DNA of 64,000 nucleotides from Zingiber officinale (Eukaryota > Streptophyta > Magnoliopsida > Zingiberales > Zingiberaceae), in contig NC_056001.1 in assembly GCF_018446385.1 (NCBI RefSeq), forward strand, positions 6,467,600-6,531,599, read 5' to 3'. This document shows positions 1-64,000 of this stretch, in pieces. The notes beneath the pieces were generated by a model. It was not told the DNA's origin and did no database searches. It saw nothing but the letters and a program-made list of their open reading frames with translations. Position 1 is the stretch's first letter; each line of letters opens with the position of its first letter. Both the position numbers and the translations under genes were made by a program.

Positions 1-2412
1 ATTTTAACAATTTAAATTATTCAATTTCAAATTTAACCGCATTAAATTAGTAAGAGAAGACCGACGAGTGCGGGTGGTCCAATGTCAAGCATATCTACCT
101 TACGCGGTCAAATTTTGAATGCCCGAGTGCATGCATTTTATCAAGAGCAACTAAAAATTTAAAAAAAAAACAAATTATAAGTCTACGAGAATTGACCAGT
201 AGAACCATTTTTTTTCTTTTTTAAAAATTAATATTTTGTAGATGTGAGCATCATAATTCAAGTATTTGTATTTGTATTTGTAATCAACGACGGCGTCTAT
301 CTACTACGCGTCGTCACATCCTTTTAAGACTCATTCTCTCTAAATTTATTTATTTATTCGTTTTTTTGGCGATATATGTCGACTTGGAAAAGATTAATTA
401 GTCATTAAGGCAGGTCAACCGTGGCTTACGAAGGCGATTGACTTAACTAATCTGAAAAATTACGAGTTTAATTTTTTTTAAATTAAATGTGATACAGTAT
501 TACAGTGCACTGCTTGCTATGCAGATTAATAATGTGGTAGTTTCTCGTTGACGCTGTCAATGAACAGAGAGGCAACTCAATTCCCTGCCATTATTAATGC
601 AGTAGGAAGATCTTGATGGCTCGATTTGTAGACGTGACACATTTGTTGCTGCCCTGTGAATCATACTATTAAGATGATGGGAGATCTTTTGAAGTGCTTG
701 TCCTTGCTACAGTTCGTGAGTTGATTGCAAAAGAAGGAAGAATGTACGCAAGAGGAGTGGAGTTTGAGTTGAATGCCAAAGTTAGCATGAGTAATGTCAC
801 AGCTCTTGTTAGGGCAGTAAATTGTTAAGTCGTTGGACTCGGAGTTGACTGACATGTTAGTATCAGAGGTTTTAAAGCGTGGTTACTTAAAACTTTTTAA
901 AATCAAAAGTTAAATCCTACTTTCACATTGAGGAATGCTTCTCAATAATAAATTGAATTATATGATGAGATCCACCAAATCTACTTAAAAATATATATAT
1001 ATTTATTAATTTGTCCTGATATTCCAATTTATTCAACTCTACAGACTGATCTGCTACATTGCATGCATTCATTGCTTTCTCGACTTTTCTTCCTACTCTT
1101 TCCTATTTTAACGCCTTTTTCTAATAATTAAGACACTTTCCTTCCCAAAGACGGTAGCTTCGGCTCAATTTAATGCAATCATTAATGGCGAATTTATAAA
1201 GAGATAAGCTCGCCAAGAGTTCCAGCCTACGTTTTCTGCATCATGGGGAGGCGGCTAAGCTTGGCAGCTAAGAACAGCTACTGTCGTTATCTTCAAATAG
1301 GCTGCTAATTAGTGTTTATTACTGGAGGAACATGCAATAATTCTGTTCCAGATCAGAGACAGAGACTGAGACTGAAATAATAACTTAGATGATGAGCGTT
1401 GGCACAAGGTTCGGGGAGAGGGGAGGACCATTTCCAATCTGCAGCTCCATCAATTAATGCCTGTATGTGCTCCAAGAGGCAGATCATTCTTGCGACTCTT
1501 TCTTTTTGCCGATTGCTTGTTTATTAGTCGGCCTGTAATTGTGGACTTGACACAGGCATATCCAGTATATCAGTATATGGAAACAACTACGGAGTGATTG
1601 ACAAGCTAACAGTGAATTCTCAGTCAAAGTAAACACGGTGGTAGTCAATTCTGCTGCACCTTTGTTTATTCATTCTCGGTCTATTTAATTGGCCTCACTA
1701 CTTTAACTTGTCAAATGTCATAGTTCATGCCCACACAGGAGATCTGAAATATGTTGTAGGTTACTATCTAATCTAAACACAGGGACAATTTTGACGAAAT
1801 GAAGCATAATAGATGAAAAATAATCACAGTCATAATGGCGACCCATGTTCTTGATGTATAGAACGGAATTACTCCAAACCTTCCTAACAGTTTCCCTTGT
1901 TCCTAGCTGTCGGCAGTCTCTACCTTTTAATTAATCTCTCGACAGGCAAAGTAATTCAAAGTATGACATGATCACTACGCTACTTTTCCCTCCCTCGAAG
2001 AAATGCTCTGAAGAATTTGGTTATAAAAGTCAATCCTTAGATAGCTATTGCACCTTCATTGGGCTTGTTAGTCACCAAGCCCAAAGCTGTTCTTATGAGA
2101 TTCTCATTGCTGCTTCAATTTTAGTTGACGTTTTTAATTGAAACATATGAATCAGTACTGCATAAACAACCAGGTGAGCATAAGAGGGAATTTTAGGAAC
2201 TGATAATATAGGTTAATCATTAACTCTAAATTAACAAAATGGGCATTTTAGTGGAATTCCAGACATGTAATAAATAACCTTTGCACGATTGTGAACCAAT
2301 GAGTTCAAGAATGATACCAGAGTTCAAAATATCTAAATTCACCTATTTGCTCCAAATATACTCGGTCATGATCGACTATGTTCCAGAAATGACGATGCAA
2401 CCGATTCCAAGC
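1..2412. other. Intergenic DNA, no gene recognised
   Basis: This stretch is AT-rich with scattered moderate-GC patches. No open frame in it resembles a known protein and no terminal repeats were found. It may hold promoter or downstream DNA of a gene lying left of the window, but nothing visible shows this. Confidence 0.4.
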
Positions 2413-2420
2413 ATTCTTAG

Positions 2421-3051
2421 TAGGGCTGTAAATAAATCAAGCGTTCGTGAACAAGTTTGGTATTTCAGCTTGGTAAAAGCTTGTTTATGTTCAGCTTGGT
2501 GTCAATATACATAAGATTAATTAAACAAACAAGCTCGAACAACTCGTTAAGCTAAATAAACAAGCTTGAACACATATGTGTTCAGCTCGTTAATATTCGT
2601 GAACAACGTTCGTGAACAATGTTCGTGAACAATGTTCACGAACCATATTTATTAATAAAACTCTTTTCAATATCCTAAATAAATAATTAAATAAAATAAA
2701 ATAAATAAATAAATTTAAATTATCAATCTTAATAACCAATCAAACAATTAAAAGTTTCAAACAATCAAACAAACTTGAATTGAGAGTTTGATAACATCTA
2801 AACAAACTAAGCTCAAGCCAAGCTCGAACTAAGCTCAAGCCAAGTTTGAATTGAGAGCTTGATAACATCTAAACGAACCAAACTCAAGTCAAGATTCAAA
2901 CAAGCTCAAGCTCATAAAAAATAAATCAAGCCAAGCTTGAACACTCATTTCAAAAGCTTGGTTCATTTTAATCTCGGCTCGGCTTGGTTATCTTATCAAA
3001 CAAGCTTAAACACCCCAAAACTCGGCTCGGCTTGGCTTGTTTACCGCCCTA
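2421..3051. mobile_element. Non-autonomous hAT-type element with 8-bp target duplication
   Basis: The element begins TAGGGCTGTAAA and ends with the near inverse TTTACCGCCCTA. It is flanked on both sides by the same 8 bases, ATTCTTAG, at 2413-2420 and 3052-3059. An 8-bp duplication with short inverted ends is the hAT signature. The interior is AT-rich and carries many short repeats of the AAGCTTG, GTTCGTGAACAA and CTCGGCTTGG kinds near both ends, as hAT subterminal regions often do. There is no transposase frame, so it needs an enzyme from elsewhere. A related right end (AAGGGTGTAAAT on the opposite strand) occurs near 63130. Confidence 0.8.
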
Positions 3052-3309
3052 ATTCTTAGGTAGAGTAAGAGAAAAGCTGCACGGTGTCGTAGTTGAAGAA
3101 TAAACTGTTTAGGCTAATTCAAGAAAAGAATATACAAAGCTATAATTTAATACAATTTTGATCTCAACCTCAACTTTTTGGGCTAAACGATTCTTCAAAG
3201 ATTTGGTAGTTACATTATAAATTAGCAGGCCTAAAACCGTGGAGAATTGATATTATTTGATAGAGTGGTTTCTTCTATTCCCACATATTTTGTGGTTTAA
3301 TAGTGTCAG

Positions 3310-4130
3310 TCAAAGTCAAGATGAGTTAATTATAACCCAAAAATAATAGGATATAACCATATGAGACTTAGGTTCGATTAGACTGACTCGAAGACATCTA
3401 CCCTAGCTCAATTCCAAGTCTCGGCATCATCTCTTAGTCTTGGCTCTCGATCCTAACATCTACCTGACTTAGCTCCAGGTCTCGACATCATCTCTCAATC
3501 TCAGCTCCAGATCCCGACATCTAGTCTGGCTTAGTCCCAGGTCCCGACTTCATCTCTCAGTCTCAATTTCAATCGTCGAAATCATCCATGTCTCGACCCT
3601 AGTCGCCGACACCCTCTCTTAGGATCGGATCTCGATATCTTCTCAATTTCGACCCCAGTTGCCGACACCCTTTCTCAACATCGAATCCAGGCATCTTCTC
3701 AGTCTCAAACTCAGATCCTGACTTTGTTTATTCTCAAGGTCACACTCCACATCGACGTTACTTTTTTTACCCTCAAGATAGACTAGTAGTCCTTGAGCTG
3801 TGGATCTTCATTTAAGGGGGAGGATTGTTGGGATTGCAATGTTACAAATAAATCTCATATTGAAAATGATCTATCAACAACAATAATTTTAAGTTTGACT
3901 ATTATGAGAGACTTGAAGAAATCATAGAGATTGAATATCCTATCTTACCCATAAAAAGGTGTGTATTATTCAAATATTTTTGGTATGATATGACTCCAAG
4001 AACAGGTACTCGAATACATTCAAACTATAATATAAATTAAGGTTAATGCAAACAAAAACTTTAACATATATGAACCTTTCATTTTTGTGGTATAAGCACA
4101 AGTTTTCTATCTTGAATATCCGACGAAAAG
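3310..4130 (+). mobile_element. LTR retrotransposon 3' end: spacer repeats, polypurine tract, LTR start
   Basis: From about 3390 to 3760 there is a degenerate array of CTCGACATC- and CTCAGTCTC-like units of about 50 bp. A polypurine tract, AAGGGGGAGGAT, follows at 3814-3825. Next comes TGTTGGGATTGC at 3826, a typical LTR start. This order (spacer, polypurine tract, LTR) indicates the 3' end of a plus-strand element, probably Copia. The LTR right end and any coding region could not be found, so the limits are approximate. Confidence 0.45.
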
Positions 4131-4884
4131 AAGAAGAGTTAGTGAATGACTAGCAGTTTGTTGAATAAAACCTCACTCGACCATAGAAATACCGAACTCC
4201 ATCATGGGTCAAAACCATGATGCATTTCAAAATGAAGAAGTGGAGATACATTCAATAGATTCTAGATTCAATCAATATCTCAATTACTTATAGATATAAT
4301 GTACCTTATGAGGAGATAGATGATAGAGAGATGTCCAGTAGTGAGGAGTTTGTTGAACTAACAGAGTCTAGAGAGAATGACCTACAAAATATTAATGTTA
4401 ATGATTTAATTAGATTGTAATGATGATTAAATATTAGTATTAATGTTCACTAATTCAGTACTTGTGATTATGCATCTTTTACATGTAAATCTCACTAGTT
4501 ATATCATATTAAACATTATTATTCTGATTTAATTATTATTTTGAATGTGTATGTGTTATAATGTTATTGTGTAGATCTAGACATATCATATCAGGCAGCA
4601 ACACCCAGTGGCTAGATTACGTTGTGGATTATTAGGGGTTGATAAGTATTAGTATTATTAGTAATTTCCAATTCAACTATTTTTTATTTATTACATATTT
4701 CTAATATTTATAATTTTTTGATATAGTTTTACTCTAGATGGCACAAGAGAGGGAGAGTGAGGAAGAGACGAAAACCTAAAAGCTAAATCTCTTATTTTTA
4801 TTTCTTCTCCCATGAAGATGTATTTATACATCTCCATCCAAATTTGATTAAGATCAAATCCATACCCATAAGCCATCTAACACT
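4131..4884. other. AT-rich DNA, nothing recognised
   Basis: No open frame, terminal repeat or structured RNA is convincing here. It may belong to the retrotransposon remnants on both sides. Confidence 0.3.
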
Positions 4885-5225
4885 ACAGATATAGAGCTTT
4901 GGCTCCACCCTCTAAAAGAGTTGTATGACTATTGATGGTCTAGAGTTTCCGCTCCACTCTCTAAGAGTTCGCATGACTAGCTTTAAAAGAGTTGTGGAGT
5001 TACTTGCAGTTTAGAGCTTCGACTCCACCCTTTAAAAGAGCTGCAGAGTTACTTGTAGTTTAGAGCTTCGACTCCACCCTCAAAAAGAGCTGCGTTTCTA
5101 CTTGTAGTTTAAAGCTTCCACTTTGTCCTTTAAATACTGTGTAATTATTGGTAGTCTAAAACTTCAACTCTGCACTCATGGAGTTGCATGATTATTTGTA
5201 ATCTTGAACTTTGCTTAGCGATCAT
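4885..5225. repeat. Degenerate tandem array, core period 49 bp
   Basis: Units start with TTAGAGCTTCGACTCCACCC and continue with AAAGAGCTGC and TACTTGTAGT. In the best part, starts at 5011, 5060 and 5109 give a constant 49-bp step. Units at the edges (from about 4885 and to about 5225) are more diverged and vary in length. Nothing in it looks coding. Confidence 0.7.
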
Positions 5226-5549
5226 AAGAAATATGCAACTTCTCAAGTAAATTAATGAAGAAACGAATGTAATCTTTATTTCATAGAACTTTGGTTCTAA
5301 AGAGATGAATTATTTATAAGAGATAAATAATTAAAGTAACTCTTTATAAATATAAATCATTTGTTCTGCGCTTTAAACATGGCTTTAGAGTTTTTTTGTG
5401 CGCTCATGGCTTTGACCAAATTAAGATAATTCTCTGTTGATGTAATTTGCACTAATGATCTAACTCGACTTTTGATGAACGATAAGAGGATTAAAGTTAG
5501 AATGTTATTGTGATCTAATACATTTACCGAGCATGCAAAGATTGACGTG

Positions 5550-6572
5550 TCTAGAGGACCTGACACCATGATGAAACCCAACAAGGTTTGAGGACCCGAT
5601 AATTGATACGAAACTCAGATAGATCTGGTAGGAAGTCCAGCTGGGTCAACGGGGCTTGATAGCTAGTCAAAGTCTAGTTGGGTCTACGTACCTAACAACT
5701 GGTATGAAGACCTAGTAGGTCGATATGCTAGTCGATGAACTGCAAATTGGTAAGTGAAGGTAAGTCACTGGACGAGAGTGACTAAGTGAGGACACGTCCC
5801 GATTGAGGGGACAGTTTAGGTCCATTTTGGATCCCTAAGTTGAGATCTTGACTAGTTCATGATCCCGGAAGGATAGGAACTAATTAATACTCCTTATTAT
5901 AATTGTACTAAAACTTATTTTGTAGGTTAGATATTGTCGTGTTGGACTAATCTAACTTGGAGGGTAAAAGGAGCAAAAAATGTCTCAGGTGAATAGTACC
6001 TGAGGTGCCTTCAAGCATTAGAAGGCATCTTCGTACTGTTCATAGAAGGCGCCTTCGGTACTATGGAAGGCGCCTTCCAATGGATAGAATCTAACTTCTT
6101 TAGCGATAAGCATCAACACTTTTTGGGATCATATTTTACATACTGGAGGCGCCTTCCATGGTTAATAAAAGAGCATTTTGAGCAAGGTTTCTAAGACATC
6201 ACTTCTACTATCCTCTACCCATCCATTTGAGGTTCTGAATGCTTCAGCTTCTTGCTATTGCTTCATAGAAGCTTGTCTGCCACCGAGCAACTTTTTCAAG
6301 TCATCCGATCATCTCCGACAGACTAACAACAACACACGAGCGCTCCTCAATTGTTGGTAAACTTTTAATAGTGTTGTAAGTCCTTGTACTACTGCTTTAA
6401 AAAAGGAAGTATAAGTTGTTACACTATTTCTATCCTTCTGTATTCGATTACTTCTTCCGGAGTTCTGAAAGAAGCACTTAGTGGATTACCCATTGATAGG
6501 TTCACGAACCTGGATCTTAGAGTAGGTGTCACACCTCGAGGGTATACTTGTCCTCTAAAGTAGACGGTACCC
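5550..6572 (+). mobile_element. SIRE-like Copia LTR remnant, interrupted by the CACTA element
   Basis: The stretch lacks coding potential but carries repeated GAAGGCGCCTTC-type palindromes at about 6020-6160. The same motif occurs in the LTR at 56313-57528, which has a Copia gag beside it, so this is probably LTR sequence of a related family. The CACTA element begins immediately at 6573, which suggests insertion into this older copy. Neither LTR terminus was located. Confidence 0.4.
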
Positions 6573-9500
6573 CACTACAAAAAAACAGGGCTTCAGAAAC
6601 GGATTTTTAAAACGAAAATAAAATCTGTTTCAAATTTATATAAATCAGAGACAGATTTAATACAGAATTATTAATCCGTTTCATTTTAGTAAATTATAAA
6701 TATTTTTAAAAAATTTAAGACAGAATTTAAAACAAATTTGAAACAAAATTACATATAAATTTTTATAAACAAAAATAAATATGAATTATAAACAGAATTT
6801 GAGACTGTATAATTTCTGTGACAAACTTCGTTTATAAATTAATTAAAAGTTAAAACAGAAATAAAATCTATTTCAGATTTATATAAATCAGAGACAGATT
6901 TAATACGGAATTATTAATTCGTTTCATTTTAGTAAATTATATATTTTTTTTAAAAAATAAGACAGAATCTAAAACAAATTTAAAACGAAATTACATATAA
7001 ATTTTTATAAACAAAAATAAATATTAATTATAAAATTTGAGACGGTATAATTTCTGTGACAAATTTGGTTTATAAATTAATTAAAAATTAAAACGAAAAT
7101 AAAATCTATTTCGAATTTATATAAATCAGATACAGATTTATTACATAATAATTAATTTGTTTAACTTTAATGAAATATAATATTTGAAAAGAAATTTAAA
7201 ACAAATTTTGATACAAAGCTATGTATAAATTTTATTTAAAAAATAAATATGGATTATAAACAGAATTTGTGACCGTTTAAACATGTTCACTTTGACAAAA
7301 TATAATATATGAAAAAACTTTAAGAAAGAATTTAAACCAAATTTAATATGAAATTGCATATAACTTTTTATAAACAAAAATAGATATGAATTAGATTTTC
7401 TAACCCTTTCTCCTTGTCCTAATTTGGCTTTGGCTTTGTCTTTTTCTTTATCAGAGTAGGTACGAATTCTTTTTCCCCCTCCTTTGATTTTTTTTTTCTC
7501 GTGCTTGGTGGCCATCTCATACGGTTGCAAGGTCGTTCGTAGTTGTGAGGTCGGTCGCAACCACTTGAGGTTGCCTATAGTTGCTTCTCAAGGTCGCAAG
7601 ATTCGCGACCTTTTCAATTAGCCGCCTCATGCGACTGTGAGGTCGTCCATCCTACAGTCCCTGAATTCTTGTTATTTTTATTGATTTTTATTAATAATTA
7701 TGCACTTTTATTGTAAATTATGGTAATAAAATAATAATAATAATAATAATAATAATTAAATAATAAAATTTAATTGGGGAATAATCTTAACAGAATTTTT
7801 AGAAATTTTTAAGTTTTTTTCGGAACTCGTAAGACGTAATTAGAGGGGATGCATTTGCTAGCTTGAGAAATGCATATTTGGAATATCCAATTTAGTAGGA
7901 GTTGATAAAAAAAATTACTCAAGCTTTAATTAAAATAAACCTAATTTTCTAATTTAATTAATCAGTTTTGGTTATAATTCCTCACCGTGCCCTACTCCTC
8001 CCTAATCGCCGAACCCTTCCTCACCTTATCTTGTAGCCGCCCCGATTATTCCTCCTCTCTCGCACCGTTTACTCTCTGCTCTTCTTCTTCTCCTCATCTT
8101 CTCCAATCGGCACCCTTTTCTCTTTTTCCGCGTCATCTTCCCTCCTCTGCCATCGTCTCCTCGTCGCGGAGGTCCTCACCGCGCCGATTGTCACGAGAGC
8201 ACCGCCGGCAGCAGTCCTTCTCTCCGTGAGCCTCACCAACACCAAGCTCTCTGGGCTATCAAGCGGCCCGATCCTCTTCTACATTTTCCCCTTGCATCTT
8301 TGCCTAGATGCAGCCGGCGTCATCGCATCCAACCACAATACCTGCAATTTGGGTGGCTAGCGTCGCCACCATCTCTTTCACCGGCTGCCACTTCTTCCTC
8401 TTCCATCTGCCACCGTCGGAGAGTTGAGTACACAGGAGAGTAGGGTTGTTCTTCTGCGTATCAGCAGTTGCAAGGGGTCACCACGCGTTGCCCCCTTCAA
8501 TTGTGCTGTGGCCATCTGGTCAGCCACAAGGAGGTATGAGATGTTGTCATCTCTATTCCTATTCCCTGTTTGACAGCCATCACAGCTTATCAACAGATTG
8601 ACATCTTCTGGATTGCAGATCCATTGCTGCAGTGACCCCATTTGTGCTTGGATTTGTGCCAATGTTGTGTATCAGTGAATTCTGAGGCAGTGAGGGTTGT
8701 TGGACAGATTTACCATCGTTGGAAGAGCCACAAACTGCTGATAAGGGTAATAATCTAAACCTGATCAGATTTATTGGGTTGTTTCTTTTATCATGTTGGA
8801 TGTGTGTTATGTTTCTTATTGAATGCTTATATCAAACTTGATCTCCCTTAATTAGATTGCAAGCACTTGACTTTAATTGTTTCATGCACCCAACTTGTTT
8901 GATAAAATGTTCCGTAGTTAGGTTCTAATTCTTGCATGTCGTGTGTTATGTGAAATGTCTCTTTCAATAGTTAGGTTCAATCTGATACATCTTAGTTTAC
9001 TTAACTCTTGCTTTGTATTGCTCTTTCAATTGTTAAGTTTTATGTCTTCATTTAAATTCAATTAGGTTAAGTTAGATTAGGTTTCTTTAATGCTCTAGGT
9101 TTTATTCCATGCTTAGTTTCATTAATTACTTCATGTTGACTTTTATTTTCTGCAATTATAGTTAGGTTAGACTTAATTCTCAATTCTTACATTGTATTTT
9201 ATTCATTAGGTTTGATTTTATACTTGCTTTGCTATTTCAAATCTTAGTCTTAGAATCCAAAATCCAAACTCCCTTGTTAATTCTTTAGCATTGACAACTA
9301 TGGACTAATTAGTGGATGATCATTGATACTGATTATGACTTTTGTACAATTTTAATTTATTTTGTATTAAAAATTCTGATATTGTAAGACTTACTCGTTT
9401 CATATTTTGATTTGTTAGATTTTCTCAACAAAATTGGTTGGTTCATTAATCTGTACAAGAGAAGCAATTTATCTCATGAAATTCGAAGACAGGGAGAGCA

Positions 9501-10202
9501 AAAAGAAGAAATTGAAGGCATGGATGCTATTAGCTCGAGGATGGAGGAACAAAATATTGAAAAGGAAAAAAAACTTCTTATTACATAAAGTAGGCAGAGG
9601 GAAGAAAATCTCAAGGAGATGATTCGGAAATGATTCAAGAAAAGAAATGGAATGTACAAAGCATTTATATCTAGGAAAATTTAGTCTTTATAGCTTGATT
9701 ATTGGTCAACTTTGTTTGGATAATGTAAATATTTATTTATTTTAATGTTAATTGTATAATATATTTGGAATTAGAAGTTATTTCTTTTTAATAATTTTAA
9801 ATTTATTTGAAATGAAGAATTATTAAATATATTGATGAAAAATATAAAATATAATATAATAATATTTAATGATAAATTTAAAAATAAAATTATATACGAA
9901 TTTATAAATAGAATTGTAAACTGATTTATAAACAAGATTAATAACATATTTAAAACAAAATTAGAGACAGAATTTACATTTGAAATTAATTTTATTTTGT
10001 TAATTTGAAAATAGATTTATAAACAGTTTTTTCATCCGTTTCTAAAATTAGAGACGAAATATTTCCGTTTCAAAATTAGCTACGGGGCTTTCACTAACGG
10101 ATTTTTGAGACGGAATATTCCGTCTCAAACTTTCTTTAGAGACGGAAAAATGATTTTCAGAGACAGATTTTTTCGTCTCTAAAACCCTATTTTCTTGTAG
10201 TG
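6573..10202. mobile_element. Non-autonomous CACTA (CMC/EnSpm) transposon
   Basis: The left end reads CACTACAAAAAAACAGGG. The right end is the inverse of CACTACAAGAAAATAGGG. Both are flanked by CCC (6570-6572 and 10203-10205), matching the 3-bp duplication and CACTA ends of this superfamily. Subterminal DNA is full of GAGACGGA- and CCGTCTC-type repeats. At the left an AT-rich unit of about 240 bp recurs (starts near 6609, 6852 and 7090). No TNP2-type transposase frame is present, so the 3.6-kb copy is non-autonomous. Its middle holds a GC-rich block annotated separately. Confidence 0.85.
7980..8700. other. GC-rich core of the CACTA element, possible captured host fragment
   Basis: Base composition jumps from strongly AT-rich flanks to a CT- and GC-rich block with runs such as CTCCTCATCTTCTCC. 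That composition is typical of plant first exons or 5' leaders. An 80-codon plus-strand frame at 7987-8229 is Ser/Pro/Arg-rich and resembles translated leader DNA more than a domain. A T-rich, intron-like stretch follows from about 8750. CACTA elements are known to pick up host gene pieces. The donor gene is not recognised. Confidence 0.4.
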
Positions 10203-10205
10203 CCC

Positions 10206-11090
10206 CTTAGTGACAATATAGTAAACAATCGATATCGAACTCAGATCAAGCAAAATAATGTAAAAAATACTGATGTAGTATAACAACACCAAGTCACAAA
10301 TGACAATGCGTGTATGTATGCATGTACATGTGAAACACTCAAAAATCTAGAACAGAGAGAGCTGTAACTATAAGCAACGGAAATAATAAAATGAAGCAAC
10401 TCCACATAAATCCAACTCGAGCGGGACTGGCAGCCAGGACCTATGAGCAACACAACACCTCCTCTATCTGCTAACATGAAAGTCAAGGGAAAAGCAAAGG
10501 GTAGTAAGTACAACCATTCAGTAGGTAGAAGAAGATAATGCATGAATAATATACTGACGGAAGATCAAAAGATGCAGTCTCAGATAAAAATACTTACTAA
10601 CCAACGTAGGTGTCCCAACATAATCACCAGCTAACCAAAAGTATAATCAATAATATAGTACTTCACTAACCTGATCAACCAAGTATAACCAATAAATCGA
10701 GAGTACATACAGTGCCTCCGAACTTGCACGAACAAATATATAACCGACATATAGCAAGCACATAACCAATATTGACTGCAGGAGAACGCTCTACCACGGA
10801 TGGTCTCGTGGGCAGTCAAGGTGAATGACTAGTCACTGTCCGTGGGAGAACGCTCTACCACGGATAGTCCCGTGGGCGGACAGGGTAAATAACTAGTCAC
10901 TGTTTGCGGGAGAATGCTCTACCACGTATGATCCCGTGGGACGACATGGTATATACCAATGGTCACTAACGACTCTCTCAATCATGCATGAGAGACAGAA
11001 TATTCTAACGGTCGCTGACAACTTTCTCAATAGGAAAGTAACAAAAACATACATCCCTAGAAAATACTTGATCAATTCAATAGAAAGGAA
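10206..11090. other. Probable retrotransposon-derived DNA with a 64-bp tandem repeat
   Basis: The sequence right of the CACTA element carries no recognisable protein. It includes a three-copy tandem array (annotated separately) and a moderately GC-rich stretch of the sort found in Gypsy LTRs. No LTR ends were found, so the class is a guess. Confidence 0.3.
10781..10972. repeat. Tandem repeat, 64-bp period, three copies
   Basis: GGAGAACGCTCTACCACGGA begins at 10781 and recurs at 10845 and, slightly changed, at 10909, an exact 64-bp step. Each unit also contains CCCGTGGG and ACTAGTCACTG. The third copy is the most diverged. Confidence 0.8.
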
Positions 11091-11879
11091 CCTATATTAG
11101 TTTCTAAAATCATGCTTAGTTTAAATTGTTCATATTTCTGATTTTAATTTGGTTGAATATTTTTCTAGTGTGATGAAATAATTTTCCTCTATAATTCTAT
11201 TTAAAATTAATTAGGTATTAATTATTTTGAAAAAGAGGATTTCATTTTCAATCTGTAGATTTTTTTAAAAATTTTTGACTGTTGTATTATTTTTATAATT
11301 TTTGTTGCAAATATTATATTTTCAATTTAAAAATATTTCACAGATTTATTTTTACAAAGTTTATTTTTTCGTAAAAATTCATAATATTCTCTGTCCAACA
11401 AAATATTTTTAAAATTTTTTTACCAATATTTAATTTTCTATAAATTTTTTATCCAAATGCCAATTTTTAATATTAAAAAATTCTCAAACAATAAATTTTT
11501 AGAAATTTAATTTTTCTACAAAAATACTTACTCTATTATAGTGATAGAAAATTTCTCAAGATTTTTAGAACATCAAAACTATTTTTAAACATTTTTAAGA
11601 AAAATTCATCTTTCTGTAGTAAATAATTTTCTTACTACTTAAATTGATTTTATTTTTTCATGAAAATTTTATTACTACTTTGGATATGTCTGCTTAACCT
11701 TTATAAAAAAAATTCAAATTTTTTCAATAAATAAAATAATTTTTAATTTTTTTTAAAAAATTACTTTTTAATCACAAAAATCAGAATCTCGAAAATAAAT
11801 TCCAAAGTTTTTTTCTTAAATGCTAGTCACTGTTTGTGTATTCCTTATGCTTTACTTTCAAGTTAATTTAGCAAAACCC
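11091..11879. other. Very AT-rich DNA, nothing recognised
   Basis: This is long T- and A-run sequence with no open frame, no inverted ends and no clear tandem period. Confidence 0.4.
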
Positions 11880-12909
11880 CTATTTTTAATGTGATCAAAG
11901 GCGGAGAGTTTGAAGTTAGGTTTAAGGTGGAGGTACATTTTTCAATGCATATCTAACGTTTTAAACTTGCATAGTAATTTAATGTTTTGTTTTACCCTAA
12001 CTCAATTTGGGTTGATCCACATCAAAAAGAGGAGATTGTAAGTACCCCGTGGAGGTTTTGATGTGATCGACCAAGTTAAGTTATGTCCTATTGTTATTTT
12101 GATGCCTTATATCTAAGTGTCCAGGAACTTATAAGGATAAGAAGTCGAGCAAAAGATGCAGCTATCGAGAAGGACGACACAGAAGAGAATCGACGGGCTC
12201 GGTGCATCCGAGGGACGAGGCGCTGCGGAAGAGTACGTTGGCCGACGAGGAGGCGCGCGACATTTCCAAGGGACGAGAAGCTGAAGTGGAAGTTTGCTCG
12301 AGAAGGCTGGAAAATGAGTTCGGGTGAGCCCTATTCCGGATGGCCAAAATCCACTAAGCGAGAGGAGACGGAGCAGAAGACTGAGACGAAAAGTCAATCA
12401 AAAGTTGACTCTGGTCCGAGCGCCCGGAGCTACTCCGGGCGCCCAGACCGGTCTAGTCCAGCTGGGACGCCTTGGCAAGGTGCCCCTATGCGAAGGCGGT
12501 TCGGGCATCCGAAACCCTTCCAGACACCCAGATTGGAGATTTTATCCACTCCTAGGCACCTGAAACACTTCCAAGCACCCGAATTAGGTCTATAAATATA
12601 GTCCTGATTTCTGTAGTTAACACATCACTTGTAAACAAAGTTTTTTTCTGTTCTACTACTTTTGTGAGCTGATAATGTTGTAAAGAGGCTACTCCGCCCA
12701 AACGAGATTTTATCGAGCTTCATTTGTCTAGGATTAGTAATCCTCTAATTACAAACCTAGTAAACTCTCTTGCCTCTATTTTTAATTTATGCATTTACTT
12801 TTTGTCATTATATAAGTGCTTGCCTAACTTGGTCCGAAGATCGAGAAAGGGTGTTCGTGTCTTTTCAGGGCTATTCACCTCCCTCTAGCCGGCCGCCAAG
12901 GGACTAACA
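11880..12909 (+). mobile_element. 3' end of a SIRE-like Copia element: polypurine tract and complete LTR
   Basis: About 155 bases of internal sequence with purine-rich stretches (for example AAAGGCGGAGAGTTTG) end in the polypurine tract AAAAAGAGGAGATTG. The LTR follows at 12037-12909, starting TGTAAGTACCCCG and ending GGACTAACA, about 873 bp. It contains a TATA-like TCTATAAATATA near 12590. The layout and the LTR start are those of plant SIRE/Maximus Copia elements. The 170-codon open frame inside the LTR is Arg/Ser-rich and is taken as non-coding. The LTR right edge abuts decayed Copia pol sequence on the other strand. Confidence 0.65.
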
Positions 12910-13881
12910 ATCCCAAGGTTTTAGATTACTCAAATATAGTTTTCTGTCTGTCCAACGTTCATATAGAGTAAATAGAACAGTTTTATAAGACACTCGGTTA
13001 AATATATAGGTTACGGCTAATATCACATCTGCCCAATAGGAAATTGACAAATTAGCTTGAGCCATCATAGTATAATCATATTTTGAAGAGTTAGATTTCT
13101 TCTTTCAGCAACCCCATTTTACTATAAAGTTCTAGGGATAGTTAACTATCTAATAATCCCTTTATCATTACACATTATCTTAAACTGATAAGACAAATAT
13201 TCACCTCCACGGTCAGTGCATAAGGTTTTAGCCTTACGTTCAAATTGATTCTCAACTTCATTCAGATAATGTTTGAAGCAATCTAATGCTTCCAATTTAT
13301 GAGAAATGAAACACACATGACCGAAACATATGAAGTCATCAATAAATGCAATGAAATAGGAACCTTTATGTCTAGTCTTCATATTCATTGGACCACAAAT
13401 ATCTGAATAAATTAATTGCAATGGTGATTCAACACTAATAGTCTTATCAAATAGTTTTCTAGTTGCTTTTCAAGTAAGACAATGCTCACATATAGACAAA
13501 TTAATCTTAGCATGGGCGCCTAATAGACTCTCTTTAGTTAATCTATTCATTCGTTCTTGTCCAATGTCCTAGTCTAGCGTGCCAAACTTCATAATTAATA
13601 TTAGTATCACTAGTAAGAGCAATGTTTAAAAAATAGCCATTAATACCATAATTAATATCCAATTTAACATTAAGAACCATGAAACTATTTGTTATATAAC
13701 CACACTCAATTAACATAGAGTTAATGTGAAGTTCAATATATTGACTGAAAAAGTTTATACAATAACCCAAATCAAAAAGACTAGTAACGAAAACTAGATT
13801 CCGTCAATCTCAAGAGCATAAAGGACATCATGCAGAAATAAAGTATATCCATAACATAGGTTGAGTTTGCAAGTGTTAACT

Positions 13882-14190
13882 GTTGGATCGAGATGCATGT
13901 AAGAGGAGGGGTGAATCACTTGGTTTTCAAAAAACTTGCTTTTCAATTTTGAAATCAAAGTGCACATCGGAAAACTAAGTAAGAATGCAAAACAGACAAG
14001 TAAGCAAAAGAGCACGCGTTCGATTTTTACTTGGTTTAGAGTTTTCAGTGACTCCTACTCCAAGATCCAGGTCTTGTGGACCTATAGACGGATAATCCAT
14101 TAAAAATCTCTTTCAGAACCACTGGAAGAATGAATCGAGTAAAACAGCTACAAAAGTTTAACTAGATATCCTTGTGAATTCTATTCTCTC
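13882..14190 (-). mobile_element. LTR fragment inserted between gag and pol of the Copia copy
   Basis: On the plus strand it begins TGTTGGATCGAGATGCATG and then AGGAGGGGTGAATCAC, which reads on the minus strand as a typical Copia LTR 3' end. The gag-like frame stops around 14190 and the pol-like frame resumes at about 13880. This piece therefore probably came from a second element. The right limit is approximate. Confidence 0.5.
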
Positions 14191-14669
14191 TACCCCCAGT
14201 TCAACTAACGTGAGACATTAGTGAAAGTCTTGATACTTTTACTAAAAGTCAGATTCTGTTTCATTATTTTCTAAGAATCAGGAAGGGAATAGATAACTAC
14301 TTGAACTTGTTGTTCATTAGTCAACTCATGACCAACAGTTTTTAGCTCTCAAATCATATTAGCCATTTCCCGCATATATTGAGAAATGTTTTTTGTAGCT
14401 GTTAAACTTTATTGTCAACTTACGAAGCTTACTTAAACTAACTCCACTGTACTTCTTTCTAAGGGCTACCTAGGCAGCATGAGCTGATGGAAATGACTCA
14501 TACTTATAGACCAAGTTATCTACCATTGAACTAATCAATATTTCTTTAGTAGTGGAGTCCTTTTTCTTCCATGCCTTATAAGCATTAAGATCACGTTTAT
14601 GCTATGACGTAGAACCATCTACAAGTTCTTCTATAAACTAATGAACAATCTCTAGAACTTCTTGTTCCT

Positions 14670-14844
14670 AAAAAAAAAAGGTAGATTCGCTACCTTAGTG
14701 GCCTCCCTAGTGTCGACCCCACGGATATGGAGGTAAATACAGGTACACAAGTCATAGACACATGATAGGGTAAACCTCAGGTCGTTAGTTCCTCATTATG
14801 CTAGAGATGTTATGCGCCCACCGTCTGCGTTACGCCCTGAGGGT
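14670..14844 (-). mobile_element. tRNA-derived SINE with poly-T tail, inserted in Copia gag
   Basis: On the minus strand it starts CCCTCAGGGCGTAACGCAG, has a central TTTACCTCCATATCCGTGG block and ends in a run of T. It is flanked by imperfect 14-base duplications, AACTTCTTGTTCCT at 14656-14669 and AATTTCTTATTCCT at 14845-14858. Gag reading resumes on both sides. The head and middle match the SINE at 28143-28335, so both belong to one family. Ends in poly-T rather than poly-A are known for several plant SINE families. Confidence 0.75.
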
Positions 14845-14955
14845 AATTTCTTATTCCTCAAGAACATATTGTATCTTAAGGTGCCAGATTTTATAGTTAT
14901 CCCAATTATGTTTCTCTCCTTTATTGAGTTCAGTTATGATGTTTTTAGTTGACAT

Positions 14956-17900
14956 GATCTAATATAAATAAGCATATTATTTAGTATTTAGTATAATTTA
15001 TATGCATGCAATTTATAATTGACTCAATGTTAATTTAAGTTGATGTTAAAAATCAAGTGGTAACTATATTTTCACTTATTATTTGTATGACCAATCAAAT
15101 TAGCATTGATTAATACTATTACATACATCCGAATAAATGAACTAATCATAGAATGAACAAATCATTAAAGTAAACATGAACTAATCTTGAAATGAACTAA
15201 TCATTAAATTGAATTTGTTAACACATAACATAACTTTTTATAAAATAACTATATTCGTACATAACGATATAAATTATTACACGACTAAAAAATAAAATAG
15301 ACTAATACTGTTCGTACATAATGAGTGTAATAATAATGGAACTCTAATAAACTAGATATACAACACCACTCCCACTATGACAAACACCAATGCAATGGTC
15401 AACTCAATCCCTTTCATCCTAGGCTCATTTAGGGCAATCTCAGATATACCAACTTTAAGATTTTCCATTTGGTCTAAAATCAAACTTTCTTTAGAATCAT
15501 CCTTAGATTCTTCAAGATCTTTTTTTGGATCCTCATATGGTTTTTTAGAATCCTTCTCAGATTCTTTAGAATCCTCCTTTGGATAGTCATGGTGAAGTAG
15601 TTCTACACACAATTCTACATATGAGATGTGTCATTCAAAGCACCCTCATATGTGGTGTGCAACCACCTTTGGATATCCTAACAATGATTGAGTCAAAGTC
15701 TAGATCCTATAATTATCCAAGATTGGAAACTCTTCCTGTTCAAGTTTCCAGAACAATCGATCAAATCGTCCAATATGTCCTCTGACACCACAAATTGGGT
15801 CGTACTCGATCTCCTGAATCTCGTCTTGTAGCTTATTTCATTACACATCGCGACACGTCATCGTGCATATCATCCGTGACATCTGGAATTAAAAAATAAT
15901 AATGTCGGTACAAAACTGACAACCCAATAATAAAACTGGTTTATTTCAATTCACACATATGCATAGAAAAATATACAAAATCTATAAGAAAATAAGAAAA
16001 ACTAATTTTTCTTTATTTGAGGAGCTCCAGTGGACTAACACACTGATCTAGTCGATTGAGAATCTTGATCCTAAGTTTGGTCCATTGTCCATGTTAAAAA
16101 TAATCTAATTGGACAAAGATGTCTTACCTATGTTGTTCTTGTTAATACCTATGTCCATTTAACCAAATCGAGTCAATCTCATACTTTTTGATCAAACTCA
16201 GATCTATTTGATCAAACCAATGCACATTGGATTAAGTCTAACCTATCAGAATAAATTTAATCCATTTGATCCAATAGAACAAATCTGATCATTTGATCAA
16301 ATCTAGTCCAAGCCCAATTAATTGTCCAGCCAGGTTTGATTAGACCAATCTGATCTAGCCCATTTAAGTTCAACAATCAATCATGAACCGTGAATTAATT
16401 GAACTTATTTTCTAATTAATTACCACACGCATTAAAAAGATAGACTAATTCTACTGTATGTATTGGCATTAATTTCAATGTGCATGAGTTTCAAATGTTT
16501 TTTTTCGTGCATTAATAAACCTTAGTTTAATCAAAAAAAACTTTTTCTTTCTGCCGAAACTTACATACGAAACCTACTGCTTCGGTACGAAACCTAATGC
16601 CGCTTTTCTTTTCTCTATGGCTAACACCCATGTCATCATCACCTCCAACTCCTTTCGCCCGTCAAAATTGGAGGACTAACCTCCTAAACGTCCTTCGGCC
16701 AGAAATGGAGACAAACTTCGTGCGTATCGGGGTTCGACGATGACCGTAGATCATTACTGTACCTAGTGATATCACAGAGCAAACTCTGTTGGTGATTCCT
16801 CCGGTGATGAACATGTGCAATCACAATAGATTATTCTCATGCATTTAGAACCTAAGATGCCCTGATGTCCTTATTATTTTGAAATGCATGATATATACAG
16901 TATAAAGCCTGTAAAAATTTACAGTGATCTCCCACATATTTCTTCCTTGTTGTCGAAAGGACAATCATGATATGAAATCAAAAAGTCCTCCTTGGTTCAC
17001 AAATAAAATCCCTCGTCTGTCGATGTTCTTCTTTTCTTTCTGTATTTCTCTCTTGCTTTTTTTCTTTCTCGATCCTCGATCCCCAAGGATAAATGAGTTG
17101 AATGCTTATATAATGTGAATCTATCAAGGGTAGTATGGTAATTTGCTCTCAATTAAATGTGGGCAATGTGCGCACCATGGGCAACCTCCACGTTTACATG
17201 TTCCCATTACCAATAAAGTAAACCCTAAGTTGAATATCAGAGTGGCTTTGAGATCTATTCCTCGGCCAATTTAACCTTCTTTTGGAGTGTCTTTTCAAGA
17301 CCTTTCATTCTCTTCATCGACGATCTCTGAAGAGAAGTGGACGTTAGTCCATTCGTTGATCGGTAACTTGACTATGTACGGTATTTGACTGAAACATTAT
17401 TAATAACACTTCAAAATGAAAATCTTAGGTAGGATTTTCTTTGTCCTACATAATTTCTGTATTTGTAGTCACCCATTGCCTTTCAAGTGCTGCATGAAAA
17501 TTATGTCATTTTTTTTTTTTTGGAAAAATTAAAATATTTCAACGAGAGTTAGATGAAACGGCATGATGACATAGATTGAGTGGCAGCTGGGGAAGCAGTT
17601 AACCACAAGTCCCAGATTAGACACGGAACAACTAACATTGGAAATCCAGGTCACCTGTAGATCTCTGCAGTGTTGCTTTCGCCCTTTTCCTCTGCCTAGT
17701 TCTGTTTCTTGGTTCGTTTCTCTGTAACTCCATCCTTTTGGTCTTGGCTGGCTCCTTTGAGAATACTCTCCCGATATATAGGATTCTAGAGGATTGGAGA
17801 GACATGGTGTTTGGAGGAAGCCAAACGCTCCATGCACCGTCTCTTTGAACTATTCTCCTCAATTTCCTTGCATCACTAAATCGTGAAACAAAGGTAGAAG

Positions 17901-18038
17901 ACTGAAGTTTTCTTATGATCAAAGTAGAGGTGATATAAGATCCTTATGTCCATTCCTTTTGTTCATATTTTTTTTTTCTCTTTTTAGGTATTTATCGTAT
18001 GCTGCATTGTCTGAGACTATAGAGTTTGAGGAAGAGCA
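14956..18038. other. Intergenic DNA left of the receptor kinase; one odd small frame
   Basis: Most of this region shows no gene. A patch at 16150-16330 repeats ATTTGATCAAA-like words. Minus-strand frames at 17529-17922 have no recognisable domain and may overlap the kinase 5' leader or promoter. The small frame at 15352-15612 is described separately. A PBS-like TGATATCACAGAGC near 16770 hints at further Copia debris, but no LTR edges were found. Confidence 0.35.
15352..15612 (-). CDS. Small unrecognised ORF: acidic/lysine repeats plus C-terminal hydrophobic segment
   Basis: The frame holds up to 86 residues. The first half is built of DSKESEKDSKK-like charged repeats. The last 17 or so residues (ALVFVIVGVVLYI) would suit a tail anchor or transmembrane helix just before the stop. 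No family is recognised. Flanking DNA is AT-rich and transposon-rich and no splice sites or promoter are evident. It may equally be a chance frame, so it is given only because its composition is ordered rather than random. Confidence 0.2.
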   Translation of the reverse strand: MCVELLHHDYPKEDSKESEKDSKKPYEDPKKDLEESKDDSKESLILDQMENLKVGISEIALNEPRMKGIELTIALVFVIVGVVLYI

Positions 18039-18065
18039 GTGAATTACAATCCATCTGGGAGAAAA

Positions 18066-20204
18066 ATGTTCTCTCCACCACCAGATAATTCCTCATCTTC
18101 CTTTGGCAATTCATCATCCTCGTTGTCAGCTCCACCACCACCACCATCGTCACTAAATTCTCCACCTCCGTCTAATAGCAACTCCTCACTGCCGCCGCCG
18201 CCACCACCACCCTTATTGTCTCCTCCACCTCCTTCAACCTCTAAGGAATTAACACCACCATCTAAGTTAGATGATGATGATGATGATGATGATGATGATA
18301 AGTCTTCTTCACCACCGCCACCGGCACATAAGTTTTCATTGTCACCCCCCAAGGAATTAACTCTTCCTTCCAATCATGATGGTGAATCAAATCACTCTCA
18401 AGACCACCAATTTGATGCGAATTTGCCGGTTCTTATAGGAATTGTGGCTGGAGTGGGACTCTTTTTTGTGCTAATGGTCATCATATGCATTTGTTGTTGC
18501 AAGAAGAAGAAGCGCCATAAACCAATTCACCACTATACAGAAGGTTCAACATACAATGGCAACAGACGCATGCAAATACTTGATCGAGATTCATTCTTAT
18601 TCTTGCTTTCCTTAATTACAGTCATAATTTGCTTATCTATGCTTGTAGACAGCGGCGGTTTTTACAGCAGTGGGCTGCCACAGAATTGGCGCGATGAAAA
18701 CAAAGGTGTAGATTATGCTGTGAAGGTTCCACTTCCACCGCCTCGAGGTTTGTCAGATGGAGTTGGGTGGCAGCCACCTTCTACCATAATGAGCACCGGT
18801 GATGCAAACTCAGCGTATTCAGGGCCACATGCCCCTTCCCTTCCTCCCCCTTCTCCTGCCATTGCACTCGGCTTCAACAAAAGCACATTCAGCTACGAGG
18901 AGATTGCAGCTGCCACCAATGGCTTCTCCCATGCTAATCTACTAGGACAGGGAGGATTTGGATATGTGCATAAAGGAGTCCTACCTAACGGGAAGGAGAT
19001 CGCGGTGAAGCAACTCAAGTCAGGGAGTGGGCAAGGAGAGAGGGAGTTCCAGGCAGAGGTTGAGATCATTAGCCGCGTACATCATCGCCACCTTGTTTCT
19101 CTAGTTGGCTACTGCAGTGCTGGTTCACAAAGGTTGCTAGTGTATGAATTCGTTCCTAACAATAATCTTGAATACCACCTCTACGGTGAGCACTGATCAC
19201 TTGCAAAACCATTTGTTGAACGAGATGCTTATTGCCGTGGTGCTGATCATTTTTCTGCATCTATTGTAGGAAAAGGGATTCCTGTGATGAATTGGTCCAC
19301 AAGGCTCAGAATTGCTTTAGGCTCAGCAAAAGGCCTTGCCTACTTGCACGAGGATTGTGAGTGATTTGATTATGCTTCTCGTCGATTTAAATTATACTAC
19401 TTCCTAATGTGTCTGGTCGAATTTCTTGGCAAGGTCATCCTCGAATTATTCATCGTGATATCAAGGCTGCCAACATTCTCCTAGACTTCAAATTTGAAGC
19501 CATGGTGAGTATTTTTGACTTGTTCATCCATTGTAGCGTAGATAACTGACTGATGAAACGTATTCAGGTTGCAGATTTTGGGTTGGCGAAGCTTTCATCT
19601 GACAATTACACTCACGTATCAACACGCGTTATGGGTACCCTTGGGTGAGCAAGATGTTTTGAAAGCGATCTTCAATCGAGCAAATTCCAAATAGCATTAT
19701 TTTTCATATCTTTCTTCTCCCCAGCTATCTTGCTCCAGAGTATGCGTCAAGCGGTAAGCTAACGGAGAAATCTGACGTCTTCTCATTCGGAGTGATGCTT
19801 CTTGAGTTGATAACCGGTAGAAGACCAGTTGACAGCTCGCAATTCGTGGAAGATAGCTTGGTTGATCGGGTCAGTACGTTCATTAAATTAAATTCTCTCG
19901 TTTCGCATGACTGACAACAGGAGGCTTGGCGAAACAGGCTCGTCCTATTCTATCCCGAGCTTTGGCCGATGGAAACTATGATGAGTTAGCTGACCCCCGT
20001 TTAGATGGTAAATTTCATCCCACGGAGATGGCGCGCGTGGTGGCAGCTGCCGCTGCCAGTGTTCGTCATTCCGCGAAGAGACGACCGAAAATGAGTCAGA
20101 TTGTGCGAGCTCTGGAAGGCGATGTATCGCTCGAGGACTTGAACGACGGAGTGAGGCCTGGGCAGAGCATGCTCTTCAGCTCAGGTCCTGACTATGAATC
20201 TTAA
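18066..20204 (+). CDS. PERK-type proline-rich receptor-like protein kinase
   Basis: PERKs are plasma-membrane kinases thought to sense the cell wall. Six exons fit: 18066-19185, 19270-19356, 19434-19504, 19568-19644, 19725-19873 and 19921-20204, giving about 595 residues. The ATG at 18066 is chosen because the frame upstream has only a GTG. In order come a Pro/Ser-rich N-terminus with an Asp run and no signal peptide, a transmembrane helix at about 121-144 followed by Cys and Lys, then a kinase from about 275. Kinase motifs are [40 protein letters not shown] and GYLAPEYAS. Three points are odd. A second hydrophobic run (about 175-194) may be an unspliced intron. The exon 5/6 join gives [14 protein letters not shown] where relatives have a short LVDWARP. 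The tail is short: DYES, then TAA, with the frame open for 59 more codons. Confidence 0.8.
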
Positions 20205-20872
20205 GCTTCTACCTACGCCCCAAATGTGAACCACAACATCAGAAGAGTTGTAGTCGCAAGCCCTGAAAGCAGCGGCGAACATAGTGGACCGATCAAAGAA
20301 AACCAGCTCCTTCATTCTGCATCAAGAAGTGAAGATTTCTCTCCCCAAAGACAGGATCCCATCCACATCTCTGAGGCAAGTTAATTAGTTTATTGCTTCC
20401 ACTGTCTGTTCTTTGAGACCGGCATGGCGTATGTAACTTCTGATAGGTGATCAAGTTTTTTTCTCGTTTGAATTTATTTATTCAATGGAATTCATTCGTC
20501 CGGAGGACTAGGGATTACTGTATTTTGTACCTTTTTTTTTTTTTTTTTTAAATCAAGTTTAATTTGAATTGAATGGCCACTGCACCAATTTTTACAAAGT
20601 TCATACGCTTACCGTTCGACACTGTCAATTCAATAGTCAATACAATACTTATATATATAAGCATATACATATCAATTTCTCTATTCTTATATTTAAAATT
20701 TAGGATAAATAATTTACTTTATTAATTTATTTAGATAATCATTTTTCACTACACACTATATCTACTATTCTAAAATATTGAGTGGAAGAAAAGAGATTAA
20801 AAAGAAATATTATTTTATTTTTAGAGTAAATGTTACATACCCTAAATTTAGAGAATCACTATTCATCAAATC
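20205..20872. other. Downstream of the kinase: in-frame extension then AT-rich DNA
   Basis: Positions 20205-20381 stay open in the kinase frame after its TAA and are GC-balanced, with coding-like composition (for example RRVVVASPESSG). The next stop is TAA at 20382-20384. After about 20,400 the sequence turns AT-rich and shows no gene. Confidence 0.4.
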
Positions 20873-21096
20873 TAAATTTAGAGAATGAATAGAATAGCTG
20901 ATGCAAAAATTTTAGTTACCCTATCCAAAATTTAGGATAAATTTTTTAGATATGGTAGTTGATATGGATGTTCTAAGAGAGTAAAAACATCCATATATCT
21001 TATTTAAATATTTTACTTTAAATTTTGAATAGGGTAGCTAAAAAACTTTTACATCAGCTACCCTAAATTTTGGGAATGGATTTCATTCTCTAAATA
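20873..21096. mobile_element. Fold-back (palindromic) MITE-like element
   Basis: The left arm (about 20873-20977) and right arm (about 20983-21096) are inverse copies. ATAGCTGATGCAAAAATTTT on the left pairs with the inverse of ACTTTTTACATCAGCTA-like sequence on the right. TGGATGTT and AACATCCA form the hairpin tip. Arms are imperfect but over 100 bases long and lack coding potential. GGTGTGGATGCTCTAA near 21210 resembles the end of a common plant MITE, so the full element may reach there. No target duplication was confirmed. Confidence 0.55.
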
Positions 21097-21412
21097 TTAT
21101 AAAGGAGAGAGAAGAAATAGGGAAGTTGATATATGATATATTGAAAAGTAAATATTTAAATTTAATAAAATAACTTTTTTAACCTAAATTATACATTTTC
21201 GATTGGAAAATTGGTGTGGATGCTCTAAACTAAAAAACTGAGTAGCCACCATATGAAGATATTTCTGTTGGCTTAGCAGGAATCAATCCTAGCCCATTTT
21301 TGTAAATTTACGTGATCAACTCGGTTATACCCAATGGCATGGCCACTGCATCAATTGTGATAAAAGGTGATTGTGTTTATCTCAGACGTTCTGTACAATT
21401 CGTCCCCAAGTT

Positions 21413-21893
21413 TAGGGGTGAGCAATCAGTTTAAACCGAACCGACCGAATCGATTAAACTGAAAATTGAATTGATCAAACTTTTTCCGAATCAACCGAAC
21501 CAACTAAACTTTTCAAAAAAAATGAATTGACCGAACCGATAAAACATCGATTAATTCGGTTTTCAACCGAAATATCCTAATTTTTTTGTTTGGTTTGGTT
21601 TGATTCGGTTCCGATTTGATTTGATTTGGCTTGATTAGGTTTGGTTCCAATTTGATTCAGTTCAACTCATAATATTAGTTCAGTTTTGTTCCGGTTTAAT
21701 TCAAGTTGGTTTAATTTGGTTTAACTCATCATATCGATTAAATCGGTTTAATCAAAATTTGATTTTCAAAATCAAAACCGAATGGATTAAACTGATATTT
21801 CTAGGAAAAAATAAAATTTTAAATTAACCGAACTTTTAACTTCAGTCGATCCAGTCATTTATTTCAGTTTAATTGAGTTTTTACTCCATCCTA
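21413..21893. mobile_element. Degenerate hAT-like non-autonomous element
   Basis: It starts TAGGGGTGAGCAATC and ends near ACTCCATCCTA, a loose inverse. The interior is made of many AACCGAACCGA and TTCGGTTT words in both orientations, typical of hAT subterminal repeats. The 8 flanking bases on the two sides do not match, so the limits remain uncertain. There is no transposase. Confidence 0.4.
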
Positions 21894-22259
21894 TATAATT
21901 ATACGAAGAGGATAAATTATACATTAATTTATAATCGACAGTTAATAAATTAGATGGTGGGAATTTTTTTTTTTCTACAAGTGTCCCGAGAATTAAACAG
22001 ACCCTTCTTGGATCATGACTCGGGACTGCGCTGTGCTTGGTGCTTGGTCACAGATATGATGACCCTTTTGACTTGTCACCAATATATCATCATTGGCTAT
22101 GCCTTTTTGTTATCGCTTCATATGTCTAATTTACTACCATTTGATGGTTAACACTTTTTCTAATAAATATACACCAGCAGTAATATTATATTGAAAACAT
22201 GTGTCTTCGATATACCTACCTATTTATGAAACTTGCCCGCACATATTACAGACTTGTAC

Positions 22260-25200
22260 CTACTTAACCTTTGTGGTTGTACTAATTAACTCTCTAGCTA
22301 GCTCACTAATAAGTCCACTCAGTACATGCTTTTCTAAATCCCTTGTAATTTCATCTTTTTGGACAGATGCAGCTATGATGCTGCTCCAACCAATGTCCCA
22401 CATGCAGTTGATATCTGGCTTTCTGTTCTCAATGTCTCTCTTAAGAAGCAGATACAGAAATTCTGCGTTGTCATCACTAACTGTACTTTCGTTTGAAAAT
22501 TTAAGACTCTCAAAATCGTTATTCAGCCCCTTCACTAGTGCATCAATATTAACATCTCCAGGTGAATAAAGAGGTTCCATGGCTCGAACGTTCCCTCTTC
22601 TCCCTTTCCTTCTTAATAACTCGTATCCACAGTCTAAAAGAACCTTATTTTCCTCATTCTGGCAAGCCTTGTTGCTGGTTTGAAGAACAACACCTGGAAT
22701 TGTGATTTTGAGGAATGCTTGTGCCATGTCGAGGAAATGCTGGTCGTTTACCAGAAGTCGCTTGAGGAGATCTTCATCCTTGGTTAGCAAACCTGGTCCA
22801 TTTGCTTCACATATTTCCTGCTTCTTCCACTTTGAGTAGTTGCAATTGTTATGCTTGTTTTCAGTAGCGCCTGCTAAGGGATATTGTGAGGTTATTAAAA
22901 TTTCCTTCTTCTTTTCTTGTAAATATGCTTACATACTTGAATAAATTAGATGTTTGTTAGACTGATATGTTTGTCAAAAGTGATATCTGATTTACCTTCT
23001 TTTTCCTCTTCTTCAAAATTGGATAGTCGTGGCTCTGTGTCTAAACTGAGTGAAACTTTTTGATTCTGTGATGCCACAGAATCTTCTTTAATCATATCAT
23101 TAACCTGTGAAAAAGATATGAGAGCTAGCAGAACAATAAATAAAATTTAATGCTAAGTGCTTCATTATAGACCATAAGCATGATGTAGTCTCATTTTTCA
23201 TTCTAACATCACTTATTCACAGTGATTGAGCCAGGTCCAATGTTATATTCTTTCTCAATGATCATTTGCTACCATGTTTCTAATGCTCGTAAAAAAACAT
23301 CTAATGTTTGAAAATTTTCAAGTGTTAAACTTATTTCTTAGCTTATAGACAAATAATTAAAAAATAACAATTATGTATTTTCAGTTATCTTTGATGCAGA
23401 TCAACTTAATTCCGTATACTAATTGGATAAAGGAAAGGATAACTTACATGTTGCTCTTCAACTGATATATCCTGTAGTGTGTTTTTGTCTCCACCAGTAT
23501 CTACTGGAGAATCAACTGAAAGCAAGTTCGATGCAGGTTTCCGTTCGTGATGTTGCTTTGAATCTGTCTCGTGCAAGCTAACTGTGTGTACTTGATTTTT
23601 ACTGGTTCTTTCTTTCCATCTCTTCTCCAGATCATTTAAGAAAGATGATTGAATTTTCTTACTCGGCGTTTCAATATCTGCAAAATTGTCTCCTAAGAAG
23701 ACTCTGTGGCTTTTATCTCTGTAAGCCTTCACATTTGCTGCGTCTACCTTCTTTGCTGTTGGCAGTGATTTCTCTCTCTCAATTACTGGATTTTTTTGTA
23801 AGGAATTCATATTATCTGAGTTGTCATTTGTTGCAGTTCTATTTAATTCCCTGTAGTCAGATACTCTATTCACTGTATTTTGCATCTCTTGTTTGCTGCT
23901 CTTTAGATGTTCTTTTGGTTGCTTTACATGCTCTTCATACCCTCCACGCCTAACTTTTGCTACGGAAGTTGCATCATCCACTTTAAGTTTGCTTAGTTTT
24001 AATGCAGATCTCTTTGATCTCCGTTCATCCTTTGTTGCTGTTGCGACCTTTACGTTGCTGTTACTCTCATGCTCTTTTCCTTCATTTTCAGAAACTGCAT
24101 GTTTGGGTTTCACCATGTGGGCTATTAATTGGTGTGACTGCAGGGTGTTCATCTTGCTGCTTGCTAGACTAGACCGATCTCCCTCAGTCATCTTCTGTTT
24201 CAAAAGTTTATCCTTTTTCCCGAATATGTCATAGCGACTCCAGGACAACATTTTATGCTTGCTCTTTTCCAGGTCCTTTTCTAGTTTGGGGCTCATATCC
24301 TGATCAATCGTTTTGCTTCTCTGTTCTGTTCTTCCTACCTTCTCTTTTGTTTGGACTGCTGGATTATAAGTCTTTGAAAATATTTGACTATGGCTCTTTT
24401 GTGCATAATCTTTTGATGTGCTCGTGCTCTGAATCTCCTTGTGAATTTTGTCCATGGTATCTCCAATGAGCTTTTCGTCTAAACATTTGTTCCCTTCATA
24501 ACTTGGCATTAAGAGTGTTTGAGAAACCACCTTTCTCCTTGCTTCTGCGTCTGCTATTATGATCTGTTTCGTACAGGCCAGGTCTTTTCCTCCAACTTTC
24601 TTCCCCTCAGCCTTTGAACTTGGAAATTCTTCAAGTCCCATTAGTTTAGCAACTACACTTGGCATTCTTACATTGCCACTTCCTTGCTTACGATCCAACT
24701 TCTGAATGTGATTTGAAGTTGAGTGTTTGCCTTTACTGGTTGAGGAGGTCTGGCGTTCAGTATTGTGGTCTTCATTGCAACCATTGCTTGGGAAAACAGG
24801 ACTAGAACTCAGAGACCGTCTGTGTGCAGGAATTTTCATGGATGCATGTGATGAGCTCTCATCATAATCTGTTGTGTTCATACCTTTTCTGATAAAAGAT
24901 GGGGACAGCTCTCTCTTCCCTTGTTTCATGGTATCGTAATTTGCATTGAAGAAATGGTCGATGGACCCATCAAAAGAAATCCTAGTTTTGGAATGTGTAT
25001 TCTTCCTATTTACTTTGTTTCTGGAGGATTCATCTTCTCCCTTGTCCTTTAACAATCTAATTTGCTTCCCTTGCGAGCCAACCATGAAATCTGAAGCTTC
25101 TTGTAGAGTGACAAGCATTTTCAGTGACTCCTCCAGATCCATGGCTCCTTTCAGAAGCTCCCTTCCGATTTTGATCGAATCCTTGTCAAAGTGTGAGCTG

Positions 25201-26603
25201 CCTGAACATGTTTCGAGGACTCTATTCAACTTCTGAACGCCTTCTGATATTTCATTGATTTGCAAGTTGGACAAGAATGGATAGTGACTGGCATGAATCT
25301 TCATATTGTTCAGCAAGTGTTCTCTGTACATTATAGGACCACTGTGGGTGATAAACTCATTGCCAAGCTTTGCTATGTAGTGAAGTTTCCCACTGTTACT
25401 CAGCACAAATGCTAGCGCCATTGATACATCGATAGAATTCTGAATGTTTCTGTTTCTTCCAACAGGAACAATATCGCTGGAAGTTAATTCTGAGACAGCT
25501 GCTTTGTTATGTTTGCTGGTGAGCCATATTTCTTTGGCTTCAGCACTGATCGAATTTCTGCTATTCTGCAGATCCCAACAAAAACAAAGTTAAAGTGGTC
25601 TGCACAGCTCAAGAAGTAAAGTTATGCTCAAAGAACTCACATAGTTTATCATTGCTTCTCTTGTTCTTCGGTCAGTGAGCATGAAGGAGTTTCCTTGGTA
25701 TTCTGCAAACGAATTACAACCAGATGATCTATTTCAATAAGAAATATTATTTTCTGACCAGTTATACAAGCACGATCATCTTTGTTATTGTTATTTGTCT
25801 TTGTTATACAAGCAGATGAAGAGCAGGTTTCTATTCAAGTTGGCTCATGTCCCTTCCATAAGAAACTACAGGCTCGGTACACTTTCATTTTTGCTGTGCT
25901 TTCTTCTCATGTAGGAGATTTCATAATCATGCTGGTTATTGAAGGGATTATTCAAATCAATCCACTTTTCTTCTGGGTAAATTTGAGGAATGGGAAAAAT
26001 GCTTACATGAAATTAAAGAGACTGAAATTACACATTTTAACTGTCTGAGCATTCATAGCAGAAATAGTAGGGAGCGAGCTAAGCATTGATCCTGACATAC
26101 TTAAGGACCTATAACTCTATGTATTGTGAAAGGAACAAGTTACTTTATATGGCAACATATCTTGTTTAGTTAATTGATCTTCTAAATCTTGTGAATTTTT
26201 GCAAATTAATCTCGAACAATAATACTATTCCATACCACTAAATTAAGCATCAAAGAATTTGCAGTAAAGATTAATATCACATTATCCAAGGGAAGAACTA
26301 TTAAAATGAGTTTCTATGATTTTCATAATAAATATCTATGATTTGATACTATATATGCTGTAGTGAGGTAGTATGCTGATAGCATAAAGACAAGTTGTTT
26401 AAAAAAAATGAGGTATTGTCAATTCTTGATCGAATCAATCACGCTCAATTTCATATTCTTATCAAATTACAGAAGTTAAGCATACCAGGAGGAGGAGGAG
26501 GATGAGTTGATTTTTGGCCTGGGGAAGTGCTGTATCCCAACTTCTCCTTCCTCAATCTCAAATCACTCAGCAGTTTCTGTGTGAAGTCCGATTGCTTCGC
26601 CAT
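22260..26603 (-). CDS. DUF4378-containing protein of the TRM/LONGIFOLIA-type superfamily
   Basis: Five exons rebuild one open frame of 1005 residues: 26603-26486, 25702-25641, 25565-23448, 23104-22996 and 22870-22260, all with GT-AG borders and matching phases. The N-terminus MAKQSDFTQKLLSDLRLRKE is a hallmark of one branch of this plant family. A long Ser/Lys-rich, probably disordered middle contains VVAKLMGLEEFP at about residue 363, the conserved VARLMGLE-type motif. The C-terminal exon carries the DUF4378 region, ending with WDIGWSSIIAASVQKDEI and a Leu-rich helix. Relatives such as the TRM proteins bind TON1 and microtubule arrays and affect cell shape, so a cytoskeletal role is likely but inferred. 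No stops or frameshifts are seen, and the long exon 3 is typical. The exact subgroup was not assigned. Confidence 0.85.
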
Positions 26604-28127
26604 CTATATATCAAACAGCCAATGCATGCGCTCTTACTCAGTTACTCTAAAACGTTGCACTTCTTAAGGAGTTCTAAGCGTTCGCCAACTTACGAACTAT
26701 AATGGAGTTCAGTTCAGAGTCGAGGCGCAAGGATGGCTATTTGTTTCCAATTGTGCAGGTAGGTGAATGCACTTCGTGCCCTCAGGTCAAGTGTCCATTT
26801 CATGGGAAAAGGAGTGGGCCTGGTTCTCGTTCTGGAAGTTTGTCTTGAACGCTAGATTTTGCAGTTGTTGCCGTCGCAGGAAGGTCTCAGACTTCTCTCC
26901 ATTCTAAGCAAAGCAAAAGGTCTGCTCCCGAGACTTCTTCGCCAAGCTTCCACACGCAACGAATCACACTTACGAAATCCTTGGAGCGCCCATCCTTGTG
27001 TATCCTTTAATGCATCAATTTGAAAAGCCTGAGCTGGTTGGAGTTGGAATTGGAATTGGGTCACGTTTTTCTTGGATTCGAGCCGAAGGTTTTTGAGCAG
27101 CGTGAGCTCATTTAGGGTGGGAAGTCGTCGTAAAGGTGGCGCGTCTCATGATCCTTCTCAGCTAGAGCCACTTTAATTAGCGATAGAAGAAAAAGAAGAA
27201 AAAGGCTATGGATTTAGCTCACTGAGAATTCAGCCTGAAGGGCTCATCTCAACCACTTTGTGATGAACCACCAAGTTGATGGATTTGATCCTTGTTTGAA
27301 ATGAACTCGGCATTTGAGAGGAGTTTGAGGTGACATAGTAAAACAAGATAGAGACTGACGAGTGCAGTTTAACTAGCGTGAAGTGGAAATTTGGGGATAC
27401 ATTTTTTAAGAGAAGTTTTTTTTCCCAAGCTCTCTCCAGAGTCAAGTGCGAGGACTTTGCGTCAATGGTGCCCATGTATAGTGTTCCTCTTTGAGACGGC
27501 CAAAATCATCAATGAGCTGTCTTATAAATCATAGTGACACATTCGCCGAATAATGAGAGAAGGACGTCTGTCTGCAATGCCTGTAAGGTGGGAGAAAGAG
27601 CCCTCTCAGAACGGTACAGTCCGGTCCGGTGAGATATGAGATGTTATCCTATCAAATTTTGAAATCAAATTCGATGCATTCGAATATATCTTCTCTCTCC
27701 TATGTTGATCATTTATATTAATAATTAATAGTCATTTATAATTTATTTTATTTATGTTAGTCAAAAAATAGATTGACGAGGGGTGCTGGGTGAGTGAATG
27801 TTTTTTTTGCCACATGTGAGGCTAGAGAAAGAGAGAAAGAGAATTAGAATGGAGGTCGAGAGTCGTCCTGATTTAGTCACTTCGATGTTCAAGTAAGTTT
27901 CTGATTGGGAAAGGTGGAGAAGACGAACAATAAACAAGAAGTGCTAATGGTTTGTGAGTATGTGTGCGTGTGTATGTGCCTTTATTGATTAAAGCGGACT
28001 TCTTTTATATTCACAATGCGAAAAAAAAAGAAATTATATCTCTTCAGGTATTAATTGATGAGATATCACACTTCAGTAGAGAAAATGTCACATCATCGTA
28101 TTAGAAAGTTATGTCATCCAGTTTTTG
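26604..28127. other. Intergenic DNA with probable 5' leader of the DUF4378 gene
   Basis: Positions 26604 to about 27080 are less AT-rich and may include the leader and promoter of the minus-strand gene that starts at 26603. Small frames here (for example 26852-27064 minus) match nothing recognised. From 27500 the sequence shows AT-rich and purine-rich stretches without genes. Confidence 0.35.
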
Positions 28128-28142
28128 AATTCTGAACTGTAG

Positions 28143-28335
28143 AAAAATGTGGAACCGCCACATCAGCGGCCCCCCTAGAGTCGGTTCCACGGATATGGAG
28201 AGAGGTAAATGCAGGTACACAGCTGAAAGCGCATAGCCGGGACGCTAACCCCAAGCAATGACACCCCGAGAATCGAACCCTGGACATTTCGAATACGAAA
28301 CCATGCGTCCCCAGCTGTGCTACGCCCTGGGGACA
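28143..28335 (-). mobile_element. tRNA-derived SINE with 15-bp target duplication
   Basis: On the minus strand it starts CCCCAGGGCGTAGCACAGC (A-box region). It carries the B-box-like GGGTTCGATTCTC about 45 bases later, then a TTTACCTCTCTCCATATCC block, and ends ACATTTTTC. The flanks AATTCTGAACTGTAG (28128-28142) and AATTCTGAACTGAAG (28336-28350) are a target duplication with one mismatch. It is the better-kept sister of the copy at 14670-14844. Such elements are copied by LINE enzymes. Confidence 0.85.
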
Positions 28336-28596
28336 AATTCTGAACTGAAGAAGATCACACACTATGTTGACCAAACTGCTTCACGTGTTCTGGCAATTCA
28401 CGTAATATCTCACATACTAATATACTATGCTAGCCCACATGTTACGTCAGCCCACATGTTGTCACATTCGATATGTCAGCCCACATGATATTGAGATAGT
28501 TGGGTCAAAGAGTAAGACATGTTAAGTGGAGGAGTGTTGGATCGGCTAGAATGAGCAGTGTGTTCTGTTGGAGGGACCAAACGGGGAGTCCGGTCA

Positions 28597-28727
28597 ATTG
28601 GGCCGAGCAGTAATGAGCAGAGCGTCCAGTCCGAGGGGCCGAACAGGGCATCCAGTTAGAGGGTCCGAACAGGACGTGCAATTAGAGGGACTGAACGGAG
28701 CATCCAGTTGGAGGGATCGAACTGGGG
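28597..28727. repeat. Tandem repeat, 26-bp period, about five degenerate copies
   Basis: Units of the form GCATCCAGTTAGAGGGTCCG, then AACAGG, have starts at about 28623, 28649, 28675 and 28701, a constant 26-bp step, with weaker copies before and after. The repeat is GC-richer than its surroundings. It is not coding. Confidence 0.7.
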
Positions 28728-29590
28728 TTAAAGGGGATGAATGATAATGAACAGAGCATTATCCAGTCGAAGGACCCGAACGAGATGTCTAATCGGTGGG
28801 GCCAAGTGGGAATGGAAAAGCCTCTCGTCTCGAAGCAACTGAGCCAAACGATGAAACATCTCGTCTTAGGTAGGCCAAGTGGGGGTGATCCTATTGACCT
28901 ATCTTGACTTTAACCTTTATCTCAACTTGACCCTTGACTTTCTTGGTAGCGGTGGAGGTTTAGGGTACTTCCATATCATATAGCTACATGGATAATATCA
29001 AATCTTGCCTCACGTGCGCTAACCGAGTTGATACTCGGGCAAGGAGTTACCACAATAGATTTTGGATTCAAATTGTGAGATTTATCTTGTGCTAGATCCT
29101 CTTACTTAGGAGACTACTTGGCTAACCAAATATCTTATGATTTATTCCCTTCAATATACTTAGGCCAATCTTAGAGGAGCCAAGATGAGAATTATCACCT
29201 TTGCTACAGAAGGACAATATCAAATCTTTGCCAATTATGATTGTAGGATAGATTTTTTGTGAACAACTTTTGAGGGTATACAATTGTTTTAATTTCTTAG
29301 TTAAACAGAGCCTACTAATTTGATTTGTCAATTCAATCACAATGCATCTAATATTTCAATGGACACGGATGCATTTGATTCCGGATCCAATACTTTGGCC
29401 GCTAATCCTTTGAATCTTCAAGGGATTGGAGCTTGTATTTATACGCGTATGTTTGATAATATCTGGCTCGTTAAATTGGAAGGGAACTCAACACAAAGTC
29501 GAGCGTGATCGAACAGAATTGGACTTAGTTGACTAGCTTAGTGGTGAGTTCGTAATTTTAACGCAAGTTGGTGTCAAATAAGAACGAAGG
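28728..29590. other. Region upstream of RPL18A, no gene recognised
   Basis: Small frames (29122-29340 minus, 29320-29508 plus) show no known domain. The right end should contain the RPL18A promoter. Confidence 0.35.
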
Positions 29591-29598
29591 CTTGGATC

Positions 29599-29606
29599 TA
29601 GGGTTT
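29599..29606 (-). promoter_or_regulatory. Telo-box upstream of RPL18A
   Basis: TAGGGTTT, the reverse of the plant telo-box AAACCCTA, lies 108 bases upstream of the RPL18A ATG. Telo-boxes near the transcription start are common in plant ribosomal protein genes and support strong expression in dividing cells. It probably falls in the leader or core promoter. Confidence 0.5.
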
Positions 29607-29713
29607 TCGGCGGCCGAAAGTGTCTCTGGCATTATATGAATTCATCTCTGAGCATCCAAAAACGGCTTCCCGAGGGTTGCGCAGTGCGGCGTTGTAGGCA
29701 GGCGGCAGAAGCG

Positions 29714-31182
29714 ATGGTCAAATTTAGGGTAAGTTCACGGCACTTCGCCCCATCGAACTCATTGTTTTTTTTACAGAGCACGTCTGTAAAGCGTGATTTT
29801 ATTATATTTTCTACTGGATTATTCAGATCTTCCTTCATCCTAGTATTTTTCGTTTTTTTGTCGTCGTTCGTCGGAAATCTTGCAAGGGCATTTTCTTTTC
29901 TTTTCTTATATTTAATTATTGATCTTTTTGAAGCATTCAATTATGTTTTAGTGCAGTATCAAGAATTTAAATTTGTTCGTGTTTTGGATGGTGGCAGTTT
30001 CATCAGTACCAGGTGGTGGGTCGAGCCCTTCCGACAGAGGGGGAGCCACACCCAAAGATCTACCGTATGAAGCTGTGGGCTACCAATGACGTCAGAGCCA
30101 AATCTAAGTTCTGGTAGTTTCTCGTAGATTTTTCCGTAATTCTATCCGCCCTTGAGCAATCCTACTGGACATTGTTGATAATTTTAGTTCTCCATCCTTT
30201 TTTTTTGTGAGAATTTCAGGTACTTCTTAAGGAAGTTGAAAAAAGTGAAGAAGAGCAATGGTCAAGTTCTTTCTATCAACGAGGTTTATTTACTAGCTTC
30301 ATTCTTTGATCCCTTTGTGCTGTCCATTTATCATTCATATGAATTTTGTATCCCTTTGTCAATCATATTTATTCTAGTTTTGTGACTTTGGTGCGATGAC
30401 TAAGGGCAAAGTTAAAAGGAATCCTTGTTTTAAGTATAATAAGTTAACCAAGGAGTTGATTCTGCTAACTGAAACAAAGATATACAAAGGCGGTATATCA
30501 ATGCATTGGCACAGCTAACCATGGATTGATGGAAATTTAGCACATTATGATGAACGCAGAAATTAGTACTTTCTCTTTTAATAAAATAAGGTGGGAAATA
30601 TGAACTATATAATTTGCTCATAACACTGTAATTTCTCAGAACACTGTAATTGGTAGTGCTTTATTTCTCAGAACACAGTATGTTTAATATGTGATTCCAT
30701 CAATCTGCTCATTGAACTATAGAGCAGATTATATTTAGGAAATTCTGGTTGTGGCCATCAATTTTTTTAAGTACTAGCTAATTATGACACAGTCTATTCA
30801 TCTAGGATATCGAAACTTATGGGAACTGCTGTTTTGGCAGATTTTTGAGAGGAAGCCAACAAAGATCAAGAACTACGGTATCTGGCTGCGTTACCAAAGC
30901 AGAACAGGTTACCATAACATGTACAAGGAGTACAGGGACATCACACTGAACGGTGCTGTTGAGCAGATGTATGATGAAATGGCATCCCGCCACCGCGTGA
31001 GGTACCACGGCATTCAGATCATAAAGACGGCTACCATCCCTTCCAAGCTATGCAAACGTGAAAGCACCAAGCAATTCCATGACTCCAAGATCAAGTTCCC
31101 TCTCGTCTTCAAGAAAGTCAGGCCTCCCACCAGAAAGTTGAAGACCACCTTCAAGGCCTCTCGCCCTAATCTGTTTACTTAG
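29714..31182 (+). CDS. RPL18A: 60S ribosomal protein L18a (eL20)
   Basis: Four exons rebuild exactly 178 residues, the usual plant length: 29714-29728 (MVKFR), 29998-30113, 30220-30283 and 30841-31182. Intron borders are GT-AG and phases fit; exon 2 ends inside the Trp codon of SKFW. Conserved stretches include [66 protein letters not shown] and [19 protein letters not shown]. The protein is part of the large ribosomal subunit. The very short first exon followed by an intron is common in plant ribosomal protein genes. No disabling change is seen. The ATG at 30784 lies in intron 3 and is not the start. Confidence 0.95.
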
Positions 31183-32094
31183 ACAAGAATAAGTGGCACA
31201 ACAAGTATTCGTGTTCTTATAAGTGAATCATTTGAGCTCTAATTGTTGTAATTTCAGAGTATTTTTGACGGATTAGATAAATGTCATGCTAATTAGTTAT
31301 TTGCCCTTTAGAAAATTCTCAATGTTAACTGTTATTATATTTTTTATTTTACACCTATAATCTTTTAACTCTTTTTTTTTTTTTTTTGTCTCTGACGGTT
31401 CAATTTTCTAGATTTATCTTCAAAATTTCACTGCGCCAGTCCAAGTTTTTATTTTTTTTATTTCAACCTCATCCTAAAAATCTCAAACGCAGTAACTGTT
31501 TGTTTTCACATGCCATTTTACAATTTATTTCTTCCTTATTTTTTTAAAGTAACCAAAGGGGTAAAAAAAAACTTAACATTGTGGCATCACATCGCATTTA
31601 AACGAACCCAGCCGATTGTTTCATCCTAGTCGTTCGTTCGTTTTCACCAACGTTGGTAGAAGTATACATCATGATTTGACAAGGTGAAATCCTTGGTACT
31701 TCTCTTACGTTGTTGGACAGAAGCGCCTAAAGCTGCGTGACATCAGGGAGCATGAGTGCTCTTCCATCGAGCGAATCGATGCTTGTTTGACTCGAAGCCA
31801 TGTACTATTCTTTATTTCCTGTCCGAACGGCGCAATAAACTTGCTGCTCTTTCAATTTAACACGAGAATGGTCCCGAGAAGGCGATTCTGGATCCCTCTG
31901 CCCAGTCCTTTTTGCTCATGCGAATCCTTCCCTCCGAAAACAAACACAAAAACAGCACTCTTCGTCTGCTGGCTGTTCCTGTTTCCAAAGAATTAAAAAT
32001 GCAGAAGGAAGACGACGACGACGACGACAATAAATCAGCATTATCCTGTTCGTCGTTCATCTTTCCTAGCTAGTTTTTAAAATCGGTTCTGTCT
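31183..32094. other. Intergenic DNA between RPL18A and the PIF-like gene
   Basis: It holds the RPL18A 3' region and the promoter of the bHLH gene. There are T-rich runs at 31370-31560. Small frames at 31787-32060 match nothing recognised, and CGACGACGACGACGACGA near 32010 is a simple triplet repeat. Confidence 0.4.
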
Positions 32095-32103
32095 ATATAT
32101 ATT
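32095..32103 (+). promoter_or_regulatory. TATA-like box of the PIF-like gene
   Basis: TATATATAT lies about 61 bases upstream of the first ATG (32164). A pyrimidine-rich stretch, CAATCCTCTCTACTACC, follows as is usual at plant transcription starts. Confidence 0.5.
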
Positions 32104-32163
32104 TCGGTGAGGCTCCGTTGCCGCAATCCTCTCTACTACCACCGTTTCCAGATTCTTCAAAGG

Positions 32164-35100
32164 ATGGATCCCAACGTTACTGACTGCGAGCAGCTGAATC
32201 AGTACTACGCCGATGCCGGTCTCCGCCGCACAGAGCCCGCCTGGTGGGGCTTCTCGCCGCCTTAGAGCCGCTCTTTGATTTCAATTTTTAATTAATTGCG
32301 CGGTTTCGATCGGTTATGGCTATTGATGTCTCGATTCAATTAAGGCACGATGACGACTTGATGAAGCTGATCTGGGATCTCCAAACCGACGGCCCTGATG
32401 CAGCTGTAGATTCTCCGTTGGACGCGACTGATCCCCAGTTCATGGAGGAGGACGAGATGGCTGCGTGGCTGAGCAGCTCGGTAATCGAGGACCAGGGCGA
32501 AGCGACGCTAAAGGATCAGCCGCTGGCGGAGGCCTCGGAGCTGACGCCACTAGCTGCGGTAGCGGAAGGGAAGCGGGCGATGGTGGCGGGATCTAGCCAG
32601 AGGTCGACGCCGTCTTCGTCCGTGTCGGCGGAGCGGAAGCGTAAGGTGAGCAAGGTTAGCCCATCGCCCCTTTTATATTTTGTTCGTGCCATGTTAAATC
32701 GAAATATATTATATGATTTTTTATAAATAAATACTTCTGCCAACATGTTGCTTTATGTCAAGTTAGAAACTCTTTAATGAGTTTGTAGATCAGTATCATT
32801 TTTTTTTGGCTTATTCAAACATTAATAATGATTTATTAGTTTCATAAAACAATTATAAAAATAAATATAATAAATTGTTAATATTTTTTCTGTATTAGTA
32901 TCCAATTATTTTTAAAATATAAAAAATATGTTGAAGGAATTTTTGGGGGAAAATAGCTATGGGATTGTGCATCAAGTTAGCTTAGTTAAAAGACCCATAA
33001 AGGGTTTATAAGAATCAAAGGTTGTAGAAAAGAGACGGTAGGAAATGAAAAGGAGGAAGATTAAACTTTATACATAAGATCATAAGTGACAGTTCCCTTG
33101 ATTTCACAGGTCATCTGAGTTGGTATGTAATGAGATGTTTGTCATATAAGATCGCGGGGTCGAAACTCAGGGTAGTCGGGGCGTAAATCCCCGGTCCCTG
33201 TGCAACTCACCTCACCTGCCACATGCTCGCTCAGGATGCTATGATTTACCTCCCTCGTGATGGCCTTGGGCCACATGCTCGCTCAGGATGCTATGATTTA
33301 TCTCCCTCGTGATGACCTTGGGCCACATGCTCGCTCAGGATGCTATGATTTACCTCCCTCGTGATGGCCTTGGGCCACATGCTCGCTCAGGATGCTATGA
33401 TTTACCTCCCTCGTGATGACCTTGGGCCACATGCTCGCTCAGGATGCTATGATTTACCTCCCTCGTGATGACCTTGGGTGATGACCTTGGGTCGGGTGCG
33501 ACGAGGACGCTGGAGACGAACGATTTCACCTTTTTGCCACATAAGTGACAGTTCCCTCTCTTTATACTGACTCCATAGTCCTGAAATGTCTAAACGAGTA
33601 TTAGCTTGTGGTCCTAAGGAGGGTAAGACATTAAGAAGATATCAGTTTAGACCCACCCTTTGGAAGGTTCAAGATGATATTTATTTTTATTCCTTACAAA
33701 GGTTAGCTTGGCAACAGCCTCTAGCCCTTTCAAGAATTATGTTTCAAATGCCCTTTAATTCCTACCAAGAGTTGAATTTTATAAATTCTCTTTCGATCAT
33801 ATGAGGCTTAAACTAATGACAATCTGTACAATTCCCATCACAAAATGAGTGATGTTGCCCTTCTTTGACTCTTCAATAACAGTAGGTGCAAACGCCTATA
33901 TATTGACATCTTTATTGCAACCACTACTTGCAAATGCTTTCACACAAAGTTAAAGTATGAGATAATATAATAATTCGATTGAAGAAGAAAGTTCATAGTG
34001 AAAGAAAATTATTATTTAAGAGAGTAGTCAAAGGGCCTCATAGATTGTGAAAGCCAAAAATATTGAAGAAATCATGCATCTATCCATCCCAAAGATCCTA
34101 ATTAAAGGAGTTTTAAAAGGAAAAAAGAGGCAAAAGTTGTATCAAGATGGATAGAGGATATCAAGTGGAGAAAGATTTATTTTTATAAGCATAATCACAA
34201 GTGACCTCCCTTTACAACAACTACACAAAAACTTTCCCTCTTATAAGCATTGTGATGGAAGTATACTTTTTAAAATGTTTAAGTTGTTGGAAGAAACAAT
34301 GCTTCAATGTGTAAAAACAAGAGAGATTATTTGATATGTTTGACTGTAGGATTTAAGTTATGTTGATATGTGCATTAAGTGTGTAGGGATTTGACATCAG
34401 CTAGTTAACTCAATGCACTGAAATTAGTTTTTTGTCGAATGGATCTACGGGTTGGTATGAGGTGGACTTATAGTTAGCATGGAGGATAAATGGTATAAAG
34501 TGAGATCAAGAGCTTTGTGCATTGAATAGACCATAAACCTAGCACAATTTGAGCATGAAACATTGATTGATTGCAATTGGGATTGTAGAGATCATTAGAT
34601 CAATAGCTTGATGGCCTAGGACAAGGCGGACTCCTAGGCATAGAGGATTAGATGACATTAAGCATCAGGGTCATTGAAGATCTAGAGATATGAGATGTTA
34701 GAGATCAAGAGAGTGAATTATATTTTTGAGGTTTTGTAAATGATGTATTTAGTTATGTAGTGGTACACTACTTAATGGTTTATTATGAACCCTTTTATCA
34801 AGGGATTACCTATCCCAAGTGGTATTTATCAAACTTGGATTAGCCTCAGGACTTTGTGTAGACTTACAGTGTGTTGAAAGTCAAGTGAAGAAGGGACAAT
34901 CAACTAAATTCAGTTGATTAGATGTGCTTTCAATCGATTAGACTATATTAGTTGACTAGGGAAGTCAGTTGAATGCAAGGGTTTAATGAATAAAATATTT
35001 TTATTTGAGTAACAATTGATGGCTTCTAAACCAGTGAAGGCTTAAGCAGTCACATGGGGTATAGTTGTTGATTTCTAGTGATAATATTAACCTGATCAGT

Positions 35101-38100
35101 CGGCTGAAGGGTATTTCAATCAACTAAAGGCACTTGAAGAGCTAATTTAAAACCTCTTAGGGAGTTTCAAGCCTAAAAGGTTGCACAAATAGATTCATAA
35201 AACTCCTCAAATCAAGTGTTAACGGTGCTCAAAGGTCTTCAAGGGTTTGTATCAAAGTTGAAAGCTTTAATTCAAGCTCTTGATAATTTTCTCATTCCTT
35301 TGTTATAAATTTTATTATATTTGAGAGAAATTGATTATTGTAAAAATATAATAGGATTGGTGTTATAAGTGATTTGCCCAAGTACATCTTGTGAAGAGGT
35401 GATTTATAGTAAAACTTTTGAGGGGTGAGGCAATGACTGTATTTGTAGCTCGTGGATTAGGAGTGAGGTCTTCTAACCATGTTAAATATTGTATTTTAGC
35501 ATTGCACTTGTTTCTATAATATTTCCTTTGTGTCTACACTTTACCAACAATAGAACACAGATGAGAAACTTTGAGATATTAACTCTTTAATTGTTTTTGT
35601 ATTGTGTTGAGAATTACAATTCATAGGTGTTCCCCCATTCACACCCTTCCCTTCTAGTTAGTCGTTTGTGGATCCTTAAATAAGTAAGCAATATCCTATG
35701 GCCTTCAAGATAGTATGACGGGTCAGTATCAGATAGATGATTTGGATGAGGCTTGAGTGTGTTTGTACATGGTTAGAGGGGGAGGACGAATAGCTGAAAC
35801 CTTAAAATAAAATTCTCATGTAAAAACGTAAACTAAATGCAAACTTATTAGTGGAATGAGTATGTTTGTGTATGTTTGGCTGCTAATGATAGGTATAGAT
35901 TCAACAAAAATGATAATAACACAAATACAAATAATTTTAACACGTTTATTTAATGTGGTTTGAGACCTTGCCTCTAATCCAGGACATATGTCGTGTCTAA
36001 TATATTTACGTCGGCAAAGGTTCTACCAAAACCACCATGGTGTCAAAACAAGAATATATATAAATAGATAATTAACTAAACTAACTATATACATATTTTT
36101 GAAAAAACTTCGTTGAACCTATGCATAGATCTAAAAGAAAAATATAACCTAGAGGCTAAAAAATATCCATGATGTGAGCATAAAAATGTAAAATTAGTAT
36201 TTAAGAAGGGTATGTATGAATTTAATCTTAATTAATATATACAAAACAAATTAGCTAAATTGTAATTTCAATTTAAACTTTAATCGTTATTTTTTTTTTT
36301 TTTTTTTGCATCTTTACATGTATATAATCAATTATTTTTCCTTCTAATATTTTTATCAATATTTAGATTTACAACTATTATTATTATCTTTTATCACGAT
36401 TGATGTCTCCTTTTTTTCCATATGCTGGGCTCCTCCTCCTCCACAAGCCTTCTTCATTCGAGAGGATGATGGGATCTGAGAGGATAACACTAGTTAGAGT
36501 CGGGTCGACTCCTCTGGTGTAACTCTTTTGACGCTCAAGTCAGTCATCAATCAAGAAAGTAAGAGCAAAATAATGAAGAGGGAGGGGGAGGATTTTTAGA
36601 GGAAGGAGTTGCCTCCACTTGTTAGAAGAAGAAAACTCTCGTACCTTGGGATTACGATTACTGATGCTTATATAGCCACCAAAAAGGGAATCTCCATGTC
36701 ATCTTTCTTCACGCCCCTTTCATTCTTCCCACCCAAGTCAATGAAGATGTAGTTCTGATGATTCGTTATCGGACGACCTATCCGTGACTGCCACACAAGA
36801 TGAAGAAGTTTCAGAGACACCCCTTCTAACACTCTGCATCTTTTCCTTGTTCGTTGATCGCCATGTATTCTAAGCAAGGGATCGAGGGAATTGCTTCTGG
36901 CATCCTTTCCTTTGATGACCACCATGTGGTGATAATCAAAGGATTAATAAAGAGGCATCGTCTTAATGGTATTGTCCTGGAGGATCATAGGTTATTGCCC
37001 TCTTATTATTCGACCGATCGAATGATATTATTCGACGTGTCTTAAAAGATGCTACTCTGGGGATTCATAAAGGAGATTGCCCGATCAATTCATAAAGAGT
37101 ATTGCCTAGATGGTTCATAAAAAATATTGCCCGGAGGCATATGAGAATCTGCGGAACACTGAGGATATTGCTTGGATGGTTTGTAAAGAATGTTGCCCGA
37201 AGGCTTAAGAAGAATATTGCCCTACTGCCCTTAATAAGAATTCTATCTTGTTGGTCTTAATGAGAATACTACCCCACTGACTTAGTACGAATATTGTCCA
37301 GCTGGCTCATATGAATATTGCTCTAGCTTAACAAGAATAATGCCTGGCTAATCTATATGAAATATTGTCCGACTGACCTATATGAATATTGCTCTGCTGA
37401 CTTAACAAGAATATTGCCTGGCTAGCTTAATACAAATATTGCCCGGCTGGTCTATATGAATATTGCTCTGCTAGCTTAACAGGAATATTGTGTGGCTAGC
37501 TTAATACAAATATTGCCCGACTAACCTATATGAATATTGTCGTACTGACCTTAATAAGGATAGTGCCCGAATAACCTATATGAATATTACCCTGCTGGTT
37601 TAACAAGAATATTGTCTGGTTGGTCTCTAACACTCCTCGAGGGAGGCTGCTTACCATCAGATGCCCTCTCTTCAAGTTAGACTGAAGAATGAAGTCGAAT
37701 GAAGTTTGATTATAAAAAAAAAGAATCTCAACTATCATCAGATGCCCCCCTTCAAGTCAGACTGAAAAGTGAAGTAGAATGAAGTCTGATTATAAAAAGA
37801 AGAAACCTGACTACCATCAGATGTCTTCCCTTCAAGTGAAATTGAAGAGTGAAGTTGAATGAAGTCTAATTATAAAAAGAAGAAACCCAACTACCGTCAA
37901 CAATTTAAGATAATTTTTAGTTATCATTTTTTATTCAATAAAGCTATCGACAATAATATATCTCTAATAAAATTATAATCAATAAATCTTAAAAAGTAAA
38001 GGGCAAAAATAAGAACATCCCAAATTATGCAAATCAACAAAAGAGCGTCCCTTTTTGAGAAAAAACTCAAAAGGGTGCCCCACCAAATATTTTATCCCTA

Positions 38101-41100
38101 TAATACACTTACTTCCAATGTTATTATAGCAGCCATGACTAGCTGCTACAACGTGTAGAAATTACTTGATAACTATTACAATATGTAACACTTAATATAA
38201 TATTATTGTAGCATTGTAGCAACTACTTAGTATATTTTATACTTTGTAGTAGGTACCTACTAGTTGCTACAATTATTTTCAAGTGATTTTAATTAATTCA
38301 AAATAATTTTGATAAAGTTTAGATAATTTCAACTAAGTTGGTAAATAATATTTTGATATAATAGTGTTTAAACTTTATGATTTAGGGTTTAAAATTTTAA
38401 AATTTAAAATTTAGCGTTTATGATTTAAAATTTAGCTACAACTATTTTAAAGTGATTTTAACTAATTTAAAATGATTTTGATGAGTTTAAATAATTTTGA
38501 TGAAATTGGTAAAAAGTATTTTAATATAATAATGATTTATCTGTAGTAATTTTGATTAAAGTGAAAAAATTAGAGTATAATTATTGAAAACAAAGCAAGA
38601 CTTATATATGCATCCATTGACAATTGAAAAAATTTATGTGAAAAATTCTAAAAAGATAAGATACTAGCCTAGTATATATTCAAATAATTAAAAATATGTA
38701 TAATGATGTAATGATAAGAATGAAAATTTCAAATAGATTAATTAAAATATTTTTTTTATAAAGATAGAATTGTATCAAAAATGAGTTGTAAGTCCATATT
38801 TTTTTAATACTAGTCATAGATGAATTAACTCAACTTATCTAAGATACATTACTGACCCGGCGGTAACGACGGGGGACCCCCTTTGAGGGAAGTCAACGTC
38901 ACGTGGAGGTCAAAGGTCAAACGGTCGACCGGGAAAGGGGGGCCTACCGGCCGAACGGGGACTAAGCGGAAGCAAAGACAACCCGACGGGGAGTCGGGTC
39001 TCCGACGCTCATGGTGAACAGGGTCGCCGGGCCGAGCGGGTAGCCCGCTCGGCCGAGGCATAAAGCAACAATGCTGTGAACAGTTTCATCCGAGCACACG
39101 ACTGGGAATTGTCCGAGCGGATCAGACGCTCGGCGCGGGAACAGAAGAAACAAAAGGACAAGGGAAACATCGGGGGACATTTTCTGACAACAAGCGTGTT
39201 CGACGGCTAACCCATACGCAAAAGCCTATGATGGAAGGGTCTACTGTCCCATCAAAGAAGTGCTCGGAGTATAGCAGTATGGTGTCAGGCAAGCTCCTCT
39301 GGCAAGCCCATACTGAGGTATGGTAAGAGGACACGTATTCGCGTCGGTATGTGTGCATAAGATTCTTCACAGCTCTATATAAGGGTCCTCACACTTCGCC
39401 GGAGGTACGCATTCTCGCATCTTTGAAGCCACTTCTGCATTTCCTCTTGCCTGACTTGAGCGTCGGAGGGTCGTCGCCGGGAACCCCTTCCCGGCTCGAC
39501 TTCTTTGCAGGTTCGCCGGAGATCCCTACGACCGGCCGGAGATCCACATCATCAGTTCGTAGAGCGCCACATGTCCAGCGTCGGTTGATTTAGCGTTCGG
39601 GCAGGATCAAATTGGCTTCGTCTGTGGGAACGCACCTGTATCCGAGCGGAAGAGATGGATGAAGCTGGACGACCGCACACTGTGATGCTCTCCCAGGAGG
39701 AGCTCGATGCTCTAATCGAGGCAAGAGCAGCTAAACTCGTGGAACAACAGAAGCAGAAAGCACAAGCCGAGTGGATGGAGCAGCAAGCGACGTCCGCGTC
39801 GGGAGGCCGAGCGGAAGCACTGCCCGCCACGGTTCCATTTCATCGGGCCATATTCCGTACGCCTCCTGAAGTCACAACAATTAACCGCGAACGAGGGTCT
39901 TCATCCGACGAGGCACCCATGTGAGACAACAGAAAAGGCAAGGCTCCCCGAATGGACGCCTCCCCCGAGCGGATCAACCGGCAGTTTTCAGAAGTCATCC
40001 TGCGGGACCCTCTGCCAAAGCACTATGTGCCCCCGGCGATCGGTGAATACAACGGAACCACCGACCCGGACGACCATCTGGGTAAGTTCGACAACACAGC
40101 TACCCTACATCAATACACGGATGGAGTAAAGTGCCGGGTGTTCCTTACCACCCTCTCGGGATCGGCGCAACGGTGGTTTCGGAGGCTGCCGGACGAATCC
40201 ATCACAAGTTTCAAGGACTTCCACACGGCCTTCCTCCACCATTTTGCAAGCAGTAGGCGCTATCAGAAGACTAGTGTCAGCCTATTCGCCATCAAGCAAG
40301 AGCCCAGGGAGCCGCTCAGAGCGTACATCCAACGATTCAACCGAGTGGCCATGGATATTCCAACGGCCACCTCGGAAACGATGATGAATGCGTTCACACA
40401 AGGCCTCGTGGACGGTGACTTCTTCCGTTCACTCATTCGGAAGCCGCCTCGAGACTACGATCATATGCTACACCGGGCCAATGAATACATCAATGTGGAG
40501 GAAGCCCAGGCAGCCCGAAGGAAAGAAGCTCCAACCGAGCGGCTAGTCCCTGTCGAGCAGAAGCCTGGCACTCGCCAGGAACCACTCAGAGGACCGCGTG
40601 CCGAGGCAATCCGCTCTCACCACGCGAGGTCCCATGTTGTCCAAGAGGTAGCTGCCGAGCGGCCCAAACCAAAGAAGAAGGTATGGACCCCTATGTTTTG
40701 CTCGTTCCACCGAACCGATACGCATAACACGCGAGATTGCCGAAGCCTTCCCCTGATCGCCCATCCCGCTCCTCGGAGTAGCCGTCGTCGATCGCCATCA
40801 TCCGACAGGCGACAGCGACACTATGAAGCCGATCGGCGGATATCCGACAGGCGACAGCAACTGTCTCCCGAGCGGCATCATCCTCAGAGGCACGAGGACA
40901 ATCCCCGGGTGTCCAAGGAACGACCTAGGTCGTCCGCCCGGGAGGAAGAAAATAGAAGCAACACGTCCCGCGGCGAAATCAACATCATCGCTGGCGGGCC
41001 GATCGGAGGTGACTCCAACAGAGCAAGGAAGGCAATCGTCAGGCAGCTCCAGATCCATGCAGTCGGCTGCAGTCAAGAACGGGCGAGCGGGCCCGAAATC

Positions 41101-44100
41101 AGTTTCGGACCTAGGGACCTAGAGGGAGTCGAAGTACCGCATGACGATGCCCTCCTCATCAAAGCAGTAATAGCTAACTATACTATTCACCGCGTTTTCA
41201 TCGATACAGGAAGCTCGGTCAATATTATATTCAAAAAGGCCTTCGACCAACTGCAAATTGATAGAGCCGAGCTGCTGCCCATGACACCCCCTCTACGGGT
41301 TTACGGGCAATGAAGTTCTGCCGGTCGGATAGGTCCGACTGGCTATTTCGCTGGGAGAGGAGCCGCTCAGAAGGACGCGGACTGCCAACTTCGTCGTGGT
41401 TGACTCTCCCTCTGCATACAATGTCATCTTGGGACGACCGGCGCTCAGCGAGTTCCGAGCGACCGTCTCCACCTTCCACCAGAAAATCAAGTTCCCGGTG
41501 GAAGATAAAGTGGGAGAAGTACGAGGAGACCAGCTGGCGGCTCGGCGATGCTACGTCAAGATGGTCCGAGCGGAAGCTAATTCCGCGCAGAAGACGCCAC
41601 GGATCGAGGTGAACACCATAACCGAAAAACCACCCTCTTTGGTTTATGAAGAAAAAGAGGAGGTGCAGATCCACCCGACCCGATCGGAGGCCACCACATT
41701 CATTGCGGTCGATCTGGAGGCAAGCCAGAAAAAGGAGGTGATCAAATGTCTCCAGAGAAACTGCGATGTCTTCGTTTGGTCGACACATGAGCTTCCCGGG
41801 ATTTCACCAAGTATAGCACAGCATGAACTTCACGTCCGACCGGACGCTCGGCCGGTGAAGCAAAGGAAGAGGGACTTCAGCGCCGAACAGAACGCCATCA
41901 TCCGAGCGGAGGTTGAGAATCTCTTGGAGGCCGGCCACATACGTGAAGTGCAGTTTCCTAGCTGGTTGGCGAACGTGGTGCTAGTCTCCAAGCCGGGCAA
42001 CAAGCGGAGGGACATGGAGTTGGACTTGATCGACGAAGACCGAGACAAGGCGTCCGTCCGGCTGATGGCGCACCGGCAAAGGATGAAGCAAAACTACAAC
42101 CGACGCGTGATCCCCAGAGCATTCCAAGTCGGTGACCTAGTGTGGAAGAAAGTAAAGCCGGTCGAGGACGTTGGCAAGCTGGAGGCTCCTTGGGCGGGCC
42201 CCTTCAAAGTCATCAAAAAGCTCCGCTCGGGTGCCTATTATCTAGAGGATGAAGACAGACGGCAGCTGGATCGACCATGGAGCGTGAACCACCTCCAGCC
42301 ATACCGGGCGGGGTGAAAGGTGCGCCAATGTAATATATTCTGTATACTTTCCGATCGGCTGTATACTTGAAATGCAGGAGTACAAAATCGAAAAATTTGC
42401 GCAAGTATAAGGCATCATCAGCCGAACCGGAAGACCGTCGAGCTCCGACCGTCGAGCTCCGACATTAAAAATCGAGAGTCGCGTCGGTGACTATAAACCC
42501 CCCGGCCGGAAGACCGTCGAGCTCCGACGTTAAAAATCGAGAGTCTCGCCGGCGACTATAAACCCTCCGGCCGGAAGACCGTCGAGCTCCGACGTTAAAA
42601 ATCGAGAGTCGCGCCGGCGACTATAAACCCTCCGGCCGGAAGACCGTCGAGCTCCGACGTTAAAAATCGAGAATCGCACTGGCGACTATAAACCCTCCGG
42701 CCGGAAGACCGGAGAGCCGACGTTAAAAATCGAGAGTCGGCGACTATAAACCCCTCGGAAGACCGCCGAGCTCAGACGTTAAAATCGAGACGCGCTGGCG
42801 ACTATAAACCCTCCGGGGAAGACCGTCGAGCTCGGCGTTAAAAATCAGACCGGCGACTATAAATCCCTCGGCCGGAAGACCGTCGAGCTCCGACGTTAAA
42901 AATTGAGAGTCGCGCCGGCGACTATAAACCCCCCGGCCGGAAGACCGTCGAACTCCGACGTTAAAAATCGAGAGTCGCGTCGGCGACTATAAACCCCCCG
43001 GCCGGAAGACCGTCGAGCTCCGACGTTAAAAATCGAGAGTCGCGCCGACGACTATAAACCCCCCGGCCGGAAGAAGACAGTAAAGAGGTCGACTTGTGCG
43101 TTGTTTCGCCGAACGGCTAGATAACCAAAGGTACTTCGTGAACATCTAGCGAAAATCCCATTCGGGAAACAGGATATTTTCAGCCGAGCGGACTAGATAT
43201 GCAAAATACTTCATAAAAAATCCCTTTCGAACACAAGGGAAGTGGGATGAAAAGCGAATAACGAGGAAGCAGAAATGCGGCGAAGGAAGAAAGCGAAGGC
43301 TTTATAGGGTTGAGCCCGAGCGGCCTCCACCGTCGGATGCAGGTCGCAAGAATCGAAGCACGCATCGCGCCATCCATTTCAAACCGCCTCGATCCCGTCG
43401 GAACACCACGCCGCCGCTGTACAATGACGGCAACATCGCCACGTGGCATTCAGCCACTGGAACGCATTTAATAAGCGCGTGCTCGATCTTAATGATGGAG
43501 ATTGGCGAAAACTTCGAAAAGATATCGAGGAATGTTGACGTTGACTGGCGTTTTAGCTGCCCCCATGGGGGCCGAGCGGAGGATAGTTGCATATGGACGC
43601 CGCTCGGCGCAACTGATGGTCTAGTCAGTCGGACTAATCGCCTCCTTCGACTAGATTTGCAGGGGAGGCAAGTGATCCGGCGGTAACGACGGGGGACCCC
43701 CTTTGAGGGAAGTCAACGCCACATGGAGGTCAAAGGTCAAACGGCCGACCGGGAAAGGGGGGGCCGACCGACCGAACGGGGACTAAGCGGAAGGAAAGAC
43801 AACCCAATGGGGAGTCGGGTCTCCGACGCTCATGGTGAACAGGGTCGCCGGGCCGAGCGAGTAGCCCGCTCGGCCGAGGCATAAAGCAGCAATGCTGTGA
43901 ACAGTTTCATCCGAGCACACGACTGGGAATTTCCCGAGCGGATCAGACGCTCGGCGCGGGAACAGAAGAGACAAAAGGACAAGGGAAACATCGGGGGACA
44001 TTTTCTGACAACAAGCGTGTTCGACGGCTAACCCATACGCAAAAGCCTATGACGGAAGGGTCTACTGTCCCATCAAAGAAGTGCTCGGACTGTAGCAGTA

Positions 44101-47100
44101 TGGTGTCAGGCAAGCTCATCTGGCAAGCCCATACTGAGGTATGGTAAGAGGACACGTATTCGCCTCGGTATGTGTGCATAAGCTTCTTCACAGCTCTATA
44201 TAAGGGTCCTCACACTTCGCCGGAGGTACGCATTCTCGCATCTTTGAAGCCACTTCTGCATTTCCTCTTGCCTGACTTGAGTGTTGGATAGTCGTCGCCG
44301 GGAACCCCTTCCCGGCTCGACTTCTTTGCAGGTTCGCCGGAGATCCCTACGACCGGCCGGAGATCCACATCATCAGTTCGTAGAGCGCCACGTGCCCAGC
44401 GTCCGTTGATTCAGCGTTCGGACAGGATCAATTACCATGATGAATATGTAGAACTGTAAGATGGGCCAACCTGGTGGGGAATGTCGGCCCGTGGTGGGTA
44501 CCATTTGGTTGGGCGGGGTGGGCTAATCCGTCATCTTAGCGGGTTGAAAAATTTCCAACCCAACTCAATCCAAGATGGGTTGTGAGTTAGACGGGCCAAC
44601 CCGTGAACCCATCAAAAATATTTTAAAATTTTAAAAAGATTTTATATCTTCAACATTTTACTTCGAAAAGATTTCATCAATTAAATATATTCAAAAACAG
44701 ATCTTTAAATATAAATGGATACAAACGAGTATTATTTGATAAAAAAAGTATTATTTTTATTTTAAAATTATAACAAAGAAAGATAATAAATTGATATAAA
44801 ACTTAGCTTACATGTATGTCTCATCCCGCGGGCTAACCCAAGCGCGACCTGCGTAGGTCGACCCGTGATTGGTTTGGGTTGATAAAATTTTAATCCAACC
44901 CGCTTAAATTATTTGGTAGGGTGGGCCAACCCAATAGGTCAAACCCAAATTGATGACTCTATGCACGTGTTAGGACCTGTGCAAGTTAGAGGGGGTGAAT
45001 AGCTCTGATCACTTTATCTCGATTGTGGTCTCGTCATTTGTATATGCAGCAGAATACTTGAATCAAACTTGACATCACATACACAACACATTGGTTTTAT
45101 TTTGTATCCACCTTTTAAGGCGACTAATCCAAGGTCTAGTTCTAGCGATCTATCTCCACTAAACCTTCTCCTTCTCGAAAACCTTATGGAGGAAGAGAAG
45201 GTTCTTACAACACTGGTTATTACAAAGCAACACAAAAATGAAATACACGATAAATACACAAACACAAATGAAAGCTACAACTTTACAAGTGAACTTTGCT
45301 TTAGATTACTGTTTGTCGCTTTGGATTTGCCTCTTGTTGGTTGGAAATGTAGCAACACTTCATTCTCAAACTTCTAAGAATCGGCTGTGAAAATTTTCTC
45401 AAAATCCATCTTTTTAAGCCTTTAGGTCGGGGCTAATTTCCACTTATCACTTTTATCCATCAGTTGATTGATATGGTCTTTGACACTGTTCTTGCCATTG
45501 AACGACCTTTGAACCTTCTAAAATCTGTCTAATTTTGTCGATTATTTGAACATCAATCGACTAATTCATCCGATCAATAGATCGATATCAATCAATCAAA
45601 TCTCACAATTGAATTAACCTACTTATGTTCAACTCCTGATCGACATCAATCAACTGATATCAACTATCAGTCGATTAATGTCATCAATCGAGTAAAACGG
45701 TCGAATCGACTTCTTTCTGTTTGATTTCTAAAGCTATCAGTGGATTGATATCAACCATCGGTTGATTGATGCCATCAATCGAGTTGAACAGTCGAATTAT
45801 AAAGCTTTTGGTCGATTTTTGAAGCCATCGATTAGTCGAATGTATTGTAGTAAAATATTCACTATTACTATAGTAGTATTGCAACAACATTTTTGAGGTT
45901 TTGAGAGTTTAACATCCATTAGTTGATCGATACACCTTATCAATCGACCAATACTCCTATTTTCGCCTTATCAAAGCCGAATTCTCATCTTGTCCAATAT
46001 CCACTTGACCTCAACCTACTAGTACTTCCTTTGCCCAATATCTGGTCAACCTTGACATACCGAGACTTGTTGTTGCCTAACATCTAGTAAATCTTGACTT
46101 GTCGAGACTTCCTCATTGTCTAAAATTCAGTCAACCTTGACCTGTCGGGACTTTCTCGTTGCCTAACTTTGGGTCAACCTTAACCTGCTGAGACTTGTTC
46201 ATTGTCTAACATCTGGTCAACTTTAACCTACCAGGACTTCACGTGTCACGCCAACTTCCTGTTAGATGTTTGACCGTTAAATGTCTGGTTAACCATGATC
46301 CACTTGGACTTTCTTCTGGTGTCAACTCCATTTTGGACTTTCCATCACCCAGTATCAAGAAATCATGGTCCACTTGGACTTTCCATTTTATCAAGTATCT
46401 GATTAACTTTAACATGATTGACTCTTTCTCAACCAATTAATATATTGGTCGATTGTCATGTATTCAGTCAACTTTGACCTACTTGACGTCTCGATCAACT
46501 AACATATTGATCAAATATCAAAATCCCAACTCGAGTCAACTCGAGCTTGGTCAATTTGGTTAACCTTGATCAGGAGTCGATTGCATCAACAACATGTTGT
46601 TTATAGATGATATTATTTTGGTAAGACATGTGAAAGAGTAAATGTTAAACTCGAATTTTGATACAAAATACTGAAAGTAAAAGGTTTTAGGCTTATAGAG
46701 CAAAGATAAAATATATAAAATTTAAGTTTAGTAGTATTAGACGTAACAAAATAAATATTAAATTAGGAGATGATAAGTTACCTATAAGTGAGAGCTTTAG
46801 GTATAGAAGCAGAGCTAGGATCTTGATTTAGTATAGACAATAATATAATATAATTAATAAAGAAAAAATAATATAAAATTTTATAATAATAAAACATCAC
46901 AAAATAATTACCTACAATTGTTTTTTTCTTCAAATCTTCATATTTTGAAACCTTTGTACAATAATTTCATTATCAATTATTAGAAATATATCTTTCTCTA
47001 CATAGACAATAAAACTATCATTCATCTAATCATCACTCATTCGATTGCACAACCTTTCATAATTTTCATGACAAAAAATACTCTTTATAGTTGCAGTCGC

Positions 47101-50100
47101 AACCAATAGAATTAATGTCAATGTCAAAAGCTTATAAAATAACAAGTACACTATACTTTTCTTTGACACAACAAACTTTTCTGAAATATCACCAAGGTCT
47201 TTCAATCTTTGAAATGCCTTGTTAGAACGCATAACACATATAAATTTCGTGTTGATCATCAAGTACGACGAGATCAAATCTTGAGGAATATTATGGATAA
47301 AACTCAGCTAGTTACATCAATTTTTTCTTGTCAAAAGTCAAAAATGAGTTTTGTGAACACAAACAACCTACACAAAGGAGTAACTTTGTACCCACATCTG
47401 AGAAACAATCATTAACTCTTAAAGTTGTATATCCATAACACCATAGGATAAATCAACATGATAGTGATGCAAATTTGTCACTTGTGGTGAATTATGATGG
47501 GAACAACCTTGTGGTGCCCAACATGTGAACATATTGTCCATTTTAAGCACATCAATATAATGTTGCTGACAAAAATAATTAACCTTTTCTAAAATTAAAT
47601 CTAAACCATCATGATGGAGTCAAAGAAAGAGAACAACAAGCTAATGATATGGATTATGGTCAACCTACTCTAGCATCTCTTCTACTTTAGAGTCAGTGTT
47701 TGCATACTTAAACTAAATCTAAAAAATACTTTTTTTGCTGCCCACACTGGCCCCATGTAAACTCCTCCAGTGTTTAGGTATATATGATCATTTTTGCAAA
47801 AGGTTAAAAAGGTTGATAGAAATGTTTAACATAGAAGCTAAATATTAAAAAGGTTGATAGAAACTTAAAGAATTTTTTTATCAAATGATAGTTAGACCCG
47901 TTATACTATATGAAGCTAAATATTGAACTATAAAGCAAGCACACGAGCAAAAGATGAAAGTCACAAAGATGAGGATGTTAAGACGGATGTGCAAATATAT
48001 AAAAATATATAAGATAATTAATGAAAACAATAAAAAGAAAATTAAAATTTTATTAATTGAGAAAAAATTTTGAAAGACGCGTTTAAGTGTGTATGAGTAT
48101 GGTGTTTAATAAATGTCATAATTAGGCAATCTGAGACTATGACAAATATACTCATTAATAGAACATTATAATCCCCAGTTACTACATGTTTACAGGGATT
48201 TTTCCTCCAAATGGGGTACACAACCACGGGATATTAGGCTTTTGGGCCTTCCTCCGTGAGCGCTTCATGATTTATTCTAGCGGCCGGTGAAAATTTTCCT
48301 TGAGACATGTTCAATCGCCTCGGGTAGACCCGACCCCGGGCCGGGTCTGGCCCGGACCCGGCCCGTAACCGGGTCAACGGGCCGGTTGCCCGTTGACCCG
48401 GTTCGCCGGGTCGAACCGGAACCGGCCCGGCAAGTTGCCGGGTTCATTTTTGTTTTTTAAACGGCTTGAACCGCCAGTTAACCGGCGGTTCGTAGCCGTT
48501 GGGAGGGTTTTTTAGGTATTTTTTTCAACGGTTAGAATCATTTGACTGTTTTTTGATCAATGGCTATGATTTAGTGTCCGTTACTATCAAAACTCTATAA
48601 ATAGAGAGCTTATTTCATTATTTTTCACACACATCTTCTCTACTCTTAATCTCATTTTCGTATTCTCTAATCTCTACACGCTTTCGTTTTCAATTTTCAA
48701 TTACAATGGAAGGAGGCCGCGGATGTGCATCATCTCGAGCTCGGAAGGGAAAGCAAATAATGAATCCGCGGGAGGAGGACCCCAACATTCAATCCACCGA
48801 TGATGAGATCGAGCATCTTCCGAATCCGACACCCGACACACAAGGAAGTACCGATGCAATTACTTCTAAGGTTCGGGAACTTCCTCCTCTAAAATCTTCT
48901 ATTTTTACTAAACATTTTGAGAATGTCACTCTTCCGTCGGGAGAAATGCGTGCAAAATGTAAGCACTGCAATGCTTCCTACAAATTCCAAGCCGGCGGCG
49001 GCTATGGGTCGTTGAAACGACATGTAGAAATGAAGCACCCGGCGGAATATGGACTTGACCGTTCTCAAACACAATTATCAAGATTTTCTTCAACTAGCGG
49101 TAGTACCGATTCCGGTTTATTTTTATATTCGGATAATAAATTAAGAGAATCATTAGCTAAATTTGTTTCCGTAGAACATCTTTCTTTTAGTTTTGGATCT
49201 AAATGTACATTTGAAGATTTTTGTAAAGAATCTCTTAATCCATGTGCTAAACGTGTTCCTAGGACTACACTTACTCGTACAATTAAAAAATTAGTAAAAC
49301 AAGGAAAAAAGAATTTAATTGATGAATTTAGTAAATTAGATAATAAAGTTTCTTTATGTTCTGATATTTGGAGTGATCATTGGCAAACATATTCGTATAT
49401 GGGTGTGACTTGCCATTGGATCGATAACTCTTGGAACCTCCAAAAAAGATTATTAGCTTATAGAGTTTTTGATAAATCACATAATGCTCATAATATCGCA
49501 CAATTATTATGTTTAATTTTAGAAGAATATGGTTTAACGCATAAAATATTTTCAATATCATTAGATAATGCTAGTTCTAATACCGCTTGTATAGATGATC
49601 TAAAATTTGTTTGTCAACTTATTATTGGAGGTTTATTTTTTCATATTCGTTGTGCATGCCATGTTTTAAATTTATGTGTTCAAGATGGTTTAAAAATTTT
49701 AGAAAGTTATATTAAACCAATTAGAATTGTAATTTCTTATTTATGGTCTCATCCATCTATAATGAAACAATGGGGTAGGTTTTGTAAAATTAATGGAATG
49801 AGACCTAAAAAATTTCCACGTGATGTACCAACACGTTGGAATTCAGCATACCAATTATTACAAGATTCATTTCAATATAAAGAATTATTATGTTCATTTT
49901 TTGCACAAAACACTAATGCTAATATATATTTATTTTCACAACAATGGAATATTTGTAGTAGTATTTGTGAAATTTTAAAAGTATTTAATGATGCAACCGA
50001 ACAACTTTCCGGTGTTTATTATCCCACTGCTCAATTAGTTTTAGAAAATTTTTCTAATATAATATTAGTTTTAAATGAACATATTAATAATGAATCTTTA

Positions 50101-53100
50101 TCTCCTTGCATCTTAGCTATGAAAATTAAATGGGAAAAATATTTTTATTTAATTCCTGAAATTTATTTAATTGCATTTGCTTTAGATCCTAGATTTAAAT
50201 TAGAAGTTTTACAAGAAATGTTAACTTTATATTATGATGCTTTAATTCCAATTAAAGATTCTTCTTCCCCTGATCCAGCTAATATTATATATAATGTTAG
50301 AATTTATTTATATGATATTTATAATCAATATTATGCAAAATATGGAACACAAATTAATATTTCTGAAATTCAACAAACTACTAGTAGTAATTTAAAACTT
50401 ACAAAAGTACAACTCTTATTAAAAGAACGGACAAAACGTCCACGGGGATCCTGAAGTTCCACACAGGAACTTGAGAATTATTTTACGACTTCTTTTGATT
50501 TTAATGAAGCAGATAGCGAAAACTTCGATATCTTAAAGTGGTGGTCACAGAAGGCTCAAAGCTTTCCCGTTCTCTCCGTGATCGCAAAAGAAATTTTAGC
50601 TTGTCCAGTGTCAACTGTTGCTGTGGAGCAGACGTTCAGTGCCGACGGCAATATATTAGATGAACGACGATCAACTTTGTCTCCCGACTCATTGGAAGCC
50701 CAAGCATTACTAGACGATTGGACCAGAGCGGAGAAAAGAATCCAAGGAATGCAACTTTCAGATGACGAAGTTGAAGATTTTGATATTGAAGGAACAAATA
50801 CGACAGGAACAGGAAATGGAAGTGAATGAAAATGTAAAAGGATAAAAATGTAAAAGAACTACGTGGGCTTTGATTCCCCTAAAGGGATACGTAGGCAACT
50901 TAAATAAGTGCAAGCCCTTTTTTTAATAAATTTTAATTTCTAATTTTTAATGTTTAATGTTTAATTTTTAATTTTTAATTTTTAATTTTTAATTTTTAAT
51001 TTTTAATTTTTATTAACATATTAATCTTGAACCGTGATGAACCGTGACGAACCGTGAACCGAACCGTGAACCGACGGTTCTGAACCGTGAACCGTAACCG
51101 TCTTGGGCGGTTAAGGTTAAGGGTCGACCTGCCTGGAACCGTCGAACCGGCGGTTCCGAACCGTCGAACCGTCTAGCCTTGGGTTTAGTGTTACCTAGTT
51201 CAACATTAATAGGGAAAAAGAAAATCAAAAAAGACTTTATTAATAATAATGCAATTAAATAAAATTTATTTAAATATAAATAATAATAATATAGTGAGGA
51301 ATCAAGCACGATAGTATAGGAAGATTCTTATAGTCGATCCCATATAATGAGATAAAGATTTAGTTGTTATATTACAGTAGTATTGTTAAAGTATAACAAG
51401 GTCATCTAACATATAGTTAACCGTCCTCACTAGTGAATAAATAAATATTCATTGCGGATAACCCCTCATGTTCATATTTTAATATTTTTGTTTCTCTATT
51501 TAAAATCATTATTGTTTTATTGTAGATCTTTACACTATATTAATTACACTCTCACTTTACATGAGATAAATTAGTTTAAACACTAACCTAGATTAATATT
51601 TTCATTATCAATTATGCTAATTTATTATATGTTAGCATGTGGTTATTGGGTATGAGGTATATATAACCTACAACACAAGTATCACATCTAAATCAACAAG
51701 TTGTAAAGGGGTCCAAACAATTTTAAAGACAAGTATTATAAAAGAGTAAGACAGAGCATCTATTTTAAATTTAAAAAACCCTTTCGGATATGAAACTCAC
51801 ACATAAATATGAAAAAAAAAGTTAATTATTTATCCCTTGATAGTTTAATTATTTTAAAACTCATTTCATTATTTTTAATTTTATTTTTCAAAAATAGTCA
51901 TAAAGATTATATAAATTTGGGCACTAATTAAAAGGACACCCTTATTATCATTCTGTTAAAAGGATTTTTTTTCAAAAAAAACAAAACAATGCCCTTGATA
52001 TATTTTTCATTATGAAAATATCCTTATGCAAGCACTATTTTAGCAATTATATCATAGCTCCTATAACATGTTAAAATAAATCAATTAAATGTTTTTTAAA
52101 TTTATTTTAGTCAAAATTACTATACATAAAGTACTTTCATATCATAATACTCTTTACCGGCTTAGTTAAAATTATTTAAACTTAATTAAAATTGCTATAG
52201 CAGCTATATTGTAGCTACTAAAATAAGGATGTAGCAGGTATTATGAAACATAGATAACACTGTAGCAAAAAACTAAGTATGATCCAAATAAATATTACTA
52301 GGGCATGCTATCAACTCAATAAAATTTGATGAAAACCTATAAACAACACAGAAAACATTAAACCAATTATAATTGTATCTTATTAAACATAATTGTAGTC
52401 TATTTAAAAGGAGAAAAAAACATATTTTTAGCCATGGTTAAATATGTTTTGAGGTGTGAATCAATCACACAAATTTGAATCTCACCAATATAACACCCAT
52501 CCTCTTCATTTTTCAAATGTAACTTTCCCTTACTTTGTTTTTTTGTTAATATAATTTGACTTGACTATATGCCAACTCTTTCACACAACCACTCCACTTT
52601 TAATGATTTTCTCTTACGCATTTGTAGAAAGACTTTTATATTTTCCACTTAGGAGACACAAGACAATTAAACCATAAACTTCTCCATTAGAATTAAAGAG
52701 AATTTTCCCTTTAAGGATGAATTTCAACACTCTAGCTAGAGAAGATCGATTGGCATGACCCATAAAAATTTACTCATGGAAAATTATTATTTAACTCTTC
52801 ATTGAGTATTTTCTTTTTGCAATCCTATCACAAAATGAGTGTTGTTGTCCTTGTTGACTATAAAATCCTTTATTAATCCACAACAATAGATGTAAACACT
52901 TATTGAGATCTTTAATATTGCCTCCACTACAATTGATTTGAGAGGAATCTCAAAGGTTATGTAAGTAAAGAAAAAAGAAAAAAAACATGAGCAATTACGG
53001 ATCAAATCAACCCTAGAGATCCCAATTAAAAAAGTCATTAGGGAATAAGAAGAGACAAAGGTGTGCAAGAAGGCTATAGCAAATCAAAAGGAGAAATATG

Positions 53101-56100
53101 AACTTTATAAAAAAAATAAAAATGGCAAATAAAAGAGCCCCTCTTTTTATACCAATAACACACTTTTTCTTTGTTAAAAACATTGTAATGGAAAAATGTC
53201 CAAGCAAGCATTAGTTTACTACCCTCAGGAACATAAGACGTCCGAATACATATTTTCTTTGATCCTTAGGAGGAGGGTGAGTTAAGTACGATATTTAGCT
53301 TTGACCCTTACGAAGGTTAGCTTGACAATATCGTCTAGGATTAGGTTCACTCTAATATCTAAAGGACTATATTTGATAAAATAGTTTTAGATCTTACAAG
53401 GGTTAAGTCTCACAATAACCTTTACGTCATGTAAAGGTTAAGCTTTATGACAAATTATGACCTTAATAATGATTAAGATTGATGATGGATCTTGCCCATA
53501 TGAGAGTTGAACATAACAAGGATTTTCATTAATGTTTGACCCAAATTGTGCACACCACTAATTTATACTATGTAGTAAGTATCTTATGATACCATGAAGA
53601 CTCAAATTGTGCACACCATTAATGCTCGAACACGCTGAGTTTCAAACTCAAGTCCTTATATGACAACACCTTATACCTCAATCACCACACCGTCCTAAGG
53701 GAACGTCAGGTGTGACTCCCTAGATGAAAGATCTTGTGGTTCGAAGGCTAGAAATTATTGAAGGCATACACATTTGGAGGATCTACTATGTGAATTAAGG
53801 TTGGATAGCCATTAAGGCTGTTCCCTATTAGACTTTTGTATGGGATACATACATAGTTATAGACCATTACCCACAAATCCATTAATAGCCACCTCTTAAT
53901 AAAAAGCAATGGGCAATCCTTACACACTCAACTAAAATTTGTTTACAATAAACTCTCCTCTTTCAAAGATAATGAATTATTTAAGCTGAATAACAAGGAG
54001 ATTATCAAGAGTTTGAGTTTAAAATTTTGCCCTTAACTTAAGACCTTGGAGACCTTTGAATTAGAGTATTTTTCATATAACCACTTGTGCCCAAAGCTCT
54101 CCAAGAGTTTATATAATGAACACTTATTTGGCTCGAGTTTGGTTACCTTGAATTATTATAAAAAAGGAGAAATATTATAGTTAAAAGCCAACGACTATGT
54201 CACCGATTGATTAAATTTCATCTCCAAGAAACCACTCAAGCCTCCAATCAATTGTTGCTCGAATAAAATCAACACTCGCATTTAGTTAACTATGGAGTCT
54301 ACTAATATGCTCTAGTCGATTAGTTAGTTGATTGGAGTTTAGGTGATTCCATCTTCACTTATAGATGCACGAGAATGAGCTAGTTGGCAAACTACTACTA
54401 CGTGGGGTAAACAGTCCTTTGGTTTAAGGTTTCACAACCAAACCACCAGGTAGTCTAACTCTACCTAGCTATCACACATCATTTACCATGATGTTGTCAA
54501 AATAAAAAAGCTTCAAGATTCAAGGTTCAAAATCTTAATTCGTGCTAAAGTGTTAGATTTTTTTTTGAATGATAACATTTTGGTACCATATACCATATCC
54601 ATATTTTCAACATATGGTGTTGGTAGAAAATTAGAGGGGAAAGAAGTAGATGGAAAAAAAAAAAAAAAAAAAAAAGAAGAGAACACCATTATTTACCTAA
54701 TTTTAGATTTGGTCTCCCATTTGGAATACTACAACTTTGACATTTGATTGAATTGACACAAACTACACACAAAAAAAAAAACATTATTTCAATTCATCTT
54801 GATGTTTTTATTGAGCTAAGTATGATTTTAATATCCAAAATAAATTATTTTCTATTGGAATAATAAAAAAATTTCGTGGTATATGATTTTTAGAGATTTT
54901 CTTAATTTGACCCTTGTGAAATCTAAAATATGAATTAAGCCTTTCGTAATTTTTAAATTTTAAATTTTGAAGAATATTTAAATTTTCACATGCATAGTTA
55001 TTCTTCAATTTTTTTATTTGTACTTTCAATTTTTCATTTTTAATTTTCAAATTATCAACATTACTAAAGGACATGAATTTGCTAAGTTTAATTTTAGCTT
55101 ATCATTTTCATCTTCTAATTTTAGCATATTTTTGGAAAGCATTTTAATAAATTTAAAATATTCTTCAAAAAGTAAGGCTCGTACCTCACTTACCTTATGG
55201 TCTGATGATTCATCTTCATTGTTACTTTTTTCTGAAGATCCTCCTTCTTCGATGCTTATTTCTAAGGAACTTTCGTCGTTCCTTTGGTGGTTTGCCCTCA
55301 TGGCTAATCAGGCATTCTCTTCTAACTCTGATTCTGATGACGACGATTCATCCCATGTCGCCTTCAAGTTCCTGTGCTTTGATCTTGTTGGTATTTTGTC
55401 CTTGTCTGTCTCTTTCTTTTTTAATTTAGGGTAGTCATCCTTGATGTACCCTTCTTCTTGACAGTTATAACATTGAACTTACATTTTGCTTCCAAGGTGC
55501 TTCTTCGCCTGCGACTTATTAAATTTATCAGCTTTAAGAAATTTATTAAAATTTCTTACCATTAAGGCTACCTCGTCTTTGTTGATTGATGCTTTAGAGT
55601 CTGGATCGTCCGTTCTTGCCTTCAGGACAATTGTCTAACTTGGCTCCTTTAATTCTACACATCTAGATTTGAAAACAAACTTTCTAATGAACTTACCTCT
55701 AGATCCTTAGAAATGTAATAGGAGCCAACTATGGGCGTCCATTCTTGTGTTCTAGGGAAAGCATTTAAAGCATACCTTAATGAATCTCGGTTTGTAACCT
55801 TTTCTCTAAGATTCATGAGTTCGGTGATCAACTTCTTCGGTTTGACGTGCAGTTGTGCTACTAACTCTCCTTCTTTTAGCCGGAGGTTTATCAGTTGGTT
55901 CTGGAGCAGGTCCCGTCTCGCGAGCTTTGCTTCAGATGTTCCTTTGTGTAGCTTTAGGAACTTCTCCCAAAGTTCCTTTGCTGATTCGTAGGTGCTAATC
56001 CTACTGACTTGTTGAGGTGGCAGCACACTTAGCAGGTGGAATTTAGCTCGTCCATTTGTCACAAAGTCTGTTTGCTCCTTTTTATCCAAAGGTACTCTTC

Positions 56101-59100
56101 TTTTTCTTCACCTTTTTGATCTTTTAGAGCTACAAACTCGTATTTAATTATTTTTAAAATCTCAAAGTCAGTTTTAAAAAATACCTCCATTGACTTTTTC
56201 CATGGGACAAATTTCCCCTCGAACTTCTGCAGGTAGATACTTGGTTTGGTCATTATCTTATTTGTTCGGTAGGCGGTTAGTCTTTTTGAAGCGTTCTTGC
56301 TCTGATGTCACTTGTTGGTCTCAATGCGGCATGCAAAAGGGGAGGTGAATTGCCTGTCGAAAACGGCAACCCCTTTCTCATTCTTTGGACATTAATTAGT
56401 AAGCACAATTAATTTAAATAAAAAATAAATTGAACAACTAAAATAAAGAAGAGACGAGGAATTACTTGGTTATAACTTAGGTAGTTGTTAATATAAGGCT
56501 TTGAAAATGCTCTACTAGAAAAACTCCTTAGTTGAAGGTAGAGTAGTCTCTTACAGATGTTGACAACCTACAAGAAAGATTAGGAAGTGATTACAAGACT
56601 TGCAGTTCAATTTTTTTTTGTTAAATTCCTAGCTCCAGGGGTACTTTTTATAGCCCCTGGAAAAACCTATCAATTGCTCGAAGGCACCTCCAAGGAGATC
56701 CAATGCGCCTCCAACAAGATAAGTTTTATCCGTTGAAGATAAAACTTTATCTTCAGCTAACGACAATTGAAGGGGCCTCCAACAGGCTTAAGGGTGCCTC
56801 CATGAGCTCGAGGGCACCTTCTATATCATTGAAGACGCCTTCTATGATCAGGTATTAAGGGTGTCTTCCTTCTTCTTGAAGGCGCCTCCAGCAGCTACTG
56901 TCAGACTTTAAAGTCAATTTCAAAGTTGACAATTCTTCGTGCGGGAGATACTCTAGCCGTCCGGAGTTGAGCTCACCCGATGCCAACTCCGACCTTCTCC
57001 TCGAGCAGACTTTCTCCCGATTTCTCGTCCCTCAAACGTTGTGCGCGTTCTTCTCGTCCACCGGCGTACTCTTCCGCAACACCTCGTCCCTCAGATGCAC
57101 CACCGAGTATGTTGACTCGCTTCCCGTGTCATCCTTCTCGCTAGCTACATTTTCTGCTCAATTTCTTGTGCTCCTAAGATCTTGTACACTTAGAGAAACA
57201 AGACATCAAACACAAACAAGACCTAACTTAACTCGATTGATCAAATCAAAACTACCACAGAATACTTCAATAATAACAATCACTTAATGCTCCATGCCCT
57301 AGAGTCCTTTAAGCTCCTTCAAAGCTCCATCACTTTATAGTCATTGAACTAAAATTTAACTCTGACCTCAATGAGTCAACAAGATTTATGAGTTTCATGT
57401 GCATTATTCTAAGTCCATATTTAACGCATATCTGAGAAATTTAGGCAAAATTTAAGTTAAACTATACTATAAATACATTAAAATAATATAGTTGAACCTA
57501 ACGACACAAAAGGATTGTTTCCCCAACAAGATCATTAGTATTGCTAGTATTGCAACTACTTTTAGAATTTCAAACTAGAGATAGTGACTTAATTAGAGAT
57601 ATAAGTATATAGTAAAATGAAATTGTTATTTATGGGACTTGCCATTTAGCCTTGTAATTTGCATAATCAAAAAATGCCTAAGGGTCAAGCATCAAATCAA
57701 CCCTAAAGATCTAAATAAAAAGTCATAAATGGATAAGAAGATGCAAAAGGTGTATTAAAAAAGGTTATATGGGCATCACAAGGAGGAGGAATCAACTTTA
57801 TGAACAATATTACAATTGACAACTTATAGATGCAACCCTAATTAATTCCTTGTATCAAAACTAACCCAAATCATTTTCTCCCACTATCAAAACCACTATC
57901 ACAAGATACTCTCCACAAAAGGAGAATCGTCTTGTAAAGAGTTCACTATATATGTCTTGATTGAGCTGGAATGTCTTGCATTATCACTTGTCAATTCCTA
58001 TAAAATATTGCCTACCCCATCACTCATAAGCTAGGGCAACAATTGAGCTAATGAGTACTTTAAACTTGCTACTTTTGATATACACCAAAGCCAACAGAGA
58101 ATTCCTCTAAACCATCTCAAAATGCCAAAATTATATAAAGACATCTAAATGCACTACAACTCCACGAGTAAAAAAAACCTAAGTATGAAATTTTAATCTC
58201 ATCCTCTAATTGACCAAATAAAGTAAAACATCTAAAAAAAATGGCAACATTAAATTTACGGCCTAAGTCATTCTGTATGGCCACAAGTATGGCATAAAAA
58301 CCAATGTAGTAATTTCCTCAACACCTTTTAAATCAAAATTAATTATACTAAAACATTGTTAAGAAATTTAAAAAAACATAGTGATGTTTAAAACCTTAGA
58401 TTAAAGGGTTCATTTCATCATTTGATTTATACAAGTATAATATTTTTTTTATGTTGATTGATCACATTCCAATTTGAATTTGTATGTTATGGAATAGATA
58501 AAAATCTTATTATGTTCTTATATCCATAAGAATCCTAAAATTATCTGCATAGTCCAATGTCAAATTGAATATTTTGAAATTTTCCATAATAAAAAATTTA
58601 CTAGACCATAGAGAAAAATTCTGAGGAAATTAAACTTTTAGAATTAGCCACATATAAAATCTTAGTAGTCTACTAGTGCCAAGAAAAAAAATGAAGATGA
58701 ATACGTAGAACATACACATACCTAAAAAGTGTCAAACCCTCCTTCTAGAATGATCAAATATCAACCTATTGAAGCTTAAACACCTTCCTCTGATGGTCCT
58801 CAAGCGACAAGGGAGGCTCAATAGGGAAAACTTAGTAGGTCATGCATAATACTGTAAAAGGCAAACAAACAAAAGGTACTATGTTATTAACCATAAGGAA
58901 ATAACATAAAAATGTGTCGGTCATCTAAAATGGTGTTATGAAGTAATTTGAAGATCTTCACAATATCTGCTTCGTCTGTTAATCTCCTCCATCTTTCATC
59001 TTCTTTTTCAAAAAAACTTTACATCCTTGCAACATCTCATAATGTGAGTTTTCTAGTCCACTATAGTTAAATTCATGGTATCTTTGAATATTTCCTTAAA

Positions 59101-61997
59101 TGAGTTTATTTCTTCTTGTAAATTGCTATTTCTGGATTCATAGTGATGCATAGTTTCAATCAAACAATCAATTAATATTGTTTTCTAAAACAAAAATTGA
59201 TAAAACAAACCAATATTATCTTACTGAAAGATAATAAAAAAATAATAATGTAAAAATTAATGATTAATTGTAACCCACATTGAAAAAAAAAAATCATCAG
59301 AAAAATATAAGTTGAATGATGAGAGCAAAATACAAAAATGACACAGATATATCTTTTGCATACATCAATTCATAAGAATAACACTAGTAAGAAACTTGGA
59401 AAGACGCAAATCAGATAGGTAGCACATTTAGTCACACTTTCAAATTAAATATGATCCCAGAACTTAACTAGAGGAATTAAACTTGAAGAATGATTTGTGT
59501 TTCTGAAGAAAATGAGTCCCTTAACCATGTAGTTGAGTTGATCTCCATCATCTCTAAATAAACAAATCAAAGAGTTTACCTTGAGCAAATAAGCATATGT
59601 CCTTCATTTCAGAACAAAAGATTGATTCTAACTAAATAGATCTGATTACCTTGAACGAACAAACGTATGGCATTTTCATTTCATATGTTGGGTTTCATAT
59701 AGTTCAAGTACAATTTGACCATCAACACATGAGGGAGGATGCCAAGATCATAAAATTAGATATGATCTTTAGTTCAATAAACAGAATAATTTTTTTAAGA
59801 AGAGATATGAAGGGATCTCGTTTACTAAAGCAGTGAAAAAATTTGTAGTCTTTCATGTTATCTCTTTGCATTTGCCTGTGGTCTATTGAGCTGGCATTCA
59901 TATGTGACCATTTTCTCTATGAAAAAGGATCCTGAAGCTAAACATAGTGGCAGAAGGAAACAAACATCTGAAAATGGACGAGTGAGAAAGCTACGAGCCT
60001 TGGAGATCCACAATCAGTCTGAGAGGGTGCGCTCTTGAACTAATTTCATATTCTTTGCCTACGTATACCTGCAATTCATTTCAGCATGAAGGGTTCCTTC
60101 TAGCTTGCAGTATTCTGATGGTATCAGTTGCTTATCTACGCAGAATCGTCGGGATAGGATCAACTCCAAGATTAAGGTCTTGCAGGAAATCATACCGAGT
60201 TGCAAAAAGGTAATCTCCCTATAAATTCTACCTTGATCTACCCATTCCTTAATAATTAAAGCTCTTTGAATACTTTTAGTGCTTAATATGTTAATTATAG
60301 AGTCAGACCTCCACTAGTTATCCTATTTATCATTTTCCCAGTTTCTTTCCTCATTATTGGGCGAGTTTACAGGCTCTATACCCAAGTTTGATCTGGCTGG
60401 ACTATGATGGTTGATGTTTAACTATAATTCTAGCTTGTTAACATGAATGTATTAACGGGTTGTGTTTTCTTAAATTTTCTGGAAGTACTGGTAATCAAAT
60501 TCGAACTTTAACATTTTAAATGCATATTCTGGAGAATCACCCACTCAATTTTGGTTTTCCTATGATTTCAGCCTGACAAAGCATCAACGCTGGATGAGGC
60601 CATTGAATATATGAAATCCCTTCAACTCCAACTCCAGGTATAACTTGAACTTTACAGTTCAAATATCTTTTGTTCGGTTATGACTTATGAGGGCTTGAAA
60701 TAGGATAAACTGTTAACCTTCTCGCTGATCATGATTTATGACACATAATGTTATAGCTTCCTTCCCTTTGCTTGACCAACATATCATAGCCTGCTTCCTA
60801 TTCTGTTCTCATTCTGCTGATTTTATTGAAAGTTAACAATGAGAACATAAGCAAGAGCTACAGCAATAATTTCAGCTGAAGGTAAGAAAACTTACGCCAG
60901 CACCTTAGAGCCTCATTCAAGAATCAAGATTTAATTTGAAAGCTCGTTTGCTTGCTGCTTGGAGATAAGTTTCTTATCAGCCATTTCAAATTAAACTAGT
61001 TCACTTTTATGCAGCATATCTAGCTTGGGGCAAGTTACATGTAAGTCAATTGATTGGCTGGCCGATTGATACAGAACTTGTCATGATGCAACTTTACTTA
61101 ATTAGGCATACAAGGTTTCCTTAACACAGCAAGCTTTGCATGTCTCCGGGCATTGAAATAAAGTTACAAGCAAGAGATTGTGAAACTACTTGCATTTAGA
61201 TAAAATGTTCTTACCTTTTTTCTCTGGCTCGATCGCAGACTTACTAATATTTGTGGTTTTCAACTACTACAGATGATGTCTGGGGGATGCAACGTTGGCC
61301 CTCTGCTGTTTCCAGGTATCAGGCCATTCATGCCTCCCATGGGACTGGGAATGCATATGGGACTGGGCATGATGGATCTGGGAATGAATATGGGCGTAGA
61401 GATGGCTCATGGCTGCCCAATGCCTCCTTTTGGACCTCCTCCATTCCCATACTCAGCTATTGCAGGCCATCCGCCGGCACAATTAGGCCCTGCACCTCCC
61501 TCCTTACTGTTTCAGGCGGCTGCGCCAACAATCAATCAGGTCAGGGATGAACCAATCAATCTGCTGAATCTTTTGCATTATCCCGGAAGAAGTTCAGATG
61601 CTGCTCAGATCCCACCTATTTCCGAAGCTTATCCCTGGTTTATCGGCCCTAGAAGCACTCTTGCGCCACCTCAGGTAAATAGTTAAGGGCCATCGCTGTC
61701 AAATCATTTTTTATTATTTTCTTTCTTAGTGATGCAAGATTTACTCGATCTACATGTAGTTTGTCATAGATTTGAATACAATAAACACTATCTTATTCTT
61801 ACTTGCTTGGAAGTTTCAGAATCCAGTACTGTATGAACCCGAAACCGACGCAGGAGATTCTAGTGCCAGCCACAGCAGCAGGTAAGGTCGCTGCTATCTT
61901 ATGAATGATGAATGCAAGAAATATTGTTATTCGTCATTTGTGCTTAATCTGTTACGATCGCATGGAATTCAGTGTGTTTCCTATGGCTCCAGGTTGA
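32164..61997 (+). CDS. PIF-like bHLH transcription factor with one giant intron
   Basis: PIFs are nuclear bHLH regulators that act downstream of phytochrome. Exons: 32164-32243, 32345-32645, 59928-60026, 60144-60209, 60572-60637, 61273-61674, 61820-61881 and 61973-61997, giving 366 residues. A simpler start at ATG 32316, unspliced, gives 349. The N-terminus has an APB-like HDDDLMKLIWDLQTDG and the PIF motif FMEEDEMAAWL. After RKRK comes a basic region, ALEIHNQSERNRRDRI, then helix-loop-helix KIKVLQEIIPSCKK and DKASTLDEAIEYMKSLQLQ. A Met/Gly/Pro-rich tail (GMHMGLGMMDLGMNMG, then MPPFGPPPFPYS) is typical of PIFs. The exon at 32645 ends in phase 0 and the exon at 59928 starts in phase 0, and their products join as in family members. 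The 27.3-kb intron between them is full of transposons. The last exon could instead be read through to TAA at 61883. Joining of the two halves is inferred, not proven. Confidence 0.75.
33099..33539 (+). mobile_element. SINE with internal minisatellite expansion
   Basis: It is flanked by perfect 18-base duplications, CATAAGTGACAGTTCCCT, at 33081-33098 and 33540-33557. The head has an A-box-like GAGTTGGTATG and a B-box-like GGGGTCGAAACTC, as in tRNA-derived SINEs. The tail ends TTTCACCTTTTTGC. Between them the body contains five copies of a 52-bp unit, which makes this copy about twice the length of an ordinary SINE of this kind. Confidence 0.85.
33221..33480 (+). repeat. 52-bp tandem repeat inside the SINE, five copies
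   Basis: ACATGCTCGCTCAGGATGCT begins at 33221, 33273, 33325, 33377 and 33429, an exact 52-bp step. Copies are nearly identical and differ at GATGGCC versus GATGACC and at ATTTACC versus ATTTATC. High identity suggests recent amplification. Confidence 0.9.
33560..34300 (+). repeat. Unnamed AT-rich repeat family A, copy 1
   Basis: It shares ordered blocks with 52,800-53,300 and 57,630-58,000. These include CATCACAAAATGAGTG, then a GTTG.CCTT block, a later CCTAATTAAA-type block, AAGAGGCAAAAG, and GCATTGTGATGGAA near the end. Another shared block, AAATGTCTAAACGAGTATTAG, starts near 33583. The open frame at 33586-33804 is AT-driven and not recognised. The class is unknown; it could be a decayed LTR element. 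Confidence 0.45.
34335..36200. mobile_element. Copia LTR remnants, one in each orientation
   Basis: Positions 34,335 to about 35,660 carry GATTAG, AATCGATTAG and CAGTTGATTAG words and end in CCCCCATTCACACCCTTCCC, like the 3' part of a plus-strand SIRE-type LTR. From 35,770 the sequence GGTTAGAGGGGGAGGACGAA looks like the end of an LTR in the opposite orientation. No target duplications or coding parts were found, so the limits are rough. Confidence 0.4.
36201..37089. other. Intron DNA, nothing recognised
   Basis: AT-rich sequence gives way to moderate GC at 36,400-37,040. Two small overlapping frames there (36668-36925 minus, 36854-37045 plus) show no known domain. Confidence 0.3.
37090..37620. 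repeat. Satellite-like array with 74-bp higher-order unit of about 25-bp subunits
   Basis: Short units of the form GAATATTGCCCGGCTGGCTT follow each other with variation. In the best part, three subunits (beginning TATGAATATTGCTCTG, AAGAATATTGCCTGGC and CAAATATTGCCCGG) form a larger repeat. Starts at 37381, 37455 and 37529 give an exact 74-bp step. The left portion is more diverged. Confidence 0.75.
37653..37900. repeat. Tandem repeat, about 80-bp period, three copies
   Basis: CATCAGATGCC-type starts at 37655, 37736 and 37815, with a partial start at 37895, give steps of 79-81 bases. Each unit contains CTTCAAGT, GACTGAA, GTGAAGT and a TTATAAAAAGAAG stretch. It directly follows the 74-bp array. 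Confidence 0.75.
38040..38560 (+). repeat. Unnamed AT-rich repeat family B, copy 1
   Basis: Blocks such as TTTAGATAATTTCAACTAAG, then TTGGTAAATAATATTTTGAT, match the reverse strand of 51,900-52,270 in order, with related GCGTCC/GGACACCC and TATAGCAGC blocks nearby. An internal duplication is visible near 38,460-38,540. There is no coding capacity. The class is unknown. Confidence 0.45.
38853..39609 (+). repeat. 5' LTR of the Gypsy element
   Basis: It begins TGACCCGGCGGTAACGACGG and ends GCAGGATCA. A TATA-like CTCTATATAAGGG lies near 39373 and probably sets the transcript start. Small open frames inside it are not genes. Confidence 0.95.
39610..39631 (+). other. Primer-binding site of the Gypsy element
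   Basis: Directly after the LTR comes AATTGGCTTCGTCTGTGGGA. It resembles the TGGCGCCGTCTGTGGGA type of site found in many plant Gypsy elements, with two or three changes. Confidence 0.6.
39655..42316 (+). pseudogene. Gypsy gag-protease-RT fragment joined to integrase C-terminus
   Basis: Gag starts at 39655 (MDEAGRPHTVMLSQEELDAL). An in-frame TGA at 39922 breaks it before MDASPERINRQFSEVILRD. The core gag domain (AQRWFRRLPDESI, then AYIQRFNRVAMDI) precedes a protease with VFIDTGSSVNIIF. Near 41295 the frame shifts by one and a further TAG follows, after which protease reading resumes with YNVILGRPALSEFRA. The RT start (RDFSAEQNAIIRAEVENLLE, then VVLVSKPGNK) stops abruptly at about 42004. It fuses to the integrase tail (VGDLVWKKVKP, then WAGPFKVIKKLRSGAYYLED, then WSVNHLQPYRAG). 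The RT catalytic Asp pair and the integrase core are absent. Confidence 0.9.
42424..43077 (+). repeat. 65-bp tandem array, about ten copies
   Basis: Units contain GGAAGACCGTCGAGCTCCGA, GTTAAAAATCGAGAGTCG and GGCGACTATAAACCC. Starts at 42508, 42573, 42638 and 42703, then 42874, 42939, 43004 and 43069, show an exact 65-bp step. Copies between 42710 and 42870 have small deletions. The array sits between integrase and the 3' LTR. Confidence 0.95.
43660..43672 (+). other. Polypurine tract of the Gypsy element
   Basis: GCAGGGGAGGCAAG lies immediately before the TG of the 3' LTR, where plus-strand DNA synthesis is primed. Confidence 0.75.
43673..44430 (+). repeat. 3' LTR of the Gypsy element
   Basis: It begins TGATCCGGCGGTAACGACGG, ends GACAGGATCA and matches the 5' LTR over its whole length. 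The target duplication ATTAC follows directly. Confidence 0.95.
44440..44965. mobile_element. hAT-like non-autonomous repeat with GGGCCAACCC words
   Basis: Both ends are rich in GGGCCAACCC, GGGTTG and CAACCC words in opposite orientations around an AT-rich middle. This pattern is common in non-autonomous hAT elements. Its left part may have been cut by the Gypsy insertion. No end duplication was found. Confidence 0.4.
44968..46592 (-). mobile_element. Probable solo LTR (Copia, SIRE-like)
   Basis: The left end TGTTAGGACCTGTGC, then AGAGGGGGTGAATAGC, and the right end GATTGCATCAACA have LTR form for a minus-strand copy. The interior has GATCGATAT- and ATCGATTGAT-like words and about 55-bp degenerate units with GTCAACCTTGACC and GGACTT. 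No coding region, primer site or polypurine tract adjoins it. The 5 bases on the two sides (GCACG, ACATG) do not match well, so the limits are provisional. The right edge abuts LINE sequence. Confidence 0.5.
46593..48115 (+). pseudogene. LINE reverse transcriptase remnant, split by a hAT fragment
   Basis: The first part (46593-46805) reads NNMLFIDDIILV, with an IDD version of the catalytic DD motif. It continues, with a frame change, as KFKFSSIRRNKINIKLGDDK and LPISESFRYR, typical of plant L1-type LINE RT. The second part (47773-48115) resumes with FLQK, then FYQMIVRPVILYEAKY, EQKMKVTKMRMLRRMCKY and KTRL, matching the end of the same RT family. Several stops and frame shifts are present. A hAT-derived insert of about 970 bp separates the parts and is flanked by repeats of TTTAGGTATA. 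The start of the LINE is missing. Confidence 0.75.
46806..47772 (-). mobile_element. hAT transposase C-terminal remnant inserted in the LINE
   Basis: On the minus strand the stretch reads KSIVYLLFYKLLTLTLILL, then VATATIKSIF, then NRMSDD and MNDSFIVYVEKDIF, the C-terminal dimerisation region of hAT transposases. Stops are frequent and the N-terminal two thirds are absent. The 10 bases TTTAGGTATA occur on both sides (46796-46805 and 47773-47782). hAT elements make 8-bp duplications, so part of the match may be chance. Terminal inverted repeats were not resolved. Confidence 0.65.
48290..51190 (+). mobile_element. Ac-like hAT DNA transposon
   Basis: A nearly intact transposase frame sits between GC-rich subterminal regions. 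On the left are many CCCGG, CCGGGTC and GGCCCGG words. On the right are many GAACCGT and GAACCGGCGG words. A TATA-like CTATAAATAGAGAG lies near 48593 and a T/A-rich TTTTTAATTTTTAA tract follows the gene near 50,960. Exact ends and the 8-bp duplication were not found; candidate ends near CCTCGGGTAGAC and the inverse of CCAAGGCTAGAC are similar only loosely. Confidence 0.75.
48706..50829 (+). pseudogene. hAT transposase with BED zinc finger and one in-frame stop
   Basis: The frame runs 707 codons. A BED-type finger (CKHCNASYKF, then RHVEMKH) lies at about residues 85-110. Conserved hAT segments follow: SLDNASSNTACIDDL, RCACHVLNLCVQDGL and VPTRWNSAYQLL. A TGA at 50452-50454 interrupts it, and the same frame continues at once with the hAT dimerisation region (ILKWWSQKAQSFPVLSVIAK, then EILACPVSTVAVEQTFS, then LDDW). 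Only this one stop is seen, so decay is slight or it could be read through. Upstream start codons in other frames are not used. Confidence 0.9.
51900..52270 (-). repeat. Unnamed AT-rich repeat family B, copy 2 (inverted)
   Basis: The reverse strand carries TTTAAATAATTTTAACTAAG and GGTAAAGAGTATTATGATAT in the same order as copy 1 near 38,290-38,350. Similar GGACACCC and TAGCAGC-type blocks flank it. It lies about 13.5 kb from copy 1, in opposite orientation, within the same intron. Confidence 0.45.
52800..53300 (+). repeat. Unnamed AT-rich repeat family A, copy 2
   Basis: It shares TATCACAAAATGAGTG, a later AGAGATCCCAATTAAA-type block, ATTGTAATGGAAAAATG and AAGCAAGCATTAGTTT with copy 1, in the same order. 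Small minus-strand frames here are AT-driven. Confidence 0.45.
53301..54800. other. Intron DNA, nothing recognised
   Basis: AT-rich sequence without recognised protein. A poly-A run lies at 54655-54675. Part of it may be the decayed pol side of the Copia element to the right. Confidence 0.3.
54808..56253 (-). pseudogene. Copia gag polyprotein, decayed
   Basis: It starts MTKPSIYLQKFEGK, continues with the UBN2-type gag core (ESAKELWEKFLKLHKGTSEA, then LREKVTNRDSLRYALNAF), and then a zinc knuckle reading CYNCQEEGYIKDDY. In that knuckle the expected His and last Cys are replaced. An acidic, coiled segment (KLEDENDKLKLNLAN) and NYACENLNILQNLKFKN with RNFFIIPIENNLFW follow, as in SIRE-type gags. 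Stops and frame shifts separate the pieces. The protein normally packages the element RNA. Confidence 0.8.
56313..57528 (-). repeat. LTR of the SIRE-like Copia element
   Basis: It is about 1216 bp with TG and CA ends. The open frame at 56967-57287 on the plus strand lies inside it and is not a gene. A second LTR for comparison is not present in the window. Confidence 0.6.
57630..58000 (+). repeat. Unnamed AT-rich repeat family A, copy 3
   Basis: GCATCAAATCAACCCTAAAG, then AAAAAGTCAT, GGATAAGAAGA and GCAAAAGGTGT correspond to blocks in copy 2 (near 53000-53060) and, more weakly, copy 1. Confidence 0.4.
58001..59927. other. Right end of the giant intron, nothing recognised
   Basis: AT-rich sequence without transposon ends or protein frames of note. 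Part of it may be original intron. Confidence 0.35.
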
Positions 61998-62217
61998 AAC
62001 GTTGAACCAGCAACAGCGGCCAAATGGAAGTCAGAATGGGCGCATCAATTTGGCGACAAATCAAATGGAGTGCCTTGAAGTTTTTGTAGAATTTGTATAT
62101 ATGCAATGTAGTAGTTTAGTAATCTGTCTCCGAGTAAGGATCGCGGAAGGGGAACCCTTCAAAGTCAGGGAAAATAGTATTTATCTTGTACTTAGTTGAG
62201 TATGTGGACCATGTTGT

Positions 62218-62223
62218 AATAAA
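62218..62223 (+). terminator. Likely polyadenylation signal of the PIF-like gene
   Basis: AATAAA lies about 220 bases after the predicted stop at 61997, preceded by a TTGTA-rich stretch. Confidence 0.5.
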
Positions 62224-62409
62224 ATGTTGTATAGTCACTAGGTAATGCTGGGCTCTGTTTACACGAACAGAGGCTACTGCTGTAAAAGATGAGCTAATGT
62301 AGCCAGATAACTAAGAGAGAAATCATAAGTTCCATTTCCTAGTGGAGAAAGAAGCATAGAGAATTGTCTAGTCACAACAAGATGTCATCTTTGTTAGGGA
62401 GCCCTTCAA

Positions 62410-63292
62410 AGAAGGCGGTCACTGGCAACGGCGTCGGCAACCGATTGCGTAAGCTGGGAGGCCTCAGCGTAGTGAATTTTGGGGAGTAGTGGACGGGCAT
62501 AGGTGTGGAGCATGCTCGCTACATCGGCGCAGGAGGAGCAGCGAGTTGGAGCCCCCCGACCTTGTGGACCCTCGACGGTGCACCACCAGCAAGGGGTAAG
62601 CGTTAATGTACAACCGGTCCATCTGTAAGGGGAGAGGCAGATCCGTACTTTCCCAATGAGTCGAATCGAACTCTTGAATATTTGAGTTTGACTCGTTTAT
62701 AATTGAGCCGAGCTCATATTTTATTTAACGAATATATTCATGGCTCACGAGCTTATTCGAATTTTTATCGAACCTAAACGAAATTAATAAATATAAATTA
62801 TAGATTTAAATATTCATTAAAAACTAAATTATATATTTAGAGAAAATTCTTATTAAAATTTATAATTTTATTCTAATAAATAAATTTAATATATTTGTCT
62901 ATATATTTCATAAGTAGAGTGTAAAATTTATAAATTCAATATTAAAATTATTATTTTTATTTAAATGTTGATTCATAAGCTTAACGAACATGTTCACGAG
63001 CTAACGAGCCGAATATTATGAAACTTGAGCTTGGTTTGTTTATCTTAACGAGTATCATTAAACGAGTTCAAACGAACTTTTATCGAATTGAACTTCGAAT
63101 AGCTCACGAGTGACTTGGTTCATTTACACCCTTAGCCACACCTCCTGAAAGTGGGAGGTTGCGCGTCCAAACCACGTGCACGTATAGGTATTCCATTTGC
63201 TCCAGAAGGTCATACGTAGATATCAACTGGTCACGTCCACCGCCACATCCGCCTAGTGCTTGAGCCCCTTTGAGCAAAGTCGTGGTTTCCAC
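62410..63292 (-). pseudogene. MCTP/FTIP-like gene fragments (multiple C2 and transmembrane protein)
   Basis: Intact relatives are ER- and plasmodesma-linked proteins with three or four C2 domains and a C-terminal transmembrane region. Two separated pieces remain on the minus strand. Piece A (63292 to about 63144) reads STYDLLEQMEYLYVHVV, the start of the first C2 of short MCTPs. Piece B (about 62622-62410) reads DRLYINAYPLLVVHRRG, then after a frame shift MLHTYARPLLPKIHY, which belongs near the end of the last C2 domain several hundred residues later. An AT-rich repeat sits between them and most of the gene is gone. Identification rests on recognised family motifs. Confidence 0.7.
62645..63143. 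mobile_element. hAT-like non-autonomous element inside the MCTP-like remnant
   Basis: The right end, read on the minus strand, is TAAGGGTGTAAATGAACC, close to the ends of the element at 2421-3051. The interior has CTCGTTT, GAGCTC and CACGAGCT words in both orientations around an AT-rich core. The left end and target duplication are not clear. Confidence 0.5.
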
Positions 63293-63299
63293 TTAGAGA

Positions 63300-64000
63300 T
63301 TTTAGTAGAATTCTTTACTGGTCAAAGGTTGACTAATTTAATATGACAGAACACTTAAGTAAATCAAGATTGATTGGATATTTGACTGAAAAAATCCTAA
63401 CTTGAGGCTAGGTAAGGATAAGACTAACGAGATGGTTGGTAGAAGAAGAAAAACTGAGTCATGAAGGATCAGACACTTTATGTGAGAAATCCCGATGAGT
63501 GAAGTCAAATAGCTAGAAAGTCCTAATGAGTGGAGTTATGCAGTAAAAAAATCCTAGTGAATGTAGCTAGGTGGGAAAATCCTAATGAATGAAGCTAGGT
63601 AAAGAAAAGTTTTGGTGAGTGAAGTAAGACATTGAAAAATCCAAGCGGGTCAAAGATTAACCGGGCACCTGGTGTTTGGAAATTCAAATGAGTCATGGAA
63701 GACCTAACACTTAATACGAGAAGAAAAGTACAAGTGGGTCAAAGGTTGACCGGACACCTAGTGTTTGGAAGTCTAAGTGTGTCATGAAGGACTGAACACT
63801 TGACACAAGAAGAAAAGTCCAAGTGAGTCAAAAGATTGATCGAACATTTCGTGGAAAAAACCCAACGGGTCACACTTGACCTAATGTTAGGCAAGAGAAC
63901 CCTACACATGAATTAAGCAAGTTAGGATTTGGTAATCAATTGGCTCTAAGCTAATCAATTATGAGGTTCTTGCGAGAATACAGAAAGGACCCAAATCAAT
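63300..64000 (+). mobile_element. LTR remnant continuing past the window end
   Basis: It contains degenerate units of about 50-80 bases with GTCAAAGGTTGACCGG, AGTGTTTGGAA and GAAGAAAAGTCCAAG. These are the inverse of words in the LTR at 44968-46592 (GTCAACCTTGACC, GGACTT), so it is likely a related LTR in plus orientation. Confidence 0.45.

Follow-up and report, generated by a model that had tools for sequence, protein, structure and literature searches.

The window, the 64,000-nucleotide stretch of DNA that was analysed (C16:6467600-6531599), contains a bHLH gene on its + strand which reads as eight open exons between 32164 and 62005 and codes for a 362-aa protein. A TATA-like box (TATATA, 32094..32099, +), identified as a motif only, lies 70 nt 5' of the ATG. 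Exon 1 (32164..32243) extends from this ATG to the donor CTG/GTGGGG and ends within a codon, which is interrupted by the first intron (32244-32344). Exon 2 (32345..32645) contains a degenerate APB region (HDDDLMKLIWDLQTDG), an activation-domain-like MAAWL with acidic flanks, and RKRK at its end. It is followed by the long second intron (32646..59927, +), which spans 27,282 bp from the donor AAG/GTGAGC after 32645 to the acceptor AAAAAG/GAT before 59928, obeys the GT-AG rule and is in phase 0 on both sides; an alternative donor (AAG/GTTAGC), also in phase 0, is located 9 nt downstream of the first. Exon 3 (59928..60026) enters through this phase-0 acceptor and encodes DPEAKHSG...HNQSER, exons 4 (60144..60209) and 5 (60572..60637) encode the bHLH and exon 6 (61273..61674) the C-terminal region, while exon 7 (61820..61881) follows from the gene-model reading and exon 8 (61993..62005) ends with a TGA stop, all on the + strand. 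The remaining introns are all GT-AG, none of the exons contains a stop codon, and the window is free of N. The initial annotation had placed an N-terminal and a bHLH half on the same strand, 27.3 kb apart, with donor and acceptor in phase 0, which is confirmed, as are its undamaged exon frames, since all eight exons are open both here and on the second haplotype described below. The start it gave for the gene (32164) also holds, but its end (61997) is replaced by the TGA at 62005 or, should the last splice go unused, by a TAA at 61881-61883.

The HLH domain of the protein is recognised by Pfam (PF00010, E 8e-16), and its HNQSERNRR carries H, E and R at the positions that usually contact DNA. 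The N half matches no PDB entry and no Pfam family, exon 6 has no relative in the prokaryote collection, as expected of a plant gene, and a literature search for peptide strings returned no match. Scans of the window with Rfam (at the gathering threshold) and for tRNAs yielded nothing. Upstream of the bHLH gene, the window holds a piece of a proline-rich receptor-like kinase (18030-19196, +) and a gene whose VARLMGL protein contains a weak piece of DUF4378 (22260-25589, -).

The long intron is filled with transposable elements (TEs). One of them is a Gypsy LTR element (38853..44430, +) with the target site duplication (TSD) ATTAC and LTRs of 757 and 758 bp, which are identical at 728 of 757 aligned bases (K2P 0.0395) and differ by 7 CG, 6 CHG and 7 CHH transitions, counts too small for an analysis of sequence context. 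Its gag is matched by Pfam (E 4.6e-19) in an open frame, and no reverse transcriptase or integrase was found by Pfam in the four frames scanned. One open frame of the element (41333-43074) terminates in a weak SH3-like match that falls short of the Pfam cut-off and is followed by a tandem array of about ten 65-bp copies. A gag frame which, judged by eye, closely resembles the one in the intronic Gypsy occurs near a UNE10-like paralog (L030, C16:21233812-21235000). A hAT transposon of 2,851 bp (48325..51175, +) is flanked by an 8-bp TSD (48317-48324 and 51176-51183, 7 of 8 bases agreeing) and encodes its transposase in two frames with a stop between them, of which Pfam recognises the RNase-H (E 2.4e-10) and dimerisation (E 3.5e-23) domains. 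A Copia gag remnant (55311..56307, -) comprises a Pfam match within 55655-56107 (E 9.8e-10) and a CCHC-like piece seen by eye (55311-55478). Gypsy, Copia and hAT copies, all named in the initial annotation, are borne out by their Pfam proteins, while the LINE named with them comes down to a single degenerate motif, a possible reverse-transcriptase remnant (46560..46720, +) with one RT-like LFIDDIILV (~46,600) noticed by eye in an interrupted reading frame. Near the 5' end of the intron lies a 0.44-kb block (33097..33539) with a minisatellite of five 52-bp units (33218-33478), and towards the 3' end one copy (57040-57271) of an inverted repeat whose partner is located far upstream at 12035-12262, the two being 75.5% alike. 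Poly(A)-type hexamers show no consistent bias between the two intron strands (AATAAA 43 vs 33, AATGAA 27 vs 22, ATTAAA 35 vs 45, TATAAA 43 vs 27).

The genome searched (3.09 Gb, 211 contigs) is read as a phased diploid of 11 pairs because many HLH matches are paired on C1/C2 to C21/C22. A whole-protein search finds the same gene on C15 (8455140-8476188), where both halves are present in the same order and on the same strand, all eight exons are open and every GT-AG splice dinucleotide is kept; exon 1 is identical and exon 2 differs by a 6-nt in-frame indel. The long-intron donor reads GTGCGC on C15 compared with GTGAGC on C16, and the intron itself (8455628-8474107) measures 18,480 bp, so that the 27-kb intron of the initial annotation is a property of the C16 haplotype. 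In a collinear alignment, which covers 17,378 intron bases, the Gypsy, the hAT, the minisatellite block and a stretch of some 0.66 kb (57835-58496) are missing from C15, which shares the Copia remnant and has an insert of its own of about 0.73 kb at window position 38571. The Gypsy and the hAT, which have target duplications on C16 and empty sites on C15, explain most of the difference in intron length; because these sites are empty, what the two haplotypes share of the intron must have been long beforehand, and the additional 8.8 kb is haplotype-specific.

Divergence between the haplotypes (K2P) rises from 0.0130 in exons through 0.0200 in the short introns, 0.0276 upstream and 0.0358 downstream to 0.0466 in the long intron. 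The lower K2P between the two Gypsy LTRs (0.0395) would be in line with insertion of this element after the haplotypes parted. By the rates we assume it would date to 1.5 to 2 million years, a figure that is too old if methylation speeds LTR mutation. The coding sequences differ by 14 substitutions and the 6-nt indel; nine of the substitutions change an amino acid and five are silent, giving a dN/dS of 0.54, which is not clearly purifying, and constraint on the bHLH gene appears modest. None of the nine amino-acid changes falls in exons 4 and 5, and four of them, as well as the indel, fall in the 127 codons of the N half.

PIF-class paralogs in the same genome were found with two degenerate DNA patterns (10 and 12 matches; none for either pattern reversed). 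At all 11 distinct loci measured (L033-L036, L038-L042, L048, L049) an intron of 92-114 bp separates the bHLH exon from the preceding one. This count leaves out L037, a chance match to the pattern, and L045 (C4:102350772), which has an EYLKSLQMQ stretch, lacks further bHLH exons within its 3 kb and is probably a gene fragment, together with repeats (L043, L044, L046, L047, L050, L052, L053), the two alleles of the gene itself (L051, L054) and the UNE10-like locus L029/L030, for which the donor could not be fixed. Two further loci (C18:4.47 Mb and C17:96.1 Mb), at first taken as PIF-like, resemble a different bHLH group and were set aside; the structure reading did not extend to their counterparts (C17:3.76 Mb and C18:85.98 Mb). 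The paralog introns enter in phase 0 before DAE, EAE, DIE or ETE (GAC GCC GAG, GAA GCC GAG, GAT ATA GAG), and the long intron enters in phase 0 before DPE (GAT CCT GAA). In position, the long-intron acceptor is therefore homologous to that of the paralogs. The donor of the long intron precedes that of the PIF4-like paralogs by about 11 codons, and one pattern for a micro-exon encoding their extra residues, tried on the + strand of the intron, gave no match. A canonical PIF4-like gene occurs in two copies about 17 kb apart (L041, C16:6294278 and L042, C16:6310974), some 0.2 Mb before the bHLH gene, and the pattern found one copy on C15 (L040, C15:8238511); an ungapped comparison of the two 3,021-base loci gives 59 differing positions, and the pair reflects either a duplication confined to this haplotype or a doubling in the assembly.

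The bHLH shares 42 of 58 residues with a PIF4-like and 36 of 58 with a UNE10-like paralog. The N half shows weak likeness to three paralog N halves, with 44, 27 and 150 of 500 shuffles reaching the respective scores. Among the best 113 of 202 candidates of the whole-protein search, residues 1-81 match only this locus and its allele (E<=0.01), and every further match starts no earlier than residue 82 and concerns the bHLH. The paralogs that were read carry an APB-like motif (ELVELLWRNGH, ELVELLWQDGH or AELLWRDGH), a W-centred motif, KRK and the bHLH exon. The APB core is ELxxxxGQ, which belongs to the segment that dominates the binding of phyB (PMC6888877). Three of the four core residues are kept in these paralogs (ELLWRNGH, ELLWQDGH, ELLWRDGH), compared with the L alone in KLIWDLQT of the bHLH gene. 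The activation domain of PIF3 has been shown to be PhixxPhiPhi with acidic neighbours (F93/W96/L97; PMC8460787), and such a motif with acidic flanks is present as MAAWL at residues 61-76 (EEDEMAAWLSSSVIED) by pattern only. Like the PIFs (subfamily VIIa/b), the gene has an HLH split by introns, a phase-0 acceptor at the paralog position and a PhixxPhiPhi-type motif, but unlike them it keeps one of four APB residues and has a short N half with weak similarity to the paralogs. The bHLH gene is best explained as a diverged PIF-class bHLH transcription factor. Published practice would leave it out of the PIFs because its APB core is not kept, just as apple MdPIF6 was excluded for want of an APB (PMC7582839). 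We think that the protein is a PIF-class activator that phyB cannot hold, the loss of phyB binding being predicted because ELxxxxGQ reads KLIWDLQT. The earlier description as a light-signalling gene needs qualifying and is weakened by a phyB-binding core that keeps one residue in four, while an activation-domain-like motif is still present.

The long intron differs in composition from its surroundings. In the 17,322 bp that remain when the Gypsy, hAT and Copia pieces are subtracted, CAG and CTG together occur 186 times compared with a mean of 344 in dinucleotide shuffles (z -11.1). Both are low (CAG at 0.49 and CTG at 0.58 of expectation), so that the depletion affects both strands and is not an avoidance of splice sites. 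GAC and GTC show no such loss in the long intron (1.11) and are low in the short introns (14 vs 22), where CAG and CTG show no depletion (41 vs 38 expected). Depletion of CAG and CTG is mild at 1-17 kb (309 vs 359, z -3.0), the counts at 25.6-32.1 kb are 169 vs 179, and the ratio is 0.64 outside the gene at 62.1-64 kb, measured against another expectation. In 1-kb windows the mean ratio is 0.52 for 15 windows in the intron and 0.88 for 26 outside it (p 0.00024, the windows not being independent). CpG observed/expected is 1.20 in the 5' flank, which is CpG-rich together with the N exons; it is 0.43 in the C-half exons, which like the short introns are CpG-poor with normal CAG/CTG. Such a pattern would be expected if this is a single gene whose 5' end is open and whose body is CG-methylated.

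A similar picture emerges from C/T differences between the haplotypes, which in the long intron affect 106/527 CG, 106/516 CHG and 349/4784 CHH sites. The corresponding counts are 4/59, 3/92 and 12/382 in the short introns, 30/399, 22/453 and 63/1944 upstream, 11/121, 6/84 and 35/507 downstream, and 5/123, 3/161 and 2/311 in the exons, where CHG also exceeds CHH on small counts. CHG differences in the long intron are raised relative to both the short introns (p 1.1e-5) and the upstream region (p 1e-13). Raised CG and CHG turnover between the haplotypes delimits an intron core (36901..57834), with the exception of 52301-53273, where it is not raised, and 53331-54800, where CHG is weak (1/14). 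Divergence is low at the intron rims (0.014-0.025), with CHG differences of 4/21 at 58.7-59.4 kb and 5/42 at 35.4-36.9 kb. The reading that the long intron carries a mutational footprint of past CG and CHG methylation is indirectly supported by these data, and its core is probably heterochromatic. The intronic heterochromatin proposed in the initial annotation finds a counterpart in a footprint of the long intron that the short introns and the 5' flank do not share.

The two halves could in practice be separate, with the C half, expressed alone from a start such as the in-frame ATG 59919 adjoining the acceptor, yielding a protein that consists of the bHLH part only, while the N half would be a decaying remnant or a short protein ending in the intron. 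The weak similarity of the N half to the paralogs and its share of the amino-acid changes and the indel would suit this scenario, but the N half contains no stop codons, the splice dinucleotides on both sides are intact in both haplotypes, acceptor and phase are those of the paralogs, and 59500-59930 has no TATA[AT]A and a CpG-poor composition of gene-body type; we regard a split gene as unlikely. That the intron is an assembly artefact or joins unrelated loci might be suspected where an intron presumably spans repeats in a TE-rich assembly, and is hardly credible given that both halves and 17,378 aligned intron bases are collinear on C15, the TE ends carry TSDs and the window is without N. 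Both halves, their order and strand and the open exons recur on C15, and acceptor position and phase match the paralogs, which is more than chance would give, and the bHLH gene is very probably spliced as one gene.

The footprint could also reflect the general history of TE DNA, or methylation restricted to the TEs, and say nothing about heterochromatin that matters to the gene, as CAG/CTG are mildly depleted at 1-17 kb (z -3.0) and at 62.1-64 kb (0.64) too. The haplotype differences, however, arose when the shared sequence was already inside the gene, and they favour CHG (106/516) over CHH (349/4784) in the long intron but not comparably in the short introns (3/92 vs 12/382). Together with the lack of GAC and GTC depletion in the long intron, and with divergence that is low at both rims but elevated across most of the core, this makes such an explanation rather improbable. 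The preferred reading, to which we assign a probability of about 0.75, is that of one PIF-class gene across a TE-filled intron with a heterochromatic core, the rest of the gene not being heterochromatic.

For one such gene, RNA polymerase would start near 32.1 kb, transcribe the entire long intron and splice 32645 to 59928. The second intron, which is ~100 bp in the measured paralogs, has been filled by TEs to 18.5 kb on C15 and 27.3 kb on C16, and its putative heterochromatic core, methylated at CG and CHG, may silence cryptic poly(A) and promoter signals of the TEs. The bHLH probably binds G/E-boxes, the N-terminal acidic MAAWL probably activates, and the protein should not bind phyB, the APB core being lost. 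A transcript that ends prematurely in the long intron would encode a 153-aa activation-domain fragment without the bHLH (stop after 32723). A doubtful extension, which we regard as a long shot, is that the methylated core sets for each allele the ratio of full-length activator to activation-domain-only fragment, in which case a phytochrome-blind PIF would be dosed by intronic heterochromatin and not by light in a plant heterozygous for the 18.5 and 27.3 kb introns.

The value of the bHLH gene lies in its allele pair and in the loss of the APB. Two alleles whose introns are set apart chiefly by a Gypsy and a hAT offer a natural test, within one plant, of how intronic transposon insertions affect transcription, and their coding differences allow RNA reads to be assigned to a haplotype. 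Another implication is that heterochromatic introns may be recognised, where no methylome exists, by the CHG mutation footprint of two phased haplotypes.

EDM2 or IBM2 is required by RPP7 and IBM1, and transcripts of RPP7 can stop within a 5' LTR that lies in an intron (PMC7529245, PMC11265718, PMC5364540); 55 possible further EDM2 targets are cited in PMC7529245. The bHLH gene resembles IBM1, RPP7 and other EDM2/IBM2-dependent genes in its long TE-bearing intron within the coding sequence and its CHG-type footprint. Unlike in those genes, dependence on IBM2/EDM2 and proximal polyadenylation would be conjectural here, RPP7 being the model case for a transcript end within an LTR of this kind. 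According to a survey of Arabidopsis, 109 of 705 genes with introns >1 kb have introns with non-CG methylation, and in most of these less methylation leaves full-length transcripts unchanged, with IBM1 and PPD7 as notable exceptions (PMC11265718). As most cases keep their full-length transcripts when methylation drops, a methylated intron alone would be a poor predictor of regulation, and an effect of the putative heterochromatic core on expression is a candidate only, of a kind that would be uncommon by this one survey. Among the titles and abstract openings listed by searches of one literature library, none names a PIF gene with such a transposon-filled intron. The MSH1 introns of orchids and gymnosperms are reported to be TE-expanded to as much as 101,025 bp, with 85 orchid MSH1 introns >10 kb (PMC10487979). 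As in MSH1, the exons of the bHLH gene are kept and its intron has grown by TEs, but here growth concerns a single intron of one bHLH gene, for which a second haplotype of intermediate length exists. TE-filled introns this large are already known, and the bHLH gene is a new case.
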